From: Tetracentron sinense
Lineage: Eukaryota > Streptophyta > Magnoliopsida > Trochodendrales > Trochodendraceae
DNA: 64,000 nt
Direction of reading: 5' to 3'
NCBI GenBank assembly: GCA_015143295.1
Contig: CM026554.1
Coordinates: 49,846,627-49,910,626 of the forward strand
The position numbers were made by a program, and so were the translations under genes. Shown piece by piece: positions 1-64,000 of this stretch. Under the pieces are notes generated by a model that saw nothing but the letters and a program-made list of their open reading frames with translations, searched no databases and was not told the DNA's origin. Each line of letters begins with the position of its first letter. Positions within the stretch are counted from its first letter, which is position 1.

Positions 1-920
1 CTATCTAAAAAACAATTTCTTAAGTAGAAGATCAAATATAAAATCTGGACGTTAACCTCTCAAACATGGGAATGGAGAAGCAAAAGATGATGGCAAAACT
101 CCAAAAATCAGCCTTTAACACAAATTGACCATCTCAGGAAGCATCATAAGAACAAAATAATCATGAAACTATTCTAAATTCTAAGAGTGGTTTTCTAAGA
201 AATGGGATTTTCCATTGATGGAAGATGTCCAGTTTATATTCCTAGGACAAATAAGTCATTCAGTTTGCACACATGGAGAAATTAAATTACTCTTTAGCCT
301 AAAACACTAATTGGGAACAAAAAATATTCTTTTGCTCAAAACACCAACCAAGCTGATTTATGCAAGAACACAACGTGAATAAAAGTGGGCACAACATCAC
401 CCACCAGCACCACCAGCATGAGGAAAAAAAAAAGGGTGAAGCCCTCAGGCCTTTGAAAAACACAAGTAGGTTCCCAAAACCCTCATGAGTCATGACTCAT
501 GACTTCAATAGGGAAGAAGATATCCATCATCATTTTCTCCCCATAATACATGATGGCATCTCATCTCCACACAAGGGATGCAAGTATATCTCATCATAGA
601 GCAGAAAGGGTTGTGGAAAATCTCAACAGAAAAAAAGTTTTAAAAAAATCATTTCAAATAACAAGATGGTGGGTCCTCTTTGGACATAGAACTGAAATTG
701 AAACCATGATCTCGGCATTGCAATGCTTTCGAGTAACAACCACTTGGGAGGCTTAACCTCACTTTAATGCTCCAAATGTGACCAAGGTTTATAGTTTAAA
801 AACTCTTTACAGGTTAAAGATTCAGTGACCGTAAGAACTATAAGGAAAAAAGAAAAGAAAAAAACGCCCACATATTCCATTGTTTAAATTTCAAAAGGGA
901 GAAAAGATTAGTAACAATAC
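1..920 (-). other. Intron 1 (presumed) of the RING-CH gene
   Basis: The first coding exon of the RING-CH gene ends at 921 with a good donor. The expected next exon, carrying the H-C and last cysteines of the RING-CH finger, is not visible on the minus strand down to base 1. I therefore read this stretch as intron whose acceptor lies outside the window. The short open frames in it look like chance. Confidence 0.55.
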
Positions 921-1193
921 CTTCAAACTGCCGCTACAAGCACAAGGGGTCTCAAAGTTCTTGATGTGATCCTCCTCCTGGCAAATTCGGCATTCCACTG
1001 TCTGAATAAGTGATTCTTCTTCATTAGGCTCGTGTTCCTCTACTCTCTTATCTTCAATGGTGGAACCAGAAGGAACTGCAGTGTGGACACAAGAGCTTTC
1101 TCCAGAAGATCCTGGAACCTGAGCCCCTTGCATTGATTGTACTGTTGCAGGTGTTATTGGGCCGTCGACATACAAAACCAGGTGGTCACTCAT
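921..1193 (-). CDS. RING-CH (MARCH-type) E3 ubiquitin ligase, first coding exon
   Basis: This exon encodes 91 residues starting MSDHLVLYVDGPITP. It has an acidic linker (about residues 45-65) and then the first half of a RING-CH finger, CRICQEED...TPCACSGSLK, which gives the first four metal-binding cysteines of the C4HC3 pattern. The exon stops after SGSLK at the donor AAG|GTATTG (donor bases 920-919), where plant genes of this family split the finger. Proteins of this plant family (RINGv plus DUF3675, often two C-terminal membrane segments) are membrane-anchored ubiquitin ligases. The histidine-bearing half of the finger and the membrane part lie beyond the left edge, so the annotation is partial. 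The start codon is the only ATG upstream in frame. The first exon alone does not separate paralogues within the family. Confidence 0.85.
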
Positions 1194-1764
1194 TCCTCCT
1201 CAGACGTAAACTCCTGATTCACCACAACTTCAGAATTACTACTTAAAATCTCCCCAAAAAAAAAGAGTAAAAAGTTGTTTTTTTAAAATTTTATTTAATG
1301 ATGGTAATTAATCAGTTAAAGTTCTAAGCGCTAAAAAAAGGGTTTCTTCCTTCCACGATCTCTGTCATGCCAACTTCAAAATGAAAAACAAAATAACCTT
1401 CTTGCATGCGAAAATCCTCAATTTCCAAGAGACAATAATCTTCGAAATCCAAAATAAAGCTTAAAATTTCGTGGACTAGATAATACTTTTCCAGATTCAC
1501 AGCTTTTCCCAAACTATAGATAAAGCCCTAGAAATCCAGGATCTCGCTGTAGACTACAGCGAATCGAAGATTTCTGAGGAGAAAACAATCGAAAACCTAG
1601 GTCAAAATAGGGGAAAAGAGAAGGACGAATCGAATCGTAAGAACTAAGAACCTGAATGGCCTTCAATTGCGTGTTTGGGCGTGGAAATAGCTACAAGAAA
1701 TTCTCTTTTCCGCTTTATCTTCTTCGAATATTATTAAGCCTGAAATTAGGAGTTTTATTTATAG
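1194..1764 (-). promoter_or_regulatory. 5' leader and TATA box of the RING-CH gene
   Basis: Reading the minus strand, a TATA-like CTATAAATAA lies at 1764-1755, which would place the transcription start near 1730. The leader to the ATG at 1193 is then about 530 bases. A pyrimidine-rich tract ending in AG near 1245 and ATTCAG|GTTCTT near 1655 suggest a 5'-UTR intron, but the donor is weak and this is inference. Confidence 0.45.
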
Positions 1765-2006
1765 GTGCGATATCCTCAACTGAGGCTCGGGTCTGCCGGT
1801 ACCCACAACATAGGCTCGGTAACGTCCGTCCAAATATATCGACGGAAGAGGAAGATATTTATCTATCGTATAGTGTACGGTGACGGACGTTAGATCGTTG
1901 ACGTTTCTGCTAGATTTTGCCGCGTAAAAATAACCGTCCAAAAGAGGTCACGGGATCAATCCCGTCGGAGAGAGGTAAGTGTAAGCTGGAACAGATACTG
2001 AAGAGC

Positions 2007-2248
2007 GTTTGGATTGGATTTTTTTTTTTTGGTCAAAAATCAATTTTGATAAAATTGATTGTGTAAAAATTAATGGTTAAATAATTATTTTTTAAATAAT
2101 AGTGTTCAGAGAAAACCACGTAGGTGAGTCTCTCAACTTTGTATTCTCCGAACACCATTATTTGAAAAAATGATTATTTGATCATGAATTTCTACATAAT
2201 CAATTTTATCATAATTGATTTTTGGTCAAAAAAATCCAATCCAAACAC
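2007..2248. mobile_element. Foldback MITE with long inverted arms
   Basis: The left end GTTTGGATTGGATTTTT and the right end AAAAAAATCCAATCCAAAC are inverted copies. The complementarity continues inward for more than 100 bases (TTGGTCAAAAATCAATTTT against its inverse). No coding capacity is seen and I could not identify a clean target duplication, so the superfamily stays open. Confidence 0.8.
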
Positions 2249-3622
2249 CACCTATGTTATTAACCTTTTCAAATCAAGATCTGATCGCAGCAAAAAAGAA
2301 ATGGGAAAATGAAAATTAAAAAAAAATTATCTTATAATGCTTAAGCCTCATTTGTTTGGAGCAAAAACATTATGAAAAGAAAAATTTTAAAAATAAAATT
2401 TTAAATTAAAAAGTAAAACTAGAGAATTATATGTTATAAAAGCACATTTTTTTCATATTTCAAATAATCTTAACACAATATTAGTTTTTCTCCTAAAATT
2501 AATTTAGTACATATATTTTCCCTCAAAACAACTGCAGCCTAAGGAGATTTGGACACAGTTGAAGTTTTCTCTGTTACTTTTTAAAAGTTTATGAGTTGTA
2601 TTATTGCCTACCCATTCAAGAGGAGAAAATTCAATTTCAGTCAAACTATCAAAAATAAAATGCAAAAAATGGTCTTTATCATTGTGTATATTTGATAATT
2701 CTTTGCCTAATAATAAATGGTGTCCTAGACTTATTCAATGAAAATACATATCATTAATCTAGTTGTGCTAGTTTCCTGAAAAGCTTTCCAAAGTGCTTGG
2801 AAAAAGAAAAACTTTAAATTAATATATATGTGAAGCACCAACAACCTAGTCTTCCACAAAAGCATTCAAAATGAATAATTTAACAAACAACAAAAAAAAA
2901 AGCAACATCAGCTTGCTAGCCGACAATTCGATCTTCATCTGATTTGTAATGCCAGCTATTGAAATGGGTTAAAAAATAAATGATGCTTAGAAGTAATCCA
3001 CTGTACGAATCTGATTGAGTGATAGGTGTACTTGGGATTTCTATTTGCAAACATAAGATTGGTCGTCATTGGTCCATGCCCCCACTCTTAAATACTCACC
3101 AACTCTGGTGAGAATTTCAAAGTAGGGCATGAGCAAATGAGAATCAGTCATAGGTTTGCAAATGGAAATATGATGCTATTTTCCTATTTGATTTTATCAT
3201 TAGTATTGGTCTAATAAACAGCTGTATGCAGTTACTTCATTCCAAAATGTTCAAAAAAAAAAAAAAACAATCACAGGCTAAGTATCTAATAATCTTATTT
3301 GTGGATTTCCTCAAAATGTTCAAAATCGTTTTGCAACAATATGCCGATAAATATTTAATGAGACCTATTGTGGCATGCCAAGTTTCCCCATGTTGCTTCC
3401 GTTGAGTGGTTGAGACTCATTCCCTTATTGGCTCATATTATAAAAAATGAAATAATGATTAAAATCCAATAATTTTAATGCATTATATGCCATAAATTAG
3501 TAGTTTCTTTCGAACAAAAAAAATAAACAAAAAGCTTCTTCTAATGACATCTTTCTTTTGTTAGAGTAAGTAGGGGTTTGAACTTGGAATTTAAGTACCA
3601 AGAGAGAGGCCTTTTAAGCTTT
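2249..3622. other. AT-rich intergenic stretch, nothing recognised
   Basis: No open frame of note, no paired termini and no tandem array were seen. There are short A-runs such as the one near 3253-3267. Confidence 0.5.
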
Positions 3623-3630
3623 GCTTTATC

Positions 3631-4287
3631 TAGGGGTGTATTCAGGCCGTGGTTGACCATGTTTGAGCTTGGCTTGAACATGATAAGCTTGAGCTTGGCT
3701 TGAACAAGCTTGATCGAGCTTAAATTCCGTTAGAGTTTAAACTTTATTCAAGCCGAGTTGAGCCGAGCTTGGGTTTCGCTCAAGCTTAATTCACTGAATT
3801 ATTTTGCTTAATTCACTGAATTATTTTGTTTAATTCAATATAATTTAATAAAAAAAATTATTAATAAATTATAATACTAGAAACTACATAAAAAATAATA
3901 TATTCATATACCAAAATAAGATTTGAGACTAGTTCTTCGGTTCAAAGAGTAGAGAGTAAGATCAAAATTTTCACTTTAACTTCTCAACTTTTCTTATTAT
4001 TATTATCTCTTAAATTTATTATGAAAAAATATTACAATATTCAGTAAAGGAAGTTTAAAAATATTATTTTATGTAAAAATAATATATATATTTCGAGCTA
4101 AAGTAGAACCGAGCCTTGCATCAGTCGAGTTGAGCCGAATCAAGTAGGGTATGGCTCGAGCACGTCTTGTTTAGATATTCGAACTCAGTTAAAAAGTTTG
4201 GCTTGATTCAAGCATGAAATGTCAACCTGTAATTGGCTCAAACACTTAGTTGAAACATCGATCTAGCTTGGCTTGAGTGTAGTCCTA
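3631..4287. mobile_element. Non-autonomous hAT element
   Basis: The termini are TAGGGGTGTATTCAGGCC and, inverted, TAGGACTACACTCAAGCC. They are flanked by an 8-bp target duplication, gctttatc (3623-3630) and gctttatt (4288-4295), 7 of 8 identical. The interior is rich in GAGCTTGGCTTGA and its inverse near both ends, typical of hAT subterminal binding repeats. No transposase frame is present. Length 657 bp. Confidence 0.85.
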
Positions 4288-4295
4288 GCTTTATT

Positions 4296-4971
4296 TGACG
4301 TTGATTTTTAGGATAAGCCCTACTTGAAATCTCATGCTCTTAGAGCACGGTCTTGGTGGTCTCGGCCTTAATTTTTATTTCGCCATTTAGTTACTATAGA
4401 GCTGGGATGACATTGTAATTTCATTTGCTTTTTTAATTTCGAGCGTCACGCGAGGGATTGACGGTGTTAAGAAGATCACGGGCGAATAGTTTGACGGAAA
4501 CGCACGGGCAATTTCGTAGTGAAAAGAACACCTGTGAGGGAAGCACTTTTCAGATAAATATCTAGTGGTGCAGACAGTACTTTATTTAAACTACCACCAG
4601 TTTCTTTCATGCAATACCGATACATAGGAAATGTTATTTGATCAACATGAGAGAGTAGTGGGAGCATAGGGTAGAAGATTTCTCAGGCTATAATTTTTTG
4701 ATGGTTTGATATCAACCGTCAAATGAGTAGACTGTTTTTCAGAGTTGCTGCCCCTTTTATGTCATTGGCATGATCAAGGGACCCATATGTGGGACCCGGA
4801 GGATAGGTCATTACCGTTGGATGTTAGAAACATGTTTAGATAGAGACGTTAGAGCATATCTGGGATTTTTGGTTGCTTCTTGGTTTAGTGATTACAGGTG
4901 TGTTGACGACTTGACGTGAACTTTCTCCTAGGGTCGGATTAGGTTGTTGGTTCCGACACCTACTAAGTTTG
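4296..4971. other. Intergenic stretch, nothing recognised
   Basis: Short open frames only. I see no domain, no repeat pair and no RNA gene. Confidence 0.45.
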
Positions 4972-4979
4972 GTGAAAAT

Positions 4980-5341
4980 TATAGTTACCAAACACCTATG
5001 TTATACCCAATATACCTTAATAGTGCTCTTATAATATTTTTAGGATAGTCGCCGTTTAAAACGAATTACTTTTGGCGTGTTACATATTATCCGACACGTT
5101 AATATGCGAATTATGTATTGAATGTATAAAATACATATATTTTTATCGTATTTTTACCATTTTAAACACATTCTATATTAAATAATAATTATTAGTTAAT
5201 ATGATGATTTTTATTTATTTATAATTATTAATTATTTTAAAAAAATTATATATATATATATATATATTTTCTTTTTGTTTAATGACACATTTGCTTCATG
5301 AATGAATCATTATTGTATTATACTCGTATTTGATAACAATG
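4980..5341. mobile_element. Small hAT-type element, family of 17998 and 19165
   Basis: The left end TATAGTTACCAAACACC and the right end GTATTTGATAACAATG are inverted relatives. The possible 8-bp target duplications gtgaaaat (4972-4979) and gtgagaac (5342-5349) match at 6 of 8 positions. The subterminal block AGTCGCCGTTTAAAACG recurs in the elements at 17998 and 19165 inside the EMB514 intron. A (TA)n tract lies at about 5248-5267. Confidence 0.65.
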
Positions 5342-5982
5342 GTGAGAACTAAGAAACACTTGACTAGAAGATGAAGGGCCCGAGGACCCCTTCAATGAAG
5401 CAAGAGCGCCAATTTTGATTATTTTTGCGGAGTATTTTCTCTTTTTTTCACCGTTCTTTTATGGAAAACACACTGGGGTAAGGTGTTGGAAACTGCAAAC
5501 TGGAGTGAAGATTTTAAAGAAGAAGAGTTCTTGGGAAAGTAGAGCCTGTTGATACTGGACAGAGTTTTGCAGAGAGTTCTATAGGGTTTTGTCATCCATG
5601 CCGAAACAGAAACCTTTCTAAAAGTCTCTTAGCTAGAACCCTTGTGGCGTAGTGTTGAAGCTTCTCTGCAATTAGATACAGAGAGAAACCCTAGACGCTA
5701 TGGCAAGGTGCATCCATTAAAGCTCGACTTGCTGCGGGATTTCTTCTTCCTTACCGGATTCCATTGTTTAGGTATTAGTTCGATTGTGTAGAAAATTGGC
5801 ATTTGTGATTCTGTGAAGGGCGAGAATCATTAGGGTTTCTTCTGATGAGTTCGCGTATGTCGTGATCAGTGACATCAACGGTGGAAATTCAGGGGTGAGT
5901 GCATCTTAACAACAACAGCGGCTGGAGTCATACGTGCAAACACCTTTTGGCTATATTTCGTTGGTTTTGCTAGGGTTAGGGC

Positions 5983-7575
5983 ATGGAGGCCGCCCCCCCA
6001 CCTCCTTTGGCGGGGGCTGCTACGGTGGCCCTGGGATTGAAATCCTTCTCTCAGGTGGTTTCAAACGGCGCGGTGCAATCCTCTTTTAGGTTGCCAATGA
6101 GATATCCTGTGGAAGTTGATGGTGAGCAAGGTTTTATTTTTTCAGAGGTCGAGATGACTAAGGCTGCAGAGGATTTCAAGTTTGTTTTGGTTCTTAAGTT
6201 TTCACGCATGCGTCCTTCCATTGACGATGTCCGTTTGCATGTTGCAAAATCGTGGGGTCTGTTGGAGGTCCCAGTGGTCAGCTTTATGGATGATCTACAT
6301 GTGCTTGTCTAGATGCGAAGTGAACGTGATTTTCTGCATGGATGGGCTCGGGAAGGCCGTACTATGGGGGGCTCAACTTTTCGGTTGTTTCGATGGACCA
6401 AGGATTTCGATTTGTCGAAGGAAACTCCATTAGCGCCTCAGTGGATCTTTTTGCCTGGTTTGCCAATGCATCTTTACCGGTCAGACTGTTTGCAGATCTT
6501 GGCATCTCGATTTGGCCGTTATCTGGGAACCGATAATGCTACGATCCATAAAACAAGGGCGTCTGGGGCTAGGATGTGCGTCGAAGTTGATTTATCACAA
6601 GAACCTGTGCAGGGTTTTCCTATAGTTCTTTCCGCGACAAGAAAGATATGGCAGAGAGTGAAGTATGAGAAGCACGGTTTTTATTGTTCTAAGTGTTTTC
6701 GTCAGGGTCACACGGCGGTAGTGTGCAAGATGGGTGTGAGAAAAACAGAGGAAGCCCGGACGGAGAAGAGAGTCCCAAAGCTGACTTGGAAAAGGAAAAT
6801 TATAAGGGAGGATAGGGCGGTAGATGTTGTGCAGAACGACGCTATTGTTTCGGAAACAGAAAAGGAACAAATAGAATCAATGCAGGTTCCGCAGGGCATC
6901 GTTTCTTCAACGGTTGCTACGGTGGATGCTGAGACCACATTGAATGATGATCGCTTGATTGTGAACGAGGGGCTGGTAAACGATGTTAGATTGATTGAAA
7001 AGGAGTTAGAGGAGGGGGAGGTTTGTGAGGAGATTGACAGTGAGGTACATACGAACGTTTGTGAGAATTTGGATGGTTTGTTGGGAGAGAATAATTCACT
7101 GGTTAAGGCTGGGGACAGGGTTGACCCCTTTGTGCAATCAGTTCATGAAGTAGGGGAGGCTTGCAAAAGGGAGCTAATAGGTGATGATTTGGTGTGCACA
7201 CAAGTAGCAATTTCGTGTAGGGAGGAATCCGTCCGTGTAGAAAGTGAGTGCGACTTTCAGGCAGCGGTGGTGCAAATGGAACCAGTTAATGTTTTAGCGA
7301 GTTCTAGTAGCCTTGATACCGAGCATTTGGAGACGGTAAATGAAACTTTGGCTTTGGAGTGTTCGGTGTATGTGAGACCGGCAGTAACACCTCCAGGGCC
7401 AGTAGTGGATTTTTTGTCAGAACAGGAAAATGAGGGGCCGTTGAAGCCGCTTGCTAGTACCAAGCTGTATGAATCGGACACTGAGGTTCAGACTAATTCT
7501 AAAAAAAATAGACCTTTGCAAGGATCTCGGCAGTCATTGCGGGTGTCCTCCCGACCTTCCAAGCTGAATTTATGA
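5983..7575 (+). pseudogene. LINE ORF1: nucleic-acid chaperone, DUF4283 and CCHC knuckle
   Basis: The frame is about 530 codons, beginning MEAAPPPPLAGAATVALG. Residues about 30-190 match the DUF4283 pattern of plant L1 ORF1 (WALLE-like segments and LPGLPMHLY). A zinc knuckle, YCSKCFRQGHTAVVC (CX2CX4HX4C), follows at about residues 225-240, then a long acidic, low-complexity tail rich in E and V. The product would bind element RNA with ORF2p. One in-frame TAG at 6310-6312 splits the DUF4283 region; the reading frame is otherwise intact. The stop codon overlaps the ORF2 start as ATGA at 7572-7575, which suggests coupled termination and restart for ORF2. Confidence 0.9.
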
Positions 7576-10500
7576 CAGACACAATTCTAGTGTGGAATGT
7601 GAGGGGGTTGGGTAGATCGCGAAAAAGGTTGAGAGGTTTAGTTCGGAGGAAAAATTCTTTTTTGGTTGCGGCTTCGGAACCATTTACAAGTGTTGATCGT
7701 ATGCCGAGGTTAGCTTCCTTTTTAAATCTCCCTTTGTTTTGCTCGAATGCGGATATGGGTGGCAAGCTTTGGTTGTTTTGGAAGGAGAATACGGCCTTTG
7801 ATGTGGTTTGTAAGACGAATCAAATGATTACTGAGTGGTTTTCATTTTCGGATTCGAAACTATTGGTGACTTTTATATATGCTAAATGTAACCAAGTGGA
7901 ACGTCGGGAGCTATGACAATCTTTAGAGGACCTCAATATCGGTGTCTGTCCGTGGCTGGTTGCGGGTGACTTTAATATTATTAGGAATGATGATGAACGA
8001 ATTGGTGGACACCCGAGAGCCATTTCAGCGATGGCTGAGTTTAACAATTGTTTGAAATCATGTGGCCTTCTGGATCTCCCATGCATTGGGGGTCGTGTGT
8101 CTTGGTGTAACGGTCAAGAGGGCTCTTCTCGAAGCTGGGCAAAATTGGACAGAGTTATTAACAACTCTGGTTTTTCTAATATATTCTCGGAAGCTTGGTA
8201 TGAGTATCTGCCAAGAAAATCCTCAGATCATTGTCCCATGGTCCTTAGGTTGCGCAGGGATTTGTCGCGGTATGGCCCATCAGTTTTTAGATTTCAGAAT
8301 ATGTGGTGTGAACATGACTCCTTCAGAGAGTGTGTAGAAACAGTTTGGCGCGCACCAGTACAGGGGTCTGGTCTAGTGAAGCTAGCGGCAAAGCTGAAGA
8401 AGTTGAAGGTGGCGTTGAGCACATGGAATAAATCGGTGTTTGGCCGTGTGGAGGTTCATTTGAAGGAGTTAGAGGGCCGGTTGGAAGGGCTGGAGAGACA
8501 GCTTCAGGATGGTTTCTCCACTGAGTTGGAGGCCGATTATTTGGCTACTAAGATAGAGTTAGAAGCTTGAGAACACAGAGAAGAATTGCGCCTAGCTCAG
8601 ATTGCAAAGAAGGCTTGGATGGTGGATGGGGATAAGAACTCGAAATTCTTTCATGCTGTGGTAAACCAACGTAGAAAGAATAATTTCATTTCGTCCATGA
8701 CCTTGGTGGATTGCACGATCCTTAGCATTCCAGAGCAGGTTCATCAAGGAGCTGTGTGTTATTTTCAAGAGATCCTTTCAGGGGCGGAGGTTAGTGAGGT
8801 AGCCGATCTCTCACCTCTTTTGGATAAGGTTATTGCGGATGAAGATAATTTTTTTCTTTGTAACGAGCCAACGGAATTAGAGGTTAAGGAGGCGTTACTG
8901 TCCATTCCGAAGCACAGCAGCCCCGGGCCGGATGGTTTTGGTTTCGGTTTCTTTAGTAGTTGTTGGGAGTTGGTGAAGGATGATGTGGTCGAGGCGGCAA
9001 AGGAATTTTTCTCGGGGGTCCCCTTACCCCGGTTTTATACATCGTCGTACATTGTTCTTATTCCAAATGTGCAAGAGCCAAAGAGTTTCGATAAATTCCG
9101 CCCTATTAGTTTATGTTCGGTTACTTATAAAATTTTTTCTAAGATTTTGGTGCGGAGGTTGACGAGGTTTCTTCCGTCGATGATTTCACAAGAGCAAGGT
9201 GCCTTTATTCCGGGGAGGAGTATCTTTGAGAATATTACGTTGGCTCAAGAGATGGTCCATTCCTTGAATAGAAAAACAAATGGGGGCAACCTTATGGTCA
9301 AGTTGGACATGTCTAAAGCCTATGATCGGGTTGATTTGAATTTTATCTTACAGGTCCTTGAGTGCTTCGGATTCTCTTCTCAATTTCGAGCTTTGGTGGG
9401 CAATTGTTTGCAATCTCAATGGTTCTCGATTATGATGAATGGTTCGTATAAGAGATTTTTTCAGTCGACCCGGGGGCTTCGACAAGGAGATCCTCTATCT
9501 CCGTATTTATTTATCATCATGGAGGAAGTGTTGTCTCGGCTTCTGAAACAGAATTTTGAGAGTGGTAAGATCAAAGCTTTTTCTCATCCTTTGGGGGCGC
9601 CTTTGATTTCCCATTTACTCTATGCCGATGATCTTTTAATTTTTCTGAACAGGGAAAAGCGATCCTTGCGGCGACTTATTGAGGTTTTGGGATGCTACGA
9701 GAGGTGGTCGGGTCATTTGATAAACAAGGAAAAATCAGCTTTGTTTTTCTCTGATCATATCACTCAGGGAAGGAGGGTCGGCTTAAAGAGGTTGACGGGT
9801 TTTGTGGAGGGGAAGTTCCCGGTGGTTTATCTTGGTGTTCCCCTTGTTGTGGGGCGGCTTAAGGTTCGGGACTTGGAGCCTTTAGTGACTAAAATCAGAA
9901 ATAAAGTGGCGGGATGGAAGTATAAATTGCTTTCACAAGGGGGTCGTCTTACGCTTCTTCGACATGTTCTCTCGAGTATGTCTATGCATCTTCTAGCTGT
10001 ACTCAATATTCCAAAAGCAGTGCACCACAAGATTGATTCTATTTTATCTACTTTCTTTTGGGGTGTCTTGGCTGGACATCCAAAGCGGAAATGGCGTTCG
10101 TGGTCTCATTTGTGTAAACCAACTAATGAAGGGGGATTGAATTTGCGGAATTCTTTAGAAGTTCAAAGGGCATTCCATATGAAGTTTGCGTGGCGTTTAA
10201 TGTCTGGTGATAGCTTATGGAATAAATTCTTTCAGGCCAAATATGTAAAGAAGGGTCATGTGGCGCTGGCTAGTGACAATGGCTCTCGTTTTTGGAAATC
10301 TGTCATGGGGGTCTTGCCAGAGGTACTTGAGAACGTGAGACTGATGGTCAAGGAGGGTAAAAGGTCCTTCTGGTATGATCGGTGGCTATCTTCTGGACCG
10401 CTTAGCCTATATTCAAATGTGGATATTACTCCCTCTTTGTGCATAAAGGATTTATGGGTGGAGAATAGTTGGGATAAAGATAAATTGGTGGAGCTAGTGG

Positions 10501-11696
10501 GTTCTGTCAAAACAGAGGAGATTGTTCAGACTATTGCAGCGGGCAGAAATGGTGAGGATGTTCTGGTATGGATGCCGAGTAAGGATGGAAAGTTTTCTTC
10601 AGCCTCAGTATGAGATCGTATCAGAGTCAGAGCCCCTCAAGCGCCTGAAATGAAATGGATTTGGCATGGTCTGCTTCCTAAGAGAGTATCAGTTTGTGTT
10701 TGGAAAAGCCGGTATGATTGCTTGCCGGTGGATGAAAATATTTGTCGTGCAGGGATACAGCTTGCTTCCAAGTGTGACTGCTGTGTTTTCGGGCAAGGTG
10801 AGTCGCGGGACCATGTGTTGAGCTCAAGTGAGTTTGCAGGAAAAGTGTGGGCATTGGCAGAGGAAGCGTTAGGTATCTCGGTTGTTCCACACTCATGGTG
10901 GTCGAGAGTCTTTCAATGGTGGTCTTATGCAAGAAATTCTACTACTCGGGGAACATTAATTGGAATCCTGCCTTGTGTGATAGCATGGAGGCTTTGGCTT
11001 CGTAAATGCAAGGCAAGAATGGAGGGTATACAAGAGACTGTCGAAGGCGTTTGGCTAGCTATTAAGGCGTGTCTTAGAAATATTTCGGGATGTATGAAGA
11101 ATCATGGAGAGGTCTCTAGTGTTGATATGGCTATGCTCGCTGCGTTGGAGGTCAGTTATCATCCGGTCGTTGCTCGAAGACCACAACTAATCAAATGGAG
11201 AAAACCAATGGCAGGTAGAGTGAAATTGAATACAGATGGTAGCTGTAGAGGGAACCCGGGGAGTATAGGGGGTGGGGGTGTCATACGAGATTGTGATGGC
11301 CAGTTCTTAGCCGCGTTTTCGAAACATTTCGGTCACGGTACTAATAATGAGGCTGAGCTAAGGGCGCTGACGAAAGGGGTAAAGCTGTGTACGGAGTTAG
11401 GTTTCACGCACGTTGACATTGAATGTGATTCTAAACTTCTGATAGATTGGGTATAAGCCAAACGTTGTACGGTTTGGTATTTGTGGGATTTCTGGGAAGT
11501 GTTTCTCGTCGCAGCTAATGATCTTTCTTTTTCTATTTCTTACCAATTTAGAGAAGGGAATATGGTTGCCGATTTTTTGGCACGAAGTGGAGAGGGAGGA
11601 TGTAGTAGACGGTATGAGGATTATGATATGCTTCCGAAGGAGTTGAAGGGAATAATCCGTTTGGAGAGGTTGGGTTTACCGTATTTGCGTACATAG
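7572..11696 (+). pseudogene. LINE ORF2: endonuclease, reverse transcriptase, zf-RVT, RNase H
   Basis: The frame has 1375 codons including the stop. The APE endonuclease comes first (ILVWNVRGLG, VAGDFNII, WAKLDRV, SSDHCPM). The reverse transcriptase follows, with FRPISLCSVTYKI, KLDMSKAYDRVD (first catalytic Asp), GLRQGDPLSPYLF and HLLYADDLLIFL (the YADD box). A zf-RVT segment lies at about 10650-10870. RNase H comes last: NTDGSCRGNPG, NNEAELRAL, IECDSKLLIDWV and NMVADFLAR supply the D-E-D-D set. Four in-frame stops interrupt it: TGA at 7914, 8568 and 10611, and TAA at 11454. The TGAs could come from CGA or TGG codons. All catalytic residues are present except that the usual ETK box of the endonuclease reads SEPFTS. 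The protein would nick the target and prime reverse transcription there. Confidence 0.93.
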
Positions 11697-11900
11697 GCTG
11701 GTTGGAGTTTGTTTCGTCTCTTTTGTTTTTATGATTGTTGGGTATAAGTATGTTTTGGGGCTTTGGATGAGATTTTGTTCTTCTTTTGTTTATACGGTTT
11801 TCCTCCGCCATCAGTGAGGGTTTTTTCAATAAAGTTCGGAGGTGCCGCCCTCCTTTCACCCAAAAAAAAAAAAAAAAAAGGCTCTCTCTTTACAGAGATC

Positions 11901-12030
11901 TTCTAGAAGGAAGCTTTCCCTCAACGACCCACCAACTCTAAACAGTAGATAAATAACATTTCATAGAAGGAAAGTTTTCCATGTTGCAAACAGGACCCAT
12001 TCACTCCAAACAATAGATAAACGGCATTTT
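11901..12030. repeat. Two diverged tandem units of about 65 bp
   Basis: The units start at TAGAAGGAAGCTTTCC (about 11903) and TAGAAGGAAAGTTTTCC (about 11965). They share the later words ACTCYAAACARTAGATAAA and CATTT. The array lies directly after the LINE tail. Confidence 0.6.
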
Positions 12031-12044
12031 CTTCTTTAGCTTAG

Positions 12045-12482
12045 ACAATTTCTAATGCTATGCCAAATTATTGTATCAATCTCAAAATTTGGCATAAATG
12101 TCAAAAATTATTCTCTAATGTCATTTTGAGATATGTTGTATCTTTTGCCAAGTTTAGCACATGATATAACATATCTTTTTTTTATGAGAGCAATCAAGAT
12201 GTAGCATATTTCAAATATGACATTTGACGACTTTTTAAAGTTTGACCCTTTAAAAACTTTTGACTAATCCTATAATCTCTACAACATTCTATCAATTGCT
12301 ATATTTTAACTTTAAACAATTTTTTCTTCCCACATGACATTTGACTAATCCTACAATTTCACTAATATGACATTTGACATTTTTTTAAAAAACACAATGA
12401 CGTCCCAAATATAATATTTTTTTTACTTTAACAATCTCAAATATAACATTGAGACAGCATTGTCACTGAAAATGCTCTTAGA
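12045..12482. mobile_element. Probable MITE, degenerate termini
   Basis: The left end TTCTAATGCTATGCC and the right end GACAGCATTGTCACTGAAAATGC are weak inverted relatives. The interior repeats AAATATGACATTTGA-type words in both orientations. I see no coding capacity and found no clean target duplication. Confidence 0.5.
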
Positions 12483-12668
12483 TAAGGTGTGCCCCTCTCA
12501 CAAGGTTGGTTTTGAAATTAAATGCCAAAATTGATTTTGGCTTTTCCTTATGAAGCATCACTCACTATGAGCAGGAGGTTATCGAGCAACTAAAAAAACA
12601 AAAACTTTTGAAGGGTTACTTTTGAAAAACATTTGGTAATAAAAAATATGACAGTGATTAGCACACCA

Positions 12669-12890
12669 CGCATTAGACTATGTAGTCTAATGCCATGGTC
12701 ATGTGTCCCTGTAACACTCCTTTAACTATGGTTAAGCTTAAGAAAATTAAAGTTAATATTTTCATTATTAAAAACTAAGGTTAGATTGCTTAACCTTAGG
12801 AGTGAGTAAATCTTAACTACAATTGATGTGTGGTAAAAAGGAGGGCTTGGACCAATGAGGACTGCATATTAGGCGACATAGTCTAATGCG
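12669..12890 (-). mobile_element. Core-sharing MITE, copy 1 (TIR type GCATTAGACTATG)
   Basis: A perfect 15-bp inverted repeat, CGCATTAGACTATGT, bounds 222 bp (12669-12683 and 12876-12890). Inverted, the interior carries the shared core GTTAAGATTTACTCACTCCT, AAGGTTAAGCAATCTAACC, TTAGTTTTTA, ending in TTAACCATAGTTAAAG and GGGACACATG. The same core recurs at about 13060, 13321, 43182, 49340, 54597 and 63421 behind other termini. Confidence 0.85.
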
Positions 12891-13059
12891 GCAGTAAGTT
12901 AAGCTTTTCCCTAGAAAAGATCATTTTTTTACTTTCTTAATTACCAAACTCCCATTGCCCAAGGATTTTTTTTAGTTGTTCCCTGTATCTTGAACCGAAG
13001 CTCATTAATCTAAAAAATATAAAAGTAAAATAAATGATCCTTTATACCAAATAAGTAAG

Positions 13060-13580
13060 GGAAATGGAAAACGAACCGCAAGGTCACCGCGTGATCTCAT
13101 TGGTCCACACCCCGTTTTACCACCCATCAATTGTGGTTAAGATTCACTCACTCCTAGGGTTAAGCAATCAAACCATGGTTTTTACAAAAAAAAAAATTTA
13201 GAACGTTAATTTAGTAAGCTTAACCATGGTTAGAGAAGAGTTAAAAGGGACATGTGGACACTGCGTTCAGCTTAGAAGCGAAGCGAATGGTCCACTTCTC
13301 AAGACTGAGTAAGGGAAATGGAAAATGGACCACAGGGTCAGCTCAGATGTTGACCACGTGATCTCATTGGTCCACGCCCGCTTTTACCTCCCATCATTTG
13401 TGGTTAAGATTCATTCACCCCCTAAGGTTAAGCAATCTAACCCGGATTTTTAGAGATAAAAAACAAAACAAAATTATTAACTTTAATTTAGTAAGCTTAA
13501 CCATGATTAAAGATGTGTTAAAAAAGACACGGGAACACTGCGGTCAGCTTAGAAGCGGACCCTACGGTCTGCTTCTTAGG
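13060..13580 (+). mobile_element. Core-sharing MITEs, copies 2 and 3, head to tail
   Basis: Two copies follow each other directly (about 13060-13305 and 13321-13580), each opening with TAAGGGAAATGGAAAA just upstream. Both contain GATCTCATTGGTCCAC, the core GTGGTTAAGATTCA, GGTTAAGCAATC and TTTAGTAAGCTTAACCATG. In copy 3 GGACCACAGGGTC at the left pairs with GGACCCTACGGTC at the right. The tandem order suggests local duplication, or insertion of one copy beside another. Confidence 0.8.
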
Positions 13581-13589
13581 ACTCCATAA

Positions 13590-14650
13590 GTAACACTCCC
13601 TCTGATTGGTTGAAATTTCGGTTGTGTTGTGACAATCTACGCACTCTCCCAAGCAATGATTTCATAATCCTACTGGAGGTCAAACCGTTAGGTCTCTAGC
13701 TCGACCAACCCGATTGAACCGTGAACTTTTATCTTTAAAAATATAACTTTTCTTTATTTTGGCCGGGTTCTTACAGTTTTCTTGGGTTTTCCTGGTTATA
13801 TAATTGGTCTTTAGGTTGAACCGGTCAGTTTTTCAGTTTCATATTATTTTAAGAGTTGTTTTTGAAAGAGCCCAATTTTGTGATTTTAGGGATTGCTTGA
13901 CTAGCCGGTTCTGATTTTATTGGTTCAATTGGCCGATCCGGTCCGATTTTCAAATCCCAAGCTCATAGTAACACATACCAACTAACCATGATCAATATGG
14001 AGGGAAAAGGTAGCTTTTGATAACGGGCAATGTTCATGTACTTCTACCATGCCATGGATCCTATTAATGGGCCTCTCCTGGGTGGCCCACTATATTATCA
14101 GAGAAGTTTAGCCAGCGATGAGGGCATGCTTCCAACGAGTTGTATTTAGAATTACGGGACCTATGGTGAGAGGATAGAGCAGACCTCTCTACTAGTGTAG
14201 GGCTTGCTTTCGGACTTTTAGCTCGTTAATCTAATTTTGTTGATCTAGGAGTGACTCCAATGCTTTGAGAGTTGCCTCGCCAGAGAACTAGAAGTTGGGG
14301 CCGCCTCTATTGAGACTGTTTGTTTTGGGAGGGGGAACTTAGCTTGAACTACTCACATTGAGGTCGATGAGTGAAAAACTAAAGCTAGTAGCTCCCTCAA
14401 TTGAGGCAATGACTAAAGATTTAATGGAATTAAATTCTTTGCTTTGAGTTATATTCAATCCAAACCTATCATTTCCACTTATCTTTGATGTATTTTTATC
14501 CCTTGGAATGATCACCAATCTCTTTTATTGTTTCTATTGACTTAGAAGCATATAATGATACCCAATTCGAGATTCTGTCTTATGTTGTTGTAAGCTTGAA
14601 GCTTCCATGTGTTGTTGGTTGCTTTCACTTACTCTTATTCTATGTACTTT
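13590..14650. other. Intergenic stretch with a possible CCGGTT-rich repeat
   Basis: Bases about 13670-13960 hold several GAACCGGTC/CCGGTTC-like words in both orientations, suggesting a decayed DNA element. I could not define its ends. The remainder shows no gene. Confidence 0.4.
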
Positions 14651-14654
14651 TCAT

Positions 14655-15190
14655 TAGGGTTGTCAAAGGGCAGGTCAGAGCAAGGTAATGGTTAGCCCTA
14701 ACACTGCCCTTACTTATTAGGGCAAGAATCTAATCCTGCTCTAGCTCTTCAAGGCTTGGATGGACTAGGCTCTAATCTTGCCCTCAAGGGTTAGGGTAGG
14801 ATAGGGCAAAAAGGCCACATGACGGGAAAGAAAATCAATAATTTTTTTCATTTGAAATAACGAGATTTTTTCTACACCGAATGTCGACCCAATAAATATT
14901 TTAATTAATATTATTTGAAATAAATAAAAATAAAATACAAACTAAGGTTAAAATCAAAGTGTTAGGGATAATCACAATGTTAGGGTTAGAAAATTAGCCA
15001 ATTAAGATCTTAGGGTTAGGGTTTCAAAGGATTAGAGTTGGGACAGGGTTGGGATCAGCCCTAACCCTACCCTTACTTATTAGGGCGAGACCCTAAGCCT
15101 TCCCTAGCCCTTGAAGGGTCTTGATTGACTAGGCCCTAACCCTGTTCTAAAGGGCTGGGTAAGGCAGGGTAGCCCTTTAAAATTTTTTTT
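14655..15190. repeat. Interspersed repeat with an internally duplicated GGGC-rich block
   Basis: The block AGCCCTAAC...TTACTTATTAGGGC...ACTAGGC occurs twice in the same orientation (about 14692-14775 and 15055-15140). The left edge TAGGGTTGTCAAAGGGC resembles hAT ends of the TAGGGGTGTCAA type, but I found no convincing matching right end. Confidence 0.5.
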
Positions 15191-15746
15191 TTTTTGTTTG
15201 GATAGACCTACTCTTCATAGACACCCTTGCATTTTTAGCTTCCTTCAAAGTCTTGTATTCTGTAATAAGCATAAAGTATTTTCACTTTTCAATTATGTTA
15301 TAGGTATGCATTATTGTGACTTTTTTGTTACTCTTCATTTGCCCAATCAACACCACCATACATTCTAAACACATAAGAAATAATTATACCGAATAAAAAT
15401 ACCACTATAGAGGAGTGCTAACACTTGACGAAGACTTCCAAACTCTAACTCGCACGACAAATGTCATTGTTACTCTTTTAATAGGTTAAGAAAAACAAAA
15501 TTTTCAAAAAAAAGTAGCAACACATGTCACTACCATGATGAGAGTTGATGAGAGCTTGGAAGCTTGCGTCTAAGGTTAACATTTCTTTATGACAATAATG
15601 CAAAACAACATTAAATTTTGGGGATGATTTCAAAACTGAATCCCCGTTACAAACATGATCAAACTCTCCTTATTTTTACGCCTCAAACGGTTGGTACCCG
15701 TTTTGAGGAGTGTTTGGGTGAAACTTATATGGGTTGAGGGTGTTTG

Positions 15747-15782
15747 TGGAATGTGTGTGTGTGCGCGTGAGTGTGTGTGTGG
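15747..15782. repeat. (GT)n microsatellite, interrupted
   Basis: Alternating GT with a central GCGCGTGA interruption. It lies in otherwise unrecognised sequence upstream of EMB514. Confidence 0.85.
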
Positions 15783-16091
15783 TCTTCCTTCTAATGCCTG
15801 TAGCTTCACCTTGTGGTGTTGTTACCTTCAACAACAAAAAATAAAATAAAACTCTCCTTATTTTTCGTATCTAACCTTAATGTAGGCTACATGGACTGGG
15901 CAAGAAAATTCTAAATCCGAGTCCGGCCTACTCCGGGGTGGGCTGTGGCCTGTGGGCCGAGGCTACATTAGACATCAGCCTTCGTTTCAAGGCCCTACAA
16001 AACAAACGGACCATTAAGATTCTAAAAGGGTTTTAAGGGTTTCACTTTCACAGTCTCACTTTCACTTTCTCGAATTTCTGGAGCTCGGGAC

Positions 16092-17481
16092 ATGGCGGAT
16101 GAAGTAGTAGAAATCTCTGAGCCCATCGAAGGGGAAGAAAAGACAGTCCCAGATGACATGGATTTGGAAATCGAAGAATCTGTCCAAAACCCTAACCTTT
16201 CCGAAGAGAACCAGTTCGACGGAGGCGAAAAAGCAAAAGTTGACGATGATGAATCGTCCCTGAAGTTCTCCAATGGCGACTCGAAGCGATCGAGGGAGGA
16301 TGGAGGCGATTCGGAGGCGGAAAATGGCGTCTTGAAGAAGCAGAAGGTCGAGAAGTCCGTTGAAGAAAAACGCCTCGAGAAATTCGAAGAAAGCGAGGCA
16401 AAAGAAGAACAGAAATCAGATGATACTGTGAGTCTCGGCCCGAAGAACTTCAGCTCTTCAGAGGAGATGTTTGAGTATTTCTACAAGTTCCTTCACAACT
16501 GGCCTCCTAATCTCAACGTCAACAAGGTGACTGTCTTCTCTTTATTGTTTATTTTCATTGCAAATTATATGTTTGTTTCAATTCGGTTTTGTTTAGTATG
16601 AGGTTTTTTTTTTTTCATTAAATAATCGGAAATTCGAATTCGTTCGTTTCAAAATTACTATTTTTCTTTCTTTATTATACAAGTTCGCAACTTCTATTGT
16701 GGATTTTCTAGTTAATTTGTATATAATATGGTACTTGTCTGAACTACTCAAAAGATTGTGATTTTTCTTACTGGGTTTTGGCTTTTGATGCCTCAACGAC
16801 TTCTTCCTTCAAGTTCTTTAATGTTGGATCAAGTAAAAGATTCTGATAACAAGCTTAAACCCTTCCAAGGATTGTCCCTTGCTGTAGTACAAAGCTTAAT
16901 CCATTGTCTGAGTAAGACTAGATCTTACATCTTCTTCTGATTTTATTTGGCAAAGGAAGCAGTGATATTCCTTTACGTGTAGTTTACTAGGAGAAGGTGA
17001 CATTTCCCTTCCTTCTTGGCTAGGTAGCTTCATGTGGACGTGTTAACTAACACCTTGAGGTGTGATAATATGGTCCTCAGGGTGGACTCTGGCTTAAAAA
17101 ATGATATAGGTCTTTCAAGCTCCATAGAAGCTCGTCTGCAACTTGGGTATGGTTTGAGAATAGATTCATTGTAGATCTTTATCTTTTTACGAGATTTTAG
17201 ATTGTTAGATGGGTTCAAAAAAAAAAAAAATCCTCTGCATATGCCTTAATAATGGAAACCTATCCCCACAGCGTGGTAACTAGAAAGTATGAATAGTTTA
17301 CCTTGGTTGTCAAGGTTGTGCTCCTGGTCGTCAATCTTTTGTGATCTAGGGAGTTGTTGGAATCAGTGTTACCTAGGCACGTGGTACGGGTGTCAAGTGT
17401 CCAGGTGTCTAGGGGTATTCTGCACGACAAGCTCTGAAAATCCCAATACAGCGGCATAGACGTATAATTTTTTTCAAAATG

Positions 17482-17527
<46 letters not shown>

Positions 17528-20500
17528 CTCAAAATTTATAAATAACAATAATAATAAAAAGAGGGGGATCACCAGTTCCTAATTTTTAAAAAAAATTATA
17601 TACCTAAGTTATAAAAAATACTTGGAAAGAGAGTAGAAATGAGCAACAAGAGAGAAGAGAAGTTGTCGCTACTCTTCTAGTAAAATTTCATCTATGTTTT
17701 CAAAAAAAAAAACACACAATTTGAAAAAAAGTTCATTGCAATTGTATTTTTAAAATGACACGATATACTTGAAGCACTGTGCGCCTAATCATAATGTTAA
17801 TGTTACCATCGTGTCCAAGTGTCGGCATGACAAAATTTAGGAAAACTGAAGTGCCTAGGTAACACTGGTTGGAATCAATTTTGATTCTGACCTCCTAGCT
17901 CCAAAATTAAACTTTCTGGATGTTCAAGACTTCCATTAGTTATGGATCCATTGTTAAGGGATAGAGTACAACAATTTCTGAGGTATAATCTTGTAAGCAT
18001 AGTTACCAAGTACTGGTACAAGTATAATACGACAATGATCTGTTCGAGAAATACAAGTGTTATATGGCAAAAACATGTAAAAAAAAAACTGGAAAATTGA
18101 AAAAAAAAAATTAATCATAAATAAATAAAAGTCATGATATTAACTAATAATGATCATTTAATACGGAATATGCATTTAACACGGTAATAGTATGAGAAAA
18201 ATACTCGTATTGTATGCATTAAATATGTAATCCGTGTATTAAACGAGTATTATACGGGCATACGGCAATACAGATATAATATGTAACACGACAAAAGTAC
18301 GCAGTTTTAAATGGCGACCCCCCCTAAAAGTATTAGTCGGGTATAATACAGGTGTTTGGTAACTAGGTAAAGGGAGCCTTTCCACAAAGCTTGTTTACAA
18401 GCTTACTTTAGGTGGTAAAACGTTTTCAACACTATGTTGAACATTTATTTGGGTCCATGTCTTGGCTATTTAAAATTTAAATAGAAAGGTGAACTTTGGC
18501 TGATGTGGCACCTGTTTCTAGCCAATCTGCACTGACGACAAAATAACACTATAGTTCTAGATGGGGTTTGAATTATCAGTTGAAACCATGGTTCAAAAAC
18601 CCAAAAACTCGACTTGACTAAAAAATTAGATGGGTCGAGTAACTCGGGTAACTAAAAAAAAACTCGACTCGATCTAACTCGGAATATATATGTATATCGG
18701 TATATATATATATCAATTAGGCAATAAGCAATGCTAGGTCCACTTTCCGGTCATCCACTCTCTGATAGCTTTTACTATTTTTATATTAGAAAACAAAATA
18801 AATGTGATGGGACCCACAAAAAAGTGTCATACTATTTTGTTTTCTTTTATGAAAATAGGGGAGAGTGGATGACCAGAAAGTGGACTTAGCATTGCTCTTA
18901 GGCATTATTAATTTCTTGACATTTTTTTCAAGATTGAACCACAAATAACTTGAAAACCCGGAGTTAAAAGAACCCAAAGTAGGCTGGTTTTGCAGCCCCA
19001 AGGTTTAACAGAACCCATAGTAGGTTGGCTTTGCAGTCCCAAAAAATGTGATGCAAAAACAGTGTGACATTCGAGTTTAGGTTTTTTAAAAAATAGAAAT
19101 GATAAAAATACCCTTCCGTGACACAACCTAGTCTAGCGAGTTGAAAAACTTGACTCGACTCGACCATAGTCAGAAAGTACCCGTTTAAAACTTTTAGAGG
19201 GGGTCGCCGTTTTAAACTTCGTTTTAAACGAGTTTGCCGTTTTAAACTCTAAAATATGTTTTAAACGCGTATTCCGTTTTATACGCGTTTAAAACTTTTT
19301 TTTAACAAAAAAAAGAAGGTTAAAACGTGTTTTAAGAGTTAAGAGACGAATTGTTAAGGCAAAACGTCAATATCTCGTCTCTCGCTCTGGTTTCAAGTTT
19401 CAGCTCTCTCGTCTCTCACTCGGCTGCTCTTCGGTGGAACCTCTTTCCGGCAATGATAAGTCTCTCTCTGTCTCTCTCTCGGGTTATTCCCCTTGAATGT
19501 TTGGTTTATCTCCTTAGTTAGGACTAGGAGAGACTAGCTTCGATTCTACCTAAGAGTCACTCATTTTTCATACGCAGAATTCTTTTAACGCGTAAACCAT
19601 CTTGTGATGCTTTTGAGAGCTTCATGTATAGGGGTATATGAGTTAATCAGTTTATGTACATATTGGGGAGGGGTATTCCTCCTTATTCTTTGGATTTGTG
19701 TGGTTTAAATCTTGTGTGGTTGCCTTTGTTTTGCAACTGTGTAAGCTTAAATTATGAGTTAAAGGATTAGTAGCTAGTATTATGTTTATATATATATATA
19801 TATATATTTTAAATTATTTATTATTATTTTTAACTCCCTGTACTTTTCCCGTGTTTTACCGTTTAAAACCCGTATTTCCCGAACGTATCATTGCCGTTTA
19901 ATACCCGTACCCGTACTTGGTGACTATGGACTCGACTCGACCGAGTCACCTAAGTAACTCGTCGAATAGTGTCTCCTTCAAGTTTTGAGGCAACTCAACT
20001 CGAAACTTTGTCGAGTCGAGTAACTCAGGTGACTTGCTGAGTTTTTGAACTATGGTTGAAACATAAAGAACATATGCATAATTGTCTCAACCCTTCTTTA
20101 GACATGAAGAACATCCTGATGCTAACTTGATTCTTCGTTCTGATATTTGGTATCAGCTATCTTTTCTCATGTATTACTACCAAACCAAAATCGAGACTGG
20201 AGGGGATAAGCTGTAACCTAATGAGCTTAGTATATGTTCTTTGAAAAAGAATGTTCACGTCTTGTTCTATTTTGACAAAGATTGTGTATTTAATTGATGG
20301 ATGGCCTTTTGGTCCATCAGCATCAGAGGCTGATTTATGTGGAAATTTCTCCACTTGGTATACGTTAATATCTATGGAGAGAAAGGAGTGGTTAAATACT
20401 TGGAGATGAGTCTGTTTGATCTTGAAAGTTGTGCATAACTATATAATGACAATTGTGTATATGACTTCGACAAGGAATTTTAGGATGGTGAGAATCATGG

Positions 20501-22139
20501 AGTTATTTGAAGAATCTTAAAGAAAGATGATGAGAACCTACAGAATGATATGCAACTTAAATTTGATGGTTACTTCTTGGAAAATGTTAGGTCTTGCAGA
20601 GTTTTCAAGTGGAGCAGAAACAAGTGCTATGGTTAAGTGTGTGCATCTTTAAACATGCTGAGTGGATTGCTTATCATTGAAGGGTTTACTGAAGTAACTC
20701 AAGCCTTTTTTTTTTGGGAGGTTGATTTGTTTGGCTACTGTTGTATGAAGAATAGCTGATCTTAGTGTTGTTCTGTTTACATAATTTGTTTCTTCTTTGC
20801 TTCAATAAAGTGTTCTTATATTAGTGTTCTTATATTGAAAAAATTAGACTTTAGTTAAAATAAAACCAGAGTATTGGTGGAAATTAAATTGCTTAATGTG
20901 ATAAAGGCCGGAACAACATGTACTGATGTACTGTGGAGGTGCTGGCAGCTCAGGTATGTGCTGTAGTTGCAAATACACTTAATCTGTAGAGATCTAGATT
21001 GAAAAATTTCTTGAAAGTTGAAACTGCACCTTCAAGTGGTAAAGGCTGCAATTTCCTAATACCCTTCAGAGTTGCGCCTGCTGCATGTTACACCACCATA
21101 GAGCCCCCAAATAAAGCACGAAGAGTAGATCAAAGCTGGAAATTGCTTTGTGGCAACATATTTGTCGATCCTGAGGCCTGAATAGAAGCTACTGGAAACT
21201 CCATTAATTAGTTGTCTTTTATCTGCACCTGTTCCTCGAAGACAAAGAACCCTACTGTATTTCTGATATATAACAATATGGCACTAACCAAACTCCATTC
21301 TTTGTTACTTGGGATGTTCTCCAGTTGGTGCTGGCTAGGAGACTGTCAGCACCCACTCCCAAAGCGCCACATACTCTCCCCTTCACACCTACCAAGGTGT
21401 TGTGCATCATGCAACGTCTTGGTTGATGTGAAGGGGATATGTGGCGCCTTGGGACTTGGGAGTGGTGCTGGCAGTCTCCTCTCCAGCACCAAATGGAGAA
21501 GATCCCATGTCTCCTTTGTTCTTGAAGAGAAAAGAACAATATGATACTAACCTTTCTAAATTCCATGTTGAGTGCATGACTTGCTTCTAGATAACACAGT
21601 AAACTGCACAATTTCAATTTTCAACCGAGTCATTGGTCACTATTTAATATCTCACTTTGCATTCATATTACGATACTCTAATGGCATGATTATGCATATC
21701 ACTATGTTAATTACTGAGCTCTGTAGGTAGTTCATTGTTGTCCATGTTATGCATCAACATTAATACTGTTGTGTGTTGACGGTTCTTTACCCATCCTTTT
21801 TGTCCACAGTATGAGCACATGGTGTTGCTGGACTTGCTCAAGAAGGGTCATGCAGAGCCGGAGAAGAAGGTTGGTGGAGGGGTCCATGCTTTCCAAGTCC
21901 GATACCATCCAACGTGGAAAAGCAGATGCTTCTTTCTCATAAGGCATGATGAATCAGTCGACGACTTCAGCTTCAGAAAGTGTGTTGATCACTTACTCCC
22001 TCTGCCTGATAACCTGAAAATAAAATCTGCTGTCAATAAGGTGTTGGGTGGTGGCCGTGGTGGTGGTAATCGTGGAAGAAGAGGTGGTGGCGGAAGAAGA
22101 GGTGGGCATGCCCGTGGAAGAAGAGGTGGTGGCAAGTAA
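16092..22139 (+). CDS. EMB514: EMB514/DOMINO1-like nuclear protein (DUF3223), two coding exons
   Basis: The exons are 16092-16526 and 21810-22139. The donor is AAG|GTGACT and the acceptor CCACAG|TATG, giving 254 residues with a phase-0 junction. Residues 1-110 are acidic, E/D/S-rich and carry a KR-rich patch (SKRSRED, LKKQKVEK) that may be a nuclear localisation signal. The DUF3223 domain follows (LGPKNFSSSEEMFEYF, HNWPPNLNVNKYEHMVLLDL, WKSRCFFLIR, DDFSFRKCVDHLLPLP). The C-terminus is an RGG-type tail (GGGRGGGNRGRRGGGG) expected to bind RNA. In Arabidopsis the family member DOMINO1 is nuclear and nucleolar and needed for embryo development, so a role in ribosome biogenesis or RNA work is likely; that is family knowledge. 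The 5283-bp intron hosts at least five transposons. The reading frame is intact and splice sites are canonical. Confidence 0.93.
17364..17867. mobile_element. hAT-type element in EMB514 intron (CAGTGTTACCTAGGCAC ends)
   Basis: The 17-bp ends CAGTGTTACCTAGGCAC and GTGCCTAGGTAACACTG are perfect inverted copies. A perfect 8-bp target duplication, gttggaat, sits at 17356-17363 and 17868-17875. Length 504 bp, with no transposase. A (TA)n run lies inside. Confidence 0.93.
17484..17521. repeat. (TA)n microsatellite
   Basis: About 19 AT dinucleotides lie inside the hAT element of the EMB514 intron. Confidence 0.9.
17998..18367. mobile_element. hAT-type element in EMB514 intron (CATAGTTACCAAG ends)
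   Basis: The left end CATAGTTACCAAGTACTGG and the right end, inverted, CCTAGTTACCAAACACCTG belong to the same family as 4980-5341 and 19165-19928. The subterminal block TTAAATGGCGACCCCCC is shared. The target duplication is degenerate, so the boundaries carry a few bases of uncertainty. Confidence 0.7.
18725..18900. mobile_element. MITE with AAGAGCAATGCTA ends, copy 1
   Basis: The left end TAAGCAATGCTAGGTCC and the inverted right end TAAGAGCAATGCTAAGTCC extend into about 40 bp of pairing (CACTTTCYGGTCATCCACTC). A second copy lies at 42803-42973 inside a different element. Confidence 0.85.
19165..19928. mobile_element. hAT-type element nested in the 18587 element
   Basis: The ends CATAGTCAGAAAGTAC and, inverted, CATAGTCACCAAGTACGGG are flanked by a perfect 8-bp duplication, gactcgac (19157-19164 and 19929-19936). 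Length 764 bp. The middle (about 19370-19760) is CT-rich and looks unlike the rest, with TCTCTCTGTCTCTCTCTC, and could be a captured leader of a host gene. Confidence 0.9.
21313..21502. repeat. Long hairpin (about 190 bp palindrome) in EMB514 intron
   Basis: GGGATGTTCTCCAGTTGGTG at the left and CACCAAATGGAGAAGATCCC at the right begin an inverted pair that runs inward through GAGACTG/CAGTCTC, GGCGCC-like and CTTCACAC/GTGTGAAG-type words to a loop near 21410. Translated, both strands give related 60-residue strings (CQH...SPSH..R...VKG..CGALG), which is simply the palindrome read twice. It could be a foldback MITE or a hairpin RNA source. Confidence 0.8.
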
Positions 22140-22945
22140 GTGAGGGAGAGTTCTTAATATATGGCGGTAAAGTTGATTGCAGCCTAAAATTTTGAAGTAA
22201 AAGACAGATATAAACATTACCGTCTTATAATATTAAATATTGCTTCTGTATCCATACAATTATTGATGGTTATAAGCAAGTTTTTTGACTACTGAAAGTA
22301 GATAAGGGGAACAAGTTATGGGGAACAAATGAAGGAACCATCGATTGAGCCACACTTTGTACTTCTAATTAATATTCAATTCCCTACACTGGTGTTTTGT
22401 CTTGGTAGACTGGTAGTACCAAATATTATTTATTATTTTATCTTCTTCTAGTATGCGTTCCGTTTTTTTTTCTACATAAATATTCTCTCTTATAACTCTA
22501 TTTTTCATAGAAAGGCGAGAAAGGAAAAAAGAAAAATATTAGCTGCTGGGTTTAGCCTATTTTGTAGATGTATTGTTCTGAAATTGCAGTTTGAGAAAAA
22601 TTAAAACTCATGGTTTGGGCACGGTTAAGCATATAACCTCATTAGATGCTTCGATTAGAACTAGATTAGTAAAATGATCAAACTAACCCGAATGTCTTGT
22701 ACACACAAGTAGAAATATTTCTTTTCCTTCACTAATTTTTCAAATTTCTAACCAAATATTTGATATGCCTTACTCCAAATATTGATTGCCTTGGGGATCT
22801 TTTCTTTGCTCCAATTGGAGCTAAACCAAATGCCCGTTCATGTTTTTATCTGTAGGTATGGAATTCTCTTGCGCAAGAGAATTCATTAGCTCTAGTTAGA
22901 AATGGATGCATGTTATGATTTTCTTAATAAGGTGCAAAAGCCATG
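22140..22945 (+). other. 3' flank of EMB514
   Basis: AT-rich sequence after the EMB514 stop, probably holding its 3' UTR in the first few hundred bases. I see no other gene. Confidence 0.5.
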
Positions 22946-23070
22946 AGGCTCCGTTTTTTGGTGGAACTTTTAAAAGTCCTCAACATCAATATTTTGAAAC
23001 AAGTGGCAAGAGTATGGAAGAGAGGAGAGTTTAGTCGATGATATCTCAGAATTATTGAGTTCAATTTACT

Positions 23071-23772
23071 TGGGGCCATTTGGATACACTTCCATTTTTT
23101 CTGTTTTAAAAAATTAGAAACGACTTTCTGTTTTCAATTTTTTTTAAGTAGGAAACACGTTTGACATTAATGACTGTTACTTGTTTTAAAAAAAGGAAAA
23201 CAAAAAACCACGTTTGGTAAATATGATTAAATAATTCAATTCATAGTGGTGGTGGTGATGGTGTAGTGTGGTGGTGGTGTGGAGGTGCGTAGTGGGTGGT
23301 GGTAGCAGGTGATGGTGTGGTGGTGGTGGTAGGTGGTGGTAGTGGTGGTGGGTGGTATTGTGGTGGTGGTGTTGTAGTGGATGGTAGTGGTGGTGTGGAG
23401 GTGGGTGGTAGTAGTATTGTGGTGGTGGTTGTGGGTGGATGGTGGTGGTGGTGGTAGTGATGGTGGTGGGTGGTATTGTGGTGGTGGTGGTATTGTGGCT
23501 GTGGGTGGTGGTTCTGTGGTGGTGGTTGGTGGTGGGTAGTAGTGTGGTGGTGGTTGTGGGGAGTGGGTCAGTGGATGGTGATGAGTCCATGTTTTCTATT
23601 TTTGTTTTTAAAATTAGAGGTAATAGAAAATTTCTATTACCTTAATTTTAAAAAAATTTACTACAAAATTTTAAAAACAGAAAGCAGAAACATGTTTACC
23701 AAACATGTTTTGTGTAAAAAATTTCAAATTTTTGTTTTTAAAAACAGAAAAGTGCAATCAAACGGGGCCTTA
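23071..23772. mobile_element. MITE with GGGGCCATTTGGAT ends and a GTG-repeat core
   Basis: Left TGGGGCCATTTGGATACAC and right, inverted, AAGGCCCCGTTTGATTGCAC form the ends, followed inward by long poly-purine/pyrimidine pairing around TTCTGTTTT. The middle is a GTG array at 23244-23585. Such GGCCCCGTTTG ends are common in plant MITEs. Confidence 0.72.
23244..23585. repeat. GTG-rich minisatellite
   Basis: About 340 bp of irregular GTG/GTGA/GTAGTG units make one strand G+T only over long stretches. It yields V/G-rich or T/H/P-rich frames on the two strands that are compositional artefacts, not genes. Confidence 0.95.
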
Positions 23773-23954
23773 GAAGTTCCACATCTATGGAACTTCAAAA
23801 AATCCAAATTTTTTTATAGAACTTAAAATTTTCATATTTGTAGAACTTTTACACTCTATGAGATGATATAGTTCTAGACATCAGGTATAACTAGGCATGA
23901 AACAATGAAAGTTCAAGACTATAAAAGTTCCACCAAAAGAACATAGCCTGAATG

Positions 23955-24410
23955 AAATTTTAAGGCATTCATAATTCATGTCACAAGCTCTTCCAATAAA
24001 AACTTGCTTTTCTCATGATCTTTGGACTTGTTAATTTAGCTAAATTGATTAATTAACAAAGCACCTAAATCATGTATAAATGGACTCAACAATGGAAACC
24101 AAATCAAAGATCAAGTATCTTAATCTTACCTAAATCTAACACATTCTAATTGTTCTTGTAACAACTTAAACATACGAATATCTATACATCCTCTCTCAAA
24201 CTCATGATGGTTTATCACCTAAGTTCGATGGACAGATCAGCCTGGAGTTGAACCTACTCCGAGGGCAAACCTCACCAGGCTACAAGACTTTAGGGCAGAT
24301 GGCTACTGTACCAACTTTGATGGTCGGCGAATCAGACATGAAGGACGGAGTAAAAGGTGTGAGGATAGCAGAATCGGAATTAGACCAGTCACACTGAAGG
24401 GGCTCCGTAA
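23955..24410. other. Unrecognised intergenic stretch
   Basis: I see no gene. Bases 24190-24410 have a different, more GC-balanced texture (CTCCGAGGGCAAACCTCACC) and may be a fragment of another old element. Confidence 0.35.
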
Positions 24411-24518
24411 CAACATTTCAAGCAAGTCATGGCTATCTTGTGATTATAGTAACTAGTAAGAAAACAACATTTCAAGCAAGTCATGGCTATCTTGTGATTA
24501 TAGTAACTAGTAAGAAAC
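24411..24518. repeat. 54-bp tandem duplication, two near-perfect units
   Basis: The unit starting CAACATTTCAAGCAAGTCAT is repeated at 24465 with no visible change until the last bases. A recent slippage or unequal event, or an assembly duplication, would explain it. Confidence 0.9.
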
Positions 24519-24539
24519 TCAGCAGAAACATGCAATTAT

Positions 24540-24632
24540 TGTCCTTACATCACTTGTTATTGAATAATAAGCAGTTCTTATTACTGGTTATTGTTGATTT
24601 TGATTTTTAAATTAATAAAAATGGATCAATAG
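24540..24632 (+). mobile_element. Fragment of the LTR-like repeat seen at 32066 and 34852
   Basis: This piece (ATTGTCCTTACATCA ... AATTAATAAAAATGGATCA) matches 32066-32158. It stops exactly where the gypsy 5' LTR begins at 24633, so the gypsy element inserted into this older repeat. Confidence 0.7.
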
Positions 24633-25688
24633 TGTAGACACCCAATTATGCACGGCCATAGACTCATTTAACTCCAAGTACCAAATGATGAACTCAATAA
24701 AGTACAATCCGAACTCCGAAATAATCTGAGATCAAACCATGTTAGAGCCCAATTTAAGCCCAAATTAACTCAAGCCCGAAAGAGAGAAGAACGCCAATTA
24801 ATCTTAAAAAGGGATTTGCCGCTCAAGTAGAGAGAAATCACCCTGATTCGGTCGAGAAGGGTGAATTCCAATATCGAAATAAAAGAATAAAGAAAGAAAA
24901 AAAAGTAAATATTTAATTGATGAAAAGTTAAATTAATGGAGAAAGGTTAAAAGCTAACTGTCATTTGACTGATGGGTTGGGGGTGCCTAACACCTTCCTC
25001 GACTCATAAAAGAATCCCCGAACTGATCTTGGTTCTTGAACCGAGAGTTTTTGTTGTGGGTGACCAATCACACCCATGTTCTTGATTGGTGGCAACTCTA
25101 AGGTCTCGGCTTCTCATTAATGTGGGGAGGAGATCGACTCGAGTTGACTATCGCACAGCTGGCGACTTTGTTGGACTAGAGGGTTCAGGCCTTCATTTAA
25201 CATTTCTCCCTTAATTTAAATTTTCTTTTGTTTGGAGATGGTTGTTACTTAATTTTATTTCTGTTAATTACTACTTTCTTTATTTCATCTATTGCACTGT
25301 ATTGCATAGTTTGTACACTGCATTCACTACCTACCCCTTTGTCCGTATCCGGACCTACCCCAATTTTTGAAATTACGTAGTTGAGTGCCTATGGATAGCA
25401 TCCCGGAAGCGGCAACGAACATTCCAACCCAAAATATTTCAAATAAAAGAAGTGCACAGTTCGTGCATGAATGTTCCGTGATTGTGGGACCCTTCTAGGA
25501 GGAATCTATTCAACCTCGTGTGAACCCCATATAGAAAATTATTAAATCTCTAATTTTCTAACAATAGATGAAATGAGATTGATGACTTAAATACTTAAGT
25601 CTCTATTGATGGGCACTTGTTCAAAAGGAACCTTTTTTTAGCTAAAATTTCGGGAAAAAGAAATCAAAATTTTTGAGTCATTGTTAAC

Positions 25689-25960
25689 CCTAAGACCTCC
25701 GGGCACCCTACTTAGATGTCCTACCTCTATCCCGCCTTTGTGTTTTTTGCCTAAGTCCTACAGGTACCCTAGTTAGAGGACCTCTCCCGCCTTTATGATT
25801 TTTTTCCTAAGTCCTACGGGAACCCTAATTAGACGTCCGTCCTCTATCCCGCCTTTGTGATTTTCCCCTAAGACCTACGGACACCCCAGTTAGAGGTTCA
25901 TCCTCTATCCCGCCTTTGTGATTTTTCCCCTAAGTCCTACGAGCAACCTAGTTAGAGGAT
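25689..25960 (+). repeat. Tandem array, about four units of 65-70 bp, in gypsy leader
   Basis: The word CCTCTATCCCGCCTTTGTG with CTAAGTCCTACGG...AGTTAGAGG repeats about four times. Leader tandem repeats are usual in Tat/Ogre elements. Confidence 0.85.
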
Positions 25961-27879
25961 TAACCATCTTTCTCGTTTCTTTTCTTTACCCTTCCCCCCT
26001 ACCTTTGACTCATTTTTGAAAGGAAAAAAGAGAGGAAATTTTAGCTATAGAAAATTCCCACCAACAAAAATGTCCATCATCAGAGATTTTTCTATAAATG
26101 ATCTTATTGGTTTTCAAGTTATTCATAACAGCTCCAGGGAAGGAAGCATCGCCTTCATTAACTTAGCTTATCAAGAGCCCTTATTTACTGAGGTCTAGAC
26201 AAAACATACTTGGGATGGAAGAAGACAATGATCCTGTCCGAGTGAAATTTAAGCAAGGAACCATGACCGAGCTAGCTGAGGTAAAAGGCAACCTTCAAAA
26301 CTTGACATTCATAATGCAACGACTCTTGGATCGAATGAACTAGAACAAGGGACTAGAGAACCCTGAAACATCTAATGTACCTCCCCCAAATTCTCTAAAG
26401 CAAACGCGGACAGGTACTCTGCCACCACCTGGTCCAGGAAACACAACAGACCGAGTAAATCTGATCTATCTTGACCACTTGATTCATCATAAGATGATGC
26501 ATTATGAAGAAGAAGAATGGCGTCATGAAGGACCCAAGAGTGCACTAGTCACATAGGTAGAAAAACTTGCAAATGATCTGAGGTTGGTCAAAGGTTCTGA
26601 TACCTTTCCCAAAATCGACATTGATGATTTTTGCCTATATTCCATATCAAGTCTCCCACCTAATTTCAAGATTCCCGAGTTCAACAAGTACAATGGCTAG
26701 GGTTGTCCCATCTCACATTTAAAACTCCATGGAGGTTTCTTGGGAGTATATGTGAAGAATGAGCAGTTGATGTTGCAACTTATTCAAATGAGTCTATCAG
26801 GAGTAACCCTTCAATGGTTCTCCCAACTTGATCGCACCAGAATCAAATGTTGGATGAATCTAGTAGAAATGTTTGTGGCCCAATACCGGTACAATACAGA
26901 GGTAATTCCTACATGGTTAGATCTCCTCAAAACAAAGAGGAAAGCATCAAGCATCAGAATCCTTCAGGGAAGATGCATACTGGTGGCACGATATAGCTGC
27001 TAAGGTTAGGCCCCCCATGATGGAAGAGGAGATGATCAACACTTTCATTTCGACATTGAAGGCCCCGTATTACGATTGCCTATTGACGTAAACAAAGTCA
27101 AGCTTTGCAACTATTGTCCGGTATGGGGATGACATTGATGAAGGGGTCAGGACTGGGAGAATCATGGACTATAAATTTTTTCAGAAGGTAATGTATAATC
27201 ATAGTAGTGAAAACTCTTCCCCATCAAAAGCATATGTGGGGAACTCTCAACCGTTTCAAGGGCACTACCAGCCTCAACCATCAGTAACAGCACAAGAATG
27301 CATGCAACCTACTCAAGTAGAAATGCCTCAACAACAAAAACACGAATTAGAATCAAAATTCGCTCCCGATGTATAATGAGGACATCGCAACTACCTCTAG
27401 AGCAATCAATGTTATAGACATGGAAGGATGCAATGTTGGCCCATATCAACCTCGAACCTAAGGTCAAGCCCATTTGAACAAAAGCCAAGTCTCCCCTATT
27501 TCCAACACCATATCCAAACAACAACCACCAGCTCAATGATAGCCTGTCGTCTTGAACTGACCCTCCCCCATCATCATCTCATCTAATCCCACACCATGAC
27601 CTGTTGTTCTTGACCGGCCTAACCCTCCATCCAACCAAACTCCAACCTCACGACCTGTTGTGCTTGACTGGCCTACCCCTCCATTCAACCAAAGTCCCGT
27701 CCCACAACCTATTGTGCTGAATTGGCTTACTCCACAACTCCAAACAAACTTGAAAAGGTCTCCTTTGATTGCAATAATATCCATCCAATGAAGAATGAAG
27801 TCCGAGGAGAGGTAGTTGTCGAAAATTTTAGTGAGTGTAGACAGACTTGTAAATCAGACTCAACCAAGGAAAATGAGAA

Positions 27880-28090
27880 AATCTGAGAAGACGGGGAAGA
27901 AAGAGAAAAAGAAGGTGAGAAAGAAAAAGAGGTTGAGAGAGAAAAGAAAGAAAAAGAGACTGAGAGAGAAGAGAAAGAAAGGGAGGATGAGAGAGAAAAG
28001 AGAGAAAGAGGAAAATAAGAGGAAGAAGAGAATAAGGAAAGAAAAGACTCTGAAAAAGAAAAAAGATACAAAATTTGTGATGATTCTATT
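27880..28090 (+). repeat. GA-rich low-complexity tract
   Basis: Almost pure purine, GAGAAAGAAAAAGAGG-type. It reads as K/R/E-rich protein in one frame and as serine/phenylalanine-rich on the other strand. It lies after gag inside the gypsy fossil. Confidence 0.85.
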
Positions 28091-29259
28091 TTGGACACCT
28101 CTGAACGTTCTAGAAAAGTTGAGTTTTCCATCTTTGAATAGATCGATCTACAAGAAAAAGCATCAGAAGAAGACTGGGATGAAGGTTAGAATGGTCAGAA
28201 AGTAGGTTCAGACCAATCAAGTATTTTCTCATGTGTAGGCAATGAAAATTCAATCTACCCTTTGAGGGCAAATGTAAAGTTGAAGAATTGGGAGGTGGTT
28301 CTTATGGCGCAAGCTCGACCATACCTCAATGGTCCTCAAAAAGAAAGGTTTCATTAGATGTTTGGTTACCACTCGAGGATAGGCCTTCAGCCTTGGGTGG
28401 TGTTAATTTAGAAGACCACTTTTTTTAAAAAAAAAAAACCTAAAATACTAAAAAAAAAGTGAAAAATGAAAAAAAATGTGTGTTTTTACTAGGCTATTTC
28501 AAAAAAAAAAAAAAAGTTGCAAAAAAGAAGAAGTTTTTATTCAATGGTATTTTGTTTTTGTTTTGAAAAAAAAAATCTTTGGAAAAATATGATGGAAATA
28601 ATTTGACTGAAATAAATAAAAATGGATCCTCTAAAGAAATCTCAGATTTTTTGGATCATCAGGAGAAAGACGTTAAGAGTTAAGACCAATGTAGGAGAAT
28701 CTGAATCCAAAAGCCTAGGTTCAAAGAAGAAACCCAAGATGATGACCATCAAAGTCCAACTCACTACTAGACAGCAAGCTAATGTGATTGACATTTTGTT
28801 TGGTCATATGAAGACATGTAGAAATGTGATCCTGGATTAAATAACTTCAAGAACCATAGAAGTAGAGCCATAGAAGTAGCAAACAAGAACCCGAAGCAGA
28901 TAATTGAAAGATTTTCATGCATATCGAATATCAAGTAGTGCAATTCTACGATGAAAGCCAAAATATAATCACACAAGTTTACCTCAAAGACGATGATGCT
29001 TCCAAAACAAGTTGATTCACATCAAGAATCCAAGTCAAATCATCCCTACATAACCAAAAATGTGTTTTCTGGTCGAGCTCTCATCATAATAGATGGAGAA
29101 GATTTTCCCGAGCCAAATAATTGTCTTTATCGAAAGGTACTATACATGGTTCAATCTTGAGTCACATGGTTAAATTTGAAAGGAAGAGAGACTATCCTTG
29201 CATTTCTCCCATCAACATCATATATCATTTAGTTAACCCCTTTGAACTTTAACATTTGT

Positions 29260-29580
29260 TTCACACCCAAATTAAGGCATTTTGCACCCACAATGGGGTA
29301 TTTTGGGTACAACCGAGTAAAGCCAAAAGTTCAAGTTACCCCAGTGTCCATACATTGGGCAATTTTTTGTACTCTCGTGATCAATTATGAAAGAAAAAAA
29401 ATAGTTAATTGCTTCAACCAAAATTCAAAATACCCTAGTGTCTGTACATTGGGGGCAGTTTTTTTTGTCCCCATGATTTAAAAAAAAAATAAAAAAATCA
29501 AAGCAGTACAAGTGGGCAAAAGTGAAAAGTTAGAATTACCCTAGTGTCCATACACTGGGGTAGTTTTTTTTAATGCCCTG
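29260..29580 (+). repeat. Three to four units of about 95 bp in gypsy non-coding tail
   Basis: TACCCTAGTGTCCATACATTGGG and close variants recur at about 29337, 29430 and 29530, each followed by a T-run; a weaker unit may precede them. Confidence 0.8.
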
Positions 29581-30044
29581 TGAAAAAGTTTGGGAAGGAA
29601 AAGCAAGACAAATGAGAAAATAGCCTAAGGAGAAAAGGAACAAAACCCAAAAGCAAGCAAATTTCTCAGTTCATCCCAATCTTTACAAGTGTTGAGCCTT
29701 CATCCTTTCTTTCAAAACCCCTAACCATAGCCTACGTTTTGTCCTACCATTAAAGTCCTCTCAGATCAATGATAATCATGAAATCTTAAAATTGGACTAC
29801 GCATATGCATAAATGAGTTCAGGCGATGATGAATTAGATTGACTAAAACAAAGCTATAGAGCATGACTTGAAATGGGACAATGAAAGCCCGAAAGAGAGT
29901 TGTAAGTAAAAACGTTGAGTCATGGCAAGATCAAATTATTGCGCGCATGATGAAAACCCTTTTGGGGGCTTTGATGTGCAAAAATTACACAGGCTAGACC
30001 TGTTGAAAACCGTAACTAGTAGCATGGGCAAAAAAGGCAAAAAA

Positions 30045-30059
30045 GGGGGGGGGGGGGGG
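30045..30059 (+). repeat. Poly(G) run of 15
   Basis: An uninterrupted G tract after AAAAAAGGCAAAAAA. Length may be unstable or wrongly read. Confidence 0.9.
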
Positions 30060-32065
30060 AAAGAAACTAGCTGAAGCAATCAATTTTACATCATCCCTAG
30101 ATCTCTCAATACGCAGGCTGAGAACAAAATCAGGTACAATTCAGACAGTTGCCTTTTACTATTGCACCATTGAGGGTAATCTAAGGGACCTAGGCAAATG
30201 CGATAAAGAGGATCCTATATTGGTCAGAACACTTCGAAAGTGGGTTAATTTATGCCCATCAATTTTAATCTTATCATAATTCTCATCATCATATTTTTTT
30301 CAAGGGTTAAAAAAAAATAAAATTGACCCCCATTTCAACCGGACTTTGCAGTGATTTTTCAATATTATTCTTAATTTGTTTCATTACAAATTACATACAA
30401 AATCAGATATGCAGGAATTTAATCTCTAGATCTCTTCCAAATTCCAATGATTGTCAACTCTAGTACATCAAACGTCGGTACGACACCATGCCCATCAGTA
30501 GCATCTGGCTTTGTTCTGCTTCGCCCACCTGCAAAGGCATAAATACAGGGAGTAAATCGCATGATTGCATAAACTAATGAAATCAAATGGCCAATGTCAA
30601 GACATGCATGTTTTGAAGGAAATATCAACTAACTAGTATTTACCTGTACAGGACCAGGAGCAACAAATGAAGTCCGTATCCAGATCAAAATGTACTTTCA
30701 ATTGGAGCTCTATGCTGTAAAACAACAAGAGAATCAATGGGTAAAAAATAAGAATTTTTTTATGCACGCTTACCTCGCCTGCATATAGTCAAATAATGGT
30801 TGTATGGTTGGAAATCGTGCTACATTAAACTTTAAGTTTGTTTTTCGAACTTAATATGCAAACCAATCGATAATCTGATTCATTTCATAATCATGATTAT
30901 TTGACCATTGCCACTATGAAAAATGATGTATGCATCCCCCAATTGAGTTAAAAATTTGAAAAAAAAAATATTTTGAAAAATTGTTTAAAAGCTTTCAAAT
31001 CTACCTTACTACTACCCCATTTGTACAGGTTCAGATCGAACCCGTGAGGGAGATTGAGATCCATGATAGGCCTATGTGATGGACCCATCTCCGTTATCTT
31101 TTGCCTTTTTCTTACCGAGCTTTTAAAATATTTTGAAAAAAATGATTTTTGAAAATGTTTAACTCAATCAAGGATGCACACATCATTATTCACGTGCAAA
31201 ATCTGCTTGTATCTATATTCTTTGTCAGACTCATTTAGCTCCAAGTACCAAAAGATGAACTCAATAAAGTACGATCCGAACTCCGAAATAATTTGAGATC
31301 ATACATGTCAAAGCCCAATCTAAGCCCAAGTTAACTCAAGCCCAAAAGAGAGGAGAAATTCATTATTTAAAAAACTGTTTGAGTTTAATGAGAGAAATTT
31401 AGTCCCACATTGGAAAAAAAATAAGAAAACCCTTTATTCTCACAATTATAAAAAGGCCTCCACACCCCATTCTCCAGATACCGAAAACACCCCTAGACTT
31501 GGGATCTCTACATCTTGAAAAATTCAAAAAACACCCTAGGCAATGCCTTAAAATCTCTACAACTTGGAAATCATCTTGGAAAATCCACAACCTTTGAGAA
31601 CCCTAGTGGAGAAGAGAGCAAGAGCTTACACCCTAGCCCCGGAGTTCGGATCTACTTCATCGTTTTCATCTTTAGGTACTTGGAGCGCGGGATCACTGGA
31701 GTGCAATAAAAAAAGGTTTGCAACATTTACTATATTCTCTTTCTACCTATCCAAGTCTTTTCTTTCCTCATTTTCCCATAGTAGTTCAAAGATTTCCTTC
31801 CAAACGGTCGTGAGGAAGTGGAAATCCAGGCGAAAGAAAGAGTGGGAAGAAGCGATCTTCGATTTCTCTTCCATTACTGTTCTTTTTTTTTATAAAAAAA
31901 ATTAGTTATTCTCTTAGAGATCATGATCAACAATGCAAATTTTGGGTGCAGCTCAATCCTACCCTTTATGCACAAGTTTTCTTCTTCTCAAACTGATTGG
32001 AAAGTAAATTGCTCTGATTACTAGTTGTGTTTCTCTTATTACATTTTTCATTTGAAACATGCTAT

Positions 32066-32466
32066 TATTGTCCTTACATCATTGTAATTGAATAATAACT
32101 AGTTCTTATTACTAGTTATTGTTGATTTTGATTTAAAATTAATAAAAATGGATCATTAGGATCCGGAGTTTTGATTTTAATCATGGACTAAAACCCCCCA
32201 TTGATTTAATATTTGTTTAGGTTGGGTGTTTGATCTCTTGAAAAAGAGAAAACACATTTTTAGTGTATTTCCCTTGTTACTTTAGTCCCATATCAGAAAA
32301 GGAAGATAAAATCTATTGGGTTTAATTATCCCCTTAGTTGCTTAGTTGTCAACAACCAAGCATGTGGAGTAGAATATTTCTCACCAAATCCTTTAGACAA
32401 TAACTTGGGTGTGCGAGCGCACGCGCACGGGCTTTGAGGCACACTTTGCACTTCGCACATGCGTAT
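32066..32466 (+). mobile_element. LTR-like direct repeat, copy A
   Basis: This segment matches 34852-35209 in the same orientation over about 350 bp (TTTGATTTTAATCATG, GGGTGTTTGATCTCTTGAAA, TAGTGTATTTCCCTTGTTAC, TTGCACTTCGCAC). The promoter-like and polyadenylation-like texture suggests an LTR. The two copies bracket about 2.4 kb that holds a host gene fragment. Exact ends are not resolved and the pair is well diverged. Confidence 0.6.
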
Positions 32467-33363
32467 CGAAACGAGATCAAGTAGAACAATGGATTTGTCA
32501 TATAAGGATAGAACGATATTGGTGACCATCTGATTTCGGGTGCGAACCTACCATATCCACATGATAGATCCAATAAGAACCATCTACACCCAAACGGGGT
32601 ATCATGTGGAATGGTAACTTATAACCAAATGAAATTGGAACATGATAAAACCAGATTAACCATAATCTTGTGACCAAACAAATTTGGAATAAGTTAAAAA
32701 AGATAAAATTAAAATTTGTAAACAATCAAGACCTAGGACAAAATTGATTTTAGAAAAAACAGAAACAGAGTCTGTGCAAAATTGATTCTGGACAAAACCA
32801 GAATCTATAACCAAACAGAATAGGAGCAGACATAATCTGGAATAGGCTAGGAACATGATTAGACTAAACCAGAGTGGACCTAACACTGTAACCAAACAGA
32901 ACCTTAAACCCTAAGGGGTAAAACAATAATTTGGGAAATTGTGTAACGAATTAGATAATCTCTTCATATAAATCCGATGGGATTTTAGGACATTTGGATA
33001 ATGGCAAACCCTAAAATGGAAATGTATATGTACATATTTAAATTTAAAGGGCATCCTAAAGAAAGATCAATACCTCGACTTCTACCGAGTAGTGCAAACT
33101 CTTTGGGAAGACCGAAGAGAATTCGAGATGAGTTATATCCCAGAGATAGACCTATCACATCCCTTTCACAGGGAGGCTTTGACTATATTCAAGAAAGACT
33201 CAATTGTAGAACCTCTCAGTTAAACGATTCTCTACCTTAATTATTAAATGATTAATTGCTTAATTATTTGTCATTATTATCTGTCTGTGTTTGCTAAGTA
33301 GCTATGTGTGCAGAGATTTAGCCCAATTACACCAACATTTATTGGTTTTATCAATGCTTGCAG

Positions 33364-34330
33364 ATATCTACACATTCAAGAGCCCAATGACAGAGCCAAC
33401 CATCTCTTATGGTTATGCTCTCGGGATTCCACACGAACCAAGTAAGCACACTCCAAATCTAAACTCTCAAAATTACAATGATCACACTTATATGTTTTAT
33501 TTATTTTTCATTTTTTTCCTAGAACTCAATTTACCAGATCCTGTTCGTGTGAATGCACCATTTCTTCTACTCGGTAATGAAAAGTCAACCCATTGCGAGA
33601 CATTTGACTCGACTGCTTGCTGAGCGACTATTATGGATTTAACTATGAATCAGTACAAGTTTTTGGCACATTCGAGTGAAATTGGATGGATGTTGGTAAA
33701 AAATCGTGGTAGGGCACTTTACTTCAACATACAAACAAGGCAGACTATCCCACTTCCTGAACTTTACGAACCATCAATTGAGAAGATATACGGAACATTC
33801 CTTTCAAGCCTGAACTGTGCAGTTAAAGTCACTTTTATTCTTTACCAATCTCAAGATAATTCATATATTATGGTATTGAAGACTCAGACAAGGGCCAACA
33901 CTTGGCGACTGGAAGGAAGAATTGACTATCAGATTGATAGAATTTCATCTCTTATAAAAAATTGTGATAGAGTATTTTGGGTGGGCAATTAAGAGGGACT
34001 GTTATTTAGTTGGGGTAGAAGTAGTGGGCTCTTAAGTAGTTTTCTTTTTTGGTGATTGGACAAATAACTTTGACTAGTACTGTTCTTTTTGATGGAGATA
34101 TATACTTGGTTACATATGTTCAACATGAAGATGACCAAGTTAATGTACACTTTTTCCAAGTTTTCGGACTTGGGATGACAACATTCAACTAGAGGAAGTT
34201 GGACTACAACCTGGTTACCATTTGTACATTGTTCCTCATAGTAACGGGCTCATGGCTCAAGGATATCAACAAGACAATGAGGACAATTTACTTTTTGCAT
34301 CAACATACTCCAAGCAGATTGCCTTGTGTA
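33364..34330 (+). pseudogene. DUF295/F-box-like host gene fragment with an intron
   Basis: A short exon 33364-33441 sits between a good acceptor (TGCTTGCAG) and donor (CCAA|GTAAGC). After TTTTCCTAG a second exon opens at 33523 and reads in one frame to 33990, broken by a TGA at 33621-33623 and closed by a TAA at 33990-33992. Key words are FLAHSSEIGWMLV, ALYFNIQTRQTIPLPEL and VKVTFILYQSQDNSYIM, which follow the DUF295 beta-propeller style of plant F-box proteins. Farther on, DGDIYLVTYVQHEDDQVNVH and FFQVFGLG (about 34090-34170) continue the family pattern in a different frame. There is no F-box and no start. It lies between two LTR-like direct repeats (32066-32466 and 34852-35209), so it may have been carried by an element. 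The family call is by eye. Confidence 0.45.
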
Positions 34331-34851
34331 TGACATGCACTCAACCAATACTAACGTGTTGAAGCGGTGTAGCATGGTGGAGGATGGAGACCATTTTTGT
34401 ATGTGCAGAGCAGCATGGTTCCACTTTTAAGAGGACTAGGTGATGTTACTGTAGTCAAGCCAAAATGGTCTGTTAGTAGAACTTGGATACAGTCCATTTT
34501 TTTTTTTTTTGTAATGGTTGGCAATATTGTTTCTTTCTTTTGTTTTTCAGTCGAGCTTGGATTCTTTCTTCTCTGATTTTCAATTGAAGAGTTCATAGGT
34601 ATGCATGTAACTAAACCATTATTGATTTATAATGGAATTGGTTCAGTGGCAAGCATGCTAATTTGTCTTGGATTGTAATGTCATTTTTTTTATATGGTAT
34701 TAGAGAGATAGGAGAGAGACGGAGAGGATCTTTGTGATAAACTGATAATCTATCATCATTAAATGATCAAATTGATAATAGTAATATGTGGGTAATGAAT
34801 GAAACTCCAAGCTTTCAATTAGATAATTTCACCAAACTGAAATCTTGAGAA

Positions 34852-35209
34852 ATATTGATTTTTAAATTAATCAAAATGGATAATTAGGATTCGGACTTTT
34901 GATTTTAATCATGTACTAAAAAAACCCCATTAATTTAATCTTTGTTTAGGATGGGTGTTTGATCTCTTGAAAGAGAGAAAACACACTTTTTAGTGTATTT
35001 CCCTTGTTACTATAGTCCCACATTGGAAAGGAGGAGAAAATATATTGGGTTTAATTATCCTTTTGGTTGCTTAGTTGTCAACAACTAAGCATGTAGTGTA
35101 GAATATCTCTTACCAAATCCTTTAGACAATTACTTGGGTGCGCGAGGTGCGCTTGCAAGCAATGGACTTTTGGTGCTATGAGACGCATTTTGCACTTCGC
35201 ACGTGCGAA
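34852..35209 (+). mobile_element. LTR-like direct repeat, copy B
   Basis: Second copy of the repeat at 32066-32466, lacking its first 70 or so bases. It ends at CGCACGTGCGAA, a few bases before the MER3 exon fragment. Confidence 0.6.
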
Positions 35210-35232
35210 TGAGTTTTTTATACTTTCTACAG

Positions 35233-35437
35233 AAGTTTGATGAAGTGACCCCATAATGCATAAGAGATGGTGAATTGAGCTTTTTCACTGATATAGCACT
35301 TGTACTTATTGATGAAGTCCATCGGGTGAATGATCCACGTGGAGCAACTTTGGATGCAATAATTAGTGAAATAAGCCCTCTGGCTCGTGTTCGTCTCCTT
35401 TCTGTTTTTGCCACCATCCAAAATATTGAGGACCTTG
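35233..35437 (+). pseudogene. HFM1: MER3/HFM1 meiotic helicase exon fragment
   Basis: After the acceptor TTTCTACAG the frame reads KFDEVTP, a stop (TAA at 35254-35256), CIRDGELSFFTDIALVLIDE, VHRVNDPRGATLDAI, then SPLARVRLLSVFATIQNIED, and stops at a donor G|GTAAAT. This is the helicase motif II (DEVH) and motif III region of HFM1/MER3/RCK, the helicase that promotes meiotic crossovers. Compared with the family a stretch of about 15 residues after ISEI is missing, and the SAT of motif III reads FAT. The stop and the lack of neighbouring exons mark it as a dead genomic fragment. It sits between an LTR-like repeat and a solo LTR. Identification rests on remembered family motifs. Confidence 0.7.
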
Positions 35438-35474
35438 GTAAATTTCACATTCAACTATATTAGTGTATATCAAC

Positions 35475-37800
35475 TGTGAGCATGGATTTTTCGACCCACT
35501 TTCACATTTGTGGTTTGACTAAGAGTCACCACCTATTCATTCTTAGGGATAGGTCCCGGATTGATTTGGATAAGGCAAATGATTTATTAGAGTTAGGGTA
35601 AGCGGTTCGATTAAGTCATGGGGAAGGTGTTAGGCACCCCAAGACCCCCATTTTGCAATGGTTACCTACTCCCTAAATTTAAGCCAAATTTAATCTCAAT
35701 ATTAATTAAAATGTCTAAATGTTTAATCAAATGCTAATCCAGTGAAGAAAGAAAGCTAGATGGGCTAGGGTCGAACCCGGGTTGGGTTGCCTACGTACTC
35801 ACATTGGGGTGAGATCAGACCGAGCGTAGTTCTGGCACATGAGCCCGTGCCAAGGCTAAGGGTGCGTGTGTGTGTGCATAAGGTGGTCAAGGGTCTAGCC
35901 TAGGGGCTAGGTTTAGTTGACCGGGTTGGTCAAGTGCAAGGTCTAGGTCTAACCGCGGTTAGAAGGGTGTTACCCATGGTTGAGTAGGCTAACCAAGATC
36001 TAGCAAGCATGTTTTTGGTCTTTTGGTATTTTTAGATTTTTTTGGTATTTTGAGATTTTATAATGTTTTTGGTATTTTGAGATTTTATCATGTTTTTTTT
36101 TTTGGATTTTCATATAGGTGAGATTTCGGCAAACTTAACTAAAGTCAAATTTAATTCAAGAGAAAGGCTAAGGAAAAGTTAGGCTAAAAGATTATATTTA
36201 GGACATAAAGAGGGGTGTGCATTGTGAATAGTAAATGGTCTATTGCCAACACCTATTTTGTTGGATTGGTGTTGATAATAAATCAAATACCATTGTCTTT
36301 GATATGAGGTATTTTGGATTAAAGTCCTCTTTAAGTCCTTAGGTCCTTAAGTCATCATTTATCCATTCAAAATAGAACATGAAGAAAAAAGAAAGAAATG
36401 AAAAAGTGACAAGTGAAGAAAATGAAAACTCATCATCTTCTCTCTAATGTAGTCCCTTTACACCATTATGAATGATGTAATGAGATTCAACTATGAAAAT
36501 TGGAGTGATGATGAGTTTCCCAAATGATTCTAGAAGAAGGACTAGAATCAAAATGAAGAAACAAAATAAAAAAGAGAGGTATAGCTTTAGCTTCCACTCT
36601 CTATGGGCCTACCCATATCCACACTAGTGGGTACATATGAAAGAAAGAAATATTTACATGAGAGAAAAAAAAAGACATCTCCTTTCTTTTGAGGTGGGGT
36701 CCCTCTACACCATTAGATTGGTGTAGAGAGACCCAACTAAACTTGAGAAAAGAAAGGTCTTCCCAAATTATTCTAGAAGAAGACTACAAATAAAAAAAAA
36801 AAGATATGAACTAAAGAAGAAGATAAAGAATAAAAGGAAGAGTGCCTACTCCTCCAAGACTACTTCTCCAATGCTCCAAGATTTGATGAGTTTTTAGAGT
36901 CCACAAAGGAAGAGAGTTAGTGAAGAACTCTAGGCTTTTACTCCTAGAATTCTCTACACACTCTAAACCTTGGCTTCTTCTAACTTTCTTCAAGGCTAAA
37001 AAGAAATAAAAGGGGTGAGAGGAGGAAGAGCTAGGGTTTCCACTTGGGATTTTGGAGATGGAAGAAATGGCTTGTGAGGGTCTTGTATTTATAGAGGTTT
37101 CAAGGGGTTGTGGCAATTTGGTGATTAATAGAGGGTTGGGTGAGAAGAAGGGAGGTAATTGGTTGGTCAAAATTGATGTGGTTGGTGATTGGGTAATAAA
37201 AAAGGTATGTACTTGATGAGAAGTGATTGGGTGGTCAAAAGGAGTGTAAGAGAATTAATTATTTTGTAAGAGGTGTAAGAATGAGTTGTAAGAGGTGTAA
37301 GAGAGTATGGGAGGTGATTGGTTAGTCAAAAAGGTGTGTACTTGGTGAGAGATGATTGGGTGGTCAAAAAGGTGTGTAAACATAAAAATGGGGCTATTTG
37401 GGGTTTGAAGAAAAAATAAAAGGTCTTTTGTAGGAAAGTGGAAAGTGGACTTGGGTTAGTGGGTCTTGGATATGGGTTGAATGGATGTGGGTATGTGGAC
37501 TAGACCTTATGGATCATGGGTTGTTAGTAGATGGGTCATGGGTTATGGTTATTGGACTTTAACTATGGCAATTGGGCTTGGGCTATGGTAATTAGGCTTT
37601 CACTAAAGCAATTGAGTTTTGCCTAAGACAATTGGGTAATTAGGCTTGGCTACTTGGGCTTGGGTAATGGAATTAAGTAATTGGGCTTAATTGAGTTGTT
37701 TGGGTACAAGTTTGGCCAAATGGGCTTGGGCTTGGGTAAACCTTAGAGCATTTGAAGAAGTGGGAAGAGGGATAGGGGGTGCAAAAATAGGGTGCTTACA
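35475..37800 (+). mobile_element. Solo LTR, gypsy-type, with 5-bp target duplication
   Basis: It begins TGTGAGCATGG, ends GGTGCTTACA, and is flanked by tcaac on both sides (35470-35474 and 37801-37805). The first 450 bp (through GGGTTGCCTACGTACTCAC and GAGCGTAGTTCTGGCACATG) match 41400-41857 in inverse orientation. No internal region remains, as expected after LTR-LTR recombination. It inserted into DNA continuing from the MER3 fragment to the TATAACGACCCC repeat. Confidence 0.85.
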
Positions 37801-37805
37801 TCAAC

Positions 37806-39733
37806 TATAACGACCCCAAAATCCTACCTTGACCAAATAGGACCTTGGAGTCGTCACATTTCTTAAACTTGTTTAAATCTATGACATATAAGGCATACTA
37901 ACACGAGTCTTCAAAAATGAGGATGATAAAATTTCGATTATATAAAACCAAACCATCCTGTATAATGGTCATCTGCTCAACATAACAAAATCTAACCTAA
38001 ACAAAATAGTCTAGTACCATCTGCAAAGTAGTTTAATAAGAAACATTATCTAAAAGTCTATTACAATTCCTTTAAAACTGAACAACTAATTAGTAATAAG
38101 GATGACTATCTAAATCTCTAGCCTCCCCTTCAGGAAGCTCACCTTCTTCCGCGTAAACTTCCCCAGTCCAAGGCTCATCTTTTAGACTTGAAGACAATGA
38201 CAGATCTACTGAGTATGGAATACTCACTAGATAAACAAACTAACAACATAAGATAGCATGAGCAATAACAATATCATAACTTAGTTTATTTATGCTTAAT
38301 TATAATAGATTCATGTATCATAGGCATAATCAGAGTGTGAAGCATATAACATGTCACAACATCATCTTGACTCATGTACTTGTGTAACTTTTATTCATGA
38401 ACTTGAACTTAATATATGCATAGACTCATACATGCATGATTCATGGTGTGTTTGTCCCAACAATGCATAATCATAGTGTTTTGTCTCGACAATGCATAAT
38501 TCATTATGTTTTGTCCCGACAACTCATAATTCATTGTGTTTTGTAACATAGTTGCGGCAACACATAGAGTGATATGTTCGTAACTGGGGATCATTCTTTC
38601 ATGGCATAATTCGTAACATGTTCATGTCCAATGCATGCATGCTTATGAGACAAGTGAACTCATGAGACTTGAATACTTATCATGCAAGTGATCGTGTGCT
38701 CGAGTGTCGTGATTGGAATTCAAATGAGTCATCCCTTAGATTCCGATCTTCCGTTAGGAAACTTCTCTAGGTTACATCTCCCTAGTTAGAAAATTCCCAA
38801 CGTAGAAGATTTTTCTCTAAGATTTGGCCTACCCGGATGCCGATCACCATACAAGTAAATAAGGCATAATTTATCATGACAAACAATAATATCCATTAAA
38901 CTTAGTTTCTTAATAATCAATAGCATCATACTAGCATTCATCCTTCTTAAGCATTTTAACAAACACCTTGAGTGCGTTAATTATGGATATTTTGCCCTTT
39001 CACATTTTTAACCTTCCATTATACCATAATCCATCCATACAACCCAAACATAACCTACAACCATACATTCATCCCATCCTCACAATCTTCATATATTTCA
39101 TTCATAGTATAAAACCCATTTCCATCTCTAATAAGCTTAATCCATACATAACTAAAGAAAACATATAAGATCTTCACTTCTATCACTTATCTCATACTAA
39201 TATTCACAAAACATCATTAATATGATTGAGTTAGAGAGTTTATCGAACTTAGGGATCCTTCCCTTATATCCAAATCGCTCCCAAGATGATTTGGGAAGAT
39301 CTCCAAGCTTTCCTTGCAATTTCCAGGCTATCTCATTCTTCTCCAAGAAATTTCTCCCTCAAAACCTTAAGTTTCCTCATCTCTTGCCAAATTAAGTTAG
39401 AAATGGTTTAAAACCCTAAAACCTCGAAATAGAATCCCTATTTATAGCCCCAAGAGTTAAAAACCGAAAAAAAAAAAAACACAATTTTAAAGAAATCTGG
39501 GTGAGAGTGCGATCGATCACACCTTTGGTGCGATCTATCGCACTTAGACCCGAAAGAAACTCAAAAAACTCACCTGAATGTGATAGATCTAAGGTCCGTC
39601 ATCTTCATCCACCAGGCCCGCCTTCATCACTGCCACCTGCAGCCGCCACGCTCCAAGAACTCACCACTGTTGTCACCGTAGCAGAAGGGTATACTTCCCC
39701 CCTCTATTTTTTTTTTCTGTTGCTATCCTCATT
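37806..39733 (+). mobile_element. Second LTR-like segment (TATAACGACCCC start)
   Basis: The opening TATAACGACCCCAAAATCC resembles TGTAACGACCC starts of Ty3/gypsy LTRs. Near its end are the words GTGCGATCGATCACACC and GGTGCGATCTATCGCAC, often seen in such repeats. I found no matching partner or target duplication in this window. It appears cut on the left by the solo LTR and on the right by the inverted relative. Confidence 0.5.
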
Positions 39734-40019
39734 GTAAGGGACCCTTGGTCCCATTCTAGGGGTCTTATGTTATTTATTTTATTTTATTTTTTCTTTAACT
39801 TCAGTAGTTCAAAAACCATAGGCAGAGGGGTTTTCCTTGAGGCGTGGCCACAGGCACCACCACCCCCCACTGTGACAGCATTCCCTAGACGTTTAGGGGG
39901 GTCTTCAATCCGTGAGGAACCCCCCCTAGACTCTCATTGCTCAAGCACCACTAGCCAAAACTGTTTTTTTCTTTTTAAAAAAAAAAAAAAAGATTCAGCC
40001 TCCCACCTTTAACCCCAGT

Positions 40020-41160
40020 TTAACCATGGTTAGACTAGGCCCTGGTTGAAACCAGGGCCATGGTTAGACTCCCCACACTCCCAGATGCCTCATGTGCAAT
40101 TTCGGCCCCTAACTCTGCTGTTAACCATGGTTAAACAACCCCCAAAATATGGTCGACAGTGTGAGAAACAGTCTAAAGGAGCGACTTTGAGCCTCTGTGG
40201 GGTCCATGGCCTCCTCTTGGGCCCCACAAGGGCTCAAATTGTTTCCCACGTGGTAGGCTTCATAACCGTGGTCTCAGATCCTCTGGGGGTTGATCTCCGC
40301 GGTAAAATCGCTGCAAATTTTGAGAAAAATGCATTTAAAAAAAAAAAAATGTCATTTTATGTGAACTTCAACGGGGCAACTTTGGGCCTCCGTAGGGCCC
40401 ACACCCAACCTCCCCTTGGGCCTCACAAAGGCTCAAAATACTCCCTGCATGACAGGCTACCCACTGATAGTCTCAGATTCTCATGATTCCCTCGTTAACC
40501 ATGATTAAACTCACGTTAACTACGGTCAAAAAGGGGCGAAATGTTTTAGATTTTTTGCATTTGTTGAACTTTGTGAGGGCCTAGACCGGGTAGGAGGCCA
40601 GTCTAAGCCCAAGCATGGACCTTGGGCCTACTCTTGACTCTCCCTGAATCTTAACCATGGTTAAACTTACCCATGGTTAACCCTTAACCATGGTTAAACA
40701 TCCCATGAACTCAAACAATTCTGAAAAAATACCAAAAATTCACAAATATTCACTGGAATCCAGAAATGTCTTCTGTGACCACTTTCATTTTGGTTAGAGC
40801 CTTTAACCATGGTTAAACACTATGTTTGGTTAACTTTTAACCATGGTTAAACAGCCCTTAACCAGAAAAAATCTGGAAAGATGTTTAAAAATTTGAAAAT
40901 AATCTGAGAACCCTAAAAACGGTTCTTTTGGACCATTTAACCCTGGTTAAGACTCTTAACCATGGTGACCTCCCCCCTTAACCGTGGTTAAGCATCCTTA
41001 ACCACCGGAAAAAATCTGGAAAAATACCAAAAAAATCAAAAAAATTCAAAGAGACCAATAATACTGGCATTGGACTTGTTAACCCTGGTTAGCACCCCTA
41101 ACCATGGTTAATCACCTTTTTAACCCTGGTTAGCAACCCTAACCCTTGGTTAAAACACCA
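40020..41160. repeat. Cluster of TTAACCATGGTTAA palindromes
   Basis: I count five exact copies of the 14-bp palindrome (about 40121, 40651, 40683, 40803 and 40835) and about nine near copies, such as TTAACCCTGGTTAA and TTAACCGTGGTTAA, over 1.1 kb. Each half is GGTTAA, the core of the GT-1 element bound by trihelix factors. Confidence 0.85.
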
Positions 41161-41440
41161 TTGGGTCTACCGGGCCTCATCCCTTGGTATACCGGGCCTA
41201 ATTCAGGCCTACCGGGTCAAACCAGCCCACCTGGCTTCCCTTTGGGTCTACCGGGCCTCACCCCTTGGCCTATTAGGCCTAACTCAGGCCTATTGGGCCA
41301 AACCAGCTTACCAGGCTTCCCTCTTGGCCTACCGGGCCCAACCCTTGTCTACCGGATTTACTTTAGGCCTATCGGACCCAAACTATGTACTTTGACCAAT
41401 TCCGGTCAACCAAACCCTAGTCTACCGGACCAGGCCCATT
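41146..41440. repeat. Tandem CTACCGGGCC array
   Basis: GGTCTACCGGGCCTCA, GGCCTATTGGGCC and similar units of 20-25 bp repeat roughly a dozen times with drift. The P/G/L-rich frame it gives is an artefact of the repeat. Confidence 0.8.
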
Positions 41441-42497
41441 AGCCACCCTTGGTGCACACACACACACACCCCTACCCTTGGCATGGGCTCATGTGCCAGA
41501 ACTACGCTCGGTCTAATCTCACCCCAATGTGAGTACGTAGGCAACCCAACCCGGGTTCGGCCCTAGTTTAGGATTTTCTCTTTCTTACGATTAGCATTAC
41601 ATTAAATACTAAGACATTTGATTAAAATTGAGATTAATTTGGTTTAACCCTAGCAAGTAGGGAACCATTGAAAAATGGAAGTGTCGGAATGCCTAACCCC
41701 TTCCCCAGACTTAACCGAATCTCTTACCTTGACTTCGAACTGTAGACCAAGACCTTATCCAAATCCCGGAAACTTATCTATTCTAAATGAATAGGTGGCG
41801 ATTCTAAAATTCTCCCCGTGATATCAAATCAGAATTTCCTCGAAACCCGCACTCACACCTCTCTTACGCACACACTTGGGAGTCTAGGCAAGTAACATCA
41901 TCTCTGAAAAAAATTGTCACCCTCACAACTATCATCACCATCCTCTATTGCATTTCAACAGAGTATTAGAATAGTGGTGCTTGATTATGCCTTATAAGCA
42001 TCGGCTCGAAAGGCATAAGAATGCTTCCCTCTATTGAAGATGCGAAAATGTAAGATTTCCTACAAGAATTCCTGCAAGCCAAAGGGTTCCTATTATATAG
42101 CCAATATACACAAAAATAAAATAAAATTGATAGTAAGTCTAATGAAACAAATACTTAAATAAACTCTTAAACAAAAAAAATGCAAGACCAAAGAAGAGAT
42201 TTAGATGAAAGAAAGAGAACCCAAAGAGAGAATGAGATGAAAGAGAGTGAAGGTGAATAAGTTTGAATAGCTTATGTGGGTATTTTCATCATTTTAATTT
42301 CTAAGTCTCTCACATTCCCTTGTGAGACTTTCCTACAAACCAAAGCCTAAAATGTAAGTAGGAAAAGTCAGAACTTATTTATGGTATTTATTTAAACTTA
42401 GAGCCTATTTTTGGAAAATCCCAAAAAAGAATAAAAGTTTGATAGTAAGTCATGGAATATCTTCCATGGAAAAAGAGAAGCCGGACATAATTTGAGG

Positions 42498-43112
42498 GAG
42501 ACCGTTTGGCGTGTTCAACATGGCACACAGAGCATGTGTGCCCCTTACTAAATGATGTCATATGTCCCTAAAATCATTATACCCATTTTAATAAGATTGA
42601 CGCCGGCATCTTCCGTCCAAGTCATTATTTAAAAACAAAAAAGAAACCTCCCATCTTCCTTCTCTCTTCCCCTCTTCTACTTTTTCTTTTGCACAAAAGC
42701 AAAGCGGGGAAGAGAGAAGGGAGAGGGGAAGAGAGAGAAGAGGTAGGTACGGTTTCCTTCTTTTTGGCTTTTAGTAACCAGATTCCTTTTTGGTTTTCAA
42801 TAAGAGCAATGCAATGTCCACTTTCCTGCCATCCACTCTCCACTACTTTTATATAAGAAAACAAATTATTATTACATATTTTTATGGGTCCTATAACTTT
42901 TGCTTTGTCTTTTTATTTAAATTAAAAACAAATGAAAGAGTGGATGACCGGAAAATCGACATAGCATTGCTCTGTAAATAATGACTTGGACGGAAGGTGG
43001 TGCCGAAGTCAATCCTATTACAATGGGTATGATGATTTTAGGGACACATGACAACATTTAGTAAAGGGTACACATGATCTTGTGTGCCATGTTGCACACG
43101 GCAAACGGTCTC
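42498..43112. mobile_element. Mutator-type foldback element, 9-bp target duplication
   Basis: The long inverted arms (42498-42640 and 42974-43112) begin GAGACCGTTTGGCGTG and, inverted, GAGACCGTTTGCCGTG. They stay similar for about 140 bp. A perfect 9-bp duplication, aatttgagg, flanks it (42489-42497 and 43113-43121), which is the Mutator hallmark. The interior is non-coding, with GA-rich sequence at 42700-42745 and a nested MITE abutting the right arm. Confidence 0.93.
42803..42973. mobile_element. MITE with AGAGCAATGC ends, copy 2, nested in the Mutator element
   Basis: The ends AGAGCAATGCAATGTCC and, inverted, AGAGCAATGCTATGTCG pair on into CACTTTCCTGCCATCCACTC. It is the same family as 18725-18900. 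Confidence 0.85.
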
Positions 43113-43181
43113 AATTTGAGGGTGAGATATAAATGACTCTTATAAAAAGATGGTTTAAAAAGAAGACCAAAGGTTGTCGAA

Positions 43182-43531
43182 ATCGAATCACAGCCAATTG
43201 CGATTGAACTCAAGGAGAGTTCAATCCCATTCACAAGTCAACACGTCTCATTTTTAATCTTTGTTAACCATGGTTGAGATCTATGAATCTTTAGAGTTCG
43301 ACAATCTAATTTTAATTTTTAGAAATTCATTTTAAAAAAAATTCTACCTCAGGGTTAAAATTTGTTAACCCTAAGGTTAATTATTTTAATATATTTTCTT
43401 CTAAAAATCAAGGTTGAACCCTAAGGGTTAAGAAGTCTTAACGACAGTTAATTGGGATAAAAAGGAATGTGTTGACCTATGGGTACGATTGAACTCTCCC
43501 TAAGTTCAAACACAATTGGCTGTGATTCGAT
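43182..43531 (-). mobile_element. Core-sharing MITE (TIR type ATCGAATCACAGCCAATTG)
   Basis: About 45 bp of inverted ends: ATCGAATCACAGCCAATTG against CAATTGGCTGTGATTCGAT, continuing into GATTGAACTC/GAGTTCAATC. Inverted, the interior has the shared core AATTAACTGTCGTTAAGAC, CCTTGATTTTTAG, and TTAACCATGG on the far side. Length 350 bp. Confidence 0.9.
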
Positions 43532-43754
43532 CTCAAGGTTGCAACAGTTACAAAAGCTATGATGGATTGAGCAGTTGCAACTATTTGGTCCGATACACAA
43601 GACCCCTCAGGCCCTCACTCTCTCTCTCATCGTCTGATCCTAATCACCAAAGTTCTTGTATAGCTGCACGTGCCCCCAAAGAGTTGCCTAGTATGGGAAG
43701 AAATGCCTCTTTCACCCAAAAATTAAGAATCTTTCACCCAAAAATTAAGACTTT

Positions 43755-43900
43755 GAAGGGTTGTGATCACACCCCGCCTCTTGCTTCAATGGTGGGGTGT
43801 GGCCTTTCTCAAGTGTGAGGTCTCCGGATCTAATCCCACTGAGCGAGGAGTTGCAAGAGCTCCAATCCTCAAGCTAACCATTGACCACTAACCGTAAGGT
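43755..43900 (-). repeat. SINE-like repeat, copy 1
   Basis: On the minus strand: TACGGTTAGTGGTCAATGG, GGAGCTCTTGC, then GCAAGAGGCGGGGTGTG. The copy at 58150-58275 shares all these words. An A-box-like TGGTTAGCTTGAGG and a weak B-box-like GGGATTAGATCC hint at a tRNA-derived SINE; this is not certain. Confidence 0.5.
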
Positions 43901-43979
43901 AAATTACATCTGAACCCAAGAAAAAAGAAGGATTGCGACCAATGTGAAGAGCAAAGAGTTGCGCCCAAGGAAATCAAAA

Positions 43980-45261
43980 TCTATACTATTACTATAAAAC
44001 ATAGTTAGAGTGTTTCTATAGATGTCACATAGGTATTCCTATTGATGCCACGTAGGACTCCTCTTCATTTATGAGACCACCTCATCAAGTGGGACTCATT
44101 CTTTTTTCTCCTTCCAAAATTCTCTCTAATGCATTAATATCCTAACCGCTTCTAAAATCTAAGGAGTTCTCTCTCATAACTCCCTCACCCATGTTCTCTC
44201 ACATGCATACGTTTCTAAAATATAAGCAGTTTTCTCTCATAACTCCCCCACCCCCCACTTTACATTCTCTACAGTAACCTCCCCCCACCCCCACTGTACA
44301 ATTGTGCAATTAAGGCATTTCAGTTAGGTTCTCCAACGGTTACCTATTGAAACGTCCAAGTAACCTTTCCTACCTACAAATGTAATCTTTTTATTTGTGG
44401 TTAATTTGATTCATAGTCATCATGTAATCTCTCCGATTTCTGGATTGAGTGATGGAATCTCTGCCAAAATCCGTATAACCAACTTGGAGTCTTCTTGAAT
44501 TTTACTCTTTGGCCATTGATGTTTATATCAATTCTTGGATTTATTTTATTTGTTCATCATGCAGGGAAAGAAGCTAAAATCAAGCCTCAAGTTGAGTAGC
44601 CCCATTGAAAATACAACTGTTTTCAATATTTTGGATTCACCAAGGCAGCCCCTCTCGCCTTTGCACCTCAATTCTCCTTATCAGTCTAGAATGCATAAGA
44701 GGTAAGAAAATGATCACAGAACAAAATCTGCCTTTTTATCTCTTTCCTTTCATTTCTTATTTTCTTTTTATTATTTCAGTATATGTTCTAAGTAAGGAAA
44801 TGGTGGAGATTACAACAATGAACCCCCTCACGGGACTAAATCCTAGACCAAACGGATTTCCAACTCTAAGCAATCTACTCATGTTTTTGTAGTAGGATTT
44901 TTTATATTTAAAGGTCAGGTTTTATTTTGTCATATTTTTTTTTATTTAGGAGTGTGGCAACCAGATTTATTCCCCCTCAATCTATCATAATTTCTCAATG
45001 GATTGAAACCCTTTGTCCTCTCCTTAAATCATTATATGGGGTGTCTTTCATGTATCACCTCAATGCTAATCCCGCTTCTCTCTCTCCATAGATTTTCATT
45101 TCTTCGTATTTGTTAAATGGAATGCATAGCAAGATCATAAATGAAAGATTTATTAGTACTAAATAATAATTAATTTTGATTTTTTTTAAAGAAGGGGAAT
45201 AACTTTTTTACTATTATATCCATTTTTTGGGATTTCCGTGCACGCACGGGTTTCTTACTAG
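43980..45261 (+). mobile_element. Non-autonomous Helitron, 1282 bp
   Basis: The 5' end is TCTATACTATTACTATAAAA. The 3' end has the hairpin CCGTGCACGCACGG (45236-45249) eight bases before the terminal CTAG (45258-45261). It sits between A (43979) and T (45262), the Helitron target. No Rep/helicase is present. An exon-like piece is at 44565-44701. Confidence 0.92.
44565..44701 (+). pseudogene. Exon-like host gene piece carried in the Helitron
   Basis: The stretch runs from an acceptor (CATCATGCAG) to a strong donor (AG|GTAAGA) and has one open frame of 45 codons containing SSPIENTTVFNILDSPRQPL and SPYQSRMHKR. Such clean exon bounds inside a Helitron point to gene capture. I do not recognise the parent gene. 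Confidence 0.5.
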
Positions 45262-46681
45262 TGGATGATATAAAATAAAGAAAGAATTCTTTAAATGTAT
45301 TGCCCAAGCACCTAAAATGACTCTGGGACTGCCACATGTCCTCTTGGGTGCTTGGGGTATAATTAGATTAGTCAGATTATAAGGTTATTATGGCCTTATA
45401 AAAGCCTATTAAAAAAATTATTTTAAAAATTCTTGAAAATCTTTATACTCTTAAAGTAGAAGGAATGGTACTAATAAAAATGCACGTGCAAGTAAGATTT
45501 GTTAAAATTAATTTTTAAATATATATATATATATATTTATTTATTTATTTATTTATAAAAGAAAGTATATTCATTAAGAATTTATTAATGAGTAATTACC
45601 TGATTTCAGGGGTTTATAAGGCGTTTGATTACAAAATTTATGTAAACTTTATTTAGACAAAAGTGATATGTTTTAATTTTATATACGATATAAGGGATGA
45701 GGAAAGACACAAAAGCTTTACAAAATCAAATGGAGGGAATAAAATAAAAATAAACAAGTATTTGTTTTAATTTTATATACTAAATAAGGGGCATTTCTCA
45801 GTGATTTTTTTCTTGGTCTAAATACCATCAGTTCAATACAAAAGGGGAGCTCCTCTTCAACGTGGTGAAGCATAGCTCCAATTCATATTAAGCCTATTAT
45901 CTTAGGTAGATTATATGAAATTTGTATTTGTATATGTAATTCTTTTTTAGGACTACTAAGTTATATCTCACCACTGATGGTAGATATCAAAATGTGATTT
46001 TTGCAATCAAGAAGTTATTAGAATTTTGTGTCTGGCTTTATATGGTAGTTTTCAAGCTACTAAATGAGCCAACTTTTAGAAAAAAGAAATTATTAACAAG
46101 GAATAAACTCGCATGTACATGGCCCATGTGACAGCAACATGAAGGAAATTTGTGTTAGTATAACATGCAACATGTCACTGTTATTTGAAGGATCTACAGT
46201 GTTGGATAATCAGTTTCGGAAATGAAATTACATGTAGGCAAACCAAATTAATTACGGATGTTCTAGTAAACTTGGTTTAACAACTAACAGAGGAGGTGAC
46301 ATGGTTTGAAAATATCCCAAAGGAAGCATTGCTTGTTAAAGCTGAAGTACTTGGCTGTTTATACCTCCTTCCTACCAAGAAAAAAAGGCAAGGGATTCAT
46401 CACTTTCGCTAAAATCCTGCCATGAAATGCATGATTATCATCTATTATACATGTATGATTAAGCTAAAGATCTTTACTGCCTTATCTCTGTATTTTCACC
46501 TCTGAATTTATGCTAGAAATGTTAAACTGAAGTTCTGACTCTTGAAGCCAACATCAAGGTGATACTACCCTAAACTGCTTAAACATATATGTATGATAGA
46601 GTTGAGCTATATCATCTCAAGGACTGCTCATCTACGAAAATGAGGGCTACCATGGATTGGATTTCATATCATGTAAGCTTT
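45262..46681. other. Intergenic stretch downstream of FTSH6
   Basis: Only AT-rich sequence with a TA/TTTA microsatellite at about 45518-45555. The FTSH6 3' UTR should occupy the part nearest 46681. Confidence 0.5.
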
Positions 46682-49600
46682 CTATTTATGCTGGACTGTC
46701 ATCTCAAGGACTGTACATTTGAGGTTGCTTAAGCTGTAATCAACTCGTTGGATGGGGTTTGAATCCGTTTTATGCAAAGAAATATCAGTATACTCCGACA
46801 GGATTGCTCTGAACTCATCTCCTGTGATGGTTTCCTCCTCCAGTAGCACCTCTACTAGTTTATCGATTGCGTCTCGGTTATTCCTTATTTGGGTCTTCGC
46901 AATTTCATATGCACTGTCTATAATAGCTCGTATCGACGAATCAATGTCTTCCGCTAGCTTTTCCGACATTGAATTTCTTGCTAGCATCCTCAGTACTACA
47001 TCACTGCTTTGTACTGCTGGATCAGTCAATGTCCATGGTCCGATCTCAGACATTCCATATGTTGTTACCATCTGGTAAGAAAATTAAACCCATTAATATA
47101 ACATAGAAGAATTTTTTTTTTGGTATTTTTATTCATAATTTGGATACCAGAAATATAATTTCCATGTAATGTACCTGTCTTGCTATCTGAGTGATCTGTT
47201 GCAAGTCCCCTGCTGCACCAGTAGTAACTTCTGATTCCCCGAAAATTATTTCCTCTGCTGCCCGACCTCCAAGACCTCCAACAATTCTAGCGAATAGCTG
47301 CTGCTTCGAGATGAGAGCTGGATCTTCGTCAGGTATGAACCATGTAAGTCCACGGGCTTGCCCTCGAGGAATCAGAGTGATTTTCTGTACTGGGTCATGG
47401 CCTGGAGTCAATGTCCTGTAAATTGCAGATCAATTACATGAACTTAAGGTTATTTTCCACCTTATTTTGCACTTTTCATCTACATTGTTATTCCACCTTA
47501 TGCTTGTGGAAAATCAAATATTACATGTTAATATTTATCAAATAAAATTCATATAAGTAGTTGTAAAAGATAGATTCATAGTCTGAAATCCTAAAAGATC
47601 CATGATACTTTTCAAGAAACTCTATTGAATAAAATATTAAAAAAAAAAATCAAGAACAGTATTAGGTAATTTTGTGCATCATATTTGGTGAACTTAAGCG
47701 CAAATGGCATGCCCAATTTCGTGATAAGCCACCAGGATCTTGCTCTTTCCATCTGTCATCTGGGTTCCCTCCATGCCTGCTACAATTCGGTCAATAGAGT
47801 CGTCGATCTCTCTCAATGTTATCTTCTCTTTGCCTCTCCTTCCGGCAAGAATGGCAGCTTCATTCATAAGGTTAGCTAGGTCTGCCCCACTGAATCCTGG
47901 AGTTCGCAAGGCAATAACACTGAGGGCGACATCCCTGTCCAGCTTCTTGTTGTAGCTGTGGACCTTCAGTATTTCTTCTCTCCCTCTTACATCTGGTAGT
48001 CCAACGGTGACCTGTTTAAGTAACAACCAAAATGTTCTTAAATTTTCTGATAATTGAGGTAAAGATCTGCATTAATTGGTCAAAACTTGAAAACATTGGT
48101 TATGTTATGTACTTGTTTATATGCTACTCATTAAATAAATTTATGGTCATACAAATTTAATTTCAGTATGTTAACACTCTTGTATCCCAATACTATAATT
48201 AAGGATAACAGACACGGTTATGGAGTGAACCAAGTCTATTCAGATAGTAACAAAATTCATGCAAATTTTAGGTTTTCCAAATTATTCTCGAATTTCGTGA
48301 ATAAATCATAAAAAAATGCCAATAATTCGTTTAGTTCGGCATATAAACTGGTTATTTTGTATATAATCTAATCAAATTATTGGATATATTTTTATAATTT
48401 TCTTTATAAAAAAAATCCTGAATTTTTCCAAACCCCAACATTATCACTATATATTTAGTGTCATTCCTGGTTGCATAGAGAATCATGAATCGCTTAGACA
48501 ATTTCATGCTTCTTAAAGAATCCTTCAAAACCCATATGATAAAAGTACCCAAGTAAGGCTCTACAGACATATCAGTCCATTCAGTTTCTTCATTAAGTGC
48601 CAGTGTCTGAAATGAACATTTCTAAGTTTTGAACCATAGGAAAGAGATGATAGCTTACCTGTCTGTCAAATCTTCCTGGCCTAAGCAAAGCTGAATCAAG
48701 AATTTCAGGTCTATTAGTAGCAGCAATGACAATGACTCCACTATTCCCACTGAACCCATCCATTTCTGTGAGCAACTGGTTCAGAGTTTGCTCTCTTTCA
48801 TCATTTCCTCCACCGATGCTCGTTCCTCGCTGCCTTCCTACAGCGTCTATCTCATCAATAAAAACCAAGCATGGTGAATTCAACTTTGCCTTGTTGAATA
48901 AATCTCTCACTCTTGAAGCTCCAACTCCAACAAACATCTCAATGAACTCTGAACCAGACAGAGAAAAGAAAGGGACCCCTGCTTCTCCAGCAATAGCCTT
49001 AGCTAGTAATGTCTTCCCAGTCCCAGGTGGACCTACTAGCAGAACACCTTTAGGAATTCTCGCTCCGACTGCAGCGAACTTCTCTGGGGTTTTTAAGAAC
49101 TCGACAATCTCCTGAAAATCTTGCTTTGCTTCATCAACTCCAGCTACATCGTCAAATGTGACTCCTGTGTTGGGTTCCATCTGGAATTTAGCTTTGCTCC
49201 TGTTGGAATTTCATGTGTATCAAGTGAGTATTAAAAGATTGTAAGAGTTCATAATTCTATATAGGCATACAGAAAGATATCATTAATTTTATAAACAACT
49301 AGCAGGTGGCACGTGCGATGCACGTGAGAGCGAGGGGAAGGAGTTAACCACAGTTAATAAGAGTTAAAAGGGACACGTGGGTGAGATTGAACTCTCCCTG
49401 AGTTCAATCGCCATTGACTGTGATTCTATTATTTAAATAGATAGATGAGGGTAGCTTGGGAATTAAAGTAAAACATTAAATTAAAACTTTGTTTTATATA
49501 AGGGTAGTTTAGGAATTTCAGAAAATTCAGCCTACCTCTACCTCTCCCATTATAATAGTAAAGATAGTATCTTTGCAGTCATGGGCAACTGTCTGAAATA

Positions 49601-50198
49601 GTCCCTTTAAGTAACTGAAACTTTGGAAGATAAAATCCATGTATAGGCGAGGTTGGACCATGAGTTAAGGGGCAGTTGCCCCTTGAACTTGAATATATAT
49701 ATATATATATATTGAATATGTTGTTTAATTATTTAATAGGGCATAGGCATGGGGTGAGGAGTCAACTGCCCAGGGGAGGAGCGCCTTCCTCTAAAATTTT
49801 GAAAAAATATATTATATTATTTAATGGGGCATAACCAATGAAAATGGTGGCAATTGCCACATTGAACTTTATGAAAAAAAATCCTTTATATTATGTTATC
49901 TAATTATTTAACGAGTCGGTCCATGGGTACTCCCATATATACTCTCAAATATACTCCCTAATCCTAACTGTTTATAACTAACCACTAAGGGTCAGGATTT
50001 GCCTTGACTTATTTTGTCCTTTCTAATGTCACATCAGCTCTAATCCTAGTTGTTTAATAATTGAGTTAATAGGTTAGGTTTTGGGAGCATAGCAATGGGA
50101 AAAAGAGACACCTGTTTATAAAAAAATATGAAAGAATACCGGTAGGATGTGTACAAAATGTACAGGCGAGATAACCCACAAACTTGGTCCAAAATTTT

Positions 50199-50229
<31 letters not shown>

Positions 50230-51171
50230 GGGGTGAAAGGCACCAACAGCCTCAACGGTGCTCAACATCTCCTTAGAGTCATGACAGAAATGTCATTAAA
50301 AAATCTCAGCTTTGCCTTTGATATGTGCATGATGCCTGATAGTCTCTCTCCAGGTCTAACACAGATATGGTTTAGAGCCAGTCAAATTGGTTGGGAGACA
50401 GGAAAAAGTACTATTTTCTTGGACCACCTTGTTGGCTACCTTTCCTTGGCTCTTCTGATCTGAGCCATTGATTTAGCTGTTATGTGGTTTCTTATATTTT
50501 AACTAGATGGATCATAGAGAGAAAACACTTCAAATATCAAACATATATGATCATAGGATGGTTATACCATACCTTCCAAGTCCGAATGGTAAGTTGGGGC
50601 CTCCTGGAGTATTCGCAGACGATCCTCTCAAAAGTAAAGCTCCGAGCAGTATCAAGGGGAAGGCAAGGTTCCCCAACAAATCGAGAATTGCAGCTTCCAT
50701 GTTGATTTCCATAGGATGAGCGTCAAAGTCCACGTCCTTCTCTTTAAGTTTCCTCAGCAACTCTTGTGGCAATCCTGGTAACTGTATTTTAACCCTCTGG
50801 ATTTTGTTTAGTGCAGGATTCATGATCTCAGCAATCGCGAGACTCGCGACCGTCCCGTTCTCAAACAGGTCTACCTTCTTCACAGCTCCTTCATCTAAGT
50901 ACTGTAAGAATCTCGAGTAGGACATTCTACTTGAAGTGGATTCTTGTGGGCTCTCTGGTTCAGCTCTAGCAGGCTGAACTGTAGAAATCCCTCCTTTAAG
51001 GCCAAAACCTGCAGAACTCAATAGCTCTCTCCTTCTGAGTATGATCTCTGAAGGTGTTTTGTGACGTGGGTTTTCTCTAGTAATGCTTTTGGGGAGGTGG
51101 GTATTCTTTGAGAGGTCCTGAGATTTGCAGATAGGAAGGTGTGAAACTGATAGAGATAGAGCAGGTGACAT
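46682..51171 (-). CDS. FTSH6: FTSH6-type chloroplast AAA zinc metalloprotease
   Basis: The five coding exons are 51171-50573, 49199-48659, 48011-47698, 47415-47175 and 47071-46682, giving 694 residues if joined this way. The N-terminus is a transit peptide with a thylakoid signal ([16 protein letters not shown] ... ARAE). A lumenal domain follows ([20 protein letters not shown]), then a membrane segment ([17 protein letters not shown]). The AAA domain has Walker A GPPGTGKT, Walker [10 protein letters not shown], and [19 protein letters not shown]. The protease site HEIGH is intact in exon 3. [10 protein letters not shown] before the AAA domain points to FTSH6 rather than FTSH2/8. The family degrades thylakoid proteins such as light-harvesting proteins during stress and senescence. 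Oddity: the exon-3 donor reads GC|TTAAGTTC where GG|GTAAGTTC is expected, so normal splicing of intron 3 (47697-47416) may fail. All other junctions are GT-AG and the frame is clean. Confidence 0.92.
49299..49564 (-). mobile_element. Small Helitron in FTSH6 intron 1
   Basis: On the minus strand the 5' end is TCTTTACTATTATAATGGG (49564). The 3' end has the hairpin CACGTGCATCGCACGTG followed by CCACCTG and CTAG (49302-49299). Flanking bases are A and T as required. Length 266 bp. It contains a piece of the core-sharing MITE (about 49340-49432). Confidence 0.92.
49340..49432 (-). mobile_element. Core-sharing MITE, partial copy inside the Helitron
   Basis: The words GTTAACCACAGTTAA, GGGACACGTGG, GATTGAACTCTCCCTGAG and GACTGTGATTC match one end of the MITE at 43182-43531. 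The other end is missing. Confidence 0.8.
50195..50233 (+). repeat. Poly(T)-poly(G) tract in FTSH6 intron 1
   Basis: About 14 T followed by 25 G without interruption. Such a run is rarely stable and its length should be doubted. Confidence 0.9.
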
Positions 51172-51294
51172 TTTCCTTGTTGAATTGGTGAGCCCTTCTG
51201 AGCTTCTGAAGCTTGGATGAAAGATTTGAAATGGTGGGTGTGTTTATTATATTGGGGTTGCTTGACTGTTTTGGAGGGAATGTTAAGGAGGAGC

Positions 51295-51301
51295 TTAAAT
51301 A
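51295..51301 (-). promoter_or_regulatory. Possible TATA box of FTSH6
   Basis: TATTTAA on the minus strand lies about 125 bases before the ATG at 51171, a normal plant distance. No other element was identified. Confidence 0.45.
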
Positions 51302-51304
51302 GAG

Positions 51305-51990
51305 TGAGATGGGTTGTTCTAGCACTTTCATTTGGCTTTATGTTATAAGTTTGTTTTTCTCTTTTCTTTTTGTTTCAAGAAGGATCTAGTGTGTGTGTTT
51401 TTTTTTGGGATTTATTTTCATGCGGAGCTCTGCACGGTGCGGAGCTCCGCTTGATATTTAAACACTTTTTTTTTTCCCACTTGATTCATATACTTCGTTA
51501 AATCCAAATATTCGAATCAGATTTATTTTTGTAAATTCTTTTATTATTCTTTTTATAAATAGAACTCTTTTGATAACCCATCCTGTTATTTCTTTTAAGA
51601 CCCTTAAAAATAATTTTGTTCTTTCTTTTTACAAGTTTAAGAACTATTTGATGGCTGGTCCATGAATGTGAAATTTATCTGTGAGACACTATGAAGAATC
51701 CTTATCTGTCCAAGCTGATGAGAGGTGTAAAAAAGTGATATTATCCTTCCTCTATTGACTCTACTAACCACACACTTGAACAAAGAGAACTGGTTCGTTG
51801 GATTTTTTTTAATTCATCAAGATCAAAGGGGTCTTGCTGTAATGCCACGTTAACTTCACTGAAGAGGTTTATGACATTGTTATTTAATTATTCATTTTTT
51901 TTTGTGGTGGGCAATCTAGGAACTGAAACATCTAACCTCAACGTTTTTTATTATTTGGTATCCACTTATGCATGACATTTTTGAAATGGG
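51305..51990. other. FTSH6 upstream region
   Basis: AT-rich sequence with GCGGAGCTCTGCACGGTGCG at about 51422, a small GC island containing GGAGCTC twice. No gene seen. Confidence 0.45.
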
Positions 51991-51994
51991 AAAT

Positions 51995-52149
51995 CCTAGT
52001 GAGACCGCAAAGGGCCGAGACCACACCGAGATTGCGCATGTGATGAGCGGATCTCAAAAAAAATAAAATCAGATTTATGAAAATTTTGAGATCCGCTCAT
52101 CACATGTGCGGTCTTGATGTGGTCTTGGCCCTTTGCGGTCTCCGTAGCA
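51995..52149. mobile_element. Palindromic MITE, arms of about 60 bp
   Basis: GAGACCGCAAAGGGCC ... CATGTGATGAGCGGATCTCA on the left is matched, inverted, on the right with very few differences, around a short AT loop. The arms' similarity suggests recent activity or arm correction. Confidence 0.9.
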
Positions 52150-52299
52150 AAGTCCTTTTTGAAATAACACCAATAAATGAGTTACGATTTTTGTAGACTT
52201 CTACAAGGTTGTAGAAATCCATGAGAGTTATCTAAATAAGTGGTTATGTGGCACAGGCGCACAGTCCCACTGTAGCCTCGTAAAAGAGATATATACCAG

Positions 52300-52707
52300 C
52301 ACTATCACAAAAGTACTGACCAGGGACTGAACAATAGAGGCGGAAATCTATTCCGTCTCTAATACCCCACTTTTAGAGACCGAAAATAGTTTTGCCATTA
52401 ATGTTTTGTCTTTAATATTAAAAGACCATTAGAGGCGGAATATTTTTGTCTCTAATGCTTATGTTGACATTTAATTTTTTTTAAAATTAAATTCAATTTT
52501 AGAAATGGAAATATTTCCGTCTCCAGTAGGAAAAGATCATTAGAGACGGAAATAAATCTGTTTCTAATACTCTAAACTATTAGTCACGCGAGCATCCGCC
52601 ACGGAATAGAGATGGATACTATTTTTGTTTCTAATACTCTTAGTGACGGAAAAACGATTATTAGAAACGAAATTTTTCTGTCGCTAATCGATAGCTTTCT
52701 TGTAGTG
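52300..52707. mobile_element. Miniature CACTA (En/Spm) element
   Basis: It begins CACTATCACAAAAGTA and ends, inverted, CACTACAAGAAAGCTA. The flanking 3-mers cag and caa nearly match. The interior is packed with TTAGAGACGGAAA and its inverse, the usual subterminal motif of plant CACTA elements. No transposase. Length 408 bp. Confidence 0.85.
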
Positions 52708-52720
52708 CAAGCTATAAATA

Positions 52721-52916
52721 TTAGGGAAGTGATTTAAAACTCTCCATTGTAGGTACTATGGGGAGCCAATGCCACAAGATTGATAATCCAAAGGGGCAAA
52801 CACTATTGTGAGGCCCACCATTTAAACAATGTGTAAATTGTGGCCGTTTGATTTCCAAACGTGCGGCTGTGCTCTCGATAGTAGGTACTATCGAGAGTTT
52901 TCAATCACTTCCCTAA
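52721..52916. mobile_element. MITE with TTAGGGAAGTGATT ends
   Basis: The ends TTAGGGAAGTGATTTAAAAC and, inverted, TTAGGGAAGTGATTGAAAAC are flanked by ata on both sides. Just inside the right end is a small palindrome CTCGATAGTAGGTACTATCG. Confidence 0.85.
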
Positions 52917-53224
52917 ATAATATCTCTCCGGTGTATTTTTGAGGGATTCTAAAAGAGTGTTAAAATAACTAAGAGATCTGGTTCAAGAGATAAGCAAGAG
53001 CTTCCTTGAAAATTATAAAATAAAGAAGGATATTTATTTCTATTAATACTTTTCTTGTAAATTTTAAAATACCCATATAACAGGCATATATTGAGAGCTC
53101 TAACTTAAGGGATAAGCCAAGCTCCCTAAAATATGCCTTGTGATTAGAATATTAAAAAAAATATATAAAATAAAAGGAGGCATTTATGTCAATTAATGAT
53201 GTTTATGTAATTCCTAAAATAATA

Positions 53225-53424
53225 AGTCTATGGGTACTCCCAAATATAATCTTGAATCTTAACCCTTTAATTCAAATAATTAAAGGCCAAGATTAGATTT
53301 GGCTTGACTTATTTTCTTATTTTTTAAAGCCACATCAACAATACTCTTAATCCTTAATTATTTGAATTTAAGGATTAGGATTTGAGAGTTTATTTGGAAG
53401 AATAGTTAGGAATACCCATAGACT
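53225..53424. mobile_element. MITE with AGTCTATGGGTACTCC ends
   Basis: The ends AGTCTATGGGTACTCC and, inverted, AGTCTATGGGTATTCC; the interior words GGCTTGACTTATTTT and CACATCA recur in a decayed relative at about 49917-50090 in FTSH6 intron 1. Confidence 0.8.
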
Positions 53425-53643
53425 GACTCTTCCTAAAATACCCTTATGACAAGCTTAGATTTGGGAAAAGTTCATCTCAATATATAGGTCACATGAAACA
53501 TATTCCTTCCACGTTTGGACAACAAACAGACTTGCCAGATAATTTAAATGTTTCTTTCATTGAAGCTAACGGAATCTGAAAACTGACATTTGGAGTATGC
53601 ACCTGCCGGATCCTTTCTTTGTAGCTTCATTTTTTGGATGAAT

Positions 53644-53652
53644 AATATATAT
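53644..53652 (+). promoter_or_regulatory. TATA box of the S-like RNase gene
   Basis: TATATATAT lies about 90 bases before the ATG at 53739, consistent with a start of transcription near 53675. Confidence 0.6.
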
Positions 53653-53738
53653 ATGTCCTTGCCTATTAATACAGCCATCCAAACACCCATGTTGCAATAT
53701 CATCACAACTGAAAAGAAAAGATTCCACAGAGAGAGCC

Positions 53739-56047
53739 ATGAAATCCAACTATTCAATTCTCATTCAGATTTTCGTAATACAACTTGTACCAGTACTATG
53801 TGTTTCTCAAGATTTTGATTTCTTCTACTTTGTTCAACTGGTGAGTGAGAGTCTCATTATATATACAATCACTTGTTTTTCTCCTCTACATTTACATTTG
53901 CTTCTTCTAAATCCTTCTTTTTATTCAGTGGCCGGGGTCCTTCTGTGACACAAAGCAAAGTTGTTGCTACCCAAAGACAGGAAAGCCTGAATCTGATTTC
54001 AGCATTCATGGCCTTTGGCCCAATTACAAGGATGGCTCGTATCCGTCAAACTGCGATCCCGACAGCGGTTTCGATCTCTCAGAGGTACCCCTTTTCTTCA
54101 TTGTTCCTGCACTACTTTGAGGTCAAATGAAGCTCTACTAGTTGCCCAATTTAATTTTTTCATAAATTAAGATTTAATTCTTTTTGGCTCTAATGGTCAT
54201 TTTTTATTCTCAAGAACACCACAAGACAAGCTGCTGCAGAACCAGCCATTTTCTTTAATTTTCTTCTTATGCATTAGACTTGTAGGCCTACCCCTTTATT
54301 GAAGGAAATGACTTCTTGCAGAGGTTTTTCCGGAAACAGTCCCTTAAAATACGAAAAGAAGAAGCAATGTTCATGAAGAGTACAACTCACTCACGCAAAA
54401 ATTCCTGCAACTAACCAAACGCTTACATTTTAAGACAAGAAAGGGTGCAGTGTTTTAATAGATCTCTTTAACTAACTTTATAAATTAAAGCATATTCTCC
54501 CCAACAAGTAAAAATACAATATAAAACAAACGGACCTGTTTGCCTGCACGTCTCCCCAAATTCTTTATTTCATATTATGTTTTAAAGAAGGAAAACAGTC
54601 ACCTACTCGGGCCGAGGAGGTGAGTTACCGTCTCGTCCCCCCTTTTTGGGGCCACATGTCCCCTTTTTACTTCAATTAACTGCGGTTAAGAGTCGGTCAC
54701 CCCTAGGATTCACACATCTACCCTTGGTTTTTAGAAAAAAATTCACCACAGAAGGTGGTTAATTTTTTAACCATAGTTCAAAGGGTTTGTGAGAGCGAGG
54801 AGGAATAGTCCCCTCCTCGGCACGAGGAGGTGACTATTGCTCTTTAAAGAAACATGCGCTAGCTAATCTAAAGTATATTTTTCAGTTTTGTTTGACGTGT
54901 TTTAAAAGTGTTTTAAAAGTGGAAATCACTAGGGGTTTGATGTAGATCTTAACCGATTGTTATTGAATAATGCTAGCAAGACTCTCTTTTAAGATTTACT
55001 CTCCTTTTTATTTGTCCAAGCGTTGAATCAAAACAAAAGTGGAGCTAGCATTACTCATTTTTATTTAATGGGCTTCGATGATATTTGCTTAGAACACATT
55101 TCCATGAAAAAATGTTGTTAAACCTACATATTTTTGTGATTTGTGTGGGAAAGTACAGTAGTACACATACAAGTTTTGCCACGTCTCCCAAGGGAACTTC
55201 AGCTAAATCCATTTGTGAGCCTGGGCGTGCCCATACCAATCCTCCTTGCTGGGGTGGTGCACCTATAATTTGGGTTGAGCTCAGAAGAGACCACCAATCC
55301 CAGCTCAAATGAATATATTAGTCTTGATGAGAGTTCAAAACCAGGGAAGAAAAACAATTGTACTAATTATAAGAACTAAAAATTACCAGTTGCTTTAATT
55401 TTCTAAAAATCATTAACTAAATTTTCTCCATCTCCTTGTATCTGGTGGTATAGATCTCAGATCTAACCACTAGAATGCAGGGTAGTTGGCCATCGCTGGC
55501 CTGCCCAAGCAGTGACAATATGAAGTTCTGGTCGCACGAATGGAACAAACATGGGACTTGCTCGGAATCTGTCCTCAATCAGCACGAATACTTCGAAGCC
55601 GCCCTCAACCTTCAAAAAAAAGTGGACCTCCTCCAAATCCTCAAGAGTGCAGGTAATTAACATCCATATATAGTCTTACATATTTCCAATGGGTATGGTT
55701 TTATATTTAATTATCTTTAGGAGTTTCACTTACTATATTCATAATTGAATTTGGTGACAAACAATGTTACAGGAATTCAACCAAATGGGAGATTTTACAG
55801 CTTAAAAAGCATTGAGGAAGCCATAGAAGAAGCAACCGGGCACACTCCCGGGATACAGTGCAACGTTGACCGGTCGGGTAACAGTCAGCTCTACCAGATT
55901 TACCAGTGCGTCGACGTGTCGGGGTCGAACATTATTGAGTGCCCAGTGCTGCCAAGGAGGAGTTGCAAATCAACAATCGAATTTCCATCATTCAGAGGAC
56001 AAACAACAGATCTTTCTCTTCCTTTGGCATTTGCTGATATTGTATGA
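53739..56047 (+). CDS. RNS1: S-like ribonuclease, RNase T2 family (RNS1-like)
   Basis: The four exons are 53739-53840, 53929-54084, 55454-55652 and 55773-56047, all with GT-AG junctions, giving 243 residues. Residues 1-23 form a signal peptide (MKSNYSILIQIFVIQLVPV), so the enzyme is secreted or vacuolar. FDFFYFVQLWPGSFCDTKQ opens the mature domain. The two catalytic segments are present: CAS I FSIHGLWPN and CAS II FWSHEWNKHGTC, which supply both catalytic histidines and the glutamate. Conserved cysteines (CDTKQSCCYP, GIQCNVD, IYQCVDVSG, IIECPV) are in place. Family members cleave RNA via 2',3'-cyclic phosphates in phosphate recycling, senescence and defence. Most S-like RNases end at IEFPSF; here the frame continues 17 residues (RGQTTDLSLPLAFADIV). 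Intron 2 (1369 bp) carries a MITE. Orthology to RNS1 is by overall similarity only. Confidence 0.93.
54597..54835 (+). mobile_element. Core-sharing MITE (TIR type AGTCACCTACTCG) in RNase intron 2
   Basis: The ends AGTCACCTACTCGGGCCGAG and, inverted, AGTCACCTCCTCGTGCCGAG enclose the shared core CCACATGTCCCC, AACTGCGGTTAAGAGTC, CACCCCTAGG and CCTTGGTTTTTAGAAAAAA. Length 239 bp. Confidence 0.9.
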
Positions 56048-56794
56048 GACTAATATTTGTTGTTTTCAAAACCAATTCACAGTTCAGGTGCCCATAAAAG
56101 TGGATCTGACCTTCATTTGTTTGCATTGTTTATATATTACTGATCTGAACATTCGGAGCAAGGCACTTTGAGATCTGAAAAATTGGGTAAATGATGGCCC
56201 AATTGTATATGAGGATGAATACCAACGAGAAGTACTTGTTGGATAATAACCACCAAATGAGCAGTGGAGTGGATACAAAACCAGTCTGGTTGAAGTCTCA
56301 TTTGATGCTCATGGTCTCACTGCCATGGCCTAAAAGTCTAGGAAAGAGTCTTGTCCTATGAACTAGAACAAAGGCCCAACCCCCATTACCCTAATTACTG
56401 CCCAAATTAAATAATAAGACCTTCATTTAAAAATGTAAGCCCTCAAAATGGGAAATTTTCTTATTTACTGCCCAAATTTCGAATAATCCCCAAAATAGGT
56501 TCCCTTGTTAGGGACTTATTTATATAGGTCTACACACGTGTGAAGGCGAGGCACGTGCAGAGTAATTTTCCTTTCAGATGGTAAAACCCTTGTCTCGCAC
56601 AGATGACAGAACTAAGAAAAGAATAGGAAGAGAAGGAAAAGAGGAAGAAGGAACAAGAAAGAAGAGAGAAGAAAGAAGAGGAAAAAGAAGAAGAAAGACC
56701 CGTGTCTACACACAGAACTAAGTCGATGAATTGGGGTTGCCAAACCCATATTTAAAGTTAGATTAATTTTCAATATTTTAAGCAATTATCAAAA
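56048..56794 (+). other. 3' flank of the RNase gene with a possible gene scrap
   Basis: At 56171-56330 two neighbouring frames read DLKNWVNDGPIVYEDEYQRE and EVSFDAHGLTAMA, which look protein-like, but I recognise no family. Bases 56625-56700 are a GA-rich purine tract. The rest shows nothing. Confidence 0.3.
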
Positions 56795-57165
56795 TTTTGA
56801 GGCCTAGATCGAAATTTTGAAATTTCAATCCATGCCTCAAAATTTCGATCCAGAATCCCAAAATTTTGATATATATTCTGAAATTTTCAATTTGAATGAA
56901 ATTTCGATCTAGGCCTCAAATTTTCGATCTGGAATTCCGAAAGTGGCCTATTCTCATTGTAACTGTTGATCTGGCATTCCAAAATTTTGATATGTATTAT
57001 GAAATTTTTGATTGAGAGGAAAATTTGATCCAACCCTAAAAATTTCGACCTGGAATCCGGAAAGTGGCTTATTATCACTATAAATTTCAATCTGGAATCC
57101 GAAAAGTGGCTTATTCTCACTGTAAATTTCGAACAGGGATTCCAAAATTTCGATATGTATGTAAG
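56795..57165. repeat. Tandem array of AAATTTCGATCTGGAAT-type units
   Basis: Words such as AATTTCGATCTGGAATCC, GAAAGTGGCTTATTCTCA and CAAAATTTTGATATGTAT recur at about 60-100-bp spacing, four to five times, with strong drift. Confidence 0.8.
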
Positions 57166-57308
57166 ACCTCAAAGATTAAGCCCTGAAAACATTAAATCTT
57201 TCATCTCCCTTAAATGACTTTTTTTCTCTCCCCTCATTGTAGAGTTTCTTCACTTTCCAATTTCTATTACTATTTATGTAATTTCCATTACTATTTATGT
57301 GTCTTCAG

Positions 57309-58062
57309 CTGGAGTAGAATATGCAAAGATCAGTGGTGCGGATATCTATCTATTTAACTATAAGCAACAAGGCAAGGATCCCAAGACCTCAAAAGAATAA
57401 GTTTATTACTTTAAATCTTTACTCATTCATAGTTTTCAACAGCAATGGATAGGTTCCTAATATTCATCTTTTTGCCATTGTATATATTCGATTTATTCTA
57501 TGTATATGGGTTTTGCATTGTTGTTTTCTATTACATCTTAATGACATGTTGTGTTATGAATGTCCATGTGGATGATCAATTTAAAATTACATACTTTCTC
57601 TTATTTAATCTCTAATTTTTTTTTTCCCTTTTTATTAGGATGTCTGAAGATTGTGGTTAAATATAACACTAAGCCATATTATAGGAAATCACATTTAGAA
57701 AATTCCAAGGTTTCTTTTAAAGTGACTATTATTTGTTACCTGTGGTATTTGATTATTTGAGGGTGAGTAAATATTTAAGGCTTTTGGCGAGAATTGAAAC
57801 TCTAACTTCTATTTGTTTTCTGAATTAACTGAAATTCTCAAGTTTTCAAAATCTAAATTAATTAATTTTTTATTTCTAGCTCTCTATAGTTTGTGATATG
57901 TTACTCACTTAGTTTAGAAAATTATTTTCATATATTCATTCTCTTTATACTATTTCATGTTTGAATCATAAGATGATAAAGTATAATTTATAATGTTTTA
58001 TAAACGATTTTAAAAGTTTAAGATTTTTTTTCAGCCCATTCATCGCACGAGGTGTTTACTAG
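57309..58062 (+). mobile_element. Helitron 3' portion with exon-like pieces
   Basis: The right end shows CCCATTCATCGCACGAGG, a decayed hairpin, then TGTTTACTAG (CTAG at 58059-58062) before T, a Helitron 3' terminus. No 5' TC end could be set. Inside are exon-like pieces: after TGTCTTCAG at 57308 a frame reads EYAKISGADIYLFNYKQQGK, and after TTTTATTAG at about 57639 a frame reads LKIVVKYNTKPYYRKSHLEN. They may be captured host exons from one gene that I cannot name. Confidence 0.5.
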
Positions 58063-58149
58063 TATATATAAATATATATTGAAGAGTGATCCAATCATCC
58101 AAGTTATTAATGTTTTTTTTTTTTTTTGCTGAGAATATCATTTAGGTAT

Positions 58150-58275
58150 ATTGTATCAATGGTTAGTGGTTAGCATGGGAGGGGAGCTCTTGCTACTCAT
58201 GGGGGATCCCTAAACCTCCATGGACAAGAGACCACACCCCTCACACTGGCGCAAGAGGCGGGGTGTATCCATGTT
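58150..58275 (+). repeat. SINE-like repeat, copy 2
   Basis: TATCAATGGTTAGTGGTTAG, GGAGCTCTTGC and GCAAGAGGCGGGGTGTA match the inverted copy at 43755-43900. A-box-like TTAGTGGTTAGCATGGG is visible. Confidence 0.5.
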
Positions 58276-58873
58276 ATTAATGTGAATAAGCCAAATTAGT
58301 TTTATTTGGTTAGAGTGATCCATAGTATTTATTAGAACAAGCCAAATGAGATGTTTTTTCTGTCAGATCTTGTGGTGGTGTTGTATTCAATTTTTTTTTT
58401 TAAAAAATCCATACGTAGGCCAACACACACATGGGCATATGAGACTTGGGTCCAACACATCTTTACAAAAGACACATCTTTACAAAAAAGGGCATATCTC
58501 ATATAAAGAGGAAGGAGTCTTTAGTCCCACATCGGTGCTCCCCTTGTGACTTACAACGATTTCAATTGTGGAGAGAAAAAAATATCAGAATTATCACTAC
58601 GCCTCTTCATAATTAAAGATTCCCATCAGCTAGAAAAAAACCCATCCCCACATTAAGCTCGAATACCATGAACTATATATCCGTAACATTTAAACTCTTA
58701 TTTTAAAACTTTTTTTAAAGTCCTCTATGTAGATGCTACATAATGATAAAGTTGTTAGCTTTGCATCTGCATCAGATAAATTAGAAATAAAATCATGGCA
58801 TAGTTATAAGAACATTGAAAGTTAAATTTAATATTAAGAACATCTTAGTTTTATAATTTTACATATCTAAAAT

Positions 58874-59834
58874 TATTAGGAAATATCCTATTGTAATAAA
58901 GTGAATGAGATACATTGTATCATTATCAGTGTATCTCTTCACAATTACATAGTATCAATTAAATTTGAATTTATGATTTGATTAGGTATGATTAGATTAG
59001 GATTATCTTTGAGAGATCTTTCTATATTAGGAGTCTTGGTATGAAACATCTATTTAAACCCTTTATGGGGTCATTGTAAATCATCCAAGAATTCTCAATA
59101 AATCAATTTTTCTTTATGGTATCAGAGCGGGCGATCTGTTTGTATTGATTTTTTTTCCCTTTTATTACGTGTTTCCGGCAGGCGGCATTGCCGACTCCTG
59201 TCGGGATTGAAGTTTTTCCATTCTCTTTCTTATTTTTTTGTCATCAAAGCCAACATAGATGTAGCATGGTTGGTTTAGTTTTTTTTTTATTCCTCTTTGA
59301 TGACTGTCGTAATAAGTGTATCTCCTTTTATTTTATTGAAGACCTCTCTAAAGAGAGTTTTTCTTCACATTGTAAATCATTCTTCGGGTGCTTTGGGGAG
59401 ACGATCATGACAGCTTGATCTAGTGGGCTACCGGATCCGACAAACTCATAAATATGAACGAGATGCGTCAGAGATAGACTTCACAGACTGGCGGTGACTA
59501 CTAAGCACGGATGTTTTAGCTCTTCATGCACAAAGTGAGTACTCAAGTCAAACCCATGAAGATTTTCAATCCACATGTGTTTGAGGGGGAATATTAGGAA
59601 ATATCCTATTGTAATAAAGTGAATGAGATACACTATATTATTATTAGTGTATCTCTTCACAATTAGATAGTATCAATTAAATTTGAATTTAGGATTTGAT
59701 TAGGTATGATTAGATTAGGATTCTCTTTGAGAGATCTTTCTATATTAGGAGTCTTGGCATGAAACATCTATTTAAACCCTTTATGGGGTCATTGTAAATC
59801 ATCCAAGAATTCTCAATAAATCAATTTCTCTTTA
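58874..59834 (+). mobile_element. TRIM: miniature copia-type LTR element, looks whole
   Basis: Two 243-bp LTRs (58874-59116 and 59592-59834) start TATTAGGAAATATCC and end TTCTTTA or CTCTTTA. A primer-binding site TGGTATCAGAGC for initiator tRNA-Met follows the first, and a purine tract TTGAGGGGGAA precedes the second. A perfect 5-bp duplication, aaaat, flanks the whole (58869-58873 and 59835-59839). The 475-bp interior has no coding capacity. The LTRs differ at about 9 of 243 positions (3.7 percent), so insertion is fairly recent, on the order of one to a few million years at usual plant rates. Confidence 0.93.
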
Positions 59835-59925
59835 AAAATAACATATTAGCTTTTGTATTATAATCCGTTGCATCCGGATAGCCATTCTTTGACCCTATCC
59901 AATTATAAAAGAGGAATGCTAGCCC

Positions 59926-60091
59926 CAGTCTCAACATTCAATTTTTTTTCCAAAGGCGCAAGGTGGTAGCAAGGCATGTCTACCAAAAACAAAAAAAAAA
60001 ATTGTTTCACTGTTTCTCAAGGTAATAGGTTAATGTAGCGACACTCGTCGCTACCATGTTAAGACTTTGGTAGTCTGAGACTGGGTTAGAA
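59926..60091. mobile_element. Probable MITE with CTARCCCAGTCTCA ends
   Basis: Left GCTAGCCCCAGTCTCAACAT and right, inverted, TCTAACCCAGTCTCAGACTA. The right half has GTAGCGACACTCGTCGCTAC, a perfect 20-bp palindrome. Confidence 0.6.
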
Positions 60092-60587
60092 TTTTTTATT
60101 AGGGTTAATTACATATTAAAACCTCTTATGGCACAATGACATATAAGTGCCTTCTTTTAAATAATTACCTTAAGTAGACCTGATTATCAAAATAGTGGGC
60201 AGAGAAAGACCTACCGTCTAATTCAGCAAAGACCGGTTAATAAAATCACTTTAAATGACAAAACCACCCTCCATATAACCACTTTGTTCGTTCTCTTCTA
60301 AGAAGCCCTCATCATGTTTGGTTGCTGAGAAAATAGGTGAAAATACATAAAAGAAAAGAAAATTTTATATTTTTAATACAATTCTTAGCTATGTTTTTTC
60401 TATTCACTAATTTTCTCGGCAAGGTAAAGGTCGCTCTTGGATCAACATGGCGAGAAACTATCCCTACTCTCTGGGATCGGCATGGCGGCATTAAAGTTGG
60501 GGACTTCATGAGACTTGAGCATAGACACTCGTCCCTCCTTATCAGTATCAGATCGAGAACGTGAAGTAGAACTAGCTTGATTGTCCT

Positions 60588-60702
60588 TCTCAACTTCTCG
60601 ACCTAGATTTCTCCGACCTCGACTCCTTACAGGCCTTCCGTGTTGAAGGCTCCGACAAGTCCGCCAATCGTATCTTTCATATCGTCGGAAATTTCTTTCC
60701 AG
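60588..60702 (+). pseudogene. SEC14/CRAL-TRIO-like exon fragment
   Basis: One frame reads SQLLDLDFSDLDSLQAFRVE, GSDKSANRIFHIVGNFFPG, resembling the first exon of plant SEC14-type (CRAL-TRIO) proteins with the pattern FKVQGRDKRGRKILRIVGKFFPA. A TAG lies just upstream in frame and there is no ATG, so this is a fragment or a degraded exon. No other part of the gene is seen nearby. Confidence 0.4.
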
Positions 60703-60709
60703 GTCTCCT

Positions 60710-61829
60710 TTTCTACCCTATAAATTCTTCTTAATTCTCTCATCGTCGTTTTCTTTTGGGAGTTAAAATTCAAGCTCATGTATGTTTATATTGATAGATA
60801 ATCTTTTTAACATGTTTTGTAGATAATCTATTTAAATGTTTGAGAGAATAAGGAGATTATCAGTATGTAGTGAGTTTTTTTTTTTTTTTTGAATTCTTTG
60901 TTAGGAACCTGCATTCTAGGATCTCCTCGTTAATGAGTTAAAGCCCCTTTTGATTGCATGACCACTAGGTTAAACTTCAAACTCTAGGGTGATAAAGCCC
61001 CTTTCATGCTCAATCTAAGATGATAAGCAAATAAAAAAAATATGTTTATACTGAAATTTTAGGTTTTTAAATTCTAGGTGCTCCATTCTTTATCTTATCA
61101 CTGTTTTTCAATCCTTTGTATTTTGTGCAATTCAGTTTGCACATGTCTAATTGGCATTAGTATTTAGCTCTTATTATTTGATTTTTAATATGATTGAATA
61201 TGATTAAACCCCTTTCATGTCCCTTACAAGTTGGGAATTAGCTTAGGTTTTGGCATTAGGATTTAGCTCTTATCATCAGATTTGTTAAATCCTAATGTTG
61301 ACCAAAGTCTAATTGCCATTAGGGTTTAGCTCTTATTATTTGCACATATCTAATTGCCATTATGATAAAGCCACTTTCATGCCCAATTTTGAGCAATTCA
61401 GTTTGCACATCTTCCACTTTTACAGAAGAGTCTAGTCACCATTAATGACCTGTATCGCTGGTAGAAACTCCCCATTACAAATACAGCAAAAAAAAAAAAC
61501 TCCCCATTACAAGCAACTCAACACTCAGAGGAATCTTGGATACTGAAATGCTCTTAGAACTTACTTGGAGACTCTCACGAGCACACACATTTATATACAT
61601 AAACAACTAAACAGTTCGATTATTCTGGACAAATAGGTTAGGAGAACAGGTCAAATGAGTTTTTAGTTAAAATAATCTTGTTACCAAGCTTGGCTGCTTT
61701 GATTTTTCTATTGATCATGTATTCTTATAAGAAAAGAACAATACCCATCCCCTTCATTCCCTCCATTTTATCTCATCTAATATGATATGTAATCATTCTT
61801 TCAAAAATATTTATCAGATTTGATATTGG
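60710..61829. other. Intergenic stretch, repetitive TTTAGCTCTTATTAT words
   Basis: TTTAGCTCTTATTATTTG-like words and CCCTTTCATGCCC/CAATTCAGTTTGCACAT words recur several times between about 60940 and 61420, suggesting an old local repeat. No gene seen. Confidence 0.4.
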
Positions 61830-62340
61830 TTGGAATCAAAATTTACTAGTTTACATTCATGTTATTCCGGTATGGAAGAGTATGAGGTTGACACAGGATT
61901 ACGAAGATTCTCACTCCATCTCTTATCGCGCACATGTTCTTGTCGTAGGTGGCAGTTGTCTGGGTTACCATGCAACCATGATGCTGCTGTTATCCTTTAT
62001 ACGAGGCGTCGTATAGAAGATTTTTGCAAAGATTGTTTCCATCTTTCTATATATAGGGAACAATCTGCTGATTTAATACATCTAATGCCGGACAAGACAC
62101 AATGGAGAGTTCCAGAGTCTGAATACATTATTGGCCCACCACATGAATGTCGTAGGCCTGGTAGGCCAAAAAGAATAGGAGACTTGATGATGATGATGAA
62201 GTACAACAAAGTCAAAAAGAAACTACGAGATGCAAACATTGTAATGAGTTGGGCCACAATTCTAGAAAATGCAAAAAATCTATTAACAATCAAGCATCTT
62301 GTACTTCTCAGGGAGGACCATTTAGTTCAAGGAGTCACAT
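61830..62340 (+). pseudogene. MuDR-type transposase C-terminus, SWIM finger and zinc knuckle
   Basis: The frame starts near FTSLHSCYSGMEEYEVDTGL and contains the SWIM zinc finger CSCRRWQLSGLPCNH of MULE transposases, then the usual IGPPHECRRPGRPKR linker. The next family element, a CCHC knuckle CKHCNELGHNSRKC, is present at about 62230-62272 but in another frame, so a frameshift lies near 62225. The N-terminal DDE catalytic domain is absent upstream. This is a dead fragment of a Mutator-like element, unlinked to the foldback Mutator element at 42498. Confidence 0.85.
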
Positions 62341-62384
62341 TTGAAATTGATCTCTTAGTACTTTCATATATGTTTTTTTGATAT

Positions 62385-63420
62385 TTACAAATGGGTGGGT
62401 AAGTGAAGGTTTTGTGATGAATGTTACTAATAGTTGGGTGGTTTTTGAGTTGGGCCACAATTCTATGGTTTTTTATATTTGAACAAAAAAACTCCTATGA
62501 TTGTTTAGTATGTTTCGTAATGAATGTTGTTATGTTTATAATGATTGTTCTTATGCTTATTTACATATGACCATGCAGGATTATTTAACGTGGGTGGAAT
62601 GTAACTTCCAAAGTAGTGGATATAGAAAAGCGGCGTGAAGAACATTTAGTTTAAATTAGGGCTGTATTTGGGCTGGGATTGGCTAAGCCCGGCTTAACTT
62701 GAATGGATTTAATCAAGGCCCGAAGCCCGGCTCGGCCCGAAATGAATTGTTTGAAAGTGCATGAAGTGATAACTTGGAAAAGACTTTTTAAGATTACAGT
62801 TCTGCTGATTTATTGTTTATGAATCTGGAAAAGTTCTACTGATTTATTTATTGCTTATGAATCTGAAAAATCGCAGTGTTTATCATTAGCCATGACAAAC
62901 AACATTCCAGGGTCAAGGCTAGCCAATCTACAATGAAATTAATATTTCAAATGTAAAACTTGTTCAAGTAAGTTGTCCAAGTCAATGCATCTTTCTCTAT
63001 TTGCAAGAACATAGAAATATAATAAGTTGTTCAGGTAAACTTGTTCAAATAAGTTGTCCAGAGGGATCAAGATGAACCCGTTCAAGATGAGCGAGTTCAA
63101 CATGAATGGCCTGGCTTGCCTTCCAAGTTAATCATTTCATAATCCATCTCTGAAATGATTACCGATCTTGATCTGGTCCTAATAAGAATATCCTCTTTAG
63201 CAGATTAATTGAAATGTGGACAATAGAAAATCTTCAAAAATATATAATTCAAATAGCAGAAATTCATGCAAGAAACAGAAGCCCCATGAGATAGAAAAAA
63301 GAAATATTTCACAATAATTGCCTCAATATAAGAACAAAGCTCCCAAATTTTCAGAGGGATAAAATATTAGGATAATCACCAAAAAAAAATCAAAAGAGAT
63401 TTTAGAGATTGATCTGTCTG
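62385..63420. other. Intergenic stretch
   Basis: Bases 62655-62750 (TTAGGGCTGTATTTGGGCTGG, AAGCCCGGCTCGGCCCG) look like one end of an hAT-type repeat related in style to 3631-4287, without a partner end. Otherwise nothing is recognised. Confidence 0.4.
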
Positions 63421-63710
63421 CTACTCTCCAGCGGACTAGGATTTGGTTTGGTCCTTGCTAGACCAAATTCGTATGGCCCTCGTCCTACAAGTTGACACGT
63501 GTCCATTTCAACACTCCATAACTGTGGTTAAGATTCACTAACCCTTACGAGTCAACCATGTAACCTTGGATTTTAAGAAAAAATACTTCAAAAATTAACC
63601 ATAGGAGTTAAAAATATCTTAACTACTGTTAGACAACAGTTAAAAAGACTGAGTGAGCCAGACGGTTTTGGTCTGGCACTCCAAACCAAATCCGATCCCT
63701 TCTCCAGTAG
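63421..63710 (+). mobile_element. Core-sharing MITE (TIR type CTACTCTCCAGCGG)
   Basis: Left CTACTCTCCAGCGGACTAGG and right, inverted, CTACTGGAGAAGGGATCGG continue into GATTTGGTTTGG and AGACCAAA. The interior has GACACGTGTCC, CTGTGGTTAAGATTCACT and CCTTGGATTTTAAGAAAAA, the shared core. Length 290 bp. Confidence 0.88.
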
Positions 63711-64000
63711 CCCCTACAGAATAAAGGGTGTTTTTGTCATTTCAAAATATTTCACTTGGGAACGTCCTTTTCCTTTCGGGTGTGTTCGTTTGGAGGGTAA
63801 ATGGGTGGGAGAAAGTAAAGTAAAGTAAAAGAAAAGTTTAGTATGTGTTTGGTTTGAGAGAAAAGTGTTACGGGAAAGTATAAATTTTTCCACAATCACC
63901 CCTTGTTCTTTTTAAAGAATATAATTATGCAAAATGATAGAATGAGAATAGTGAGGTTTTTACTTCACTTTCTCTCACAATTCTTTCAAAAAGATGAAAT
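63711..64000. other. Right edge, nothing recognised
   Basis: AT-rich sequence with a short AAGTAAAGTAAAGTAAAAG run at about 63814. It may lie near another gene, but no coding signal is visible. Confidence 0.4.

Follow-up and report, generated by a model that had tools for sequence, protein, structure and literature searches.

The window (64,000 nucleotides of Tetracentron sinense contig CM026554.1) contains seven short elements that we assign to one very large superfamily of non-autonomous Mutator-like (MULE-type) MITEs, in which the half-core is kept and the tips are rarely replaced, at the founding of a family; we put the probability of this reading at roughly 0.6. The elements are long imperfect inverted repeats whose arms mirror each other across an AT-rich middle. 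From outside to inside, an arm consists of a usually G-rich start, a tip (with its own hairpin in several families), a short spacer and a half-core of ~77 bp. The half-core is common to different end types, and elements of types A, B, E/E5 and G enter the genome as complete units, flanked at their tips by 9-bp target duplications. One core lineage (B+G) carries two tip types, each in both arms, which in local alignment are as unlike as the tips of other families. This suggests that tips can be exchanged with the element still working.

A common half-core in the window and in the genome

We searched the window at E<0.001 with a half-core model that started from E7 and took part of its training data from the window itself. 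The results showed eight units (Table 1), and the reversed window gave nothing better than E=0.58. Over 337 kb, the model found 269 units, compared with none in the reversed sequence. When six window half-cores were compared without the model, all 15 pairs scored above 1000/1000 letter shuffles. The common core that the first-pass annotation had placed at seven window places was thereby confirmed, and it persisted in the shuffle check proposed there (0/1000 as high); the reversed control and the window shuffles exclude chance or AT-rich similarity. Matches to an 18-base core word number 126,289 in the 1.16-Gb genome, compared with 314 for the reversed word. CACRTG lies no more than 14 nt from the half-core start in 76/225 ends, and a control stretch further out has it in 1/225.

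An intact element comprises two facing half-cores. The core is indeed conserved, as first described, but it is no separate centre enclosed by ends; rather, it makes up the inner portion of the long inverted repeat and faces its own mirror copy. The ends had been called unrelated, which holds for 64 of 66 pairs of different type in the window. The two pairs that reach ≤10/1000 shuffles are the E1 right arm with the E2 and E3 left arms, where the 60-nt ends compared include the spacer CTCATTGGTCC common to all three elements. Some end types recur: one is shared by the tandem units E2 and E3, and that of the part at 49340-49432 is the same as in E4.

Table 1. Elements and half-core units in the window (units from the half-core model)
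Feature	Position	Strand	Description
E1	12650..12911, limits approximate	-	MITE, F-type ends
E1 half-core unit	12769-12841	-
E2	13060..13305, limits approximate	+	H-type ends, first unit of tandem pair
E2 half-core unit	13112-13186	+
E3	13318..13585	+	same H-type ends as E2, second unit of tandem pair
E3 half-core unit	13380-13454	+
E4	43179..43534	+	A-type element, 356 bp, both half-cores and terminal hairpins
E4 half-core units	43252-43324 and 43399-43465	+ and -
E6	49299..49432	-	A-type end and truncated half-core joined to Helitron-like 3' end
E6 half-core unit	49344-49372	-
E5	54590..54842	+	E5-type element with terminal hairpin
E5 half-core unit	54661-54736	+
E7	63421..63710, limits approximate	+	rare end type
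E7 half-core unit	63503-63576	+

The left arm of E1 carries the hairpin word GCATTAGACTATGTAGTCTAATGC and the right arm a diverged copy of it; the two outermost tips are unlike each other. The E2/E3 pair is bounded by ATAAGTAAG (13051-13059) and ATAAGTAAC (13586-13594), with part of the word between the units. An equally good match was obtained in 40/3000 random placements, so these flanking words are only suggestive. The H end type departs from a clean inverted repeat, because the tips of the two arms match only weakly in E2 (184/1000 shuffles as high) and in E3 (44/1000). E4, whose arms fold along nearly the whole length, deviates from several words quoted in the first-pass annotation, yet fits the half-core model. 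It has a candidate 9-bp target duplication with 2 mismatches (AAGGTTGTC / AAGGTTGCA), and E5 has a perfect one (TTTAAAGAA at 54581-54589 and 54843-54851). By eye, no target duplication was seen for E1 or E7. The end type of E7 has 8 matches genome-wide in a DNA search, E7 itself counted.

Discrete end families and whole-unit insertion

To characterize the ends, we used a biased sample in which L009-L048 were chosen by exact core words on contig C1, L049-L056 by the A end, L057-L064 by the B end and L065-L068 by the G tip; family frequencies in it are not genome frequencies, because the loci were picked on core words or ends. Both ends were read for 39 inward-facing half-core pairs, and in 25 both were classified; 22 of these 25 agree in label, with labels built from the same data. 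Among the non-array ends, 43/157 were left unclassified, and the labels D (which resembles the one-sided flank of a host repeat), I, J and K (part of an array) were left out of the count of true termini. Genome-wide, the A hairpin has 11,249 matches (control, 0), the G tip 2,878 (control, 9) and the F tip AAATGTTTAACTTACC, matched exactly, 299 (reversed, 3); the B end occurs at about 4,600 places. Terminal hairpins with a stem score ≥20 were found in 45/157 non-array ends, compared with 0/471 shuffles and 9/400 genomic controls; none with a stem score ≥18 occurred in the scored D, F, H, I, J and L ends.

We then examined the sequences flanking the tips. Target duplications of 9 bp with no more than 1 mismatch were present in 14/33 elements, with A, B, E and G ends, compared with 0.97 expected and a maximum of 4 in 200 shuffles. 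Words of 6-8 and 10-12 bp likewise exceed chance, so the length of 9 rests on the perfect cases, namely L014, L017, L054, L059, window E5, L066 and L067. The last two belong to a further set of three G elements; the third, L065, has an 8-bp duplication out of register. Elements with the 9-bp duplication (≤1 mismatch) are 208-400 bp long, and their imperfect arms (tip, spacer and half-core) measure roughly 100-150 bp each; for the long terminal inverted repeats of Mutator-like elements, 100-500 bp is typical (PMC3310237). The elements thus combine long terminal inverted repeats with a duplication length in the 9-11-bp range of Mutator-like elements, and they are short, of high copy number and bounded by inverted repeats, as MITEs are. 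Duplication length and arm structure together point to Mutator-like MITEs. MULE transposase domains (PF10551) are abundant in the genome (150 scored of 1,282 candidates), but none was linked to these tips. The duplications are 9 bp of varied sequence and not the TTAA of the piggyBac type.

Core lineages and a probable switch between B and G tips

To relate ends to cores, we placed the end labels on a half-core tree, which is built on 76 columns only and has many open forks. The results showed 21 label changes, compared with 52.6 when shuffled (0/200 as low), and 28/29 A rows on one starred branch, indicating that the discrete end families mostly track core lineages. Recombination that swaps ends among cores at a high rate would account for L063, which has one B end, one C end and a duplicated core piece between them, and for B-labelled ends on more than one core branch. 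However, L063 has no clear target duplication, and free modular exchange is unsupported because the labels cluster on the core tree; we consider it improbable.

The clearest tip switch, and the sole one with both members supported by target duplications, is that between B and G. B and G rows group together on a starred branch (98/86), and half-core identity is 0.82 between G and B and 0.85 within B. Tip identity falls from 0.89 within B to 0.62 between G and B, with the difference present in both arms (15/20 arms, the left arms of L013, L066, L067, L064 and L038 left out). The interiors are continuous, and in each arm the tips break off at corresponding points. G-B tips have a mean local score of 12.2, within the range of five other family pairs (10.3-14.9), compared with 72.8 within B. 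Outside the B+G branch, two B-tipped elements show half-cores at 0.72 and tips at 0.85 identity to B; their distant cores with B-like tips make tip and core order disagree. The earlier suggestion that the core is kept and the ends are replaced is supported by B/G and, less fully, by window E1 against E2/E3, but not as free exchange.

The G-B tip identity is nevertheless above that of letter-shuffled B tips (0.54; 0/300 as high) and slightly above five other family pairs (0.54-0.58), and the short word ATCCTCT is common to G and B tips. For these reasons, the two tips may have a distant common origin. All tips could even derive from one ancestral tip that outpaced the half-core in a mobile phase, in both arms together. 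The slight excess in G-B identity, the AACCGG..CCGGTT common to B and C hairpins and the likeness of E and E5 tips are consistent with such fast divergence. Against it, half-cores are only slightly less alike between G and B than within B, with tips scoring locally like those of unrelated families, and B tips are retained on more distant cores. Moreover, tips in inserted copies decay not much faster than cores: tip and core identities between elements are 0.77 and 0.77 for A and 0.81 and 0.85 for B (stretches of 62 and 45 nt). Fast divergence is accordingly the less likely account, though one to be taken seriously. The first-pass annotation had also suggested that the core could be a regulatory passenger; the similar divergence of tips and cores argues against a strong constraint by the host on inserted cores.

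The shared core could also be cargo, captured by separate MULE families with their own old tips. Nested insertions and captures do exist, as with E6 inside a Helitron-like repeat and, in L009, an A tip directly against a core, and an A tip at L022:5945-6003 runs into sequence without a visible half-core. However, a half-core lies within 90 bp for 101/124 tip copies; among the remaining 23, one sits at an edge and 22 have no detected half-core, at least 4 of these being weaker second arms (window E1, E2, E3 and E5). The core is also joined to each tip as an inner arm in mirror copies, not as a single insert, which makes capture rather unlikely.

Matching of the two arms

Copying during quasipalindrome correction by template switching would make hairpin and inverted arms match. 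The first-pass annotation had offered as an alternative that both arms change together by intrastrand hairpin correction, the core being under constraint. The elements are nested palindromes, the hairpin apex of L059 has been lengthened and is still nearly palindromic (one copy), and in window E1, as in L047, the F-type hairpin words of one arm agree with those of the other, in a search of the sampled loci with a loose pattern that caught unrelated places too. Covariation in the B alignment is above shuffles (0/500), but the excess comes from the set with C-type-stem rows. To assess the inserted copies, we compared arms within and between elements. A arms are 0.785 identical within and 0.769 between elements (235/2000 re-pairings as high; 10 elements), and B arms 0.808 and 0.812 (1235/2000; 8 elements). 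In the A hairpin, 7 cells changed on both sides, compared with 4.6 in shuffles (74/500 as high; covariation score, 50/500), which is not clearly above chance. Since an element's own arms are no more alike than those of different elements, continuous correction is unsupported and is the least probable reading; as a continuing process, it left no sign in inserted copies. A literature search linking quasipalindrome correction by template switching with transposons found no papers.

Some two-armed change is still needed at the founding of a family. Under the preferred reading of a kept half-core and rarely replaced tips, the half-core would be retained because the transposase needs it in transposition, presumably through putative subterminal binding sites, and the outermost sequence would tolerate replacement. 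A new tip would arise rarely, in one master element, and would be matched in the other arm by arm-to-arm hairpin copying or by recombination with another element. The new form would then amplify into a family whose copies decay independently. Tentatively, one may go further and picture a palindromic transposon in which both tips are replaced in one event, the arms folding and the new tip being copied across by hairpin-templated synthesis. The half-core would then be a stable transposase address and the tips a hypervariable module, possibly escaping silencing or switching transposase partner; we think this unlikely as a whole.

Relation to known systems

MITE classification relies largely on the ends. 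If these are replaceable around a constant inner arm, such a scheme breaks up a single lineage into many families, and the inner arm is the better marker. With thousands of copies for each of three end words counted, and with target duplications, the system is a natural experiment on the parts of Mutator-like ends that the transposase requires and on the formation of new terminal inverted repeats.

The coral CMITEs are a published precedent for a kept core with varied ends. PMC2872659 describes MITE families of Acropora whose TIRs differ and whose internal region is better conserved than these TIRs, and its authors propose that this region matters for transposition. Both systems have differing TIRs, an interior more conserved between families, and tandem arrays. 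However, CMITEs are piggyBac-type, with TTAA duplications, a length of about 100 bp and 13-14-bp TIRs, whereas the present elements are Mutator-type, with 9-bp duplications and 208-400 bp. Here, in addition, the conserved part is an inner arm in mirror copies, several families have hairpin tips, and the copy number is far higher than in the CMITE table rows compared (PMC2872659). The Mutator-like elements described in PMC3310237 likewise have long TIRs, duplications of 9-11 bp and TIR sequence duplicated in tandem; in them, the outer TIR is a copy of the inner one, whereas here the outer tip is family-specific and the inner arm common.

A Helitron-like repeat around E6

The 3' end joined to E6 has the hairpin CACGTGCATCGCACGTG followed by CTAG at 49299-49302. 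Similar junctions with a MITE occur in L018 (two) and L048; among these four junction places, CTAG is present in the window only. A hairpin followed by CTAG was found at 9/13 places listed, the window copy included. A 3' hairpin followed by CTRR is the mark of Helitrons, and by these two features the repeat around E6 is Helitron-like.

Half-core detection, copy number and element anatomy

The genome analyzed, presumably that of a plant, comprised 1,161,278,568 bases in 1,479 contigs. We built a 77-position model of the half-core (the ~77-bp inner arm segment), grown from window element E7 in five nhmmer rounds over the window and 20 loci. At E<0.001 the model detected eight half-core units in the window, while the reversed window gave a best E of 0.58; in 57 sources (337 kb) it detected 269 units, and none in reversed sequence. 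Without the model, 15/15 pairs among six window half-cores outscored 1000 letter shuffles, confirming the first-pass annotation that seven places in the window share one core. Its observation that the ends around this core differ also held, since only 2/66 pairs of window ends of unlike type reached ≤10 of 1000 shuffles, both involving the spacer common to elements E1, E2 and E3.

An 18-base core word (≤2 mismatches) had 126,289 genome matches and its reversed form 314, a figure that is not an element count because one element may hold several matches and a near-palindromic word may score on both strands. The hairpin of A-type ends had 11,249 matches (control, 0) and the G-type tip, the outer part of the arm, 2,878 (control, 9). 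The B hairpin had 9,148 strand matches (control, 0), taken as about 4,600 places since it is almost identical to its reverse complement. A DNA search with the E7 end returned eight matches, E7 itself counted.

In intact elements, each half-core faces a mirror copy, with a spacer and then a tip outside it; the long terminal inverted repeat therefore has the core as its inner part. Of adjacent half-cores less than 600 bp apart, 63 pairs faced inward and 32 outward, and tandem arrangements numbered 62 and 21, the tandem counts taking in arrays (loci L012, L017, L025) and neighbours from different elements. The L012 and L017 arrays resemble a satellite made from the element arm.

A hairpin stem score ≥20 was found in 45/157 non-core ends, against 0/471 dinucleotide shuffles and 9/400 genomic controls. 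Scores ≥18 occurred in end types A (20/33), B (16/26), C (7/9), E (1/5), E5 (1/2), G (1/3) and the AT-rich K (5/11), and in 2/43 unclassified ends; none was found in D (0/4), F (0/7), H (0/2), I (0/6), J (0/5) or L (0/1). By eye, the A, B and G hairpins contain the outermost word again, both inverted and direct. The hairpin is dispensable in one of the two arms: the left arm lacks it in G elements L066 and L067, both still with perfect 9-bp duplications.

Coordinates of arrays, one-sided or composite ends, and junctions
Feature	Location	Observation
Half-core arrays, tandem and inverted	L012:5832-6906; L017:3745-5148	Periods ~90 and 150 bp
Irregular array	window 40645-41153	Several copies of palindrome TTAACCATGGTTAA; fails half-core threshold of 0.001
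61/117-bp tandem repeat and GTG-rich minisatellite	window 25688-25958, 23246-23580	
Label D ends	L013:234 and 5799; L018:4237; L021:4685	One side only
Composite element	L063:1500-1931	B-type at one end, C-type at the other, duplicated core piece between
MITE/Helitron-like junction	window 49299-49432	CTAG intact
MITE/Helitron-like junctions (two)	L018 about 2187-2420	CTAG not intact
MITE/Helitron-like junction	L048 about 900-1032	CTAG not intact

Target duplications

Duplications were scored in 33 tip-paired elements of types A, B, E/E5, F and G only, among which L027 is entered twice, L057 and L058 appear to be copies of a single place, and L013:7537-7689 does not qualify as a proper element. 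The results showed 9-bp flanking duplications with ≤1 mismatch in 14/33 (A 5, B 5, E/E5 3, G 1), compared with 0.97 on average, and never more than 4, in 200 shuffles; duplications of 6-8 and 10-12 bp were likewise above chance. Perfect 9-mers flanked E/E5 elements at L014, L017 and window E5, A at L054, B at L059, and G at L066 and L067. PMC3310237 gives 9-11-bp duplications and long terminal inverted repeats for Mutator-like elements, and the present elements fit this superfamily because their 9-bp duplications and arms of ~100-150 bp match that description. In the window, no flanking duplication was found by eye at E1 or E7; E4 had one with two mismatches, and the E2-E3 tandem pair one with a single mismatch (chance ~40 in 3000).

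End types on the core tree

The 13 end labels accounted for 122 of 225 unit ends; of the remaining 103, 60 held core sequence as arrays or nests. Both ends were read in 39 inward pairs; labels agreed in 22 of the 25 fully classified. On a half-core tree of 86 rows and 76 columns, with few resolved forks, the labels needed 21 changes vs 52.6 when shuffled (0/200 as low), and 28/29 A rows lay on one starred branch. Since labels cluster on the core tree, ends are not freely shuffled. However, two H and two F rows shared a supported branch with a single B-labelled row (99/84), as did two G rows with ten B rows (100/89), and a 46-row tree restricted to six labels (B, C, D, E, G, I) placed ten B and eight G together (98/86). 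The modular end exchange proposed in the first-pass annotation is partly supported, by mixed end types inside supported core branches, but not as free shuffling. Label D resembles flanking sequence from a different repeat that the element entered, so copies of this repeat lacking the element could be used as empty sites. The L063 composite had no clear target duplication.

We then compared G elements (L013, L065, L066, L067) with same-branch B elements (L014, L020, L060, L064) and with B-tipped L027 and L038, taken as outside the B+G branch. Half-core identity over all arms was 0.93 for G-G, 0.82 for B-G, 0.85 for B-B and 0.72-0.73 for G or B to outsiders. Tip identity, computed on 15/20 arms after removal of five that were short, hairpinless or misregistered, was 0.87 for G-G, 0.62 for B-G, 0.89 for B-B and 0.85 for B to outsiders. 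With short and misregistered arms kept, half-cores gave B-G 0.79, B-B 0.77 and G-G 0.93, and tips 0.55, 0.80 and 0.69, respectively. The outsiders therefore combine a distant core with a B tip, and G elements a near core with another tip. When one G and six B elements were aligned, interiors were continuous and tips were unlike past matching points in both arms. Sampled G tips run into half-core sequence, in L068 into a truncated piece only. A second case lies in the window, where E1, E2 and E3 align with L047, L015 and L009 through the interior and the ends are unlike.

A distant common origin of the G and B tips is possible, because their identity (0.62) exceeded that of letter-shuffled B tips (0.54; 0/300 as high) and, slightly, that of five other family pairs (0.54-0.58). 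Their mean local score (12.2) lay inside the range of other family pairs (10.3-14.9; B-B, 72.8), and the two tips share the 7-mer ATCCTCT in local alignment.

Matching of the two arms and retention of the core

Constant intrastrand hairpin correction, also suggested in the first reading, should raise the similarity of an element's two arms above that seen between elements. We compared 10 A and 8 B elements with 2000 random re-pairings. Identity within vs between elements was 0.785 vs 0.769 for A ends (235/2000 as high) and 0.808 vs 0.812 for B ends (1235/2000); for half-cores it was 0.780 vs 0.773 in A (569/2000) and 0.858 vs 0.845 in B (273/2000). No such excess was seen, which speaks against continuous correction in A and B. 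Stem covariation in 33 distinct A hairpins was not clearly above shuffles by two measures (74/500 and 50/500); it was above shuffles (0/500) in a B set of 16 distinct rows, which includes C-type rows with a different apex. Because arm identities and A covariation give no clear sign of continuing correction, the tips apparently came to match when each family was founded, the copies decaying afterwards. Two single copies have altered apices, lengthened and still nearly palindromic in L059 and collapsed in L062. Together with L063, these single cases document hairpin-related changes and mixed ends; they are silent on how families begin.

Within families, ends and half-cores of inserted copies have diverged to a similar degree, which argues against strong host selection on these copies. 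Across families, the half-core is the part retained. We infer from this pattern that it may be required in transposition as a putative subterminal transposase-binding sequence. CACRTG adjoins the half-core in 76/225 ends.

Comparison with known systems and Helitron-like junctions

According to PMC2872659, coral CMITEs likewise have differing terminal inverted repeats around a more conserved interior, and also form tandem arrays. The present elements differ from them in superfamily, size and copy number, in the mirror-image core of their arms and in the hairpin tips of several families. A literature search at the level of titles and abstract openings, in a library with few subscription papers, found no Mutator-like case of this kind. 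We judge that the pattern is already known from coral CMITEs, and that its Mutator-like form with a mirror core appears new.

Four junctions join a Helitron-like 3' end, which has the hairpin CACGTGCATCGCACGTG, to an A-type end whose half-core is truncated. A Helitron-like repeat seems to have captured and copied a MITE piece.
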